Shown: piece after piece, positions 1 to 64,000 of the stretch
How positions within the stretch are numbered: the first letter of the stretch is position 1
Layout: every line of letters begins with the position of its first letter
Source: Anaeramoeba flamelloides
Lineage: Eukaryota; Metamonada; Anaeramoebidae
Assembly (NCBI GenBank): GCA_027625915.1
Contig: JANTQA010000070.1
Coordinates: 11,413,001-11,477,000 of the forward strand
Reading direction: 5' to 3'
Length of the DNA stretch: 64,000 nt
Translations under genes and position numbers: made by a program
The notes under the pieces: model-generated
Databases searched by the model: none
What the model was told of the DNA's origin: nothing
The model's input: the letters and a program-made list of their open reading frames with translations, nothing else

Positions 1-1290
1 ATTAAAAAAAAATTGAATATATCATTATTTTAAAAATAAAATTAGATGAAAATATAGAAAAAATTAGAATTAAAATTGGGTGAAATTTTGATCAAAAATA
101 ATCATAATTAAAGAGGAAGGCTATAAATTTTAATTACGTACTCTCTATTTTATATAAAATTAAAAATGGAGAAAAAAAAATATGAATATATCATTATTTT
201 TTAAAAAATATTCAAAGTAAAAAGAAAAGAAATTAAAATAGTGATAAAAATTGGGGATTAATGTTGATTATAAATAATCAAAAAGAAAGAATGTTAGAAT
301 TACGTACTCTCTATTTTATTTAAAATTAAATATTTTTTTTTTTAAAAGAATTAAAATTAGGAGAAAAAAAAATTGATTATAAAATTCAGAAATAAAAATT
401 TTAGAAAAAAAATTCTAATTCTACTTACCCACTATTTTATTACCATTTAAAAAATAGAACATTTAAAAAAATAGAATATAATGTTTTTTTAAAAAACGTT
501 TAATTCATGTTTAAATTATGAAAAATAAAAAAGAATTAAATTTATTTACTTCCTATTTAATTTAAAAATAAAAAAAGATAATACAAAAAAATGGAATTAT
601 TTTTGAAAATTTATGAATTATTAAATAAAGAAAAATAGAGATAATATAATTTCAAAATTATTTACTAACTATTTAATGCATATTTAAAAAGTGAAAAGAA
701 AGTATAAAAATAGAATTATTTTTGAAAAAAAAAAGTAAGTTAAAACAAAAAATATGAAAATTGGAGAGGAAAATCTAATATAATTACTTACGGCCTGTTT
801 TAGTTCAAATAAAAAAAGGATAAATAAAAATAAAATACAATTTGAAAATAAAATCAATTAGGATATTTAGAGAGAGTGTGTGTGATGGTGCATTAAAATA
901 TGTTACATTCTATTTTATTTATAATTAAAAAAAAAGAGAATTAAAATAAAAAAAAAGGGAATGATTGTAAAAATTATTATTAATTATTTAAAAAAAAGAA
1001 AGAAAAATAGAGAAAAAATAATAAATTATTTACAAACTATTATATTTCAAAGTTAAAAAGAGAAGTGAAAGAAAAAAAAAATGAATAATTTTTAAAATTA
1101 TTAATAATTATTAAAAAAAAAGAAAGAAAAATAGAGATAAATATTAATAAATTATTTACAAACTATTATATTTCAGAATTAAAACGAGAAACATAAAAGA
1201 AAAAGTAAAGAAAAGAAGCAGAAGAAGAAAATTAGAATAAATTAGTGAAAAAATCAAGGATAAAATAAATAAATAGAGAGACAAAAATAT
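1..1290. repeat. Degenerate ~120-bp satellite array
   Basis: A core resembling AATTACTTACNNNCTATTTT, followed by an A/G-rich stretch, recurs at about 133, 298, 417, 538, 654, 778, 897, 1021 and 1145. Spacing is 116-124 bp except for one 165-bp step. The last units (897-1268) resemble each other most. The plus strand is strongly purine-rich between cores. There is no open frame of note. The array may continue beyond the left edge. It is too degenerate and long-period to be a CRISPR; satellite or decayed minisatellite is the simplest reading. Confidence 0.7.
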
Positions 1291-1392
1291 TAAATTTTTT
1301 AATAGATTTTATATTCATTTAAAGATCATTTCGTTTTATTTTGTTATTTTTCTTTGTTTATATTTATTTGTGGTGTTTTTTATTTTTATTAA

Positions 1393-2562
1393 GGGAATAG
1401 TAAATCTTATTTATGTTTTTTTTACAAAAGGTAATAGAGAATTTATTTTTAAAATGGATAAAATTAAACCCGAATAAAGCAACCCATTTGTCAACTTTAG
1501 AGAAATGAGTTATCATTTTTAAAAGAACTTCTTTTTTCCCAATTAAATTTTCAGTCAAAAGATCTGAGATCATTTTTCAGTTTTGGATTTTTGGATCGAA
1601 AAAACCAAAAAGAAAAATTTGCAAAACATTTTTATTTTGAAGAAATCTCACTTTTAGTAATTTCAGAGAGTATGTATGAACAAATATCATTGAATCTTTA
1701 TTCTTATTTTAAAAATACAAAAAAAATAAATCAAATATTGAATGCTTGAAGATTTAAAAAAATTGATCATTTATTTTATCTACAAATATTTATTATATTT
1801 CTTGAAATTTAATAAATGTGATAATATTCTTTCCAAATATTCAGAGTATAAAAAAGGAACTGTTATTATTTGAATCAGTTATTTGATAATATCTATTATT
1901 TTATTTAATTTATTAGATTTATTTTAAAATTATTAATTTGAATTTTATTTGTTGGAAAATCTTTAAAAAATTGAGAAATAATTGTAAATTCTATTTGATA
2001 CATTTAATCTTTGGGTTGTTAATGACTTACTGAAATAATTAAGATTGTGGTTATTGAATCATTTATTAAAAACAATATAATTAAAAAGTATTTCTTTTGG
2101 TTATAAGTTGAATTTTTCCAGGTTTAAAAAAAGTATTTTGGGAGAATTTCAAATTCAATGGTTTGGTGGTTTTTCTGAGATTTTTTTATACAACATAGAG
2201 GAAAAATTGTGATTTGAACTATACTTTGAATCAAAAAATTATATTTTTTACAAGTTTAAAATAATTATTGTATTTTTTTTGAAATTAAGTAGGATTTTTT
2301 AAACTTAGTTATTATAGAACTTAGTGGTTTCATTTTTAAAGTGTATTTTTGTACACTTCGTTCACAGACAATAAGATTGTTATCTTCTTCAAGAAAATAA
2401 TTTTTTTTGAAATAATTTGGAAATATGTTGGATTTAGATCTTTTTGAAAATGAGAAAAATTGATCAAACTTTTTCAAACAAATAATTCATTTCGGAAAAT
2501 AGCTTTAAAAATAAGTTTGGTATTGTAATAATATGGTTTTTACTTCTTTTTTCAATTTCAGG
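1393..2562 (+). mobile_element. TTAA-family 1.2-kb element (family A), 3' end missing
   Basis: It begins with GGGAATAGTAAATCTTATTT directly after a TTAA (1389-1392) and aligns along its length with the copies at 32648-33865, 55189-56401 and 22521-24935. The last ~95 bp, including the right inverted terminus, are not recognisable after about 2562. Short minus-strand frames inside (such as 2265-2477) match decayed frames in the other copies, but I see no transposase signature. Probably a non-autonomous DNA transposon. Confidence 0.75.
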
Positions 2563-3534
2563 GATTAGCCTCACCATAGATTTCTCTATAATTAAAGTAT
2601 TTTGTAATTGGGTGTGAATGATATTAGTGGTGCATGATTCACATGGTTTCTAACAAATCTCTATATAAATCTTATTGCACAATAAATTATTACATTTTTT
2701 ACTTAATGATTAGAATTCTAAGTTTGGTTTTGAGATTTTTTTTTTTATATTTACTTTTACAAATCTAAAAATTGAAAACCTAAATAATAGTTTTCCAAAG
2801 TACTTAATAATTTAGATATAGAATTTCCAAAAGTAACTATTTTTATAATTTTTTTAATTTCAAAGATTTCTCCAATGATCATTAATATAAAAAAACAAAG
2901 ATTGATTAGTTTTGTTTGCTTTTTATAAAGCTAATTGTAATATCAATATAGTTCCAATATGTGGAAATAATTGGTCAAAAAAATATATTGGTTAATTATT
3001 TAATTTTTTGTAAAAATTGAATTTTTTAACAACTAATTCACATTTCGAGACAAATTTAAGAGATTTATTTTATGACTTTGTGGTTTTAATCTTGATTCTT
3101 CAACCTTTAAATTTGACTTTAAATACAGATTATTTTCTGAAATTGTTGGGTTTTTTACTAATAAAAGGATCGTTTTAATTGATCTGATCGATTTTTAAAA
3201 GTATTTTGCTTATCGGAATTTTTAGAGACATTTAAATTTTTTTTTAGGAATACGATTGCCTTTAATAGCAACATACTTTGATTTGAGAACTCTCCTTGGT
3301 GGGCGCTAATTTCTTAAGAAATTTTGTATTATCAAGTGAAGTGAATCAACAACAAATTGTTTTGTATGAAATATCACAATAATATTTCTTATTAAATAGA
3401 AGAGGTTTTTTTTGATTCTTGAAGGGAATATTAATTGTTAATTTTTTGTTTGGAATTTGTTACTAATGTGTGCTATTATAGATCTTCTTGAAAATACCGT
3501 TTTTAGAATTTGAATATTTTCAAAAATTTTGATT
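2563..3534. other. No recognised gene
   Basis: AT-rich sequence with no open frame or repeat that I could assign. A few short hairpins are visible near 2610-2650. Confidence 0.6.
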
Positions 3535-4031
3535 ATAGTATTGAAAAAAATACCTGACATGAAAATAAAGCCAGTACATGATTTTTAATTGTTAATATTA
3601 GGGAAATTGTTTTTTTAATTTAATAATTTCATTTTTTTTAAGAACCAAACTTTGAAAATTTTAACTAAACACTTTTTTGAAATGATGATTAATTAAATTG
3701 CACTTGTTCAAAACACGATATCTAATCAAACCAAAAAACAAGAATAAAAATTATCAGTTCCAAACTCTTATCAAACCTCTACAAAACTCTATTTTTTTCG
3801 AAAAAGGTAGATCTACTTTGGTTATCAAACAATTAAATCAGTATTCTAGAGCAACCCCACTTTAATGAACTTTAGATAGGTTTATTATCTGGTTCGTAAA
3901 ATTTTTTTAGTTATTTATAAAAAGGATTTGATTAAAAATAAAAGAAATTACTCAAACAATTTTCCAAAGATTAACAATTAAAAATCGTGTTCTGACTTTA
4001 TTTTTATTTCAGGTATTTTTTTCAATACTAT
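3535..4031. repeat. Fold-back element with ~65-bp arms
   Basis: The left arm (3535-3599, ATAGTATTGAAAAAAATACC...) reappears inverted at 3968-4031 with about 90% identity by eye. The ~370-bp spacer has no open frame. It looks like a MITE; the family is not assigned. Confidence 0.7.
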
Positions 4032-4238
4032 ATTCTGTTTTTTCAATTTTCTGAGAATAAATAAAAAAATAAAGAGTTAATTCGCCTATTTGGGGGGTGG
4101 TTTTTCTATATTAAAATTTATTTATCGAAATATTTTTAGCAACCATAAACTTTCTTGTTGGTAAAACCGATATTTCTTTTGGTTTATTGGATTTAATAGC
4201 AAGTTGATTTCAGCCCGAAAAGAATAGCACAATATATA

Positions 4239-4822
4239 AGCTATTTCCAAAAAAGTGTGGTAAATTTATTTTACAATATCTTTATTAAACTATATCTTCA
4301 TAAAACTATTTCAAATATACAAAATCATTAACAACCATTTATTGATTCTTGGTAAGAATTCAATTTGTTTGTTAGCACGTAATTACATAAATTAAAGTTA
4401 TTTAATTTTCTGATCTCGATTTTATATTATATTTTTAGGGCTGTGAAAATTGGAGTTTATTATATTCTTTTTTTGATAAAAATCGTTTTCATAAACTGGT
4501 TTAATCTCAACAAAATTTCCAATAGAATTGAAAACGTATAACTTCTTTTATTGTTGAAAAAATCATTTGCGACCTTTCCATATTTCCATTTTTTTATTGA
4601 AATTGGTCATACATTGTTTTCTCCAAAAAAAGTGCTATTTTTTTTTTTCATTTTTGGCAAATATTTCAACAAACATATTTTGAAATAAATACCGAAGTCG
4701 TTGATTCAATTGGTATAAATATTTAAATTAATTTGGCATTGTCAATTAACGAATAGCTCCACGAACAAAGATGATTTTTCATGAAATATAAAAAAAAATT
4801 CCACTTTTTTTGGAAATACCTT
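4239..4822 (+). mobile_element. TIR element, AAGSTATTTCCAAAAAA family, copy 1
   Basis: The termini are AGCTATTTCCAAAAAAGTG on the left and CACTTTTTTTGGAAATACCT on the right, with TA at each side. It matches 31373-31964 in the same orientation and 15675-16251 in reverse, over the full length. No coding frame is conserved. TA flanks suggest the Tc1/mariner superfamily, non-autonomous. Confidence 0.75.
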
Positions 4823-6177
4823 TAATACTTTCAAGACTTTTTGGGACTTTCAGTCTGACAGTCTCCAAGATTTCAGTCTCTGATATTCTTTCTTTATTTT
4901 TTCAAATATCAATTACTTGAGAAAAGTTTTTTCAAGACCAAAAAGGTTAAACAATAATAAATAACAAAAAGGTAACGTTTGGAATTTGTTTGAAATTTTT
5001 TAAAGTTACCCTAAAAAAAAATATTTGTTAACTTTTTTAAACTGAAACTGTTTTTATGAAAACTAAAAATCCGAAAGTTGTTTAAATTGCAAGTTTCGTA
5101 AAAGTTTGAATTACAAAAACTTTTAAATTGAAAGTTATTGGGACGTGGATCTTGTAATTACTTTTCAAAATTTGGAATATTTAATCAAAAAACCAAAAGT
5201 GTTGTAAATTAAAAGAAAAGTGTTTTCACAAATTTTATGCTATTCTTGTTTTGAATTATTTGAAGGTGCTATATTTTTTGTTAAAGTTGTTTCAATAATT
5301 CACAGTGATAGGATTTGTTTAAAAAATTTATGTACTTGCTTTTTAAATTGGTTGGTTTGTTGTTTTTGTTTTTTTGTTTTTTTTGTTTGTTCTTTGTTAT
5401 TTTGAATCAAAATTTTGATCATTGACTGTGACTGTAAAAAGAAAGTTCCCAAGAACAATTTGAAAATGATTTTTATTAAAAATAAAGAACAAAAAGAAAG
5501 AAAAAAGATTACTTCCTGATCTGTCATTCAAAAGAATACAAAAAGTGTTTTCCCTATGGTTAAAAGAAGAACAAAAGGATAAAAGAACAATTAATTTTAA
5601 TTTAGAGTTGGTTTTTTTGTTTTTTTATGGAGCGAGAAGGAAGAGATAAAAATTGTTCTCTTGAATCAGTTCAATTTTCTTATCTTTTTATTTTGAGGAG
5701 CAAATCATTGATTTTTTGAAGCAAAAATAATCATGAAAAAAAACTGACTACATCTTGGTGATTGTGAATTGGAATTAACAATTGAGAAAAAAGTTGTCTT
5801 GGAAATTCCAAACCAAGAGGTTTATTCTTTTTTTTAGAAAACCCAAGTGAATTCCTAAAAAACAATTATTATTTTTTAATGAACACAAAAAATTGCAGTT
5901 AGATGACAAAAAAAAATGCCAAAAGAAAAAACAAACCTGTTTGGTGGATTAAGTATTGTTCAAATAGAAGAATTAATATTTTGAAAAAAATGAATCAATT
6001 TTTAAGGACTTAACCATTTTATTTCCAAAGAATATCAATTTTAAAACTGGTAACCTATATTTTAGCATTATGTTTGCTAAAAAAGTGTTCTTGTTAATTT
6101 TTAGGTTTTTTTTAAGAAATTTTTTAGTAAAAACTGTTAGAAAATTCAAAATACATTTTGAATAATTTGGAAAATCA
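4823..6177. other. No recognised gene
   Basis: Only short low-complexity frames (Phe/Lys/Gln-rich, around 5220-5527 on both strands) that look like chance frames in homopolymer-rich DNA. Confidence 0.55.
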
Positions 6178-7046
6178 AAATTCTCTTATTAGGCTTACTT
6201 TACTGTTAAATCTAAAACCAGGAAATTTTCAAAAAAGCCCTGTAATTCCATTTTTCTGATCAATTGAAAATATTCGTAAATTGTCAAAAATATACTCTCA
6301 TTTAACAGACAAATAACCCAATTACCGGGCAACTTATAACCGTACCAATTAAGGTATTGGTTAAATATTCTGAATTGGCTTATTTTAACTCTTTGGTGAA
6401 TTCATAAACCAAAAAAATCCAAAATTGGAAAAATTTATTGAGAACATGACTGTAAATTGAAATTGAAATTTATTGTAATTTTCCCTTTAGATAAATTCTG
6501 ATTTATATTGGAATCATCAAAATAAGAATTATTTTGTTGTTACATTTATTAAATTAGAGCTTTATTTACTTTATATCTTTCTTTTAATATTTTTTTCTAA
6601 ATTTTATATTTCTATTGAGAATCTTGGAGGATTTATGTTTTTACATAATGGTATTATTAATTTTATGAAAATTTGCAATAATCAAACACCTCTCTCAAAT
6701 TCAAATGCTTTCAAAATATTTTAAGATTATCAAAATGATTTTTATTTTAAAATTTAAAATCAAAAAGTAGATTTTCATCTTTCAGTTATGTTCTCAATAA
6801 ATTTTTCCAATTTTGGATTTTTTTGGTTTATGAATTCACCAAAGAGTTAAAATTAACTGATTCAGAATATTTAACCAATACCTTAATTGGTACGGTTATA
6901 AGTTGCTCGGTAATTGGGTTATTTATCTGTAAAATGAGAGTAGATTTTTGACTTTTTTCGAATATTTTCAATTGATCAGAAAAATGGAATTACTTCGTTT
7001 TTTTGAAAATTTCCTGGTTTTAGGTCTGGTAATTAGAATTTTTTTT
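6178..7046. repeat. Fold-back element with ~260-bp inverted arms
   Basis: 6178-6450 and 6786-7046 are inverted copies (for example ACCGTACCAATTAAGG at ~6340 and its complement at ~6880), about 90% identical by eye. The ~335-bp spacer is not palindromic. The right end abuts the next repeat at 7049. Confidence 0.8.
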
Positions 7047-7048
7047 AA

Positions 7049-7880
7049 CGATTGTGTAAAAAAAGTGAAACATGATTTTTCATTGAGAATATTAATACTG
7101 CCCGAAAACAAAAACTAAAATCAATAAAAATAAGAAACCAATTAACTTTAAATTAATAATCCAGTATATTATTTTCAACCAATCTTATAAACACGATTTA
7201 AATTAACTTTCATAAATCAAAATCCTTAGGTTGGTTTTGGAGATCGCAAAAATAATCAATTTTTAGAAGTAATTTTTAATAATTGATCAATCAAAGAAAA
7301 ATCCCTACCAAAAGATAGTATTAAAAAAACTGTTATTGAGTTAAATACTCAATTTTGTCTTTATTGATTTACAGCCGTTCCAAGGCAACCATAAAATTTT
7401 AAATAAAAATAAATTAATTTTTCTATTCTAATTTTCCATTTTCAAAAAATAAGGAAATAAGAGTTATTATTCAAAAAAAAATTTCAATAAATGAAATATT
7501 ATTCAAATTTACCTAAAAAATAAAAAAAATTCAAGATCCTATCATACTTAAAAATTTTTCTTTCTAAAACATATCAAAAAAAATATCAGTATTTACTAAT
7601 CTTTAAAAATTTACCTTTTTTGATCAATATTTATAAGTACTACATGAATCTTCAAACTTTTTTTTAATATTCCAAAAAGTTGAATAAAATTTCATTTATT
7701 ATTATTATTATTTGAATAATAACTCTTATTTCCTTATTTTTTGAAAATGGAAAATAAGAATAGAAAAATTAATTGATTTTTATTTAAAATTGTATGGTAG
7801 AGTTAAAAAGACTGTATTTATTCTTATTTTAATTGATCTTACTTTTCATTTCCAAGTTCTGTTTAGGTTCCTGATGAAAA
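7049..7880 (+). mobile_element. Repeat family C, copy 1, carrying a nested MITE
   Basis: This interval aligns with 13092-13861: shared AACCAATTAACTTT, a block around AATTGATCAAT, AGTATTAAAAAAACTGTTAT and TTGATCTTACTTTTCATTT. The left end resembles the left terminus of the second copy (AAAAAAAGTGAAACA). The alignment is interrupted here by a TA-flanked insertion at 7372-7814 that the second copy lacks. Confidence 0.7.
7372..7814. mobile_element. TA-flanked MITE nested in family C
   Basis: It starts CAGCCGTTCCAAGGC after TA (7370-7371) and ends AAAAAGACTG before TA (7815-7816). Within it, 7385-7475 and 7711-7800 are inverted repeats at roughly 95% identity. Its absence from the related copy at 13092-13861 fixes the boundaries. 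Probably Tc1/mariner-like, non-autonomous. Confidence 0.75.
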
Positions 7881-8348
7881 CCCGGTTTTCACTGTATATT
7901 CATGGTTACATTTTTATTTACAATGATAAAATATTCTCGAATTGATTGAAATGTTATATTAAACTTAAAGATAAAGTAGAAAGCTTAAGAAATAAGAGAT
8001 AAAATAACTACTTATAAATATTTTTTGTTTTATTTGGTTATTTAAAATGGTTATTTTATTCTAAATCTGTTTTTTTTTTCATCCAATTAAAAAAAAGCAA
8101 AATACTTAGTTTTATGGATTAATAACGGTTAATATCAATATTACACAATTAAAGAAAAATATCTTCAATATTATTCAAAATAAATATTCGTTATTTATCT
8201 TAGATTAATCAAGGATAAAGAAAATTTTGTTTCTTAATTGAAATTATCTATATCAAAATTTAGAAATTAGGTAAGTGCCTGGTTTATTTTTAATTTCAAA
8301 AATTATCAAAAACCTAACGGCTGAAAGATGAAATTAATTTTCTCCATT

Positions 8349-8382
<34 letters not shown>

Positions 8383-9670
8383 CACTAACTTTTAATTTTT
8401 TTTTTTTATTTTTAATTTATATCGTTGGATTGAAGTTCTCACATTAAATAAAAGATAGATTTCCTTCTTGTAATTCATCACCCAAATTTCAAATTTATCC
8501 CAACTAACCTCGAATTCAAATTTTGAGAAAACCAAAAATTATAAAATATATTTTGATTATCCAATTTCAGGACAAGTTTTCAAGAAAAAAAGGCTTAACT
8601 AAAAAGGAAAATATCATCAATTCAATTCAAACTAAAGCCCTTTTAAAAGGTTTTAAAATAAATATATACAGAATAGTGAAAAAGAAGTAGATTCTCAAAT
8701 ATGGTTTTGGTCTCTAAAACAATAAATTATATCAATTAATTCATATAACAGATGTAAAAAATTGATAAAAAAGTTAGAAGACAATCCAAAAAAGGCTTCA
8801 AAAAAATCAAATATTCCGACCATAACATCATTTTTAAAATGATATAGGAGTATTACCACTAAAAATTAACATTAAAGACTTTTATTGTATTGCTATTTTA
8901 TATTTCCAACTAATAAAAACCAAAATGAGATAAGACTAAAAAAAGATTCCAAATACAAATTATTCATTTATTTAATCACATTGACCATTATTAATTTTAT
9001 TTGTTGGGATTAAAATCGAAACCTTAGTAATTAAAAATAGCAATAATATATATAATTTTTTTTTTCAAATTCAATACTTTTCATTATATGAACCCAATAG
9101 GATATATATATAATTTTCAATTAAGGCTTGTTTGTTAAAAAAAATCAAAAATTACTTTTTTATTGTTTTTCTGATGAATTCAGATTAATCTTTTAAATTT
9201 TTGATTTGTTTTACCCTTTTTCCAATTTTTGAAAAATTCTTTTTTGAAAGCCAAATGTTTTTCAAGTTTAAATGTCAAGATCATTGGAAAACCACCTAAC
9301 CAGGGGAAATTTCTTTCAAGAAACGAACTGCTGTAAAAGTTGAGTTCTAGGATTTATGAAAAAGGAAAAGAAAAGACACAAGTTTAACTTTTTTTGGAAT
9401 TTATCAGAATATTGAAAATATATGAAATTTTGAAATTCGAAAAATAGACTCGTATTAATAAATTGTTTCGCTGACGTTAATCTCATCCATTTCAAAAACC
9501 CACAACACAAATTAAAAAAAATAAATTTATTATAGATCTTGACAAAATTTAATTTTATTTTTTAAAAATTAAAGTCTTTTAATTGGTACAAATTATGAAA
9601 TTTTTTGGAAAAAGAACCAATAAAGAGATTTTAATAACAAGTGTTCCTTTTTCGATGATCCCCACAATAT
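7881..9670. other. No recognised gene; AT microsatellite
   Basis: Contains an (AT)n tract at about 8350-8386 and smaller ones near 9045 and 9100. A 64-residue minus-strand frame at 9316-9510 has no recognisable features. Its last ~100 bases would hold the 3' UTR of the gene at 9671. Confidence 0.55.
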
Positions 9671-11641
9671 TTATAAATGTAATTTCATCTTGGCTTTTAA
9701 TTTAAGATCAAACCAACTTGTCATGGTTCTGACCATGTATATCTTAGTTACAATGGCAATGATTGAAAGTACGCCTACTAAAGCTAAAACAACCCACAAC
9801 CCAATTAAATTTGCTGTGCTGCTCTCATCATCATCATCAGCCTTAATTTTCGATGAATCTTCAACTCCGTCAATATCATCATCAGGTTCTTCGTTATCCT
9901 TGTTGAGATTGTATTCATAACAATCGTTCCCCCAATTGTCGGTTTCACAGTCTACACAAATGTCGCGATAATATGTTTCTGCAACATAAGATTGATATCT
10001 GTTATGTTGACCATATTCGCATTCGTCGACACATCCGTTTTCTCGTAGGAAGGAATCACAGTCGAGACAAATTAACTTCTTTGAATCGTCCAATTCACAG
10101 TCGGTACAGCCGCTAATAACATCAGAGCATTTTTTACAGATGCCATCTTGGAAGTAATAACCCTGGAAACAGCCTGTGCAGGTTAACTGTGATCCGTCGA
10201 TGGTGCAATCGGAGCACTGTGGTATACCTCTCGATTCGTCCTTGCACGCGACACACAACCCGTTTTCTACAACACCATTTTCACATTTCTCGCAAATTAC
10301 TTTCTTATTATAATGGCATTCTTGGCAGGTGGCTATCCCCGAGACAACTTCGTCAAACGAATTCTCATCGCAGGCAAAGCAATCTGAATCATAATTGTAA
10401 TACCCAACTTTACAAGAGCTACACATTGGGTGTGGGTCGTTCTCAACGTCAAAGGTACATTCGTGACAGCCAGGGCTATCGCCTCTCGAAGTTACTGAAT
10501 TCTTAAAACAAGGCACACAATTCTCTTCGTCTTGTTGATAATATGTATCGAGTGGGCATCCCTGTGAATAATAGGGGCTTTTGTTGCAAGTTTCGACTTC
10601 ACAAGACTTGCCGACCATGGAGCCGCCGGTTGCACGACATGTTCTTTCAGAGACTTCTTGGCATGGGCCGTCAGAGTAGCAGCACCCAATTATTCTTTCT
10701 TGAACCCAATTGCACTCATGGAATCCGGTATCCTTATAGCTCCAAGAGATTTGGTATATGGTTCTGTGTTCATCGCCTATCCAAATCTTGTTAGAGAGAC
10801 CACCCTCAATGTGTTGAACGGCGAGCCCCTCATGCAGATAAGGTGGCGATCCACCAACTTTGTTTGCAAGAGCAGCCTTTTTTGAGAAGAATTCACCAGG
10901 AACACCGGCTTCATTAATTTCGTGAACATAAAAGCCCCAGAAGCCGTCGTGCCACAGGGACCAAAGTTTCTTGTCATTAAACTCATAGGACAAATCACTC
11001 AGATCATAAACGGGCTCATCAGAGTCGAAGGTATTCTCAAGGTAAAAGGAATCGATCAAGATCCCGTCTTTTTGGGTCCGATCGTTCCCAATTTTATAGG
11101 CATAGATCTTGCCGTCATTGTGAGATCCAATCAAAAATCGCCCTTCCTTTGTGCCATCGGGAACCCACGTAATACCACCTGCTCCCCAGTGGTTACTTTT
11201 CGAAGTGTTGAGTGGTATGTCCGCTATTTCAACACTGTGAACGATCTTCCAGTCGTTGGTGTCAAAAAAATGTACCCAATGAGTGGCACTCGATTGATCA
11301 ACCTCTAAAATGTACACCATGTCGGCGTCTCCTTTCGTTGTGACACCTTCAAATTTTTTATTTTCTCCATTGGGCTTCCCACCAATCGGGAAAAATCGCA
11401 GCACATTGGTTGTTCCATAATGCCCACACGTAGTTTCGGTGTTGTTTTCCCACCCTACCTGCCCATACGTATCGACATAGAAATTATGGTTGTTCGCGGG
11501 AATATAGACAGCCCCAGTGCACTTAAACGCACCTTTGTTTTCGTAATACGTATCATGCCTACTTCGGCAACACAACCTTCCGTCATGCATACAACTTACA
11601 AGCCCTAGGAGCGTAATCAGAATTAAGATATTTATTTTCAT
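9671..11641 (-). CDS. Secreted/type I membrane protein, propeller-like + Cys-rich
   Basis: Predicted 656-residue surface protein. Residues 1-17 form a signal peptide ending in VSC. Residues ~80-305 have recurring strand-like blocks (GGITWVPDG at 155, FLIGSHNDGKIYAYKI at 169, LWSLWHDG at 226, LHEGLAV at 269, KIWIGDEHRTIYQI at 285) like bacterial-type esterase or phytase-like propellers. Residues 310-575 are Cys-rich: first a block with GCC, GPC and a GG..G..C pattern, then furin/EGF-like CxxC repeats. An acidic linker (580-607) precedes one membrane helix (~611-636) and a short basic tail. It is a single uninterrupted exon; the first Met fits the signal peptide and TAA ends it. Base composition and codon choice (many G/C third positions) differ sharply from every other gene here, suggesting strong expression or acquisition. 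Role likely extracellular recognition; substrate unknown. Confidence 0.9.
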   Translation of the reverse strand: MKINILILITLLGLVSCMHDGRLCCRSRHDTYYENKGAFKCTGAVYIPANNHNFYVDTYGQVGWENNTETTCGHYGTTNVLRFFPIGGKPNGENKKFEGVTTKGDADMVYILEVDQSSATHWVHFFDTNDWKIVHSVEIADIPLNTSKSNHWGAGGITWVPDGTKEGRFLIGSHNDGKIYAYKIGNDRTQKDGILIDSFYLENTFDSDEPVYDLSDLSYEFNDKKLWSLWHDGFWGFYVHEINEAGVPGEFFSKKAALANKVGGSPPYLHEGLAVQHIEGGLSNKIWIGDEHRTIYQISWSYKDTGFHECNWVQERIIGCCYSDGPCQEVSERTCRATGGSMVGKSCEVETCNKSPYYSQGCPLDTYYQQDEENCVPCFKNSVTSRGDSPGCHECTFDVENDPHPMCSSCKVGYYNYDSDCFACDENSFDEVVSGIATCQECHYNKKVICEKCENGVVENGLCVACKDESRGIPQCSDCTIDGSQLTCTGCFQGYYFQDGICKKCSDVISGCTDCELDDSKKLICLDCDSFLRENGCVDECEYGQHNRYQSYVAETYYRDICVDCETDNWGNDCYEYNLNKDNEEPDDDIDGVEDSSKIKADDDDESSTANLIGLWVVLALVGVLSIIAIVTKIYMVRTMTSWFDLKLKAKMKLHL

Positions 11642-13091
11642 TTTGCTCTGGTGAAAATTAACAAACCAAAATAAAATAAATTTTCATTTCTCTTGCAAAT
11701 TTTTTGTAGGTCAATTTATTAAATTGGTTTTCTAAAATATTAACGATGTTTTTTTTGTTGTTGACCACAGACAAAATTCTCAAATTCTGTTTCTTTACCG
11801 AAAAAATCAATAAACTTTATTTTAAAAAAATACAGCAACAAAATACAAACACACCCCAATTTCATGTGTATAAAAATAATTAAAGCGAATTTTCTTTTCA
11901 TATTTAAAAAATGGATCAACAAAAATTCAGACTAAAATTAGACAATTTAAATTAAAGGGTGGAGTCACTAAAACTGTTTTCCCTTCTGAAGTGAAGATCT
12001 TAAACTTTAGATTAAATTTGGAAATTTTTCATTATTTTTTAAATTTTTTTGACAAAAAAAAAAAATCCAATTATTTTGATCAGTTCAGATTATATATTTT
12101 GAGAAGACTGTAACAACTCAAGCTCTTTTAAAATTTTAATATTTTTTTAACTTTTTCAAAAGAGATCAAACATCACCAACTACTTTTAAAAGTTCTTTTT
12201 GGAAAAGACAATTTGGAAAGTTAAAGAGAAAACTTTTTTAACATTTTGAGGTTAATACTCAGAAAGACAGAAATACTCTTTAATTTAACAATATTGTCCA
12301 GAATTCATACTCTTCTCCTCCTTTTACAAAGTACTCACTTGTCGAAAAGAGAAAAACGAAAAAAAAACATTTTAATTCTGATAAAATTTTGTATTGATAT
12401 ATTTTCTTTTTGATTTATTATTAATAAATTTTCTCTTTGAAAATTAAAACACTATAAACAAACACATGCTGGATAGTTTCTCAAGAACTTTTTCCAAATT
12501 TGTCAAAACGAAAATTTGCAAAAAGAAGTATATTTAAAAAATATTTTTGACTATTCAAGGCATAACAAAAACTAAATATTTTTGTTGAAATTTACTTTTC
12601 ACTAAATTTTACTATTTGAAAAACACAATAATCAGTCACATTGCGAAAAAGCTTTTTAAGAATCTCTATAATATTTTACATTGTTTCATCCTGTAAATCA
12701 GTTTATATTTTTCTTTCTGATTTAGTATTTTTCTAAATTTGTATTTTGCTAGTATTCGAATTCTAAACCGGTTAAAATTTTCACTTCCTTTTCCTGATTT
12801 ATTTTGAAAAAATACAGTTCTCCAATAAGTAGATCATAATTTATGGCTTTTTCTAAAAACTCTCTTTTAAAAAGGAAATTGAAAATGAAGCGAAAATTTT
12901 TTATTATTTTAAATTCAAACACCATAATTTTATTTTGCAGTTTTTCGGAAAACCAAAAGCATTTGATCCCTTCCTTTATCAATTAATTTTAGAACTGAAA
13001 GGTATTTAACACTTGTTTAAACTCAAGTGAAATAAATCAAATGAAAACTAAGAAAAGAAGTTTTTAGGTTTTAGGTTGTTCGAAAATTTTA
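11642..13091. other. No recognised gene; upstream region of receptor-like gene
   Basis: Holds the presumed promoter of the minus-strand gene ending at 11641. Two small minus-strand frames (11740-11922 and 12749-12982) are hydrophobic or Lys/Phe-rich and cannot be supported as genes. Confidence 0.5.
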
Positions 13092-13861
13092 ATTGCCGTT
13101 TTGGAAAAAAAGTGAAACAGGAAAAAAAAGACTGTCAGAGTTTTTAGTTGTGAACATTAATAGAAACTGAAAATAAAAAGCAAAATCAATAAAAAGAAGA
13201 AACCAATTAACTTTTCAAATTACCCATTATATTATTTTGAATCAATCCAACAAATACAATAAAAATTTACTTAATTTACAGTCCTGTTCCTTTTTAAGGC
13301 ACATGAAAAATCAAGAAATAAGGCACAAAAAAATCCCATTAAGGCACAAAATCAAAGTGGTCAAAATAAGGCACAATTTTTCTGTGTAAATTTCCAAGAT
13401 TACTCATAATGTAATATTCTATATATATATATTGAATAAAACACTCAAACTAACTCTGTAATTATTTGGTGAAATTATATCTTGAAATTGGAGTGCCTTA
13501 AATCAAAAATTTGTACCTTAAAGTGAACAAAATTTTGTGCCTTATTTCTTGATTTTTCCTGTGCCTTAAAACGGCACAGGACTGTATCGTAATTGTTGGT
13601 GTGGTTTTGGCGATCTCAAAAATAGTCGATTTTTTGAAAAAATTTTTAATAATTGATCAATTAACGAAAACCCAACCATAGCAAAAGGTAGTATTAAAAA
13701 AACTGTTATTGTGGCGAATACTTCATTTTGTCTTTGATTTCATTTATTTATTCTTTTTTTGATTGATCTTACTTTTCATTTTTAGGTTCTATTAATTTTC
13801 ACAATTAAAAACCATCTGTCGAACTTTTTTTCTCCTGTTTCAGTTTTTTTCCACAACGATT
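13092..13861 (+). mobile_element. Repeat family C, copy 2, carrying a nested MITE
   Basis: The ends are imperfect inverted repeats: GGAAAAAAAGTGAAACAGG at ~13102 and its near complement at ~13832. The interior matches 7049-7880 except for the nested MITE at 13279-13584. No coding frame. Confidence 0.7.
13279..13584. mobile_element. Palindromic GGCACA-type MITE, 306 bp
   Basis: Starts CAGTCCTGTTCC after TA (13277-13278) and ends GGCACAGGACTG before TA (13585-13586). The arms (TTAAGGCAC..., AAATAAGGCACAA) are inverted repeats around a ~100-bp unpaired centre containing a short AT run. It is missing from the related copy of the host repeat near 7200. A longer relative of the ~197-bp GGCACAAA elements. 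Confidence 0.85.
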
Positions 13862-14149
13862 GGTTTTGGTTTTATTGTGTTGCCTTAAAAAAAAAAAAAA
13901 TTTCATAAAGTTAATTGACTAAAAGTAAATCAAAATTTATTCTATCTTAAACACCTACCAATCCTATTAATCTTACACTCTTCGATTTGAATTTCGGAAA
14001 AAAAAAAAAATAAATTGTAAACAATTTTCATTTGGAATCACTATTAAAACCCATATCAAGCACAAGATCGATCAGCTAAGAAGCAAATTAACAAGTCATT
14101 ACACCCAACACAAGATAATCTTTTTCCAAATTTCAGGGTTTGTATACCT

Positions 14150-14990
14150 TAAGTAGGACAATCCAATTTTCTAGGCTCTATTAAGATTATTTTTAAATTT
14201 AATAGATAAAAATTAGAAAAATTTTTTCTTCATAGTTATATCATATATTTTAAAATTATTTTAATTTAATAAATATCTTTCAAACAGATAATCAATAATT
14301 CTGACTATTAAAGAATTATTTATTGATATAAATTGGAAAAAAATATTTGTTTTGATTTTTCCGTTAGGTTTTCCAGAATATAAAAGAATCAAGTTAAATC
14401 AAAGATTTCACTCAATTCTTTTGAATTATGGAAAACCTAGGACACTTCCGTTAGGTTTTTTTTAATTTTTGAAATATACAGAAAATTTTTGAACTTTTCG
14501 ATTTATTACGAAAATTCAAAAAAACAGCGGTAAGCTTGTCCAGAATTTAAAAGAATTAAGTAAAGTATTTGATTTTTCTCTATTCTTTTAAATTCTGGAA
14601 TAGCTATGTATTCTATGGACACTTTTCATTAGGTTTTGCGGAATTGAAAGGATAGAGAAAAATCAAAGATTTTACTAATTTCTTTCGAATTCTGGAAAAG
14701 AATTGTTAGTTTTTCTTGAGTTTTCTGTTTCATTTAGAAAATCAATAGATTTTCTTTAGGTTTTTTTGAGATTTTCGGTTTATTGGTGAAGTGTTATAGG
14801 TTTTTTTGAGTTTTATATTTAATTTAGAAATAAACCGAAAATTTTAATAAATTTTCTGTCTATTTCAGAAAGCAAAAAAAAAACGTAACGAAAATTTATC
14901 GATTTTCGAAATAAATAGAAAACTCAAAAAGTCATAATGAAAATCAATAGATTTTGCAATAAAACTGAAAATCTCACAAAAAGGCTGTTA
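14150..14990. repeat. CCTAACG fold-back repeat cluster, copy 1
   Basis: Multiple alternating blocks of GTTAGGTTTTTTTGAG and its complement, with TTTCGGTTTATT-like cores. The 14150-14345 part matches 37780-37925 in reverse, so the whole block is an inverted relative of 37350-37925. No open frame. Confidence 0.7.
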
Positions 14991-15201
14991 GTTATTATTT
15001 AATTTTAAGAAATCATAAGAAACTTTTTGTAATTTACTTTTTATTGTTCAAATTAAAAAAAAAACCTAAACACTATACAGTACTTGGTGACACTCTATGG
15101 AACTCTATATTACTTAACAACACCACACCAGAATTCATAGGTGGGAAATGACCTGATAGAAAGATTATCATTATAGATAAAAATTCCGCAATATGTGATT
15201 A

Positions 15202-15397
15202 CAGTCAGTTTCACTTTTAAGGTACAAACTTTCAATGTAATTTAAGGCACAGAAAAAATCTCAAATTAAAGCACAAAATTCAAATTCAAGTAAAATAATT
15301 TGTAAAAAAAAAAATTCTAAATTTTGTGCCTTAATTTGAGATTTTTTTGTGCCTTAAATTACATTGAAAGTTTGTGTCTTAAATTTGAAACTGACTG
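15202..15397. mobile_element. Palindromic GGCACAAA MITE
   Basis: CAGTCAGTTTCACTTTTAAG ... GAAACTGACTG with TA on both sides (15200-15201, 15398-15399). It is palindromic over almost its whole 196 bp. Confidence 0.9.
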
Positions 15398-15472
15398 TAA
15401 TAATTAGTGTTTCATTTTTCTGATTTTTTTTTTTTTTACCTTTTTGCTTAATATATATATAATAATGATATA

Positions 15473-15670
15473 AAGTTAGTTTCACTTTTAAGGCACAAAC
15501 TTTCAACGTAATTTAAGGCACAGAAAAAATCTCAAATTATTGCACAAAATACATATTCTAATAAAAATAAATTGTAAAAAAAAAAAATTTCAAATTTTGT
15601 GCCTTAATTTGAGATTTTTTTGTGCCTTAAATTTCGTTGAAAATTTGTGCCTTAAAAGTGAAACTAACTG
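15473..15670. mobile_element. Palindromic GGCACAAA MITE, left end mutated
   Basis: AGTTAGTTTCACTTTTAAGG ... GTGAAACTAACTG; same palindromic plan and length as its neighbour. The left CAGT is AAGT. It lies three bases from the next element. Confidence 0.85.
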
Positions 15671-15674
15671 AATA

Positions 15675-16251
15675 AGGTATTTCCAAAAAAATGGGTCATT
15701 TTTTTAACATTTCATGAAAAATCATCTTTTATAGTGAGGCTATTGGTTTATTTACAATATAAAATTAAGTTTAATATTAATACCAGTTGAGTCAATAACT
15801 AAGGCTTTTATTTCAAAATACATTGGTTGTAAAATTTCCAAAAAAAAAATAAAGTACCTTTTTTGTAGAAAAAAATGTATGACTAATTTCAAGAAAAAAA
15901 TTGAAATATAGAAAGGGTACAAATGATTTTTTAAATAATCAAATGCAGTTATATATTTTCAATTCAATTTGAAAATTTATTGAAATTATCAAAGTTATAA
16001 ATATAATTTTTTGATCGAAAAGAAAATAATAAAGAAGAATATTAAAGCCTAAAAAATATTAGATAAAATACAACGTCAGGTAATTTAATCTTTTTTCTTT
16101 ATGTAATACAAAACCATGAAAAAAATTGAATTATTATCAAGAATCAATAAATGCTTGTTATTATTATTCTATATTTAAATATTTTTTTGAAGATTGTATT
16201 TCATAAATATATTCTTCAATACCTTTTCCCCACTTTTTTTTGGAAAAAGCT
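15675..16251 (-). mobile_element. TIR element, AAGSTATTTCCAAAAAA family, copy 3 (inverted)
   Basis: Starts AGGTATTTCCAAAAAAAT after TA and ends CACTTTTTTTTGGAAAAAGC. The full length aligns with the reverse complement of 4239-4822 and 31373-31964. Confidence 0.75.
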
Positions 16252-16252
16252 A

Positions 16253-16254
<2 letters not shown>

Positions 16255-16348
<94 letters not shown>

Positions 16349-16350
16349 AT
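16255..16350. repeat. (AT)n/(GT)n microsatellite
   Basis: About 50 bp of AT repeats passing into GTAT and then GT repeats. It separates two mobile elements. Long frames across it on both strands (Ile/Tyr and His/Thr runs) are artefacts. Confidence 0.95.
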
Positions 16351-16355
16351 GTATA

Positions 16356-16553
16356 CATTCAGTTCCACTTTAAAGGCACAAACTTTCAACGAAATTTAAG
16401 TCACAATAAAAATCTCAAACTAATGGCACAAAGTTCAGATTCTAGTAAAATAATTTGTAAAAAAAAAAATTCCAACTTTTGTGCTTTAATTTGAGATTTT
16501 ATTTGTGCCTTAAATTACATTGAAAGTGTGTGTATTAAAAGTGGAACTGGCTG
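16356..16553. mobile_element. Palindromic GGCACAAA MITE
   Basis: CATTCAGTTCCACTTT ... AAAGTGGAACTGGCTG, flanked by TA. The GGAACTG terminal variant is shared with 46348-46540. Confidence 0.9.
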
Positions 16554-16837
16554 TATCTATATATCTATATAAATCTGAATATTACTAATTTAAGTTGTTT
16601 ATGTTTTCAATTTTTTATTATTGCATTTATTGTATTTCTTGAAGTTTTCTCACCATAATGGTAAAAAAATGAATTATAAGTTCATCGTGTTTAAATTTTG
16701 AGGTTTCAATATTAAAAATTGATATAAATCCATTCTTAATTTATAAAATTTTTTCATTTATTTAGAATGAATTTAAACAGTTTCAGCTCTCAAAGATAAC
16801 AATTGTTATTTGTTTATTCTTTGAAAAAAATTAATGT

Positions 16838-16957
16838 TATCATTTCCAAAATATCAAAAAAACATTAAAAAAGATTGTTATTAAAGGGGGGAATTTGATA
16901 TCCTCTTTATTGCTATCTAATTTTTATTTTTTTGTTTTAATATTTTGGAAATGATAA
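16838..16957. repeat. Short fold-back, ~120 bp
   Basis: TATCATTTCCAAAATATC at the left returns inverted as ATATTTTGGAAATGATA at the right, with a short spacer containing GGGGGG. Probably a small MITE. Confidence 0.6.
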
Positions 16958-17243
16958 AATGACTTTTTTCAAACAATGTAAATCCTTGATATGATTTCTG
17001 TATTTTCTTTATCCTTCAATTCCAGAATACCATAAAATTTTGGATAAGAATAAGATCATATTAAAATATAATATGAACAGAAAGAGAAGTACAAGCTCTA
17101 TAAAAATGATTATAATTTTACCGTTATTTGTGGGGATATTACACTTTTTTTTTGTGAGAAAATAATGATCTGCAAACAAATTGAAAATAGAAATTCTTTT
17201 GAATTTCATTAATTCACAATTCAAAGTATTGAATTTTTTAATA

Positions 17244-17440
17244 CAGTCAGTTTTACTTTTAAACCACACACTTTCAACAAAATTTAAGGCACAAATAATT
17301 CTCAAATTAAAGCACAAAATTTGTAATTTTTTTTTTTAAGAATTATTTTACTAGAATGTGAATTTTGTTCTTTTAATTTGTATATTTTTTTGTGCCTTAA
17401 ATTTCGTTGAAATTTTGTACTTTAAAAGTGAAACTGGCGG
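17244..17440. mobile_element. Palindromic GGCACAAA MITE
   Basis: CAGTCAGTTTTACTTTTAAA ... AAAAGTGAAACTGGCGG with TA at both ends (17242-17243, 17441-17442). A 102-residue minus-strand frame overlapping its left half (17009-17317) is therefore unlikely to be a gene. Confidence 0.85.
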
Positions 17441-17819
17441 TAAAGAATATAATTTAAATTTATTATTTTCTGAACTCAAATCCTGAGAGCTCTTTAATGA
17501 TAAAAACCACCACAAACTTTTCTTGAATATTCCATATATTCCAAAAAGAGATATATTTTTCTTAATAAAACAGAAAACAACTAGAAAATCTTCCTCCTAG
17601 TAATGGTGATACTTTGTGACACTTATAAAATACTAATTGAAAAAAAAAAACAACTAAAAAAAATAAAAAAAAAGAATAATAATAAACAATTTGAAAAATT
17701 TTTTTTTAGTTAATAATTTATTTTATTTTCATATATACTCCAAATTTGAAATTTTTAACACACCAAAATTCAATTATTGAAAAAAAAAAAAACTAATTTA
17801 ATAAATTCGAAAAGAAATT

Positions 17820-18300
17820 CTAAATTAGAATCCTTCATTAATTGAAATGTCAATAATAGTTAATAAAGTACAATACTCACAAAACAAAAAATAAATAATT
17901 ATCAATACTAATAGATTATCAGTTTGTTAAAAATTTTGGGAAAAGCAAAACAAAATTATACATTTGGTAAAATTTGTTCAAATTCTATTTATCAATTATT
18001 GATCGATCAAATGATCAGATAACTATCAACTAGTTTTATTTGATTTCTTCTATTTTACAGTGATCAACTTAAATATAATATCAATCTTTAGAAAAAAATA
18101 TTTGATCAAACGAAACAAGTTACTTAATTCAAAATATAAAATCAAAATAAAAAACTAAAAGATGAAAAAATGATTGAAATATTTTTCAAAAATCAAAATT
18201 TATTTCCAATTTGAATCAAATTGTATCATTGTGATTGTTTTTACTATTTTAGCTGTTTGGAAAATTTTGAATTTTAGTTTAAATTATTTGTTTTCCTTTT
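17820..18300 (+). repeat. Dispersed repeat family E, copy 1
   Basis: Aligns in direct orientation with 28220-28640 (shared ACAATACTCACAAA, ATAATTATCAATAC, GATCAATT-type and GAACAAGTT-type blocks). A further block, ATTGTGATTGTTTT...GGAAAATTTTG, reappears at 28880-28930. No coding capacity. Confidence 0.65.
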
Positions 18301-18540
18301 ATTACAAATAAGAATAATAAACAATGACTTTTTATTTGTTAGAGCAAAAGACATTGAAAATATGAAAACATTTTCTTTAACAATTGATCAAAAATAAATA
18401 TATAACATTATTCTTTCATTTCCTTTGTTTAGTTTTAATATACTTTAACAATTCCCTCTTCGTTATATTTATCAGTTTATTTTTTTAATATTTTCATTTG
18501 AGACGATAACTCAAAATTTCAATTAAAAATAATCTACTAA

Positions 18541-19215
18541 TTAAAAAATTTTATCTAAATATTTATCCTTTATACCAACATAATTATGATTATTTGACTT
18601 TCCTATATCTGTATTATCCCATTCAAAATTTTCTTGATTTAAACTATTCTCAAAATTATTTTGAGCACCAAGCTGAGGACCTGTATTTTGAATTAAATCA
18701 TTTTGCGAATCCATATCGAAGTTTTTTGGTATACCCACTTGCACTGGCTCAATATTTTCAAGATCATGTTCTATGATAAATAGTTCTTGAAGTTCATATT
18801 GTCTTTCTTGTTTTTGCTGTACTCTTTGAAGGTCTAATTCTTTTTTTCTATTTTGAATGAATTCTTTCACAATTTCCATTTCAAAAATCCCAAATATACC
18901 TATTTTTGATGTGAAAAGGGGCAGTTTCTTTTCCCCATTTCGATATTTTTCCATCTTTTCTTCATCTTCTGTGGGGTCTATCGCTAAAAGTAAGCTTTGG
19001 CTTTGATCAGAATGAGTTTCATATTTTTCAAAATCTGTCATGCCTATTATGTAATTACATTTGTATTCATTTTCATTCCTCAAGATCCCGTAAATTATAA
19101 TACGTGTGGGTGTAATACCATAGACAATTTTCAGCATACCCGACATCTCCTCAGCTAGGCAACATCCAAGCGTGAAAAATATAACTGAAAGAACAAAACC
19201 TAATATATGAAACAA
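18541..19215 (-). CDS. Unrecognised 224-residue protein
   Basis: The family is not recognised. From the first Met, residues 1-21 (MFHILGFVLSVIFFTLGCCLA) read like a signal peptide or anchor. An alternative start at Met24 (codon ending at 19146) would give a cytosolic protein, and an acceptor-like TTCTTTCAG lies just before residue 11, so the true 5' end may be an upstream exon. The core (30-125) is mixed alpha/beta in appearance, with YGITPTRIIIYGILRNE and a KIGIFGIFEMEIVKEFI block. Residues 118-145 are a charged, Gln-rich helix or coiled coil, and the tail (165-224) is Asn/Gln/Asp-rich. The base composition of the core is richer in GC than the flanks, which favours real coding. No domain or partner can be named. 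Confidence 0.6.
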   Translation of the reverse strand: MFHILGFVLSVIFFTLGCCLAEEMSGMLKIVYGITPTRIIIYGILRNENEYKCNYIIGMTDFEKYETHSDQSQSLLLAIDPTEDEEKMEKYRNGEKKLPLFTSKIGIFGIFEMEIVKEFIQNRKKELDLQRVQQKQERQYELQELFIIEHDLENIEPVQVGIPKNFDMDSQNDLIQNTGPQLGAQNNFENSLNQENFEWDNTDIGKSNNHNYVGIKDKYLDKIF

Positions 19216-19561
19216 ATCCAGGTCTAAGAGTGATTGAAGATATTAAAAAGGAATTTTAAGTGTTTTGTGAAATTAGAATGATCACAAAATATTGGTTATT
19301 AAACCCTTTTTTTTGATTGAGTTTTATATGGCGAATGAATAAAATAATATTCTTCTTCTTTTTCCTTTTACTCTTTTTTCTTCTTACTGTGAAGATAGGT
19401 GTTGAAATATAATTTAAAAAATTTTTGGATTGTAATCTGTATTGATAAGGTGTACTTATTTTATTAATTTGTGATTATTCTAAAAAATTTTTTGGTCAAT
19501 AGAAAGAAATGAATTAAATAAATATTTGAAATAAAAAATAGTTTGTTTTTTTTTTTTTTTC

Positions 19562-20165
19562 CTTTAAAAAGTGGTTACTAAAAGTTCACCTATTCGCCTT
19601 TGGGGTTTTTCTGGATTGAAAAGAAGAGAGAAAAATCATAGATTATATTCAATCCTTTTTAATTCTGAAAACCTAGGACGCGCTTTTAGATTTTTTTTAA
19701 TTTTTGATATTAATTGAAAATTTCAAAAATTTTCAATTTATTTCTCAAATTAAAAAAAACCCGTCATTAGGATTTCTTGAATTTTCTGTTTATCTGGAAA
19801 ACCGTTAGATTTTCTAGGTTTTTTTGAGGTTTTTAATTTTATTTGGAAAATGTATTGATTTTCGTTAGGTTTTTTTGAGTTTTCTATTTTATTTGTGAAG
19901 TGTTATCGGTTTTTTTGAGTTTTATATTTATTTTGTGAAGTGTTCTAGGTTTTTTTTACTTTTTGAAATAAACCAAAAATTTATTAAAATTTTCTGTTTA
20001 TTTCAAAAAGTAAAAAAAACCTAGAACACTAACAAATAAATAGAAAACTCAAAAAAACCTAACGAAAATCTATTGATTTTCCTAATAAACAGAAAACTCA
20101 AGAAAAGTTAACAGTGAGTTTTTTTAATTTTCTTTTCATTTTTTAAAAATTAAAAAAAGCCCAAA
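19562..20165. repeat. CCTAACG fold-back repeat cluster, copy 2
   Basis: Begins with GTGGTTACTAAAAGTTCACC, whose complement occurs at the end of the 30170 cluster. The interior is a large palindrome: TTAGGTTTTTTTGAGTTTTC ... GAAAACTCAAAAAAACCTAA. No open frame. Confidence 0.75.
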
Positions 20166-20390
20166 AATATAATATAATTTATAATGGGTAAGGTTCAACT
20201 TCCATTATAAAATAAGAAATTTTCACAAATTACCTAAAGAGATATTTTTGTGTTTCTGAAAAGAATAAATTAAACAAAATCTTGCAACTTTTACAAAAAA
20301 TATTCGAATAACTCAGAAATAGATTAAAGATATCGAACATTTTTTATCGGAATGCACAGTCTATGAAAAATATCGAAAATTTTGGATTAA

Positions 20391-21325
20391 GGGACTTGTC
20401 TATATTAAATTTTTTTGAGGTAAATTTAATAGAGATTTAGAAAATTTTTTTGTCAATTACTTAGATTTGAAATCAAAGTGAAAAACTTCTTTGGATAGTA
20501 ATGAAATCTCGATAAATGACATTCATTAAATTTAGTTATTGTTTATATAGAAATAAAAAAATTTTGCATTTTTTCACTTTTTTGAAAGTTGCTTTTTTTC
20601 AACTTTTCGCAAAAATACAAAAAATAAAAAAAAATGTGAGCTTGAAAGCAAAACCTTGTTATGTTTGTGGAAGACATACAAAAAATAATTTGAAAAATAA
20701 ACCTGAAAAGCTTTTTTTGGATTTGCATGAAAAACAGTTTGATTCAAAAAAAATATACAATATATGCTTTACTCAAAATAAAAGAATACTTTCTTTTCTT
20801 GTACCATTCTTTTTTTTCAAGAATCTACTTTTTGAGTTTACACTCTTTAGTTTTTGTTGACTTTGAAGTTTTTTTAAGTGTTCCCAAATTATCATTCCAA
20901 AAGTTTTTGTCAGAGTCAAAAAAAATAAAAGAAAAGAATAAGAACTATTTTTTTAAAAAGTGATTATTGATAAAACAAATTTAGTTCTTTATAGAGTCAA
21001 GTTGGATGAAAAGAAGTGAAAGAGAAAATATTCGCTAGTTTTCAATTATTTTTTAGTTTTTCCAAATGAGAATAAATATTAATTTTGAAACAATAATTAA
21101 ATCCAAAATTAATCAAAAAATTCTCATCAGTTAAAGATATTTTTTTTACAAAAAATTTTTCAAAATTCACTGTTTTTGACTAAATTGTAAAATTTTTTTA
21201 AAAAAACCAGAACTAAAAGTTCTAACATTGTAAAAACCTGTTTGTATCAATTTTAAACATATTTCTAGATAAGGATTCCTTATTTAGAAATTGGTCAAAA
21301 AAAAAAATTAATAGCGACTAGTCCC
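20391..21325. mobile_element. TTAA-flanked 935-bp element
   Basis: GGGACTTGTCTATATTAAAT follows TTAA (20387-20390), and the right end GCGACTAGTCCC precedes TTAA (21326-21329). Both subterminal regions match the 172-bp element at 25111-25282, so that one looks like an internally deleted relative. The interior holds a 114-residue plus-strand frame (20516-20860) with a CYVCGRH motif. I cannot link it to a transposase. PiggyBac-like target choice is inferred only from the TTAA. Confidence 0.75.
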
Positions 21326-21484
21326 TTAAAGAATTAAACGAAATAAACAAAAAGAATTTTCCAAAAATCATCTGAGATATTATTAAAAATAATGAATCCT
21401 ATTTTGTATTATCATTAGTTAATGATAATTTGAATTATGATTCTTTATTGAAATTTCTAATCAAAAATTTAGAAATTAGGCAAG

Positions 21485-21610
21485 TATCGACAAGTTCAGT
21501 AGAGCCGTAGAGTGCCTAGCTTTTCCATGACTCAAAAGAATCGATCAGTCAAGGATTTTCCTCTCTTCTTTTGAACGAAAAAAAAACCTAACAACCATAA
21601 CAGGAAATTT
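21485..21610. repeat. CCTAACG fold-back fragment
   Basis: Short block with GCCTAGCTTTTCCATGACTC and AAAAAAAACCTAAC, as at the edges of the larger clusters at 30170 and 37350. Confidence 0.55.
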
Positions 21611-21828
21611 ATTTTCTCTCTTCAAAATAAAAAAAAAAAAAAAAAAATCTTTATTAGTGTTAATTTTTACACTGTTTGACTGGTTCTGTGAATTCCAATC
21701 ACACTTCTATTTTATTTTTGTTGGTTTTATTTGGGAAACTGGAAAAAATATCTTTTCTTTGATATTAATTTTTTCGACAAATCAAAAATCTTGAGAAACC
21801 TAAGATTTATTGGTAATGAGAGTGTTGT

Positions 21829-22473
21829 TCAAAAAATTGCAAAAATGATACTCTTTTTTTGGTAAGATCTTTCTTTGGTTTTGTTTATTTTTGGAATTTT
21901 TGTTTTCGAACAAGATTGAGAATTGTTCTGCTTGATTACAAACCAGTTTTGGAAGGTAAAAGGACTACTTTCCAAGAAAACAAAAAAAAAAAATAAAAAA
22001 GAAAACTTACTAATAACAAAAGCACAAGTATTGCTTGCAATTAAAACGAATAAAGTTATAAAGTATTTGATCAAATACCCTTTTGCTTTTGAAGTGCTTG
22101 TGATTCCTGAAAACCATAATAATTCCTCATCGTTTAAAAAAGTGCGTAGGTTGTCGGCAGATTTTTCTTGTAATTGCATTCTTTTTTGTATTTCTTTTGT
22201 TTCTTGATAAACAGACGCTCTTTTTTTGATTGTTTTGAAATGTTTAATTGAGAAATAGATTGCTGCAAAAAAACTGACCATGATCAGAATAAAAAAGGCA
22301 ATGTATAAGGGAACATATTCTTTTTTGAGGTCTTGAGACTGATCGGATTTTTCATCAGAATTGTTTTCCTTGAGGTATTTATTTATCTCGATTTTATTCA
22401 TAAATTTGAAATTGTTGAGAAAAAATGAATAACAAGTTTTTGTGTTTTTTTTCAAGAAGACTCTCATCACCAA
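21829..22473 (-). CDS. Two-helix membrane protein, unrecognised
   Basis: Open frame of 214 codons; Met25 (codon ending at 22401) is a more natural start than the first Met. A charged N-terminus is followed by a membrane helix (~55-77), a basic/coiled segment, the block NDEELLWFSGITSTSKAKG (114-132) and a second helix (from 134). The last 60 residues are Phe-rich and encoded by T-runs. An intron is likely there: a donor GTAAGT at 22010 and a T-rich tract ending GGAAAG at 21968 give a 43-nt intron, after which the protein ends ...IVLLPSKTGL and stops at 21936, completing a cleaner second helix. A TTAA element sits ~120 bp upstream of Met25. The loop recalls bacterial-PH-type membrane proteins, but weakly. 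Confidence 0.55.
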   Translation of the reverse strand: MVMRVFLKKNTKTCYSFFLNNFKFMNKIEINKYLKENNSDEKSDQSQDLKKEYVPLYIAFFILIMVSFFAAIYFSIKHFKTIKKRASVYQETKEIQKRMQLQEKSADNLRTFLNDEELLWFSGITSTSKAKGYLIKYFITLFVLIASNTCAFVISKFSFLFFFFVFLESSPFTFQNWFVIKQNNSQSCSKTKIPKINKTKERSYQKKSIIFAIF

Positions 22474-22520
22474 GCGTTAAAGATTCTGTTACCCTTTTCA
22501 CCCAAATTCTAAAAGATTAA

Positions 22521-24935
22521 GGCTCTAACTACAATATTAAAAATCTAATAGCAAATTCAACAAAATTTTACCTAATCCTGAAATTAAAAGAAAAAGTCAA
22601 AGTCTTATAACTAAAAAACCTTAATTACTTTTAATACTATTTGAAGAAAGGAATTATTTAGGTTTTTTAAAAGTTTGGATAAAATTTTTTCTCATTTCAA
22701 AAAAGTTCAAAATCGAGCATATTTCGAAATAATTTAAAAAAAATTATTTCTTTGAAAAGAAGAATGAAATTTTATTGTATGGAAAGGAAGTTTATTAATA
22801 TACACTTTAAAAAAAAAACTAAGAAGTTCTAAAATAACCCATTATAAAAAATCTACTAAATTTCGAAATATTTCAATAATTATTTCGAAACTTTGAAAAA
22901 ATAAAATTTATTTGATTCAAAGAATAGTTTGAATCACTTTTTTTCAATTTGTTGAACAAAAAAAATTATAAAAAAAATAACTAATCCTCAAAATTAAAAA
23001 TTCTCCAGATTACTTTTTTAAAACTTTCAAAAAATTCATAATAATCGAAAGAAAGATAATTTCATTTGGTTATTTTTAATCAATAATTAATAACACCTTC
23101 TTAATAATTTCAGTGAGTTACCCAAAAACTATATGTATAAATGTATAAATAAATTTTACCCTTATTTCTGGCTTTTTAAGGAAGTAAGTACATTTTACCA
23201 TTTTGAAAATTTTTAATTGTGTTAACATTACTAAAAAATATTTTTTGAGTACCACCAGATATTGAAAATTTGAAACCAAAATCCCATTCGCTAGTCTATT
23301 CGTGAATGGAACCAAAGTAATTCAGAGTTGAATCTTAATTTTTTCAATTTTTTGAACATTTTTTTGATTCAATTTTTGGTTTTATTAAATAAAGTTTTGG
23401 ATCTAGAAATGTGTTTATACCAATGATCGGAATTAATCAAACAGTAAACCAACAAAATATACCCGAAAGGGTGTGCATTTGAATCAAATAATTTCTTTTA
23501 GAAGACCAAACACGAAAAATCAACATTCCAAATAAATTTGTTGAAATCAAGAATGAAAAAAAAAAAATCGATAAAAGCCTATTTTTGAAGATTGGTTTTC
23601 TTTATCTTCTTAGTTTGTTTGAATACAAACTATTTTTTTCCTTGAATTTCTCGCCCCATTACTATTTATTATTATTTTAAAAAACCTTTTGTGTCAAATT
23701 TGCTTTCAAAATTCTTTTTTAAAATATTTTTCTCAAACAAAGCTAAAAGAAAGAATACTATTTCAAAAATTAAAATAAAGGGGTTGAATTCTTGGAATCT
23801 AAAAACAGTTACAAAAGATTCAAATCAAAATAATTGAAAAATTCAAGAACAAATTTCAATCAGATTCAGAATTTTTTTTTAGCTCTCATTTTAATGGAAA
23901 ATAAATAATTATAAAATCAAACGAATTTGTCCAAAAAACCCTCACTCTCTCAAGAAGAATTAAAAAAATCTCTGATTTTCTGAACCCAAACTAGAATTAG
24001 ATGACATAAATGAAAATAGGATTTTTAAATTCCTTTTCGAAATTCTTTCAAAATAAACAGTGATTTGTTTTTCAAAAATTTTCCAAAATTTTTTCATAAA
24101 GAATTAAAAATAAAACCAAATAAAGAATAAGTAATTGTGTAAAATGTTATAGATAAGATCAAGTAATAAATGATTTTTATTTATTTTTTTTTGATCAATT
24201 TTTTCATTTTTTTGATTTGCGTTTTTTTGTTGGTATGAAAATATCTTATACTAGAATATATTCCAGTCTAGTATTTATGAAAATATCAATTTATTTGACT
24301 AAAGAAATGATTTGAATGAATTCAGTTTCACATAAATGGTGACACTCAAAAAATGAAAAATGTACTTACCCCCTTAAAGATTTTCAAACAAATATAACAA
24401 ATTCAAATTAATAATTCTAATAAAAAAACAAATAATGGATATTCTCAATAAAATATTTTAAAAATAACAGTTCCTTTTTTATACTCTGAATATTTGAAAA
24501 AGTCAAATAGTTAGTCTTTTAAATTTCAAGAAATATAATAAATATTTTTAGATAAAATAAAAGATCAATTTTTATAGATCTTCAAAGATTCAATATTTGA
24601 TTTCTTTTGATTTGTATTTTTGAAATAAGATGAATATTTTCAATGTTATTTCTTCATAATAGCCACTCTAGATAATTATTAAATGTAAGATTTTCTTCAA
24701 AAAATAAATTTTTTGTGAATTTTTCTTTTTCTAATTGGATACATAAATCCAAACAAAAAGGATGAGATCTTTTTTTTTTAAAAGTAATTAGAAAAAATGA
24801 ACTTTTTTTGAAAATGTTAATTCATTTCACTAAAGTTGATAAATAAATTTACTTATCAAGTTTAATTTTATTCGTTTGTGAGAATAATTACACTACTACC
24901 TTTGGGATTAAAAATAAATAAGAGTTACTCTTCCC
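22521..24935 (-). mobile_element. Family A element (TTAA), interrupted by a nested element
   Basis: On the minus strand this runs from GGGAAGAGTAACTCTTATTT (24935) to a decayed right end at 22521, next to TTAA (22517-22520). Both halves align with the copies at 32648 and 55189. Subtracting the nested 1194-bp element and one TTAA duplicate leaves ~1217 bp, the same length as the other full copies (1213 and 1218). The TTAA at its left terminus has decayed to TTAT. Confidence 0.85.
23180..24373. mobile_element. TTAA-flanked 1194-bp element (family B), nested in family A
   Basis: Ends are GGAAGTAAGTACATTTTACC on the left and the inverted form of GGGGGTAAGTACATTTTTC on the right, each next to TTAA (23176-23179 and 24374-24377). 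The uninterrupted family A copies near 1970 and 33207 have a single TTAA at the same point, so the TTAA is a target duplication. No transposase frame. A related right end lies at 31990-32085. Confidence 0.85.
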
Positions 24936-25110
24936 TTATAAAGAATTAAACTCTTTTAATTTTTTTTTTTCAAATTGAAAAAAACTGTTTGGATTTGATA
25001 CAAATAAATTGAATTGTGATAACCGATCAGTGTATCTTAGGTTTGGATTATTAAATGGTGTTTTTATAAGTTGAGTTAGAAAAACTTGAAAGTTCAATAA
25101 TTTTGATTAA

Positions 25111-25282
25111 GGGACTGTTCTCTATTATATTTAATTTTGACCAATTTCTAAATAAGGATTTATTATCTAGAATTATGCTTAATATTGAAAATAAACATGG
25201 GTTTTCAAATCTTAGTAATTGGCAAAAAAATTTATTTAATCTCTAATAAATTTAGGTAAAAAAATTTAATAGAGATAAGTCC
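25111..25282. mobile_element. TTAA-flanked 172-bp MITE
   Basis: GGGACTGTTCTCTATTATAT ... AATAGAGATAAGTCCC between TTAA at 25107-25110 and 25283-25286. Its two halves correspond to the two ends of the 935-bp element at 20391-21325. Confidence 0.85.
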
Positions 25283-25286
25283 CTTA

Positions 25287-26022
25287 AATTGAAAAAAATA
25301 ACCAAATGTTGAAACACAAGAAAGAATAACTGTTGTTATTTGAAGAGTTATGAAAAAATTATCCAATATATTTTTATTGACGCATAATATTTTAATATTT
25401 CACAGATTGAAAAATAAATTGTATATTTTTGAATTCCAAATCAGATATCACAATTTATTATATGCTTGGAATTAAGTTTAATACAGTTAACAATAAAAAA
25501 AAAAATTGCAAATTAAAAAAAAAATTCAATTTGTTTTTTTTTTATTTTTAATCTTTTTTATGACATATCAATTTCAAATTTTGAAAGAATAGTTTTGAAA
25601 TTCACTTGTTCAAATAAAAAAATTGAAACTTTCAAGATTAAAATATATTTTTAAAGTTATTGGACAATCTCATCTCGCCATCCTAAAATGTTGATTTTGA
25701 TTAATAAAAACATCTATAGAATTCCAATTTTGAAAATAATTGATAAAAAGTTATTAAAAATCAAGATGAAACTCTCATTTTCAAATATTCTTATTTCCAA
25801 TCCATTTTTAAAAATTATTGGGCTTTTTTCAAGCAACTCAAATGGTTATCAAAAATAAAAACAAAATAAAATTGAAAATTCCAATTTTACTCTAAATTAT
25901 TAGAGTGATAGAATAACAAAGATCTTTTTTCAAGAAATACGCTATATATTGTCTGAAAAAATGATTACATTGAATTTTTTCTTGATTTAATTTACAAAAA
26001 TACACTAACATTATTACCATAA

Positions 26023-26053
<31 letters not shown>

Positions 26054-26425
26054 TTATTACAGAAATAAAAAACGTTTTTCATAATCCTTAAAATCTGTGT
26101 TTTTATCAAGATTGATTTAATTTTATTTTGGGGGTAAATAATAAATAAATAAAATAAAATAAAAATTGAAATAAATTAGAATTCTTTCATTTTTAATTAT
26201 TATTTTTTTTCAAACTAAATTTTTTGTATTTATTTTGAAAAAATTTTGTTTTGATTTTAAAATTAAGAAGTTTTGAAAGGATATTGCCCAAGTTTTAAAC
26301 ATTAAAATTTTCAACATCATATTAAAAGGGGATGTTAGGTTTACTTTTTTCAATTAGAATTTGGAATTGAAAGTTTTATAAACTTGATGATTTAAAAAGA
26401 AATTTTATCTATTCCAGATATATAA
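25287..26425. other. No recognised gene
   Basis: AT-rich DNA with long A and T runs (for example a ~26-base A-run at 26028). Its right end would hold the 3' UTR of the lipase gene ending at 26426. Confidence 0.6.
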
Positions 26426-26938
26426 TTATGTTTGATTTTCTAAAACATTTTTTATTAGATCTTGAATAACAGTTTTTTCTTTTACAATTCCAACATGAGT
26501 TGTACCAGAATAACCTTTACATTCTACTCCCCAGTTCTTGCACAATTGAAGAACTACGTCTTTTGGAACTGTCGAATCACCATCACTGTTGACATATTTA
26601 AATTTATCCGAGCCAATTTTGCCTTCATATACTAATTGCACTGGTGTGTCTTGGCCATAACCATACATAACAATGGATTTGGAATATGGCTGATGGAAAT
26701 ATTTGTATGAAGATGTTTGTTCAAAAATATCAAAACTGGATTGTTCGAGACCAAGTTCTTTAAATAAATCAAGATAATCTTTTTTATTTGCTTTGTAGTT
26801 TTTGTTGCTTGATAATACAATATAATCGTTCCATGTTTCATTATTTGGTAAAGTGTAATAAACCGAAGGAAAAGTTCGGTCCATCCCAATCATGCTCTTA
26901 TCTGAAATTAAAAAATCACCAAAATTATTTCCAGTTGA
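26426..26938 (-). CDS. Lipase exon 5 (Asp and His of triad)
   Basis: Starts TCAACTGGAAATAATTTTGG after GCAAATAG in phase 0, so the protein reads SI-STGNNFGDFLISDKS before RTFPSVYY. The methionine at 26893 is internal, not a start. It ends ...VLENQT followed by a stop at 26426. Confidence 0.9.
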   Translation of the reverse strand, partial: STGNNFGDFLISDKSMIGMDRTFPSVYYTLPNNETWNDYIVLSSNKNYKANKKDYLDLFKELGLEQSSFDIFEQTSSYKYFHQPYSKSIVMYGYGQDTPVQLVYEGKIGSDKFKYVNSDGDSTVPKDVVLQLCKNWGVECKGYSGTTHVGIVKEKTVIQDLIKNVLENQT

Positions 26939-29900
26939 CTATTTGCACAAGAAGATCAATTATCACCAGAGATTTAATGTATAATAACCATAATAATAAC
27001 AACAGCAACAATAATAATAAGATGATGAAGAAGAAGAGAAAGATGGAGGAAGGGAAATGGTACAAAAAAGGAAAATAAATTGAACTTTTTATTAACAATA
27101 AAAGGATTCTTCAATTTTGAGTAACCATTAGTTTTTTAATTACAAAATATTATTTCACAATATTCATTATACATTTTGTTTCAGATTTTGGTTTATTTTT
27201 ATAACTAAATTTGAAAAAGTATCTTTTATAAGATATTCAAGAACTAAGATTTGATAAAAAAATTTAAATTTTAGTTTGGTTTCATTAGAATGCCAAATTT
27301 TCTGTTTTAAAAAAAAATCTAAATTTATTTTCCAATTGGTAAGATGCCTAGTAAATGAAAATATTAAAGAAATATAATAAAAAAGTATGTAAACTTACAA
27401 TTGATTTCACTGTTTCTAACACGCCACCTATTTTTATGTTTTTTTTTTTGTGTGTAAATTTTTATATTGGAATACAAAAAATAAATAAATAAAATTAAAG
27501 AAAAATTAAATGAGAAATAGCTGTCAGAGTATTACAAGTATTTTTTTTATATAAATTAATAATTTAAGCTTTTTCTGATATTTTAATCAATACATATTTT
27601 GAAAAAAAAATGATTTTTTTTTTTTTAAATTTAATGGTAAAAGACGAATACACAAGTTTAAAAAATGATTTCTTAATTTTCTAAAATCAAAATTATTTCC
27701 AAAGTTCAATGAAATTGTAGGACTATGATTCTTTTAACTGTGTTTAAAATTTTCGTTTTTTGGATTTATTGTTAAGGTTTAATTTGTTAAAAAAAAAACA
27801 CTTAATCTATTAAAGAGTGAATTTTGAAGAGATTAAATTCATGTCTTCTCATTCAAAAAGTGAATAAACACAGTCACTATAAGTATTTTAAACTTAATTT
27901 AAACTCCAATTCAAAATTTTTAACTTACAATAAAATTCAATTTTTGAAAAAAAAATCTTATTTTTTTTTTTATTTTTTTATTGATGAGGAAGTGTAGATT
28001 ACACTCTAAGTGCCCTTTTACTTAAATTCCCTTTCGGATATTTAAGCGTAAAATCATAGATTTCACGATTATTAATTAACGAAAATAATTTTAAGCTATC
28101 ATAATTTAAAATTATTTCATTAAAATTTAATTCTTTGAACTTTTTCATAAAAATTAATCTATCTTTTTTATAGGAAGGACACACCCATAAAAAAATATCT
28201 TATTTAATCAATTCTCGAAGAAATACCAAATTAGAACCATTTACTAATTGAAATACTTACACTTATTTATAAATTACAATACTCACAAAGCAATAAATAA
28301 TTATCAATACAAATAAATTATACGTATGTTAAAAATTTTGGAGAGAGCAAAACAAAAAAATTGAATGGTAATTTTTTTAAAATTCTATTAGGAATTATTG
28401 ATCAATTCAAAAGTTTGGATAATCATCAACTAATTTTATTTGAATTCTTCTATTTTGGAGAACTCAACCTTAACATCAGATCAATTGTTGAAAAAAATTT
28501 TTTGGTAGAACGGAACAAGTTCTGTAATTCAAAAGAATGAAATAAAAACAAAAAAACTAAAAGATAAAAAAATGATTTTCATATTTTTTAACTAAAATCA
28601 AAATTATTTTCAATTTGAATGAAATTGTTTTACTATTATTTTCCAATTAAAAAATGAAAATTTTTAGTTCTCATTCCAAAATATTTTTCAAGTTTATAAG
28701 TTGAAGAAAATCCAAAGATCTTTACAACATCTTTCAGAAATGATATTTCTAAACAATAAATTAAACTTCCTTAGTTAATTTTGAGACAAAATATTTACTC
28801 GTCTATTTGATTGTAGCAGTAATCATTAATATTCATTTTAGAAATTGAAATAAAAATTTTCATTTATTAATTGGAAAATAACAGTATTGTGATTGTTTTG
28901 ACCGTTTTTAACTGTGTGGAAAATTTTGGAATTTTGGTTTTGTTTTCTCGAATTTTCAAAGTTATTTTGATAAATTTGTTTTTTTTTATACGTGTACTGC
29001 GATAATTAACTTTGAATTAATTCACCAATATCAATTTTTTTTTAAATAATGATAAAAGTAATAATAAGAGAATAAATATTAAGTAAACATACCAGACGCT
29101 GGGGCAATATAAATCGTTTCTTGTATATATTTATTTACCCATGGTTTTCCAAGCTTATTCGTTAAATATCCAGATAATAAGGATCCATAAGAATGAACTA
29201 TTAAAATAATGCTTTTATTTCCATTAAGTATATACGAATTTTCAACTGTTGTTTGTACAAGTTTTAAATAATCTTCCAAATTATAAACATCCTGTCTAAA
29301 ATCATAGGGAAGGCCAAATAAATTTTGATCATCTGAATAGCCAATTGATCTAAAGCTTTCAATCATATCTTTAAAATATGGATGCCATGATGGCAGTGAA
29401 GGATCTAAATCAATAATACCATCAATGCCTGTATACGTTTTGATTTCTACTCCTGTTGGTGGAAGAGATTTTTTCGTTTTTGGATCATAATTTAAAGTCA
29501 TAACTTCTTTTAAACACTATAAAATATTAGAATTTGAAGAGTGTGATTATTGTATTTGATTTGATTTGATTTGATTTGGTTGGAGTGATGTGAAAAGTAA
29601 AAAATGGAATATAAAAAGAAAAGAAATACATTTTAAATTATGGATTTGTAATTTTGTAAGAAATTTTTTTATTAGGAAAAAAAAAAATGGATTATATTTT
29701 TTTTTTTTCAACACCTCATAACAAAAAATACAACAAAATATTGAGAATTAATTTTATTTTTTTCTTTGGATCGTTATTACAAAATACCTGTTCTCATTAT
29801 TCAGAATGAACCATTTTTCAGATAAGTTTACTAATTTTTATAAGAAACAGTATGAGAAAGTGGTAACACGTTAAATTTACAATCTGAAGGTTCTATTTCC

Positions 29901-32900
29901 CTTAACCACATTATTTCTGATTGCTTACCATTTTCTCAAATAGTTACAAAAGTCACCACGGTGTAATTTTAATTAAAAATCCTGCTGATGCTTCATAGAA
30001 CCACTAATTCTTTGAAAAAATTGTTTGACCAAATTGAATCTTTTTGATTTTTCCAAAAATTGAACCGAATAAGAACAAGAACAACATCTCTCTCAATTTC
30101 TGGAGTGGATCCTATTTTTGGGAGAATTGACCAGATTCGCACTAGGTTCAATAAAATATCTCTAATTCAAATTAGGTATTCGGGAAGTGTCGTCAAGTTC
30201 CATAGAGTACCTAGGTTTTCTTTAATTTCAGAAATAAAAAGAAAATGTTTATGTTTTTTTTAATTTGAGAAATAAAAAAAAACCTAACCGCGGTTTTCCA
30301 TCATTCAAAAGAATAGAGAAAAATCAAGGATCTTACTCTATTCTTTTAAATTATGAAAAAGCTAAAAGCGATTTTTTTTATTCTTGTTTTTGTTTCGGAA
30401 ATCTATTGATTTTCGAATCAAAACAAAATTTAAAAAAAAACTAACGAAAAGTTCCGTAGAGCGCCGTCAAGTGCCTAGGTTTTCTTTAATTTCAGAAATA
30501 CATCGAAAATTTTTGAAATTTTCATTTTAATTTCTAAAATTAAAACAAAGCTAACGGCTCTTTTCCAGAATTCAAAAGAATAGAGTGAAATCTTTGATTT
30601 AACTGAATTCTTTTAAATTATGGAAAACCTAACGGCGTTTTTTTTTACTTGTTATTTTTGTTTCGAAAATCTATTGATTTTCTAATCAAAACAAAAATTA
30701 AAAAAAACCTAACGTGAAGTGCCTAGGTTTTTTTTGCTTTTTGAAATAAACCGAAAATTAAATAAAGTTTCGGTTTATTTCAAAAATTAAAAAAAGCCTA
30801 ACGTGAAGTGCCTAGGTTTTTTTTTGCTTTTTGAAATAAACCGAAAATTAAATAAATTTTCGGTTTATTTCAAAAATTAAAAAAAACCTAACGGCAAACA
30901 GGTGAACTTTTAGTACTCACTCTTTAATGGTAAAAAAAAAGTTGACTCATTTTTTTTTTTTTGTAATTCAAATTCATTTAATTAGATCCTTGATTTAATT
31001 CTATCAATTCAAACATTATAAAACTCTTATTAACTTTTCTCACATTTTCTGTTATTTTGAAAATCTATCAATTTTCGTTAGGTTTTTTTTACTTTTCGAA
31101 ATAAACAGAAAATTAAATAAATTTTCGGTTTATTTCTAAAGTAAAAAAAACCTAGAACACTTCACTAATAAAACAGAAAATACTAAGAAAACCACCTTTG
31201 TTTTTTTTGTTTATAATTTTTGAAATAATAATAATAGATCTTAGAATACAATCCAGGAACTTCACGTTACTTTATGATACTGGATCCAGATTAGATGAAG
31301 AAAAGTACACATTATAAACTCCATTTCAAAATTTGTGAATCACCTGTAATAATAAATTGAATAATATATATAAGCTATTTCCAAAAAAGTGTGGAAAATT
31401 TATCTTTGAATATTTCTTAAATTTAATCTTCAAAAAACGATTTAAATATACAAAATCATTAACAACCATTTATTGGTTATTGATAATAATTCAATTTGTT
31501 TCTTAGTAGGCAATGAAAGAAAGAAAAAATATTAAATTTTCTGATCTCGATTTTATCTGATATTTTTTTTAAACGTGAAAATTGCTATTTATTTTTTTCG
31601 TTTTTGATCGAAAAAATCGTTTTCATAACTTCTTTAATCTCGAAAACTTTTCCAATAGAATGAAAAACATATCACTATATTTTATTATTGAAAAAATCAT
31701 TTGTAACCTTACCATATTTCCAGTTTTTTATTGAAATTTGTCATAAGTAGTACCTTGTTTTGTCCAAAAAAAGTGTTTTTTTTTTTTTTTCATTTTTTGG
31801 AAATATTCCAACAAACATATTTTGAAATAAATACCTTAGCCATTGATTCGATCAGTATTAATATTTAAATTAATTTGGTATTGTCAATTAACGAATAGCT
31901 TCACTGACAATGATAATTTTTTCTAAAATGTGAAAAATAATGGTTCACTTTATTGAAAATACCTTATTTTTTTATATCCCCACCCCGATTATTAAAAACT
32001 CCCATTCATTTATTTCAAGAAATTGTTTGAATAATGTAGCTTCGGATAAACCAAGGCACTCAAAATTGGTAAAATGTACTTACCCCTTTAACAAAGCATT
32101 TCTTGATCTCAAAACTTTTTCTGAATTTTTGTAACAAAACAAGGTAAATGTAAAAAGTAATTTTTGTTTACCTCTTCTGTCAGAGACTTTCTTTTTTATT
32201 TCCAAGTATATTTTATACCCTTACCATCAACTCGATCAGATTTTAATATGATGCAGAAAGTAAGAGAAATAAGTGGATTTACATTTTCGAACGATTTCAA
32301 GGTTAATTTTGATTTTTGGATAACAGAATAAGGGGTTTGACCTCAAAGACAAATTTTTTATAAAAAAAAAAAAACCGAAATTTATAAATTTGAACAAGAT
32401 CCACAGACTCAACATTCTTTTAAGTAAGTAATTATGTTGTTTGCATAAAATTAAAATCCACTAATCACAAGATATGGTTAGTGCCTAAAGTGATGAAAGT
32501 GCCCTTACAATTTTCTATTTTGTTTTTTGTTTCAAGAAATGTACAAAATGTATTTCATGCACTTAACACTGTATGACAAAATTTCTTTTCTATTTTGGAA
32601 AGAAAGTTTTGGATTACAAATGGAAATTTTTTTGGGTGAATGTTTAAGGGACTAGTAACTCTTATTTATTTTTTTTCCCAAAGGTAATAGAGTAATTATT
32701 TACATAAGGATACAATTAAACCCGATATGCAAATTCATTTATCAACTTTAGAAAAATGAATAATCATTTTTAAAAGATTTCATTTTTCCACAATTAAATT
32801 TTCAGTAAAAAGATCTAGATCCTTTTTAGTTTTGGTTTTTGGGATAAATTTAGAAAAAAAAAATTTGAAAAAAAATTTAATTTTCAAGAAATCTCACTTT

Positions 32901-35138
32901 GAGTAATTTACGAGAGTTTTTATATAAACAAATAACGTTAAAACTTTAATCTTCTTTTAAAAATACAATACAAATTAATCAAATCTTGTATCCTCGAAAA
33001 TCTAAAAAAATTGATCATTTTCTATTATTCACAAATATTTATTAAATTTCTTGAAATTTAAAAGATTATTCAATATTCTTTTTCAAATACCAAGAGTATA
33101 AACAAGGAACTGTTTGTATTAAAATCAGTTATTTGATAATATCTATTATTATTTTATTATTAGAAATATGTATTTGAATTTGTTTGATTTGTTTGAAAAT
33201 CTTTAAAAAAATGAGAAATAATTGAAAGTTTATTGATAAATTTAATCATTGTGTTGTTAATAACCCATTGAAAAAATTAAGATTGGTTATTAATTATTGA
33301 TTATAAATAAATAAAGTAAAAAGTATTTCTCTAGATTATAATTTGAATTTTCCAGGTTTTAAAAAAGTATTTTGGGGGAATTTTTAATTCAATTGTTTGG
33401 TTCTTTTTCTCAGATTTTTTTATTCAATAACAAGAAATAATTGATTTGATTTGTTCATTGAATCAAAAAATTATTTTTTTTTCTAGTTTAAAATAATTAT
33501 TGTAATTTTTTGAAATTAAGTAGATTTTTTAAACTTGGTCATTTTATAACTTAATGGTTTTATTTTTAAAGTGTATTTTTGTACACTTCCTTTACAGGAA
33601 ATAAGATTTCAATCTTCTTTCAAAGAAAATAATTTTTTTGTAATAATTCAGAAATATGTTGGATTTGGAACTTTTCAAAAATGATAAAAATGGATCAAAC
33701 ATTTAAAAACAATATTTCATTTCTGAAAATAGCTATTAAAAGTAAGTTTGGTTTTGTGTTAGTAATTAGTTTTTTACTTCTCTTTTTTGAATTTCAAGAT
33801 TCGGTAAATTTTTTTTGAATTTGCTATTGGATTTATTAGAAGATTTTTTTTAGTTTACTAGCCCCTTAAATATTTCATTAATTTCTTCCTTCTTCATCTT
33901 TATGGCTTATTTAAAGACACTGATTGAATTTAATTTTAGTTCACTCACCCCCTTATTCACGTTGGATAAAAAAATGGTAAAATATTTGAAAATTAATGAT
34001 AAAAAAAAAAAGAAAAGATCATAAAAGAAAATAATTTGTTTTGTGAATATTTTTTCCACTTTTGAGATGAAATTATAAATTTTTTTACAAGTTATCTTTT
34101 TGTTAGACGCTCAAAATTTGTGGTAATTAACCAAATGTGAATGAAATTTTCTCTTTGCGGTCGCCGTTCTGTCCTGAAAAAAAACGTTTCTCTGATCGGA
34201 GATTTGTTTGCTCCTGATTACTCAAAACTAAGAATTTTTTAATCTTCAAACGATCCACAAACCAAAAAAGCATAGGTGTGTTTGAACTTTCGGTTACAAA
34301 ACCCTTTTTTGAGGAAATTTAAGTAAAAGGACATCTAGAGTGTAATTAACACTTCTTCTACTCAATAAATAAACAAAACCCTTTTTTTGTTGAGAGGTTG
34401 ATTTTTGCTCGAAAAATGAAATTTCTGTTGTTTTTGGTTGTAGACACAAAATAAGTTGGGAAATTAATTAAAAACATGGTTTATTTTTTAAATCACAGTC
34501 AAAAGTCAAGACAAATTTTTATTGTTTCTTCTTTTAGAACCTGAATTTGTCAATTAAATAAATAAAAACGAAAAGATCTAAATCATTGTTTTAAAAAAGT
34601 GTGACAAAAGAGTTGGCATAGGGTTTTATAAAACAATTCACAAACTCCAAGAGGTCTATTTTCGGGTCATAACTAAAAACTTGTTTGGTCAAAATTTTTT
34701 CAAACGTATTTTCGTTTTTTGTTTCTCTTGGTAGCATCGAAAAAAAAAAAAAGAAAAGAAATATTCAGATAAAAAAGTTTTTTTTTAACAAATTATTACT
34801 TACATCCACAAAAGGAGGAACAAATAAATCAAATTTTAACCAAAGCCTTTCCCAATCAGCATTGTCCTTGCAAAAAACGTGTTTTGATTTAAAATCGGTC
34901 AGTTTATATTTTAGCTTTGAGCCAGAAAGTCCTTTAAAAATCGAAAATTAAAAAAAAAATAAAAAAAAAAAGTTAGCGATTCAAAAAGAAAAGAAGGAAA
35001 GAGAAATCTACCAGGTATTATAACAATAGGGTTTTTTTGAGTAAATTCTGGATTAAAATCAATTCTTTTTGAAGAAGTAAATTCAGACAATAAGGCAAGA
35101 AACAAAAGGATCAGAACTAATTTTTTTGGGGTAAACAT
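26426..35138 (-). CDS. LCAT/PLA2G15-like phospholipase or acyltransferase, 5 exons
   Basis: Reconstructed CDS: join of 35012-35138, 34804-34931, 29093-29516, 27399-27427 and 26426-26938, read on the minus strand; 1221 nt, 406 residues, phases consistent at all four junctions. Signal peptide 1-23. The order of family motifs is complete: IVIIPGLSGSKL (38-49), W-LWL, GLPYDFR (153-159), nucleophile elbow VHSYGS with Ser194, APASGGV after it, RTFPSVYYTLP, then DGDSTVP (Asp357) and GTTHVGIV (His384). Length and triad spacing match human PLA2G15 (Ser198/Asp360/His392). The expected activity is acyl transfer or hydrolysis on phospholipids in lysosome-like compartments or outside the cell. No membrane helix beyond the signal peptide. 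Donors are GTAGAT, GTAAGT, GTATGT and GTAAGT; acceptors AAAG, ATAG, ATAG and ATAG. I judge it intact; the exact substrate is unknown. Confidence 0.9.
27399..27427 (-). CDS. Lipase micro-exon 4 (29 nt)
   Basis: Lies between AAAATAG and GTAAGT and encodes nine full codons plus two bases. It completes APASG-GVLETVKSI, exactly where the family has its conserved AP-GG motif and following helix. Phase 1 in and phase 0 out fit both neighbours. Confidence 0.85.
27999..28184 (-). pseudogene. Coding-like tail ending GNLSKRALRV, in intron 3
   Basis: A 60-codon frame on the lipase's own strand, inside intron 3 (27428-29092). Its C-terminus YPKGNLSKRALRV and the following AGTGTAATCTACACTTCC recur at 34315-34370 (GNLSKRTSRV) and, more decayed, at 52858-52912. 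It opens with a stop just upstream and no credible start, so it looks like the 3' end of a dispersed gene or element rather than a working gene. Family not recognised. Confidence 0.45.
28220..28640 (+). repeat. Dispersed repeat family E, copy 2 (in lipase intron 3)
   Basis: Direct-orientation relative of 17820-18300. A further family E block sits at 28880-28930, separated by ~240 bp that copy 1 lacks. Confidence 0.65.
29093..29516 (-). CDS. Lipase exon 3 (nucleophile Ser)
   Basis: Starts TGTTTAAAAGAAG after TTTTATAG, giving D-CLKEVMTLNYD across the junction, the usual DC..x.M.L.YD of the family. It carries GLPYDFR and IVHSYGS. It ends in phase 1 at TCTG before GTATGT. Confidence 0.92.
29869..29940. 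other. 72-nt hairpin-forming segment
   Basis: TGAGAAAGTGGTAA and TTACCATTTTCTCA pair (13 of 14) across a ~44-nt loop. It contains tRNA-like words (AGTGGTAAC, GAAGGTTC) but no acceptor or T-arm stem. It is probably a small palindromic insert in intron 2, not a tRNA. Confidence 0.4.
30170..30905. repeat. CCTAACG fold-back cluster, copy 3, with 89-bp tandem units
   Basis: Several palindromic blocks built from CCTAGGTTTT and AAAACCTAACG. At 30714 and 30803 an 89-bp unit (CGTGAAGTGCCTAGG..., itself palindromic around AAATTTTCGG) is repeated in tandem. It ends with GGTGAACTTTTAGTACTCAC, the inverse of the start of the 19562 cluster. Confidence 0.75.
31060..31190. repeat. CCTAACG fold-back fragment
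   Basis: A single palindrome: TCGTTAGGTTTTTTTTACTT ... AAGTAAAAAAAACCTAGAAC, like the core of the 37350 and 19562 clusters. Confidence 0.65.
31373..31964 (+). mobile_element. TIR element, AAGSTATTTCCAAAAAA family, copy 2
   Basis: AGCTATTTCCAAAAAAGTG ... TTGAAAATACCT between TA pairs. Full-length relative of 4239-4822. It lies in lipase intron 2. Confidence 0.75.
31990..32085 (+). mobile_element. Family B right-end fragment
   Basis: GGCACTCAAAATTGG followed by AAAATGTACTTACCCC matches the right terminus of 23180-24373. No matching left end was found nearby. Confidence 0.5.
32648..33865 (+). mobile_element. Family A TTAA element, full length (1218 bp)
   Basis: GGGACTAGTAACTCTTATTT ... TTTTAGTTTACTAGCCCC between TTAA at 32644-32647 and 33866-33869. 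The terminal repeats are short (~14 bp). No conserved frame. It is inside lipase intron 2, antisense to the gene. Confidence 0.85.
34130..34370 (+). pseudogene. Decayed coding tail ending GNLSKRTSRV
   Basis: A 33-codon plus-strand frame from 34141 (MKFSLCGRRSVLKK...DYSKLRIF) is locally GC-rich. After a stop, another frame encodes GNLSKRTSRV followed by AGAGTGTAATTAACACTTC. This parallels the minus-strand tail at 27999-28184. It lies in lipase intron 2 and is interrupted, so not functional. Confidence 0.4.
34804..34931 (-). CDS. Lipase exon 2
   Basis: Starts GACTTTCTGGCTCAAAG after TTTTAAAG and restores PGLSGSKL across the junction. It contains Cys-Lys-Asp...WERLWLKFD, matching the family's disulphide-loop/W-LWL region. 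It ends in phase 0 at GTGGAT before GTAAGT. Confidence 0.9.
35012..35138 (-). CDS. Lipase exon 1
   Basis: Encodes the signal peptide (KKLVLILLFLALLSEFTSS) and leads into the oxyanion-loop strand NPIVIIPG. It ends in phase 1 before GTAGATTTCT. Intron 1 is only 80 nt (34932-35011), T-rich toward its end. Confidence 0.9.
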
Positions 35139-35281
35139 TTAATTTAGTTGGAGAATAGAAAAAATAGAGTTTTTTTTTAAATTTTTCGAGATAAATAAAG
35201 AGTTACCCTGCATTAACTGACATCTTGGTTTTATTAAAGCAAATTTTGTTTCTATTTTTGGACTCATAGAGATTTTCAACA

Positions 35282-35973
35282 CAGACAGTTCCACTTTTTA
35301 GACACAAAATTTCAACAAAATTTAAGACACAAAATTCAAATTAATACACTAATTTTATAGAATGATAACAGCCAGTTTCAGATTTAAGGCACAAACTTTC
35401 AACGATTTTTTACGAAACAAAAAATTTCAAATTAAGGCACAAAATTTGGGATTTTTTCTTTTACAATTTATTTTACTAGAATTTGTATATTTTACTTTAA
35501 TTTTGAGATTTTTTTTGTGCCTTAATTTGTTTTTTTTGTATTACCTTAAATTTCCTTCAACATTTGTGTCTTAAAAGTGGAACTGACTTATAAAAACGAC
35601 AGTTCAAGATCGTTGTTTGTTTTTGAAAAAATGTTACATTGGCTTTTCACAGCATTTTCGAATCATTGTTTCATACAAAAATTAATTTTTATTACAACCA
35701 GTTTCAAATTTAAGGGATAAACTTTCAACAAAATTTAAGGCACAAAAAAAATCCCAAACTGGCTGTACAAAATTCAAATTCTAGTAAAATAAAATGTGTA
35801 TGAAAATCCCAAATTTTGTGCCGTAATTTGAAATTTTTTGTTTCGTAAAAAATCGTTGAAAGTTTGTGCCTTAAATCTGAAACTGGCTGTTATCATTCTA
35901 TATTTTACATGTTAATTTGAGATTATTTTGTGCCTTAATTTTCTTTGAAAGTTTGTACCTTAAAAGTGGAACT
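35282..35973. mobile_element. Composite of nested, inverted GGCACAAA MITEs
   Basis: An outer element (CAGACAGTTCCACTTT ... GTGGAACTGACTG) encloses two inner GAAACTGGCTG-type ends in opposite orientation. 35358-35455 is repeated in reverse at 35805-35905 almost without change, including the flank TATAGAATGATAACAGCC. It lies just upstream of the lipase start. Confidence 0.8.
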
Positions 35974-36318
35974 GACTGTACTCTGTTAGGAAATAGTTTG
36001 TTATTTTTGCTAAGAGACGAACACTTAGGTGTGGTTCTTCGATTTATGTGAGTTTCAAAAGTAAAATTACTGACTTTTTGTAAAAAGTTTTATAAAAGTT
36101 ATTCTCTCATTGGAAATTAATAGTGTTTCTTCATTAGGTAATAATTACTCTTATCTTAAAAATATTCCAAAACTAAATCAATATTTAAAGAGATGTGTTT
36201 TTGTTACTGTTGTTGGGTTTGAGTTTTGGAGATTATATTTATTTTCTCTCTTTAAATTTCTTTCTTTTTGAGGTTTTATATTTAGGAAAATTGTAGTTGA
36301 TTTTGAAAAAAAGTTTTA

Positions 36319-36515
36319 CAGTCAGTTTCACTTTTAAGACACAAACTTTCAACAAAATTTAAGGCACAAAAAAAATCTCAAATTAAAGCACAAAATTTAA
36401 ATTCTAGTAAAAATAAATTGTAAAAAAAAGAATTCCAAATTTTGTGCCTTAATTTGAGATTTTTTTGTGCCTTAAATTTCGTTGAAAGTTTGTGCCTTTA
36501 AAGTGAAAATGACTG
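36319..36515. mobile_element. Palindromic GGCACAAA MITE
   Basis: CAGTCAGTTTCACTTTTAAG ... AAAGTGAAAATGACTG between TA pairs; 197 bp, closely similar to the 15202 element. Confidence 0.9.
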
Positions 36516-37030
36516 TAAAATTGACATATAAATTTAAAAATTGAATTTTAATCATATAAAAGACTGAAAATAATTTCTACTGAGATGAAATTAATTTGGT
36601 ATATAAAAAATAATTCTTTCAGAAATATAAATATCAAAAAACTAATATAGAAATATTCTACAAATTATTTTTTTTTAATCTTGGACCTTTGCAATTTTAA
36701 CATGAAATAAGTATTATAGAGAAAAATATTCGTTTGTAAGATAATTTCTAAAATGTCTAAAAAATTTTTTTATCTGAGAAAAATTGATTTTTAAAAAAAT
36801 AAAAATTCAATTTTTAAAATATTTTCTTTTGTAATGAAATCCAAAAGGCAGTACAACTTCTTGAAATTACAAGCAAAAGTTCTCTAAATTTTAAAAATCG
36901 ATTTTTTGTAGTTTTTTTTTGTGTTCAAATCGAGATTTCTCTCATAAAACCCATACTTTCAAAAATTGAAATGATCAATTTATACTTTACTAACTTTCAA
37001 AAAAAAAAAATTGAAAAAAAAAAAAAAACA
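36516..37030. other. No recognised gene
   Basis: AT-rich, nothing identified. Confidence 0.55.
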
Positions 37031-37300
37031 GTTAGACAAAACTACTACGCTCGTTAACCATTCATCTTGAATAATAAAGTTTAATAACAACATAATGAAA
37101 ATTACAGAAATTCGATATCATGGGGCTATTTCTATTTATTGTTGGTAGTATATCCACCTTTTTTCAAAGTCTCTCTACAAGAATAAAAAAGTATTTTTCA
37201 GGTTAGAAACTTTTCCAATAAACGAAAGATGAAGCCATCTTTAATTCAACTTGAAGATAATTAATTTGATGATTAATAACGAATAGATTGGAAATTTTGG
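37031..37300 (+). repeat. Dispersed repeat family F, copy 1
   Basis: AACTACTACGCTCGTTAACC ... TTTTCCAATAAACGAAAGAT aligns with 61917-62177 in the same orientation (AACTACTACGTTCAGTAACC ... TTTTCCAATAAACTGAAGGA). Confidence 0.75.
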
Positions 37301-37349
37301 CACTCATTTAATAAAACTGAAAAAGAAAAAAAAATCGCTGGTGATAAAT

Positions 37350-37925
37350 ATTTTTCATGTCAGTAGAGTTCTGTAAAGTGCCTAGCTTTTCCAGAATCCA
37401 AAAGAGTAAAGAAAAATCAAAGCTTTTACTCAGTTCTTTTAAATTGTGGAAACCCTCACTGTTTTTTTTTTAATTTTGGAAATAAATCTAAATTTTATTA
37501 AATTTTCTGTTTTATTTGTGAAGTGTTCTCGGTTTTTTTGAGGTTTTCTCTTTTATTTCGAAGTGTTCTAGGTTTTTTTGAGTTTTCCAGAAAATCTATT
37601 GATTTTCGTTAGGTTTTTTTAACATTTGAAATAAACCAAAAATTTATGAAAATTTTCTGTTTATTTCGAAAAGTGAAATAAACCTAGAACACTTCACAAA
37701 TAAATAGAAAACACAAAAAAACCTAACGAAAATCTATTTTTTTTCTAAATAAATACAAAAATTCTGGAAAACCGAACTGTAAAATCAAAAAAAAATCGTA
37801 TTTTTTCAATTTATATCAATAGATAATTCCTTAATGGCCAAAAAGATTGATTATCCATTTAAAAGATATTTATTAAATTTAATAATACTTTTAAAATATA
37901 TGACTTCTTAATTTCTTAACAGTGA
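37350..37925. repeat. CCTAACG fold-back cluster, copy 4
   Basis: TCTAGGTTTTTTTGAG ... AAAAAAACCTAACG palindromes, followed by a segment (37780-37925) inverted relative to 14150-14345. Part of that segment also appears at 62825-62870. Confidence 0.7.
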
Positions 37926-38077
37926 AAAGAAAAATAGCCAAATTGTTTGAAATATTAAATAGGAAACAAATCACAATACAAAATGGAAAATAAAATTATC
38001 TAACTCTTATTGAAAAATTTATTTAAAAAATAAATTTTTATCCAAGATCTTTTATCAACCAATAGTGTTTATTTTAA

Positions 38078-38535
38078 CTGTTGAGAGAAAAATGTTGGAC
38101 ACAGAAAAATGGTTGAACACCATTTTTAATTGGGAACATTAGTAAAATTGAAAATCAAATCCTATTGATAACTAGGTGACTTTTATATAAATCCAAGTTT
38201 AAAGGTGTTCCAAGTTCATTAATTTGTGGTGTGTGTAGAATACTCATTTGAATGGTTGATAACCAAAGTAGATCATGCTATTTGAACAAAAATCCTAGTT
38301 GTAGTAAAGTTTACTATTAATTCTGAAAATGGTAATTTTTAAACTTGCTTTAGATTATAAGAGATAAGGTTTTAAAAAAGTAGAATAACATTAATCGTTA
38401 TTCTAATAAGTAGATTATTGTTATTTTCATTAGTTATTTCACAAACGATTGAAATTAAAAATCATTTTCAGTAATGTTCCCAATTAAAATTGCTGTCCAA
38501 CCATTTTTCTGTGTCCAACATTTTTCTCTCAACAG
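38078..38535. mobile_element. Fold-back element with ~75-bp termini (CTGTTGAGAG)
   Basis: CTGTTGAGAGAAAAATGTTG ... CAACATTTTTCTCTCAACAG. The arms extend inward through AATTGGGAACATTA with a few differences. A TA follows the right end and lies one base off the left. A minus-strand frame at 38468-38662 is read from the right arm and is not a gene. Confidence 0.8.
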
Positions 38536-39828
38536 TAAGTGAAGTTATAAAAAAGTAAAAAATAAGCAAATGTTTAATTTTTTTTGCTAAAAAATTTTTT
38601 ATGATCGTTTTGTATTCTTTAATCAACATAAGCTGTGTCATAAAGTTTAATCCATGTTTCAAAATGAAAAGGTGTGTTTTTTTTTGTAATAGAAAAACTA
38701 TACATTAACTGATCAGAGAAAATGACAATAAAACCCTAATTAATTTAAATGATTTCTAAAGTTCATTTATTCAAAAAGAAATTCAAAAAATCAAATATCA
38801 AATTGCAAAATTTATCTCAAAATAAAGTTAATTTTAAGAAAATTTTAATCTTTCAAAAAAACAAAAAATTCACAAAAAAATTTTTAACAAATTGCATTTC
38901 GAAATAAAAAATTTACTTTAAATATCAAGGAGTTTACATTCAAAATATATTCAATATGAGACATACTACTGGATATTTAACTAGATGTTGTATTGATAAC
39001 AAGAAAAAAAAAAAAAAAACAACTTTTATTTTAGAAACCAATTATAGGATCTGAACACTGGTAGTTTTAGCAACGTAAGATCTGAAAATGAAAAATAAGA
39101 TAAATAAATATAAGATTGAAGAAATTATTAAAGATAAAAAAGAGGACTAAACATATTGAACAGTTTTTTAATACAACCTTCTGATAAGAGTTTTTGTTTG
39201 ATTGATTAATTATTTAAAAATTTGTGGAAATTAAAAAAACTTTTTTTCAGATCTCCAACATTTATTTTTTTTTATTTTCCATCTCAAATGAGTTATATTC
39301 ACAAAAAGGTTATAAATTCCTTACTTTGTCAATTGGTAAAAGTTACAAAAAAAAGCATAAAAATTGAAGTAAACCAAATTCAAATTATTGTTCTAAAAAA
39401 GCAAAAAGAATTTTTGGAAAATTGCAAAAATTTGACTCTTTAGGAATAACAAATAAAAAATTGAAGGGATTTGTTTTGTAAAAATTGTAAATTCTTTTTA
39501 AACCAAGAATCTTTTAAAGCTTGTTTCTCGCTCATTGAATTATTTATTTACCAAATCTAACTAATTTTTTTTGTCATAAAAGTTATAAAAAAAATTTATA
39601 AAAGATAAAAAACTTTAAGCTATTTTTTGTCAATCAAACTGATCACATTATTTTGTTTATTGTCGTTTATTCTAAGAAAAGCTTTCTTACTTTTTTTGAG
39701 ATTATTTAATATTGTCAACCATAAAGAAGGGTAATTTCACAATAACCATTTTTCATTTCAGACACTCATTGGGTTTGAAGAAAACTCAGGGTTCATTCTT
39801 TGAGCCATAAAGACACAATCACAAATTC
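38536..39828. other. No supported gene upstream of first PAS gene
   Basis: A 73-residue Lys-rich plus-strand frame (39222-39443) has no recognisable feature; a small exon cannot be excluded. Otherwise AT-rich. Confidence 0.5.
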
Positions 39829-39852
39829 CATTTTTTTTTCTTTTTACCCTCT
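39829..39852 (+). promoter_or_regulatory. Shared T/C-rich box upstream of PAS gene 1
   Basis: TTTTTTTCTTTTTACCCTC followed by an A-rich leader rich in ACAACAACA. The same box precedes all three paralogues 130-180 bp before the ATG. It could mark the promoter/transcription start; retained duplication alone could also explain it. Confidence 0.45.
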
Positions 39853-39986
39853 AAAAAAAACTTTTAAAAAACAACAACAACAACAAAAAAAAAAGAATCC
39901 ACGAAAAAAAACAAAAAGCAATTAAAACAAAAAAAAACCCAACTTATCACAATTTCAAAAACAAAAAAAAAAACAAAAATTTCAAA

Positions 39987-41705
39987 ATGGGGATTCATTA
40001 TTCTTCTTACAAAAGTTTAATAATTGTCAAAAAAAAGAATATCAAAGAGTTTTATAATCTAATCGAGAACTCGAATCATGGAATAAACGTGATGGATGAA
40101 AACTACAAAGTTGTTAGATATAACCCATTTTTGTATCAATTGTGTGGCTTAACAAGACCAGAGATGAAATTAATTGTTGGCAATTCACCAATAAGTAATA
40201 ACAAACCAGGAGGACAAGGAATCCTTGTTGCTTACCAACCACACTTTACAAGAACAGCAGGAGCAATGGTTAAGGAAATAATTGTAGAAATCAATAAGAA
40301 CTATACTACAGAAACAGTTTTTCTTCTGCAAAATAAAAAAAATCCAGAGAATATTTTCTTTGCCAAGTCTTATATAAGAAGAGTCCAAGTTGGCAAACAA
40401 ACCCTGACTCTGGCTTCTTTTTTTCCGATCAAGGAAACACCTTTTATTGATCCTCTTCATTCAGAAAACGAAGAAACAATCAAAAAAATAAAATCCAAAA
40501 AATCAAAGAAATCAAAAAAAAAGAACAAGATCAACACAAAAGAAAAGAAAACAGAAAGAAAAAGAAAGAATCATACAAAAGAAAACAAAAAAGCATATTT
40601 CAGTAATTTTAATAATCCATTTCACCTTGCCAATCATTCCAATTTGAATCCTAAAGAAAAATGCGAACCTTCAATTATTGAATTAGATAGTGATTCCGAT
40701 CTTGATCAAAATAATTCTCCTTTAAATTCTTTAAATGATACTGAGAATTCTAATTATACCGACGATGATGAAGAGAATTCTTATGACAGCTGGGTTGAGC
40801 CTTTGACTGATTTCGAGAATGAACCTCAAAAGAATTCTTTTATCCAAAACCAAAACCAAAATTTAAATCAAACAAATAATATCCAAAAGCAAGATCAAAT
40901 TCAAGATCAAATGGTATTTTTAACAAATGCCTTTGTTATGAGTAAATTAATTGAACGGAATTACAGTAATTCAAATTCGTCTTCCCGCAAGAATTCAAAA
41001 GTCTTTCCAAAGGAGCTCAATTCTAAAACTGGTTCTTTTAAGGGCGGCTCTTTCAATAATATCAAAAAAAAGAGAAAAAACAGAAAAACCAAAAAAAGTA
41101 ACAAAAAAAATACAAACAAGAGAAAAACCAAAAGTAAAGCCCAAGGCAAAACCACTAAAAGCAAAAATAATAAAACCAAAAAAAACAAAAAAAATAAAAC
41201 CAAAAGCAACCAGAAAAACATTAAAATTAATAACGTCATCATCAACAACACCAGCATCAATATTAATCACAACATATATAATACTACCATTAACAAGAAC
41301 AATAATAACACAACAATCAACAAAAACATAACCAACATCATCAACAACAGCAACACAGTCAAAAACACCAGAAACAACGACAGTCTCCATATCAATCCTA
41401 ACAACAACAAAAACATCACCAACTATAACAAAATTGACAATAACAATAACAACAAAATTCATGCAAATACTAACATCAATAAAAACAACCTCAACGAAAA
41501 CGCCATCTTCAATGACAAAAACGAAATTGAAAACACCAAAGGCACAATCAATAACAACATATTCAAAAACAGTACAACTGTTGGAAATACAATTTATAAA
41601 TTCGTAATAAATGAGGATCAAAAACCTGAAACAGATCTTGAAAATATTTTGCCTTGTTCCAAAGAAATTGATAACATTTTTCAAGATTATGAATCAGAAA
41701 AGTAA
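39987..41705 (+). CDS. PAS-like signalling protein, paralogue 1
   Basis: 572 residues. MGIHYSSY at the N-terminus fits N-myristoylation (Gly2, Ser6), so membrane attachment is likely. Residues ~20-150 look like a PAS-type sensor: FYNLIENSNHGINVMDENY, RYNPFLYQLCGL, then a helix and strands ending QTLTLASFFPIK. A Lys-rich linker follows (165-205), then two conserved acidic stretches, PSIIELDSDSD (~230) and YTDDDEENSYDSWVEPLTDF (~260), a conserved AFVMSKLIE/FPKELNS block, a long Asn/Lys/Thr-rich region, and the C-terminal motif YKFVINEDQK...LPCSKEIDNIFQDYE. The paralogues end ...SDSQLD; here one extra base near 41697 brings a stop early, and the lost tail is still readable in the next frame. No enzyme domain. 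Assignment as PAS rests on pattern memory, not a search. Confidence 0.85.
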   Translation: MGIHYSSYKSLIIVKKKNIKEFYNLIENSNHGINVMDENYKVVRYNPFLYQLCGLTRPEMKLIVGNSPISNNKPGGQGILVAYQPHFTRTAGAMVKEIIVEINKNYTTETVFLLQNKKNPENIFFAKSYIRRVQVGKQTLTLASFFPIKETPFIDPLHSENEETIKKIKSKKSKKSKKKNKINTKEKKTERKRKNHTKENKKAYFSNFNNPFHLANHSNLNPKEKCEPSIIELDSDSDLDQNNSPLNSLNDTENSNYTDDDEENSYDSWVEPLTDFENEPQKNSFIQNQNQNLNQTNNIQKQDQIQDQMVFLTNAFVMSKLIERNYSNSNSSSRKNSKVFPKELNSKTGSFKGGSFNNIKKKRKNRKTKKSNKKNTNKRKTKSKAQGKTTKSKNNKTKKNKKNKTKSNQKNIKINNVIINNTSININHNIYNTTINKNNNNTTINKNITNIINNSNTVKNTRNNDSLHINPNNNKNITNYNKIDNNNNNKIHANTNINKNNLNENAIFNDKNEIENTKGTINNNIFKNSTTVGNTIYKFVINEDQKPETDLENILPCSKEIDNIFQDYESEK

Positions 41706-42140
41706 ATCTTCTAACTCTCAGTTAGATTGCATATGAGCAAAATAGATTCTGTAAATAAATAATTTAGAGATAAAATAATAAATCAATTTTACCAAACAAA
41801 CCAACAACTAATTTAAGCTCGTTATTTTTTGCAAATTATTTTCATCACAACATTTGCATTTCTTCGATTAGCCAAATTATCCCACGAAATGGTTTACAGG
41901 GTACCAAAATAATAAATCTAAATAATCAATTGACCCTTTGTTTTTGTTCTTATATAATATAAGACACAAATTATTTTAATGAAAGAAGAAACAGGAGAGA
42001 ATGTTTGCAATATATTTTCTGCTCGTTGTTTCTCGATACAATTTGGTTTTTGCGAATGCTTTTATTCAAAGCACATTAAAAAAATATTTGTAATCTCACC
42101 CCATAAAGTTAAAAAAGATAAAAAAGAGAAAGAAGATAAG
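41706..42140 (+). other. 3' flank conserved among PAS paralogues
   Basis: The sequence after the stop (GAGCAAAATAGATTCTGTAA, AATAAATAATTTAGAGA) is shared with 52097 and 60817. Copy 1 and copy 3 remain alignable to about 42140/61225 (TGTTTCTCGAT, ATGCTTTTATT). Probably 3' UTR plus duplicated flank. Confidence 0.65.
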
Positions 42141-43386
42141 AAATAAAATACCAATTTCATATTTCTTAAATAAACTCTTTTTCAGTCAAAGGGGAACATT
42201 TTTATTGAATAAATAGATCAAATTCAACTGATTTTTACCAATATTCTTCTCAAAATAAATTTTCAATTTTGAGATTTGTTCAATTTTTTTGTTATTAAGG
42301 GTCTAGTTATTTATCTTGGATTTACTCCACACATAAGGAGGGACCTGAAAAATAAAAAGGGTATTGTGAAATTGCCCATTCTTTATAAATGACAAAATTC
42401 AAATAACAAAAAAAATAAATTTGAGAGGATCTCTATGTACAAAAATGCAAATCAAACAAAAAAAAAAGTTAATTCTCTTTTTCAAAAAATCAAATTTTTA
42501 AAAAATAAATTACTAGTTTCTTTTTTTCTCTTTCCAAATGTTGAAATTTCTTCAATTTAAAACAAATTGTTTTTTATAAGTTCACAATCAATTTAATTCG
42601 ATTTAATATAATTTGTGGTTAGATTATAACTCTCTATATTTTGCAATTTAAAGATTTTGTAACATTCATGAGATAAATATAACTCATTTGAGAATTGAAA
42701 AAAAAAAAAATCTTTGGGATCTCAAAAAGTACCAAAGATGGAAATTTTCAAACTACAAAGTTCTTTTCAAAACTATACACACACAACCATTCAACTTGGA
42801 AATTTAGTGTCTCTCTTTGGAGTTTTTTTCTACAAACGTCCTCTTTTTTGATTGTTGATTTTTGGAGATCGACCGAATGCGCTTTACTGAGGGTAATTTT
42901 TAATTGGCCATTAAGCACTCATAAAAATAATAAATTTTTTTTTTAATCCATTTCAGAAAATTATTTTTACCATTATGACTCTACCATTAAATAAAACTTT
43001 TTACTTTTTTTTTGCTTTTTACTTTTTTTTATTTTTTCTTTTTATTTTTCTTTTTTTTTTAAGAATACTAATTTGAAAAAAATGTATGAAAAAGTCAAAT
43101 TCACTTTAAGGAAATTGAGCCTTTAGTAATTTCTTATAAAATGAATATATTTATAATTAAAAAATCCTTATTTTCAATAATTGTAATTTTCCAAAGAAAT
43201 TGATATCTTTTATACGAGGTTTAATCAATGAAGGGGTAACAATTTTTATTTTCACATTTTTTTGTTTTCGAAATTTGAAAGTTTGTTAAGGTATATCTTT
43301 TATAAATATCAATTCGAATCTGAAGTTTATTATTTTCCTTATTTCGAAACAATGTCATATTGGTAGGCGCTTTAAAATTCAGATAG
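42141..43386. other. No supported gene
   Basis: An 83-residue plus-strand frame (42695-42946) is not supported by any motif. TTAAGGGTCTAGTTATTTAT at 42297 resembles a family A left end, but no right end was found. 42970-43070 is a T-rich tract. Confidence 0.5.
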
Positions 43387-43589
43387 TACTGCATTAAGAC
43401 ACAAACTTTCAAGGAAATTTAAGGTACAATAAAAATCTAAAATTAAGGCACAAAATTGGAATTTTTTTTTTACAGTATCTAGTAAAATTAATTGTGTGAC
43501 ATAAAAATCCAAAAAAAGTGCCTTCAATTGGGATTTTTATATACCTTAAATTTCGGTGAAAGTTCTTGCGTTAAAAATGGAAATTACTG
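43387..43589. mobile_element. Degenerate GGCACAAA MITE
   Basis: Palindromic plan retained (GACACAAACTTTCAAGG ... TTAAAAATGGAAATTACTG) but the left terminus is missing or mutated. Confidence 0.7.
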
Positions 43590-44033
43590 TAATGATTTTT
43601 TCATTTTTTACGAAGGAACAATGTGTGAAATTATGTTTCTATATTTACAACCTTATACAATTTTATAATTTAGTTAATCAATTACAGTGAAAAAAATTCT
43701 ACAAATTGATAATTTAGAAAAGTAATAACATTTTATGAATAAAAAAAAGGAACAGAAATCAAAACCGGGGAATAGATTCAACAGATTAGAAACTTTAATG
43801 AAGATTGATTATTTCACTCTCTTAAAGATGAAAGAATGCGTTGAAACTAGATATTAAGAATTTCTGATATTACCTATAATTTGATCTACATACCCTCATA
43901 TATATATATATATATATCCCTTAGCACCCCAGATTTGCCTACATTTCATCTAGTTTTTAAAAAAAGTTTTAAAATGATATGGATGTACTAATATATTAAT
44001 TTTCTTATTTATCTTTAATCCAGATTTGTATTA

Positions 44034-44232
44034 CAGCCAGTTTCACTTTTAAGGCACAAACTTCAACGAAATTTAAGGCACAAAAAAAAATCTCAAATTA
44101 AGGCACAAAAACCAAATTCTGATAAAAATAAATTGTAAAAAAAAAAATTCCAAAAATTGTGCCTTAATTTGTGATTTTTTTTTGTGCCTTAAATTTCGTT
44201 GAAAGTTTGTACCTTAAAAATGAAACTGAATG
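44034..44232. mobile_element. Palindromic GGCACAAA MITE
   Basis: CAGCCAGTTTCACTTTTAAG ... AAAATGAAACTGAATG between TA pairs; 199 bp. Confidence 0.88.
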
Positions 44233-44999
44233 TATGATAAAAAGTCAAAATAGACCAAAGATAAATTAGTTAAGTTATTGATTTTTTTTCAAAATTGGAA
44301 AAAAAAAATAACCATTATTCATTTTTACATTTTTATTAAATAGTTTTTTATTTCTTTTAATTTTTTAAATTAGAAATTTTATTACATTAATAGTAATTCA
44401 AAACTCAACACATTGATTTATTTATAATAATAATCAATTAATATTGCTAATTTTATGATAAAAAAATTAAATAAAAAAATAAATTACTCAAAAAAATTTC
44501 AATAAACATCCAATCAAGAGAAAAATGAAATACATTTCTTTAGGCAAAAATAAAATTTTTAATATTATTAATTTTCTAAAACTTTTATTTAAGCAATCGA
44601 TAATAATTGAAAATCAAAAAAAAAAAAAAATGTAAAATAATTTCTGTTATTAAATTAGAATAAAACAAATATAAATTACTTTTTAATAGATAAAATAATT
44701 ATACCTAAATTTGAAAATAAAATAAAAATAACTTTTAAATATTATTCCAATATCCCTTAGAGGACCGAAATCGACCCACTCAGATTTTCGAATTTTTATC
44801 CTAATATTTTTGTACTATGAGAGTGTGACACATGTAGATATATCCCAGCGGGGCAGGACTATGTGAATTTTTCTATCTTTTTCAAAAAATCAGTACACAA
44901 GAGTAAATATGAAATTGGGATCAAAAATTTTTTTTATTCCTCAACAAATTCAAAATTTTCTTAAATTTCGATTTTTGGTGTTTAGAAGTCTCTAGGACG

Positions 45000-45105
45000 T
45001 CTATTTTTCGAGATATTGTCCAAAATCGATTTTTATATACAAATTTTTTAACTGTGATTTTTCACATCTATTTTGGGCAATAACTCGAAAAATATAAGAC
45101 CCCAA
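45000..45105. repeat. Hairpin with TTTTTCGAGATATTG arms
   Basis: TTTTTCGAGATATTGTCC pairs with GGGCAATAACTCGAAAAA across a ~40-bp loop. It sits in a locally GC-richer patch (44755-45110) without an open frame. Confidence 0.55.
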
Positions 45106-45715
45106 AAAAAATGAAAAATTGAGATTGTTTTTATTTTGTTTATATAGTGACCCCATAGATTAAAATAAATTTTAAAGTTTTTTTTTAATTGTAGATATTA
45201 GTATATATAAATAATCTAAAATCTTCTACTCCCCATACAGAAAAAAATACTTAGTTACCAGTATTTATCCGAATTTTGGTACCTTAAGAGGATTTGAATT
45301 TATGAAAAAAAAAATTTTGAAAAGATTTAAAGGTAAATTCAGGTAGCAAACATGTACACTTTAATTGATCAAATTATATATATAAAATTTAAAAAAAAAT
45401 AAAGAAAAAAAATCATAATTTAATCAGACTAGAACTATTAGACCAAATCGTTTAAATTTGAAAAAGAAATTGTTGAAAAAATTTCCAAATTTTACAATGA
45501 TTAAAAAATATTATTTTTTTTTCAAATTTAATTTATTTTTTTTTTATTTTTAAATTATTTAGAATCAAATATAGATATTGATATTGAATGGTAATCAGTA
45601 GATAAAACAAATTTTCTATGTGATGATAAAATAACTTTTGTAATGAATAAATTATTTAATCAAACATTGTAGGCTAATTTTGGGGTGCAAAGGGCCCCAA
45701 AAAAATTTCCAGTAA

Positions 45716-46347
45716 AGTATGATATGTTTTAAATGTTAAAACTAAGAGGTTTTTGATGTCTAGACAAACTTTTCAACAAAAAAATTATTTTGACAAAATT
45801 TGGAAAAATAATAAAATCTCAAGAACGAAGTAAAATTTTTCCACTGTTAAAAAAATTGTTTTCAGTTATTTTTTTATTGAGATTTTGAACAAAGAATGAA
45901 AACCATTTTATTTGCTGTGCATCAAAAAGAGAAAAATCATTTGAATTTTTTTCTTGATTAAATATTACTTCCTTTTTTCGGCACCAGCCAAAATACTGCA
46001 CAACTAAAACAAAACATTTTATTTTTACAAATCGTAATATAACTATTCTTTCTATGAGTTGAGGAATTAAAATTCTCTGTTTTGTTATTTCCTTCAATCA
46101 AAAAAAGCAAAAATCTAAAAACTGTCATACCTTCAAGAATCCCAAGGTTTTCATTCCAATGTTTATTTGTTAATTTTCAAAACAGACTTATTAATAAATT
46201 ATCTCAAAAAGTCAATCTCATTTATGAAAATGATTCCCAATTCCTGGTGTCTATTAAAGATTTGATTTTTTATTGTAAATATCTCTACAAATCAAGCAAT
46301 TAAATAGTAATTTCCAGTCTTGGTCTTACTAAAGAACTTTATATCTA
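45716..46347. other. No supported gene
   Basis: Two divergent frames (45819-46097 minus, 46082-46303 plus) of 92 and 73 residues show no motif and no splice context that I can defend. Confidence 0.45.
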
Positions 46348-46540
46348 CATTCAGTTCCACTTTTAAGGCACAAAATTTCAACGAAATTTAAGACAATAAA
46401 AATCTCAAATTAAGGCACAAAAACCAAATTCTGATATAAATAAATTGTAAAAAAAAATTACATATTTTGTTCATTAATTTGAGATTTTATTGTGCCTTGA
46501 ATTTCTTTTGAAAGTTTGTTTCCAAAAGTGGAACTGACTG
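46348..46540. mobile_element. Palindromic GGCACAAA MITE
   Basis: CATTCAGTTCCACTTTTAAG ... AAAGTGGAACTGACTG between TA pairs; same terminal variant as 16356-16553. Confidence 0.88.
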
Positions 46541-46799
46541 TAGTATAAAAGTCATTTCCCTGTTCAACACCAATCTATTTCAGATAAATCTCTTCACTTG
46601 ATGAATACCCTTCTTTTTTAACCCCAACTATATTTATATTTCCACAAGTACTCTTTAAACAATTCGAAATTAAAAAACAGTAAATGATATTTTCTCAAAA
46701 GAAAAAATAGTTTCAATTTCTTATCTTTGGTATTTTTTTCTTTATTGGTTGATTGATCAACAATTCATCCATTTTTTAATACTATTTGTTACAATATAA

Positions 46800-47010
46800 A
46801 AGGAAACAATATTTTCATTCAGCTTCCCAAACAAAGATATTAAAAATCATACCCAATTTCAAATTTTCAAGTTCGAAAAGTAGTTTAAATGATTAACTTC
46901 CCTTTTAGAATGGGGATCTTTGATGGTTTATAAAATTCTTGAGAGTGTGTGTTTTTTTTTGGAAAGCTGAATGAAAATTTGGATTGTTTTATTTTGCAAT
47001 TAACAGTATT
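46800..47010. repeat. Dispersed repeat family G, copy 1
   Basis: TTTTCATTCAGCTT and AAGCTGAATGAAAA are inverted near its ends. The interior (AACTTCCCTTTTAGAATGGG) aligns with 57605-57845. Confidence 0.6.
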
Positions 47011-48122
47011 TAAAGAAATACTATTATTTTTGGTGTTGATTAATAATAATTAGAAAAAATAAAAAATTTAGAAATTGTTGTGAAAGAATTGAATTCAATA
47101 CTTGACGATAAAAATGTACTTTTTTCTTTGGACAATTCCTATCTGGCAAAGGACAACTTTCAGAGATAACTCTTAATATTTCATCTGAATTAAATTTTGA
47201 GTACTTGAGGACAACTCTGTTCATATTTTGATCAAACAAGTTGAAAATGATCAAAATTGGACTTTTCTATTTTGAATTGTCAATCTTTAGAAAACTTTAT
47301 TTTTTCGAAAAAAAAAGAAGAAATACCAAGAATAAGGATTACAAACCCGAAGGCAATTGATATTAAATTCAAACTACCAAACCACAAACACTTATTAATA
47401 CAATAACATTTAAAAAGACTAAAATAGAAAATGGATATTATTCGTTATTATTCTAGATTTTGTGATTAAAATAGAGTATTGATTTTTAAGACATTTTTCT
47501 GAAGCAATCTTTATGAAATCTTAATTAAGAGAAGTGAAATCATCTGTCACATCGATTATCCTTCTTCAAGCCTGATTTTAAATTCTTATTAACCCCAAAA
47601 AATCCTTTTAAATTTTAGTCAGTTTTGTTTCAAAAAACAATGAAATTTTTTTTATAAACTTTTATCCCTCTTTTTTTCAGATATCACCTTTTTTTTAATC
47701 AAAGAAAAAATTTTAAAATGGGAGGAATTCAGTTTGATTCAAATTAAAGAAATTAGATGCTTTGGAAAAATAAATTTAGAAAAAGTTTAGATTTTTAAAT
47801 GAAAATTGATTTTTTTGTAATTTTATTTTTTGGAATTCTTAATAGTTCCAAAAAGGTGAAAGTTTTTTAAGGATTGAAGAATTTTTGTAAATAAAACAAT
47901 AAGATTTTTGATTTTCAATTTTAAGTCGAAACAGTGATCTGAGCTCTGTAACAAATTCACAAATTGCAATTAAAAATTGGAATAATTTTTTCAAAAAAAA
48001 TCCACAGATTAAAAAAAAACTCTTTAATTTGCAACCGATTATCCAGCCCCCAAGAAAATTGAATTTTTGATTCATTCTTTTGTTTACAATGAATTGAAAA
48101 AAAAATTTCAAAACCAAATTAC
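47011..48122. other. No supported gene
   Basis: Two minus-strand frames: 47024-47254 contains a polar, non-repetitive stretch (SDEILRVISESCPLPDRNC) that could be an exon remnant, and 47839-48117 looks like chance. Neither is confirmed. Confidence 0.4.
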
Positions 48123-48288
48123 AGTACTGGTATTTGAATTACAAATGGGAAATTTTTTCACTTGGTTTACAATTTCCTTTTTCAAACAAAACTCCAATTT
48201 ACAACCTGGTTCTGTAGGGAACTCTGTTTATCATAAACAAGGAAAATGATTTGAAAATATTTTCCCATTTAGACTTCAAATACCAGTA
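48123..48288. repeat. Small palindromic MITE cut by the next element
   Basis: CAGTACTGGTATTTGAATTA ... TTCAAATACCAGTA are inverted. The right end is replaced by the start of the 48284 element, whose insertion probably truncated it. Confidence 0.55.
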
Positions 48289-49696
48289 TGGTAAAATAAT
48301 TGGGACAATTAGATTTTAATTGGGACTGGTTTTGTGTAAGACACAGTTTTTGAACCGGATCATTTTTTCAAAACCAAGACAGGTTTTATTTGGGTCGTTG
48401 ACTTTTATTTGGCATAGTTTTTTTGAGAGACATTTTTTTGTGTCCCTTTCATGTTAATTGGGACATTTTTTTTTGAGAGACAAGGCTTTTAAATTTGGAC
48501 ACTTTACTCTAACCAGTTACAAAATTTCACAATGCCTTTAGTTTTTATTTTGGAGAGACAAACAACAAATCCAAAAGGATCCTTTCAAAATTGAATACAG
48601 TACAATCACAATTAATTTAAATTCTTATTCCCAAAACACACTGATTTTCGGAAGAAAACAATTGAAAAAACTCACATCGAAAGATCCCTTTCTTGAACAA
48701 TTTCAAAAAAAAAGTAAATTATGAAGATTGAAAATTGATGAAAAAAAAAGAAGCTGAGAAACCGAAAAAAAGAAGGTGAACAAAAATAAATCCAAATAAA
48801 TACTCGATCAATTTTGTTGAAAAAAAAAAGAATAAAAAGGTTTATTTGAGAAAGATTTTTATAATAATTTAAAAAAGAGATTTGACTTGGTTCTATTGGA
48901 CTAACACTGGTTTGACATGTTTGGGTATTTAAAAGTTATTTGGTTGTTTGTTGTTGGTTTGACTTCTTGTGCGTTTTGGAACTGGTGTGCTATTTGGTGT
49001 TCTGATTTTATGAAAGTTTATTATTACCACCACTTTTCGATTTCTTTTTCTTTTTTTGTTGGTTTTTTGCCTTTTGTAGTTTTCTTTTCTTCTTCATTTG
49101 TTTGCACCCTCTCTTTTTATTAGTATTACTATTGGCACCATTTGAATTTCTTCTTCTACTGGAATTTACTTCTCCTTCATCACTTTCTTTTGAGTTTTTG
49201 ATTTATTGTTGATAATTTGTTTTAATGAATTAACATCACCAAACAAGATTTTTTTTTCAAAAAAGCCATCGAAAAAAAATTAATTAAAAAAAATGAAAAA
49301 CGTGTACATAAATTGTTTTCAAAATTGAGAACATGGCTGAGGAATCAAATAGAAGAAGAAAAATGTCTGGAAATTACGTATAAATTATCCATTTTTTTTC
49401 AAATAAAAAAATACAAGTACTGGAGATCTCTTAAAAACCAACACCCTGAGATTTAAAAAATTGACAAATCTAAAATTGTTTGAAAATTCACTTTCAAGAT
49501 ATAAAAATTGTCCCAGTTTTTAAAAACACAACCCAAAATTTTAAAAATGTTCCAATTTAAAAACTTCGTCTCTAAAAAAAATAATGTCCCAGAAAAACCT
49601 ATCTTTGTTTTGAAAAAATGATCCGGTTCAAAAACTGTGTCTTACACAAAACCAGTCCCAATTAAATTCTTGTGTCCAAAGTAAATTACCATACTG
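48284..49696. mobile_element. 1.4-kb CAGTATGGTAA element, ~180-bp terminal repeats
   Basis: CAGTATGGTAAAATAATTGG ... ACCATACTG followed by TA (49697-49698). The first ~180 bp and last ~170 bp are inverted repeats; TTTTGAACCGGATCATTTTT lies in both arms. The interior holds only a 68-residue hydrophobic frame (48917-49123), so no transposase is recognisable. The size would suit a Tc1/mariner relative that has lost coding capacity. Confidence 0.8.
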
Positions 49697-49871
49697 TATG
49701 AGGAAAAAAAAGATTTTTCCAAGAATTTGCAAATAATCGAAAAGCCTTGAGAGTATACTTAACCATTTTTCAACAAAACAAAAACTTCCATAATTTGTTG
49801 ATAATTAGATATTGAGAATAAATTCTCCCTTTTTTTGGTTTTCAATCAATCTATTTGAAAAATAATGAATT

Positions 49872-49894
49872 CATTTTTTTTTCTTTTTACCCTC
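49872..49894 (+). promoter_or_regulatory. Shared T/C-rich box upstream of PAS gene 2
   Basis: TTTTTTTTCTTTTTACCCTC, ~175 bp before the ATG, then A-rich leader; see the box at 39829. Confidence 0.45.
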
Positions 49895-50068
49895 CAAATT
49901 TTCAACAAAATTCAAACACTCAAAAAAAACAAAACAACTAAAAAACTTTTAAACAATAAAAAAAAAGACTGTACCGCTGAAAAAAAAACAAAAAGCAACT
50001 AAAAATAACAAAAAACTAGAACTCGCTTCAATTTCAATAACAAATAAAAAAAAAACAAAAATTTCAAA

Positions 50069-52096
50069 ATGGGAATTCATTATTCTTCTTATCCAAAAGT
50101 CGAAGTTATCAAAAATAAAAAAAAAATCCAAGAGTTTTATAAACTCTTTGAGAACTCAAACCGTTGTGTGGTGTTACTGGATGAAAAAAATCAAGTTTTT
50201 CGATATAATCCATTTTTGATCAAGAGATTTAGCATATCTCCAAAAGTGATTCAAGCAAATGTTGGCCATTCAGCTGTTAGTAATAATAAACCAGGAGGGA
50301 AAGGAATCCTTACATACTACCAACCCCAATTTAAACTATCATCTATGATCTTACTTTTGAAATTATTTGAAAAAGTAAATCAGAACCACACAGCTGAAAT
50401 TACTTTGCTTATGAGAAATACAAAAAATCCAGACGATATTTTCTTTGCAAAGAATTTTCTAAGAAAGATCCAAATTGGCAAACAAACCCTTACTCTAATT
50501 TCTCTGATTCGTCTAAAGGAGACAATTCTTGATTATTATCTCTCAGAAAACGAAGCAACAATCAAAAAATTAAAACCCAAAATTACACATCAAAAATCAA
50601 AAAAAAGAGAAAAGAAAAAGAAACAGATTGAAAAAGTAAAAGTAAACGAAAAAAAAGCAAAATCAAATTCAGGTAATTTACAAAACCCATTTTTCTTTGA
50701 CAACTTTGGTTCTCTAAAGAATTATCAACCCTCAATTGTCGAATTAGATAGTGACTCAGATCAAAAAGATAATCAAGAGAATACAAACCATGTAGATCAA
50801 AAAAATGATCAAATTGATAAAGATAATTCTACCGACGATGAAGATTCGTCTTATGATAGTTTGGTTGAGCCTTTAACTGATTTAGAGAATTTCTCCAATA
50901 GGAATTCTGTAAACCAAAACCAAAATCAAAATTCAAATTTAAATCAAAGAAATAATAATCAAAACACAACCCAGAGTACAAATATTTTGACCTGTGCCTT
51001 TGACATGAGTAATTTAATTGAACACAATTACAGTAATTATAATTCGTCTCTGACCAAGAATTCAAAATTATTTCCAAACGAGCCCAATTCTAATCCCAAT
51101 GGTTTTCAGGAAGGTCTTACAATAACAACAAAAAAAGACAAAAATAGAAAATCAAATTCACAAAAAAAAAACAAAAATACTTTTAAAAATAAAAACAATG
51201 GCAAAAATCAAAAAACCACGAACCAAAGAAACAGAATAAATATTCAAAACAAAACCAATAATAATAGAAAAAAACCAAGTCACAACAAAATCATTTATAC
51301 TTTTAAAAATAGCAACAAAAATAACAGCAGAAGCAAGATTCAAAACAAGCCCAATCATAACAGCCAAACCAACACCGACACAACCCATACATACACTAAC
51401 AACAAAAATAACAGATTTGATTGTTACAATAATCCCAACACAATGAACAAAAGAAACAAAAAAATACGAATAAGAGAAAAGTTTAAAGCAAAATTTGATA
51501 CCCAACAAAAATATAAAACGAAGAGAAAATTCAAGAATTACAATACAAACATCAGTATTAATAACATCACTAACAAGACCAACAATTACAAAATCAATAA
51601 CATCAATAACACAACCAACATCAACATCAACATTAACAATAAAAGCACAATCAAAAATACCAGAAATAACAACAACTTCACAATCAATAAAATCAATAAA
51701 ATCAATAAAAACAGCACAGTCAATAAAAGTACAGTTGAAAACACCAGAAACACCAAAATTCATGCAAATACTAACCTCAATAAAAACAAAATCAACAATG
51801 GCAAAATGACAATTGGTAACACCAAAATTCATGCAAATACTAAAATCAATAAAAACAACTTGAACGAAAACACCTTCAACAACAAAGGCATAACCAATAA
51901 CAACAAAAGCACAATCAATAACAACATATTCAAAAACAGAATCACTATTAAAAATACAATTTATAAATTCGTAATAAATGATGATCAAAAATTTGAAACA
52001 GATCTTGAAAAAATTTTGCCTTGTTCCAAAGAAATTGATAACATTTTTCAAGATTATGAATTGAAAAGTAAATCGGCTGACTCTCAGTTAGATTGA
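50069..52096 (+). CDS. PAS-like signalling protein, paralogue 2 (longest)
   Basis: 675 residues, starting MGIHYSSY. The PAS-like part (~20-150) diverges most from the others: it reads FYKLFENSNRCVVLLDEKN and RYNPFLIKRFSISPK, and has GGKG where they have GGQG. The two acidic motifs (PSIVELDSDSD, STDDEDSSYDSLVEPLTDLEN) and the block AFDMSNLIEHNYSN are kept. Its Asn/Lys/Thr-rich region is about 100 residues longer, partly by internal duplication: KIHANTNLNKNK and KIHANTKINKNN occur close together. The C-terminus is complete: VINDDQKFETDLEKILPC, KEIDNIFQDYE, ...SADSQLD, TGA stop. A 297-codon antisense frame over the repeats is a shadow. Likely membrane-attached and cytoplasmic; ligand and partners unknown. 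Confidence 0.87.
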   Translation: MGIHYSSYPKVEVIKNKKKIQEFYKLFENSNRCVVLLDEKNQVFRYNPFLIKRFSISPKVIQANVGHSAVSNNKPGGKGILTYYQPQFKLSSMILLLKLFEKVNQNHTAEITLLMRNTKNPDDIFFAKNFLRKIQIGKQTLTLISLIRLKETILDYYLSENEATIKKLKPKITHQKSKKREKKKKQIEKVKVNEKKAKSNSGNLQNPFFFDNFGSLKNYQPSIVELDSDSDQKDNQENTNHVDQKNDQIDKDNSTDDEDSSYDSLVEPLTDLENFSNRNSVNQNQNQNSNLNQRNNNQNTTQSTNILTCAFDMSNLIEHNYSNYNSSLTKNSKLFPNEPNSNPNGFQEGLTITTKKDKNRKSNSQKKNKNTFKNKNNGKNQKTTNQRNRINIQNKTNNNRKKPSHNKIIYTFKNSNKNNSRSKIQNKPNHNSQTNTDTTHTYTNNKNNRFDCYNNPNTMNKRNKKIRIREKFKAKFDTQQKYKTKRKFKNYNTNISINNITNKTNNYKINNINNTTNINININNKSTIKNTRNNNNFTINKINKINKNSTVNKSTVENTRNTKIHANTNLNKNKINNGKMTIGNTKIHANTKINKNNLNENTFNNKGITNNNKSTINNNIFKNRITIKNTIYKFVINDDQKFETDLEKILPCSKEIDNIFQDYELKSKSADSQLD

Positions 52097-52315
52097 ATAT
52101 GAGTAAAATAGATTCTGTAAATAAATAATTTAGAGAGAAAATAATAAATCAATTTTACCAAATAAAACCAATAAAAAAATTAAGATCTTTAATTTTTCAA
52201 AATATTTTCATCAAAACATTTGCATTTCTTCAACTCGTCAAATTGCCCCACAAAATGGTTTACAAGGTACCAAATAATAAATCTAAATAATCAATTGACT
52301 TTTTTTGTTCTTCTA
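52097..52315 (+). other. 3' flank conserved among PAS paralogues
   Basis: Closely matches 41716-41940 (AATAGATTCTGTAAATAAAT, CAAAATGGTTTACAAGGTAC) and then diverges. Confidence 0.65.
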
Positions 52316-53155
52316 CAATTGAAGACACAAATAAATCAAAGTTGTTTTATTTTTTTCCAAATTTCTCCTAGCTGTACTGAATTTTCAATATTATGGGAAG
52401 AAGAGTTACAAAGGAAAAAGATCAAGTGGTTACTCACAAATACCGAAAACACTGAAACACGACACCATGGTTAATTTGAAAATAAAAAATAAAAAAGAAA
52501 AAACAAAGGCAAAAAATACAAAAGGTTTTAAAGTAAATTGATCAAAAAAAGAAAAAAGGAAAAAGAAATTAAACAACGACCTCCCTAATTGAACATTCAG
52601 GATCAATTATTAAATTGAACTAAATTAACCAAAAATGCCATGGTTGTGATTTTTGAGTGTTCTTAATTATAGATTGTATTTTTTTTTTATTATTTGATTT
52701 TTTCAATTGCTTATTATAAACACTTTTTTAATTTCTTTTACTTTTTTCTTTTTTTCTTTTCAATTTTTTTCTTTTACTTTTTTAAAATAAAAAAAATTTG
52801 TATATCTTTCTCTTGAATAATCTTTAAAACTGCGATTTTAATCTTAAATTTCCTTTGATGGAATTTTAAGTTAAATTACATCTAGAGTGTTATTTACACT
52901 TTTTCAATACTAATAAAAAAATTTACTATTTGATAATTTATGAAATGTATAAAAATATCAATGATAAAAAAAAAAAAAAAAAATGTAATTTAATAGGACC
53001 CAACCAAAATCGTACATGTCTTAAAAATTACTATTATTATTTTGTTCTATTTTTAAATTCTTGTCATTTTCAATTTTTCAAGCTTTTTTGAAATTTATCT
53101 TGTTTTATATATTCTAAAATAATTTATAAAATAATTAAAATATAATAATAAACCA
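52316..53155. other. No recognised gene
   Basis: AT-rich. At 52858-52912 there is a decayed version of the GNLSKR tail with ATCTAGAGTGTTATTTACAC, as at 34330. Long T/C-rich tract at 52720-52790. Confidence 0.5.
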
Positions 53156-53671
53156 AATTCCAAAATTTTGGACACGGTTTAAACAGTTAAACGAATCAAT
53201 ACTCAACATTACATTCAATTTGGAATAATTTTGATTTTACAAACTATTTCATTTTTTGTCTTTTTTGTTTTGGTTTCATTTCCTTTTTTCAAGTTACGTC
53301 ATATGTTTCCTTCGATCTGGAATTTTTTTTTGATGGTTGATAGAAGATTCAGGTTGAGAATTTACTAAATAGAAGAATTCAAATAAAATTAGTTAATGAT
53401 AAAATCAATTAATTGACCAATATTCCTAATAGAATTTCAAAAAATTTTATCAATACATTTTTTGTTTCGCTCGTTTCTTTATTTTGGACACACAGGTTTT
53501 TATTTTTTGTGTTTTAAATTTTTTTCTTTTATTTGGATGAAAATAATTACTTATTAAAACATTAATAATGTGTAACTTAAATGTGGTTTTAGATTAGGTT
53601 TAGAAAAATATAATAAATTGATTTTGTTTTTTTACCTATTTTTGATTTTGGGTGTCCAAATTTTTGGAATT
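53156..53671 (+). mobile_element. TIR element, TTCCAAAATTTTGGACAC family, copy 1
   Basis: TTCCAAAATTTTGGACAC on the left and GTGTCCAAATTTTTGGAA on the right. Aligned along its length with 62178-62696. No conserved frame. Confidence 0.75.
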
Positions 53672-54042
53672 GGATTTACATAATTGCACTTAAATATTAC
53701 AAAAAAGTATAGATTCGAATGTAGTTACAATTTAAAATACTAAAAACCTTTAATAGATTAATATGATTATTGCAAGTAACGTCTTTTATTTAGAAAGATT
53801 GTTGGATTATAGAAAACTTTTTGAGAAAAAAAAAATATGAAAAGATAAATATATCATCTCAAAAACTGAACCAGGGAATTTTTTTATTATAAAAATAATA
53901 AAAAATTATTAAATACAAAAAAAAAGCAATAATATTATATTAAAAATTTAAAATTATTAAATGAAAAAAAAAATATAAAATAAAATAGTAAATTATTGTT
54001 AAAGATAGTTAAAGATGTTTAAATACAAAAACATTATCTATC

Positions 54043-54073
<31 letters not shown>

Positions 54074-55184
54074 ATCCCTATTATCCAAAAAATACTAAAA
54101 ATGTAAAACTGAACAAATTATTTCTATTAAAAAAATTAAAAAAAGTCTGTGAAAAAATAAAAATAATTAAAATTTCCATTTAACTTTTTCTTGAAAACAT
54201 TTTTTGCCAAAATAATTGAATTCAAACTTGAAATTTTGTATATTTTTAGAGACAATTTCTGATTTTAACTCATTTACAAAAACAAATTTTAAACTAAGAG
54301 AATTTTATTTTTACAAAAGGGACCAATTTGGTCTTCAAATGTTGTTTTATTTTTAAATGGTAAAATTAAAAAAAAAACTAGTTAAAAAAGATAAATTCTC
54401 TGGAAAAATATTCTAATCTAATATATTAACTTATTCTTTGATTTCAAAATTTCCTCAACCGTTATTTTTCCAATAAAAATAAAAAAGTACACAATAATTT
54501 CAAAAAATATTTTCGATATTCCAAAGTTGAGAGTGTTTTTATTCTAAAAAAAATTATCCCAGTAATTAATTGAATTAAGTTATAAAGCTAGATTTCGAAA
54601 AATATTAATCAGAAAAAAATTATATTTTTTATATTAAGGACATATAAATATATATAAATAAGTTTTATAATATTAACAAATTTTACAACTTCAAAAAATA
54701 GATTACAAAAAAAAATATATTATTTTTTTTTTTTATTTTTCTGTTTGTGTGATATTTGTCCTGATGATCTAATTCTTAGGATAATAACCATATTATTAAT
54801 TAGAATTTTTCTTGTTGATCTAAAAACTGATTTTGAAAATAAATTGTTTTTTTTTTTTAACTAAATGTTGAAAAAACTAAAAAAAAAAAAAAGACATCAA
54901 GATTAGTTCTAATCAATTACTAATTTTAATTTTGGTTTGACTTGTAAAACTATCTTTTCTTTTTGTTGACTCAATTGAAAAATTAAAGTAAATTATTGTT
55001 TCCTTAATCTATTTTTGTATCATTGGTGTTTGAAAAAAAAAAAATACTTTACATTGTATATTCTTTCATTTAAAATTCTATATTTTTTGCAACCAGTCAA
55101 ACAATTTTCAAAACCTTGACATAATGAAAAGTTGAATTTTTAATTTTATAGCAATTTCCATTTTGAAACTATAAAAAAAATGTA
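53672..55184. other. No recognised gene; extreme AT
   Basis: Contains an (AT)n-(GT)n microsatellite at about 54040-54074 and long A/T runs. No frame to support. Confidence 0.6.
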
Positions 55185-55188
55185 TTAA

Positions 55189-56401
55189 GGGACTAGTAAC
55201 TCTTATTTATTTTTTTCCCCAAAGGTAATAGAGTAATTATTTACATAAGGATACAATTGAACCCAATAAGAAACTTCGTTTGTCAACTTTAGAGAAATGA
55301 ATCATCATTTTTAAAAGATTTCATTTTTCTCCAATTAAATTTTCAGTCAAAAGATCTAGATCCTTTTTTGTTGGGTTTTTTGAATCAAATTAGAAAAATA
55401 AAAATTTGCAAAAAAATTTAATTTTTGAAGAAATATCACTTTTAGTAATTTTTGAGAGTCTTTATGAGCAAGTAACCTTGTGGCTTTAATATTATTTTAA
55501 AAATACATGAAAAATAAATCAAATATTGTATCCTTGAAGATCTAAAAAATTTGAACATTTATTTTATTCACAAATATTTATGAAATTTCGTGAAATTTAA
55601 GAGACTTGCCAATATACTTTTTCAAATATCAAGAGTATAAACAAGGAACTGTTTGTCGTAAAATCAGTTATTTGATAATATCTATTATTTTTTTAAATAT
55701 TAGATATATGCATTTGAATTGTTTTATTTGTTGCAAAATCTTGAAAAAATTGAGAAATAAATGTAAAACCTATTGGATAAATTTAATCATTGGGTTGTTA
55801 ATGACTTACTAAAAAAATATAAATTGGTTTATAATTATTAATTATAAATAATCAAATTAAAAAGTATTTCTTGAGATAATAAGTTGAATTTTCCAGGTTT
55901 TAAAAAAGTATTTCTGGAGAATTTTTAATTCGATTCTTTGGTTCTTTTTCTCAGATTTTTTCATTTAATCCCTAGAAAAAATAGATTTGGTCTATTCTTT
56001 GAATCAAAAAATTATATTTTTTTCAAGTTTAAAATAATTATTGTAATTTTTTTTGAGATTAAGTAGATTTTTTAAACTTGGTTATTTTAGAACTTCGTGG
56101 TTTTATTTTTAAAGTGTATTTTTGTACACTTCCTTTACAGGCAATAAGATTTCAATCTTCTTTCAAATAAAATAATTTTTTTTTAAATAATTTGGAAATA
56201 TGTTGGATTTTGAACTTTTCAAAAATGAGAAAAAAGGATCAGTTTTTAAAAACAATAATTCATTTCTGAAAATAGTATTAAAAGTAAGCCATGTCTTGTA
56301 GTTATCAGATTTTTACTTTATTTTTCAATTTCAAGATTCGGTAAATTTTTTTTTAATTTGTTAGTAAATTTACTTGAAGATTTTTTTAGTTTACTAGTCC
56401 C
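55189..56401 (+). mobile_element. Family A TTAA element, full length (1213 bp)
   Basis: GGGACTAGTAACTCTTATTT ... TTTAGTTTACTAGTCCC between TTAA at 55185-55188 and 56402-56405. The best-preserved termini of the family: the outer ~14 bases are perfect inverted repeats. Confidence 0.9.
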
Positions 56402-56405
56402 TTAA

Positions 56406-57604
56406 AGATGATCTATTTAAAAATTTTTGGCTAACTTCTTTTAATTCTTCTTCTTTCTTTAATTGTATATTTTGGAGAAATTTCAAAAAGAAAATTGAAT
56501 GGTTTTATTATTTAATACTTCACAACCATCAAATATAAATTTCTCTTTTTTTTTGAGAATTTAACTTTTGAAGATACTGATATTTAATAAACAAATCGAT
56601 TATTATTAAAATAATACCCTTTTTACTCAATTGATTGTTAATTGTTTATTATTTCTCTGAATTTGAGTTTTTAATTTATTTAAAGTGTTTGAGGAATAAA
56701 TGTGATAAAAGTTCAACAAATGATCTTTTATTAATTTACAAATCTAACCTGTATTTAGGACCATTCTTTCATCCAAAATATACTCCTACATATGCAAAAA
56801 AAAGAACTAAACATATAAATTGAGACACAAAATTCAACTTATTTTTAAAAATACTCTTTTTTGTAAGGAGGGGCGAAATGAAAATGAAATAGAAATTTTT
56901 GCAAGATTTCAATACTTTTTTTCAAAAATGGTTGTTTATTGTTATTTTTGTCTTTGAATTTGTATTTTTAATTATTTTGTCAAATAAAAAATTATCATTA
57001 GCTGTATTTTATTTTTATTGAGCTAGAAAATAATGAACATAATTAATTATTTAGATCTATGGTTTTGAATTTATTTAACCAAAAATTATTTTTTCTAGTT
57101 GAAGATCTTAAACTAAAAGATTTTGAAATTGATTGAATATTTTTCAAAAAATCCCATTTCATTGACGTATATCTTCACTAAAAAAGCGCCTTAACAAGTG
57201 AAAAAACAGTCTTTTAAATAAAAACATACTTGTTCAATAAATATTTTTTATTGGGTAAAAAAATGGTTTGATTTTGTAAAAAGTGAAATGTATCAAATAT
57301 TTAAGAAAACAGAACAATTAAAATTGTCTTATTCGATTCACAGATCATTTGAAATTTCAATTTTTTATTATCTTCAATTTAGAATCACCCAAAGTAGTTT
57401 TAATTTTAACTGATTTTTTGATAAAGAGTTTTTTCAGCTCAAGACTAATTCCTAGTGTGGTAGTGTTTTCTCTAAAATGCTAGATACTATTTGTTTCAAA
57501 AAGCTCTTTAGATTTCTTTCAACAAATAATTTGATGAAATATTTATATACTTGAATTTATATTTAATCTTCTGTTAATTGGAAACAACTGTATACTATTT
57601 TTTT
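56406..57604. other. No recognised gene
   Basis: A 62-residue plus-strand frame (56635-56823) has no supporting feature. Confidence 0.5.
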
Positions 57605-57845
57605 CAAAATAAATGGAACAAAATATTCATTTGGCTTTACACAAAAAGATTTTTAGATCATGGAAATTACAAATTTTTCATTTTTTGAGTATAAACGCTT
57701 AAATTAAATACTTCCCTTTGAGAATGGGAGATTTTGAGGATTAGTTTTATTTGAATTCTTTGAATAGATATTTTTGAGAGAAAAATGAAAGCAAATTTGA
57801 AAGAAAATAGTGAAATTTTTATTTTATAATTCACAGTATTAATTT
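57605..57845. repeat. Dispersed repeat family G, copy 2
   Basis: CTTCCCTTTGAGAATGGGAG and flanks align with 46800-47010 in the same orientation; moderately diverged. Confidence 0.5.
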
Positions 57846-58096
57846 GATTTTCACTCCTTACAGCCCTTTATATTAAAATAATCGAAAAACTGTAAATGGC
57901 AGATATTATGACACTACAATTTATTTGGTTTGGAAATTTCAGGATTTTTTATTTGATTGTAGACAATCTACGAAAAATATTTTGAAAAAGGATCACTTTA
58001 GCTTTTTTTAATTTCCTGAAATAACAAACGATTATATTTTGGAGTAATGGTCAATTTTTCAAAGAACGAACAACGGTTATAATTTGTCTATGATTT

Positions 58097-59038
58097 GAAA
58101 TTGAAAAATTGAAAACCAAAAATTGAATTAACCATTTTGAAAAAAATTTGGTCCTTAAAACTAAAAAAATTAGTTCAGTTGAAAATTTTTTTTCGTTTCT
58201 TAAAAAGTAAATATTGGCAAAATTTTTTTTGATCAAAGGATCGTTTTATGAACAAACCTTCCAGTCAAGTAAAAGCAATGTCATTTCCAATAAACACTTT
58301 CAGAAAGAAGATTATTTCGTTACATTTTGAGACTATCAAATTTCTTTGGAAGGCTAAAAATACAAAAATTGAATTTTAATTGCACACTTTACAACAAATA
58401 GTTAATTTTTTTTATTAGATTTCATTCCAAGAACAAGTTAGTTGTTTTCTGGGAAGACCAAAAATGAACAGTTTTGTTAAAGTAAGAATTGTTCTATGGC
58501 GATATTAGATTTCAATGGTTTCTAAAATCATAATATTTCGTTCTTTCGAAGTTTTAATTCGAAAAATTTAGTGAAAAACAATCTCTTTCGAAAAAAACAG
58601 CTTTTTTGGAAGATTTTATTTGATTCAATTTGGTTGAAAAGGATATTAAAGATTAACCTTGATAAATTCACGTTATCTATCAAAGATAAATATTTCAATT
58701 GAATTAATAGATTTCTCCATCAAAAGGAATTTTATTTTTAGTAAAGTTTATAATTATAATTCAAATTTTGGTTGTTTTAGTGATCCAAAGTAATTCCAAA
58801 GAGTTGAAATGCAAATTAATAATATTTTTTCTGAAAATGTTTATTAACTGTATCTTTGGTTTTTTCTGAAATGTAAGATATGACCATAAAATGATACTTT
58901 GATCAAAAATAATTTTGCCAATATTTACTTTTTAAAAAACGAAAATAAATTTTCAACTGAACTAATTTTTTTGTTTTAAGGACCAAATTTTTTTCAAAAT
59001 GGTTAATTCAATTTTTGGTTTTCAATTTTTCAATTTGA
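58097..59038. repeat. Long inverted repeat (142-bp arms) upstream of PAS gene 3
   Basis: 58097-58238 and 58897-59038 are inverted copies at about 95% by eye (TTTTGAAAAAAATTTGGTCC, AGTAAATATTGGCAAAAT). The spacer is ~658 bp. The right arm ends ~40 bp before the shared T/C-rich box of PAS gene 3. The other two paralogues have nothing like it. Confidence 0.85.
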
Positions 59039-59078
59039 AAACGAAATATTTCATTTTTAATTTGTAATTTTTGATTTT

Positions 59079-59100
59079 CATTTTTTTCTTTTTGCCCCTA
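59079..59100 (+). promoter_or_regulatory. Shared T/C-rich box upstream of PAS gene 3
   Basis: CATTTTTTTCTTTTTGCCCC, ~130 bp before the ATG, followed by AACAACAAC as in gene 1. Confidence 0.45.
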
Positions 59101-59229
59101 AAAAAAACTTTTTAAAAACAACAACAAAAAAAAAGAATCGATTAAAAAAAATCAAAAAGTAACATTAAAAAAAAAACAAACCCGAACTCGTCACAATTTC
59201 AAAAACAAAAAAAAAACAAAAATTTCAAA

Positions 59230-60816
59230 ATGGGGATTAAATATTCTTCTTACAAAAGAAAAGAAATTGTCAAAAAAAAAAATATCAAAGAGTTTTATAA
59301 CCTAATTGAGAACTCAAATCATGGAATAGTCATGATGAATGAAAAATACGAAATTTGTCTGTACAACCCTGAAATTCGTCGGCTGTGTGGCTTATCTCCA
59401 AAAGAGATCACATCCAATGTTGGCAATTCACCAGTTAAGAATAATAAACCAGGAGGACAAGGACTCCTTAATCTGTACCAACCCCAATATAAGATCTCAG
59501 CATTCATGCTAATTAAGGCAATAATTGAAGAAGTCAATAAGAACTACACTGCAAAAACAATTTTTCTTCTGCAAAATAAAAAAAATCCAGAGAATATTTT
59601 CTTTGGCCAAAGTTATTTGAGGAGAATCCAAATTGAGAAACAAACCCTGACTCTTGTTTCTTTTTTTCCGATCAAGGACACACCTTTTATTGATCCTTAT
59701 CATTCAGAAAACGAAGCAACAATCAAAAAAATAAAACTCAAAAAATCAAAGGAATCAAATACAAATAACAAGAACAACACAAAAGAAAAGAATAAGAAAG
59801 TGAAAAAAAGAACCATACAAAAGAAAACAAAAAAAAATTCAAGACATTCGGATAGGTATATCTGCCTTTCTAAAGAAACCAATTTCGATCTTCGAAACAA
59901 ATATCAACCTTCAATGATTGAATTAGATAGTGATTCCGATACTGATCAAAATAATAATCCTTTAAATTCTTTAAATGATTATGAGAATTCTAATTATACC
60001 GACGATGATAAAGAGAATTCTTATGGCAGCTGGGTTGAGCCCTTGACTGATTTCGAAAATGAACCTCAAAAGAATTCTTTAAACCAAAAACAAAATTTCA
60101 ATCAAACAAATAATATTCAAAACAATATCCAAAATCAAGATCAAATGGTATTTTTAACAAGTGCCTTTGTTATGAGTAAATTAATTGAATTGAATAACAG
60201 TAATTCAAATTCATCTTCCCACAAGAAAACAAAAGTCTTTCCAAAGGAGCTCAATTCGAAAGATGATTCTTTTAAGGGAGGCTCTTTCAATAATATCAAA
60301 AAAAACAGAAAAAACAAAAAAAGTAACCAAAAGAGAAAAACCAATAAAAAAAATTCTACAAGCAAAAAAAGCCAAACCACCGCCACCAACAACAAAAATA
60401 ATATTCAAAACAAATCTACTGATAACAGCCAAACCAACTCCAATATTAATCACAACATAAATAACACTAAAATTAACAAGAACAATAATAACAACACAAT
60501 CAACAAAAACATAAAAACAGTCATCAACAACAGCAACACAGTCAAAAACACCAGAGATAACAAAATTCATTCAAATCCTAACAACAATAAAAACAACATC
60601 GACAATAACAACACTGACAACAACAAAAACACAATCAATAATAATGTCCTCAAAAACCGCAAAACTGTTAAAAATATCATTTACAAATTCGTAATAAATG
60701 ACGATCAAAAACCAGAAGCATATCTTGAAAATATTTTACCTTGTTCCAAAGAAATTGATGGCATTTTTCAAGATTACGAATCGGAAAGTAATTCGTCTGA
60801 TTCGCAGTTAGATTGA
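59230..60816 (+). CDS. PAS-like signalling protein, paralogue 3
   Basis: 528 residues, beginning MGIKYSSY (myristoylation-like). The first ~157 residues align with paralogue 1 without gaps: the same FYNLIENSNHGI, NNKPGGQG, IFLLQNKKNPENIFF and FFPIKDTPFIDP. The later motifs PSMIELDSDSD, YTDDDKENSYGSWVEPLTDF and AFVMSKLIE are also shared, so 1 and 3 are the closest pair. The low-complexity region is shorter. The C-terminal motif is intact (VINDDQKPEAYLENILPC, KEIDGIFQDYE) and the protein ends ...SSDSQLD with TGA. Conserved islands separated by fast-changing Asn/Lys tracts argue for selection on the protein. Possible role: membrane-tethered PAS sensor or adaptor, with an effector contacted through the C-terminal motif; this is inference. 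Confidence 0.87.
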   Translation: MGIKYSSYKRKEIVKKKNIKEFYNLIENSNHGIVMMNEKYEICLYNPEIRRLCGLSPKEITSNVGNSPVKNNKPGGQGLLNLYQPQYKISAFMLIKAIIEEVNKNYTAKTIFLLQNKKNPENIFFGQSYLRRIQIEKQTLTLVSFFPIKDTPFIDPYHSENEATIKKIKLKKSKESNTNNKNNTKEKNKKVKKRTIQKKTKKNSRHSDRYICLSKETNFDLRNKYQPSMIELDSDSDTDQNNNPLNSLNDYENSNYTDDDKENSYGSWVEPLTDFENEPQKNSLNQKQNFNQTNNIQNNIQNQDQMVFLTSAFVMSKLIELNNSNSNSSSHKKTKVFPKELNSKDDSFKGGSFNNIKKNRKNKKSNQKRKTNKKNSTSKKSQTTATNNKNNIQNKSTDNSQTNSNINHNINNTKINKNNNNNTINKNIKTVINNSNTVKNTRDNKIHSNPNNNKNNIDNNNTDNNKNTINNNVLKNRKTVKNIIYKFVINDDQKPEAYLENILPCSKEIDGIFQDYESESNSSDSQLD

Positions 60817-61225
60817 ATATGAGCAAAATAAAGTTTGTTAATAAATAATTTAGAGATAAAATAATAAATCAAATTTTACCAAACAATTCAATAAAAAATT
60901 TAAGATCTTTATTTGTCTAAATTTTTTTTATCTCAAATCATTTATATTTCTTCTACGAACCCAATTGCCCCAGAAAATCTTGGAAGATGTAAAAAAAAAA
61001 ACATCAAATAATTAATTTGCTATTTGTTTTTGAATAATTGGAAACGCGAATTAGCACAATTCAAAGAAGAAATAATTGAGAGTGCTCGCAATATATTTTT
61101 GGCCCGATGTTTCTCGATTCAAAAAATGGATTATGTTCATGCTTTTATTTAAAGCCCATTAAAAAATCCATTTGTACATTGCCCTGAAAGTTAAAATAGA
61201 TAAAAGAATCCAAGAGATAAAAAAA
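60817..61225 (+). other. 3' flank conserved among PAS paralogues
   Basis: ATAAATAATTTAGAGATAAA and the later TGTTTCTCGAT/ATGCTTTTATT blocks match the flank of paralogue 1 to about 42140. Confidence 0.6.
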
Positions 61226-61916
61226 AAAAAAGCCCAAAATGGGAAATTATCAATTACATTTTCAAAAAGAATATATATTTGTATAATATTCAATTCCATT
61301 ATTCGAAAAATTAATTAAAACTAACTAAAAGAAAAAAATAATAATAATTATTTATACAGATAATTATTCACCAAAAAAAACAAAAACAAACAAATAAAAA
61401 TCATAATAAAAAACTTTATTAAACAAATTGGAATTTTAATGAGGGCCAATAATTATCAGGGAGAGAAAAAACCCTTAAAAAATAATAGTTCACAATTTGA
61501 TCATTTAACAGCAGTTATTTTTAGATTTTTAACAATATTCTTTTTTTAATATTAAACATTTTTATTCTTTTTATGTATTTAAAAAAAATAAAATTTTATT
61601 AAAAATAAATTTTTATCAAATTATAACGATTATTATTTTTCCGATTCAAAAAAAATCAAAAAAGAAATATTTTATGTTATTGAAAAGATGTTAAATAATT
61701 AAATTAACGACAATAAAATTAAAATGATATTCAAGAAAAAAATTTTGTAACTGTAAATAATATTAGCTTTAATAATATTCAATTCAATAAAAATAATTCA
61801 AATCATAAAATTTTATGTTATCAAAAAAATATTTCAACCTTATAAATATTTTAATTTGATTAAAAATAATTCAGTATTAAGATATTTAAGACAGCAATAG
61901 TATGAAAGAAAAAAAA
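61226..61916. other. No recognised gene; extreme AT
   Basis: Nothing identified beyond A/T runs. Confidence 0.6.
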
Positions 61917-62177
61917 GTTTGGCAAAACTACTACGTTCAGTAACCTTTCATCTTGAATAATAAAGAGTATTCACAATATAATCAAAATTCCAGAACTTCA
62001 AATTCATGAGACTATTGTATGTATTGTTGTTAGTAGTACCACCTTTTTTTAAAGATCTCTAATCTAGAAAAAACGGTTTTTTTTTTAGGTAAAAACTTTT
62101 CCAATAAACTGAAGGATGAATTTTAGTTTAATTCAACTTGCAGATATTTACTTTGATGGATAATTACTAATAAACTA
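61917..62177 (+). repeat. Dispersed repeat family F, copy 2
   Basis: Direct relative of 37031-37300. It runs straight into the TTCCAAAA...GGACAC element; the matching end of copy 1 (GATTGGAAATTTTGGCAC) resembles the same junction, so the two families may be parts of one larger repeat. Confidence 0.7.
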
Positions 62178-62696
62178 AATTCCAAAAATTTGGACACCGT
62201 TTAAGCAGTTGAAAGAATATCAATAACTTGACTTTACATTCAATTTGGAAATAATTTTGATTTTACAAACTATTTCATTTTTTGTCTTTTTTGTTTTGTT
62301 TTCATTTCCTTTTTTCAAGTTACATAATCGGTTTCTAGATGGGAATTTTTTTGCGATGGTTGATAGAAGGTTAGTGTTGAGTTTGTTAAATAGAAAAACC
62401 AAATACGATTGGTTGATTGGGTCTTATCATTTGATCGATCAACAATTGTTGGTGAATTTTTTTGATCTCAAGTTTATCTGATATTTTTTGTTCAGCTCGT
62501 TTCATAAGTTTGGACACACCTAATTTTTAATTTTTCTGGTTTTATATTTTTTCTATTATTTGGATGAAAATGATTACTTATAAAAACATTAATACTTAGT
62601 ATAACTTAAATGTGATTTTATATTACATTTAGAAAAAAAAAATAACTTGAGGTTTTTTTTTATATTTTTGATTTAGCCACGTCCAAATTTTTGGAA
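62178..62696 (+). mobile_element. TIR element, TTCCAAAATTTTGGACAC family, copy 2
   Basis: TTCCAAAAATTTGGACACCG ... CGTCCAAATTTTTGGAA. Matches 53156-53671, except for a replaced stretch near 62400-62490. A 78-residue frame inside (62245-62481) is not conserved in copy 1. Confidence 0.75.
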
Positions 62697-64000
62697 AAGG
62701 GTTTAGTTTTGAAAATGTTGTACTAATATAATAAAACTAAAATAGAGAAAAAAATTTCATTTTGATAATTATTTTTGTGTCATAGGTTTATTTTAATTTT
62801 TAAAATAAATAATTCAATAATAATCAAAATAATTGATTCTCTATTTGAAAGATATTTATTAAATTTAAAATATTCACTCTTTTTCAAACTACAGGATACG
62901 CCTCTCAAATAATGAATGGTATTGAATTTTATTGTTAATCAGATAATTACTTATTCATGATTTTGATTTTAATTATACATATTTTAATAATTCATTTTTT
63001 GTTTTTAATATTTATAGATATTATAAGCCAAATTTCAAAATTAGGGGCAAATTTAGATATTATTATTTTTTTATTTTTTCATTTGTCTTTCCAAAAATAA
63101 AATGATTACACTATATTTTTGTTTATTAATCTATATTGGTTATTATCTCTAAAAACTTTCGTAAAATACCTTATTATTCAAAAAAAAAAAACAATTCAAC
63201 AAATTTTTTTCAGATGAAAAATATGCCCCTATTTTTGAAATTTAGCTTATATTGAAAAATGAAAAAGGAAGATAAGAAAAAAATCAATTTGGAAATAATC
63301 TGACAGTATAAAAATGGAAACAGTTTCAGTTTAATTTCGAATGAACTAGATATAAGAATTTTGAAAGACCATTATTGGATTGGTTAAAGAAACAAAGAAA
63401 ACAAGAAAATATATAAAAAAAAAACAATTCCAACAAAATACCCAGACGAATTTCAGTTTTATCTTGAAAATGAGACTCTAAAGAACAAAATTTTGATTTG
63501 TAAAGAAGTTTTCAATGAAATTTAAAGAACTTTTTCAGAATTCAAATTATAGGATGGTTTTTATTGTTTTTATAATTTTATGTCTTTACTATTTACAAAA
63601 TGAGATTTCTCTTTAAAACATAAAAAAAATACTCAAAAGAATCTTTAAAACCGATTTAAACAAAACAATAAAAATTAAAAATTAAATATTTTAAAAATTG
63701 ATCTCCTCTTTTATTTGAAATGAGTTTCTTATCTTTTAGAATGATAATATAATTAATTTGATTCAATTTTGAACAATTATTTATTTTTTTTGTTCCTTTT
63801 TATTGTGATGCTGGTCATTATTAAAACTACTTTACTTTCAAAAAAAATATATATAAATTTTTTTTAACAGTTAAAAAAATCCCAATATAACTTGTAAAAA
63901 TGGATTTTAGAACTTAAATTGTTAAATATCTTGAAAAAAATTTTTTGATCAAAGATCATTTATTAACCAATAGTATTTATTCGAATTGAAGTTATCCAGA
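62697..64000. other. No recognised gene
   Basis: Contains a small match to the 37850 segment at 62825-62870. The last ~50 bp resemble the left flank of the 38078 fold-back (AACCAATAGTATTTATT), so another copy may begin past the window edge. Confidence 0.5.

Follow-up and report, generated by a model that had tools for sequence, protein, structure and literature searches.

Tandem genes for PAS-like proteins with a putative N-myristoylation signal and a conserved C-terminal module in Anaeramoeba flamelloides

In PAS proteins, the signal commonly goes on to an output domain within the same polypeptide. In a stretch of 64,000 nucleotides of Anaeramoeba flamelloides DNA, which was analysed as a whole and is called the window here, three related ORFs encode PAS-like proteins in which Pfam found no catalytic domain at its cut-off, in agreement with the original prediction. 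The reading which we favour, with about even confidence, is that they belong to a family of stand-alone, membrane-anchored PAS adaptors without an enzyme, which would be a lineage-specific variant.

A tandem array and its relatives

Copies 1, 2 and 3 are intact, intron-free ORFs from ATG to stop. All begin with MGI.YSSY and contain a PAS domain, a pair of acidic islands (ELDSDSD and VEPLTD) and, at the C-terminus, an LPCSKEID.IFQDYE module; in these features the three paralogues were found as originally described. Over residues 1-177, the similarity of copies 1 and 3 is far above chance (E 6.6e-75).

39987..41705, + strand: copy 1, ORF of 572 aa, ending about 8 codons before the ends of copies 2-4 (tail offset about 25 nt)
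50069..52096, + strand: copy 2, 675 aa; of the four array copies, its PAS region is the most divergent
59230..60816, + strand: copy 3, 528 aa; PAS region almost identical to that of copy 4 (outside the window)
39833..39986, + strand: conserved 5' flank of copy 1, with counterparts at 49952-50068 (copy 2) and 59081-59229 (copy 3)

Copy 4 was located at G000:C70:11480640, about 3.6 kb beyond the window end. Copies 1-4 are a same-strand tandem array of four; the paralogues had been called dispersed, which was incorrect. All four reading frames are open, and the end of the 5' flank, directly before the ATG, contains a stretch nearly identical among all of them. From 41706 to 64000, genes and overlapping frames aside, three stop-to-stop frames of at least 90 aa are present (92, 99 and 93 aa). 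Scans of the window for tRNAs and Rfam families found none, and the sole Pfam match of copy 2 was MobB, below the cut-off (E 0.056).

A genome search for relatives gave 29 places (32 in another genome search), from which 25 proteins were usable. The array copies form a subfamily within a family of about 25 related genes spread over the genome. Viral contigs, scanned with a single family protein, gave 10 pattern matches with no relative among them; the alignment of all 25 proteins yielded no conserved stretch for degenerate-pattern scans of viral and prokaryote contigs.

The N-terminus and the PAS domain

39987..40013, + strand: N-myristoylation-type start MGIHYSSYK of copy 1; also at 50069 and 59230
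40041..40442, + strand: PAS domain of copy 1, residues 19-152; in copies 2 and 3 at about 50126-50524 and 59284-59685

By consensus, N-myristoylated proteins begin with Met-Gly and carry S or T as their sixth residue. All 25 members start with MG and 22 have S/T at position 6, where a script chose an ATG-GG within 75 nt upstream for those matches that lacked a start (member L016 has an additional in-frame ATG upstream of the chosen one). Both features are kept down to 20% identity to copy 1 in this region, which argues for a myristoylation signal that is used; N-myristoyltransferase (NMT) genes were found at two loci of the genome. In these respects the predicted signal stood up, whereas the first 20 codons, with a dN/dS ratio (omega) of 0.49, were not significantly below 1 (p 0.11). 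Among the papers listed by a literature search, none was about a myristoylated PAS protein.

For the PAS region, Pfam searches of all 25 proteins, with an E limit of 1, matched PAS_8 in 17 and PAS in 16, with a best E of 9.9e-5; among the window copies, the PAS match had an E of 0.0014 for copy 3 and 0.13 for copy 1, copy 2 had no match, and all were below the curated cut-offs. A family profile compared with PDB sequences reached E 0.18 only. The AlphaFold model of the region had PAS topology at low confidence (pLDDT 49; full length 31), and its best Foldseek neighbours were the heme PAS domain of E. coli DOS and LOV domains. Thus, a profile match, which is weak, and an alpha/beta PAS topology were both obtained, and the PAS-like fold that had been expected is supported. 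Residues 19-152 resemble the PAS superfamily (Pfam PF00989 / PF13188) in sequence and predicted topology, but the window ORFs have no further domain above the Pfam cut-off and therefore no kinase, cyclase or DNA-binding output.

Such neighbours could point to an environmental sensor which binds a cofactor (heme, flavin or similar), with the PAS domain as the whole point and the tail as a passive spacer; LOV proteins also ranked high in the VIA list. We regard this as rather unlikely. The only invariant columns in the alignment of the N-terminal domain are F22, N46 and Q84, none of them His or Cys. Heme PAS domains conserve a proximal His in helix F; here the commonest aligned His occurs in 16 of 25 members, is missing from the window clade and was read as lying outside the predicted helix 91-101, so that a heme PAS was rejected by its signature residue. 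A LOV flavin photoreceptor, which would conserve a photoactive Cys, was rejected likewise, since no alignment column has Cys in more than 9 of the 25 members. Furthermore, omega is lower in the first two islands and at the C-terminus (see below) than in the PAS domain (0.38, p 2e-11), and therefore the tail is not wholly passive. Short LOV proteins (PpSB1-LOV and its kin, among the Foldseek rows) are also stand-alone proteins of PAS fold without an output domain, but differ from copies 1-3, which have no invariant Cys and possess long Asn/Lys-rich tails, fixed islands and a myristoylation-type start. The eag domain of KCNH channels is an N-terminal eukaryotic PAS domain at the membrane, and representatives (4hp4, 4llo, 4hp9) were included in the VIA list; in the window ORFs there was no match to a channel domain, and anchoring would be by lipid.

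Conserved islands and the C-terminal module

40674..40700, + strand: island 1 of copy 1, SIM-like IIELDSDSD; omega 0.23 over a 16-codon island, p 0.002
50735-50761, + strand: counterpart in copy 2, IVELDSDSD
59914-59940, + strand: counterpart in copy 3, MIELDSDSD
40758..40835, + strand: island 2 of copy 1, TDDDEENSYDSWVEPLTDFENEPQKN; omega 0.17, p 8e-5
40911..41054, + strand: island 3 of copy 1, MVFLTNAFVMSKLIE to FKGGSF; omega 0.50, p 0.005; predicted to be helical in part
41586..41696, + strand: C-terminal module of copy 1, NTIYKFVI...ILPCSKEIDNIFQDYE; omega 0.20, p 4e-6
51953-52063 and 60673-60783, + strand: C-terminal modules of copies 2 and 3

The helix in island 3 was taken from residues 304-321 of the copy 3 model, where pLDDT is very low. 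Regional omega was estimated with IQ-TREE, and pairwise values were obtained by NG86. Omega was below 1 in the PAS region, islands 1-3 and the C-terminus, with values of 0.17-0.23 in islands 1, 2 and the C-terminus; since islands 1-3 had 0.17-0.50 and were not near 1, selection on the islands, as originally proposed, was borne out. The Lys linker had an omega of 0.90. In the Asn/Lys tract, the IQ-TREE estimate did not move from its starting value of 1.0, the branches were very long, and omega fixed at values up to 0.6 gave a poorer fit than 1; this estimate was regarded as uninformative. The NG86 values, which are noisier, were 0.21-0.75 for seven pairs in the PAS region, and near or above 1 in some pairs with very few changes (island 1 of copies 1-3, 1.11; C-terminus of copies 1-2, 1.05).

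Island 1 matches the SUMO-interacting (SIM) consensus given in PMC8616421, i.e., an hhXh or hXhh core with an acidic or pSer flank, and its hhXh-type core followed by DSDSD is comparable to IIVLSDSD of Daxx in the same text; unlike SIM proteins of the Daxx or PML type, the present proteins have the SIM-like sequence together with a PAS domain and a start of the myristoylation type. The search pattern, a loosened form of the consensus, is present in all four copies of the array and in the two C57 copies that are intact. Altogether it occurs in 14 of 25 members, where shuffles add up to 1.55, although related members are not independent of one another. It is degenerate, and composition shuffles of the window proteins match in 10-12% of trials. 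In five of the 14 (L018, L020, L023, L025, L028) it stands in different sequence settings and may be a chance match; it is missing in 11 members, including the close relative L008, which has lost the acidic flank. SUMO-like genes are present in the genome, and island 1 could be a candidate binder of SUMO or SUMOylated proteins. SUMO readers are commonly nuclear, so that the putative binding sits awkwardly with a membrane anchor.

The C-terminal module has the family-wide form ILP....(I/V)D.IF, preceded by a strand-like stretch, and is conserved between paralogues which are about 30% identical in the N-terminal domain. By pattern it was found in frame in 12 members and was absent from 13. Searches of the own genome with two queries gave 14 places, all adjoining this PAS domain and 12 of them inside PAS-protein frames; none lay away from the PAS family. 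Comparison with Pfam and PDB yielded no significant relative (at E up to 1, Pfam gave only DyP_N, in one of eight members, E 0.054), and the module would thus appear to be novel, as had been suggested. Nine of the 25 members end in (F/I/V)EE(I/L/F) versus 0.007 expected by composition, for a pattern picked post hoc; some others end in SIIEIISD. Known tails of this kind are the Hsp70-like EEVD and the CAP-Gly EEF, both of which were rejected since the last residues misfit some members. The (F/I/V)EE(I/L/F) ends also resemble TVEEVD of yeast Ssa1, a non-canonical SIM according to PMC8616421.

A nuclear PAS co-regulator, in which the Lys-rich tail would serve for import, the SIM-like and C-terminal motifs would recruit SUMOylated chromatin proteins and the MG start would be incidental, seems doubtful to us. 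The tails are very basic, with a net charge of +22 to +48 in copies 1-3, a SIM-like motif is present, and LP..K.(I/V)D.I..DY weakly resembles a stretch of 20 residues in the MRG domain of MRG15 (PDB match, E about 1), with MRG domains found at two places in the genome. This match is, however, at chance level and the MRG profile of Pfam gave no hit, so that an MRG-derived C-terminus was rejected; in addition, the retention of MG and S/T6 at great divergence speaks against an incidental start.

Proposed role and evolution of the array

As membrane-anchored adaptors, the proteins would lose Met1 and be N-myristoylated at Gly2, and the basic N-terminus and the Lys-rich linker would help to hold them at the membrane. 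The PAS domain might sense a small ligand, or bind a partner or another family member. The long Asn/Lys tail, by its composition probably a disordered tether, would display fixed short docking motifs, i.e., the SIM-like IIELDSDSD, the acidic VEPLTD motif, a short hydrophobic helix and the C-terminal strand-helix module (ILP....ID.IF), which may bind one conserved partner, possibly the protein's own PAS domain. The output would be recruitment, not catalysis, and tandem copies would diversify by duplication and segment exchange with retention of the docking motifs. A more specific version, which we consider possible but not probable, is that lipid-anchored PAS adaptors with SUMO-reading tails couple a PAS-sensed membrane signal to SUMO signalling via the new C-terminal docking module; in the long members, SUMO would then be read by island 1, in others by SIIEIISD or (F/I/V)EE(I/L/F) ends.

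With about 25 PAS genes, no output domain found in the window copies, and a lipid-anchor signal and short tail motifs kept over great divergence, the family would be a small model for PAS signalling that relies on docking alone. Its conserved motifs should be suitable as peptides in the search for partners, and in the array, where copies recombine, the docking motifs, which are fixed, can be told apart from the tethers, which are free to vary.

Copy 4 contains runs of matching polymorphic sites of 144 with copy 3, 51 with copy 1 and 26 with copy 2; for each, none of 5000 permutations gave a run as long. Copy 4 is thus a mosaic of copies 1-3, and array members exchange pieces. This patchwork, together with an omega of 1.65 in the Lys linker among the four array copies, would be expected of a recombining, fast-evolving array selected for diversity (for variable partners, e.g., symbionts or prey), but we judge such an origin to be very improbable: the value does not exceed 1 significantly (p 0.12), the PAS domain and the islands are constrained, and tandem arrays ordinarily undergo gene conversion even without diversifying selection. 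That the genes are decaying duplicates, whose conserved patches are only a residue of recent duplication, is scarcely credible and a pseudogene array was rejected, since, although the copy at C57:11733971 is broken and the pieces at C57:4084 and C74 are broken or partial, all array copies are open, omega lies below 1 (p as low as 2e-11), and the C-terminal module has outlasted the divergence of the N-terminal domain.

The source genome is AT-rich. It contains 16 copies of ribosomal S6e, a number which fits the expansion of ribosomal proteins that PMC11550330 reports in A. flamelloides.

PAS-like gene arrays and their family

Copies 1–4 of the PAS-like gene, of which the first three were described as dispersed paralogues in the original prediction, form a tandem array of same-strand genes with start-to-start distances of about 10.1, 9.2 and 8.4 kb. 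Copies 1–3 are open from ATG to stop and intron-free; copy 4 is situated past the end of the window (C70:11413001-11477000), and a second array was found on contig C57.

Members of the two arrays (window positions, or contig:position)
39987-41705, + strand, copy 1, ATG-to-stop ORF
50069-52096, + strand, copy 2, ATG-to-stop ORF
59230-60816, + strand, copy 3, ATG-to-stop ORF
C70:11480640, strand as copies 1–3, copy 4, 578 aa counted from ATG
C57:11733971, second array, broken
C57:11743299, second array
C57:11751715, second array

Joined homology among the array units comprised the gene, about 110–200 bp upstream and 130–430 bp downstream, with a few extra scattered matches. The broken member of the second array (G000:C57:11733971-11735438; L012, L040) has several in-frame stops and adjoins the two intact copies.

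When residues 1–179 of copy 1 were used as query against the assembly (254 Mb, 76 contigs), 29 genomic places were obtained at E 0.001 or less, i.e., about 28 loci, since L032 and L033 are fragments of one locus; a second query yielded 32 places, including extra pieces on C9 and C37. From the 29 places, broken or partial rows (L012, L027, L032, L033) were left out and 25 PAS-like proteins were retained; the remaining 24 N-domains were 20–68% identical to that of copy 1.

Selection and segment exchange

Dn/dS (omega) was estimated with the model GY+F3X4 on seven long members, namely the four array copies, the C48 member and two C57 copies. The predicted selection on the conserved islands was supported: omega was 0.23 (p 0.002), 0.17 (p 8e-5) and 0.50 (p 0.005) for islands 1, 2 and 3, 0.20 (p 4e-6) for the C-terminus, 0.38 (p 2e-11) for the PAS region, 0.49 for the first 20 codons (p 0.11, not significant) and 0.90 (p 0.7) for the Lys linker, these p values being rough, given the shortness of the islands and a kappa taken from a grid profile at omega = 1. 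In the Asn/Lys tract the optimiser stayed put and the alignment is unreliable. Among the four array copies only, omega was 0.26 (p 0.016) for the C-terminus and 1.65 (p 0.12) for the Lys linker, tests which are weakened because the copies exchange segments. Simple pairwise counts were noisier, and near 1 for a few short island pairs.

Such exchange is well supported, since copy 4 equalled copy 3 over 144 successive polymorphic sites (nt 124-508, copy 1 coordinates), copy 1 over 51 (nt 1365-1629) and copy 2 over 26 (nt 1282-1331), each at 0/5000 permutations; the count was 21, 58 and 183 per 5000 for the remaining three pairs. A further sign concerns copies 1 and 2, whose 3' ends (41355-41971 and 51731-52332) are 85% identical, whereas the PAS-holding stretches (39879-41087 and 49952-51151) are only 72.5% identical.

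Protein termini and tail motifs

The start was judged against the myristoylation (lipid) consensus. All 25 proteins begin with Met-Gly, a count biased upward because the start-finding script sought ATG-GG; position 6 is S or T in 22 (the other three begin MGNKS) and position 4 is Lys in 21. For L025, L026, L028, L030 and L031 the search match starts past the start codon, and MG is the first Met of the upstream frame; L016 has an additional in-frame ATG upstream of its assigned start. The genome has two N-myristoyltransferase loci (E 4e-67 and 4e-66). The start is thus myristoylation-like, as predicted, and Gly2 may be N-myristoylated, judging from the sequences.

The C-terminal module consists of a hydrophobic strand-like stretch followed by LE.ILP....ID.IF. 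Two queries located it at 14 genomic places (13 + 1 further; some E-values weak), always next to a PAS-like domain and in one open frame with it at 12; at C57:11735304 and C43:6001792 it follows the domain after intervening stops. By pattern it is present in 12/25 proteins. In line with its proposed novelty, the Pfam search gave no significant family match. Kinship with MRG15, the top PDB match, was rejected, as E about 1 over 20 residues is chance level. A full-length predicted model placed a strand and a helix in the module at very low confidence.

Island 1 reads IIELDSDSD, IVELDSDSD, MIELDSDSD and VVELDSDSD in copies 1–4, closely resembling the published SUMO-interacting motif (SIM) IIVLSDSD of Daxx; they fit the SIM consensus, in which acidic residues and Ser come after an hhXh core (PMC8616421). 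A loose SIM pattern past residue 155 was found in 14/25 members versus 1.55 summed over shuffles, where related members are not independent and part of the matches lie in different sequence settings. The terminus (F/I/V)EE(I/L/F), a pattern picked post hoc, occurs in 9/25 members versus 0.0067 expected by composition and resembles the non-canonical SIM TVEEVD of Ssa1 (PMC8616421). L014 (C48:151605) and L016 (C16:29522) carry a terminal SIIEIISD, the same kind of motif as the internal one of the window proteins. Two SUMO-like genes with GGF ends, named from our reading of the sequence, are present; most of the 143 matches in that search resemble ubiquitin repeats. SUMO binding by the tail motifs is hypothesized.

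The best-supported reading is an enzyme-free PAS adaptor, in which a membrane anchor would precede a PAS domain, possibly sensory, and a disordered tether displaying several putative docking motifs for partners. The analysis establishes the gene family, its resemblance to PAS, the conservation of the start, the constraint on the islands and the mosaic genes; membrane anchoring, sensing, SUMO binding and the docking of partners are inferred.

Other features of the window

G+C content per 2 kb bin was 16–29%, with a single exception of 41%. Ribosomal S6e was found at 16 places in the genome; this and the AT richness are consistent with A. flamelloides, for which PMC11550330 reports more than 1100 ribosomal protein genes. 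The 41% bin (flanks about 24%) holds a Cys-rich ORF of 656 aa (9671-11641, - strand) with a candidate C-terminal membrane segment in our reading and no Pfam match at E 0.01; it is possibly transferred or highly expressed. An exon-like ORF (26426-26893, - strand) showed likeness to lecithin:cholesterol acyltransferase (PF02450, E 0.00037, slightly below cut-off).

One dispersed repeat, about 1.2 kb long (1387-2560, 32639-33870, 55179-56406; 75–87% identity; inverted pieces at 22541-23169 and 24374-24950), has a copy lying between copies 2 and 3 of the array. Members of a second repeat family, each about 200 bp in length (15196-15405, 15466-15670, 16350-16556, 17241-17443, 35692-35890, 36316-36517, 44025-44234, 46340-46542), in either orientation and about 74–90% identical, resemble a small non-autonomous mobile element.
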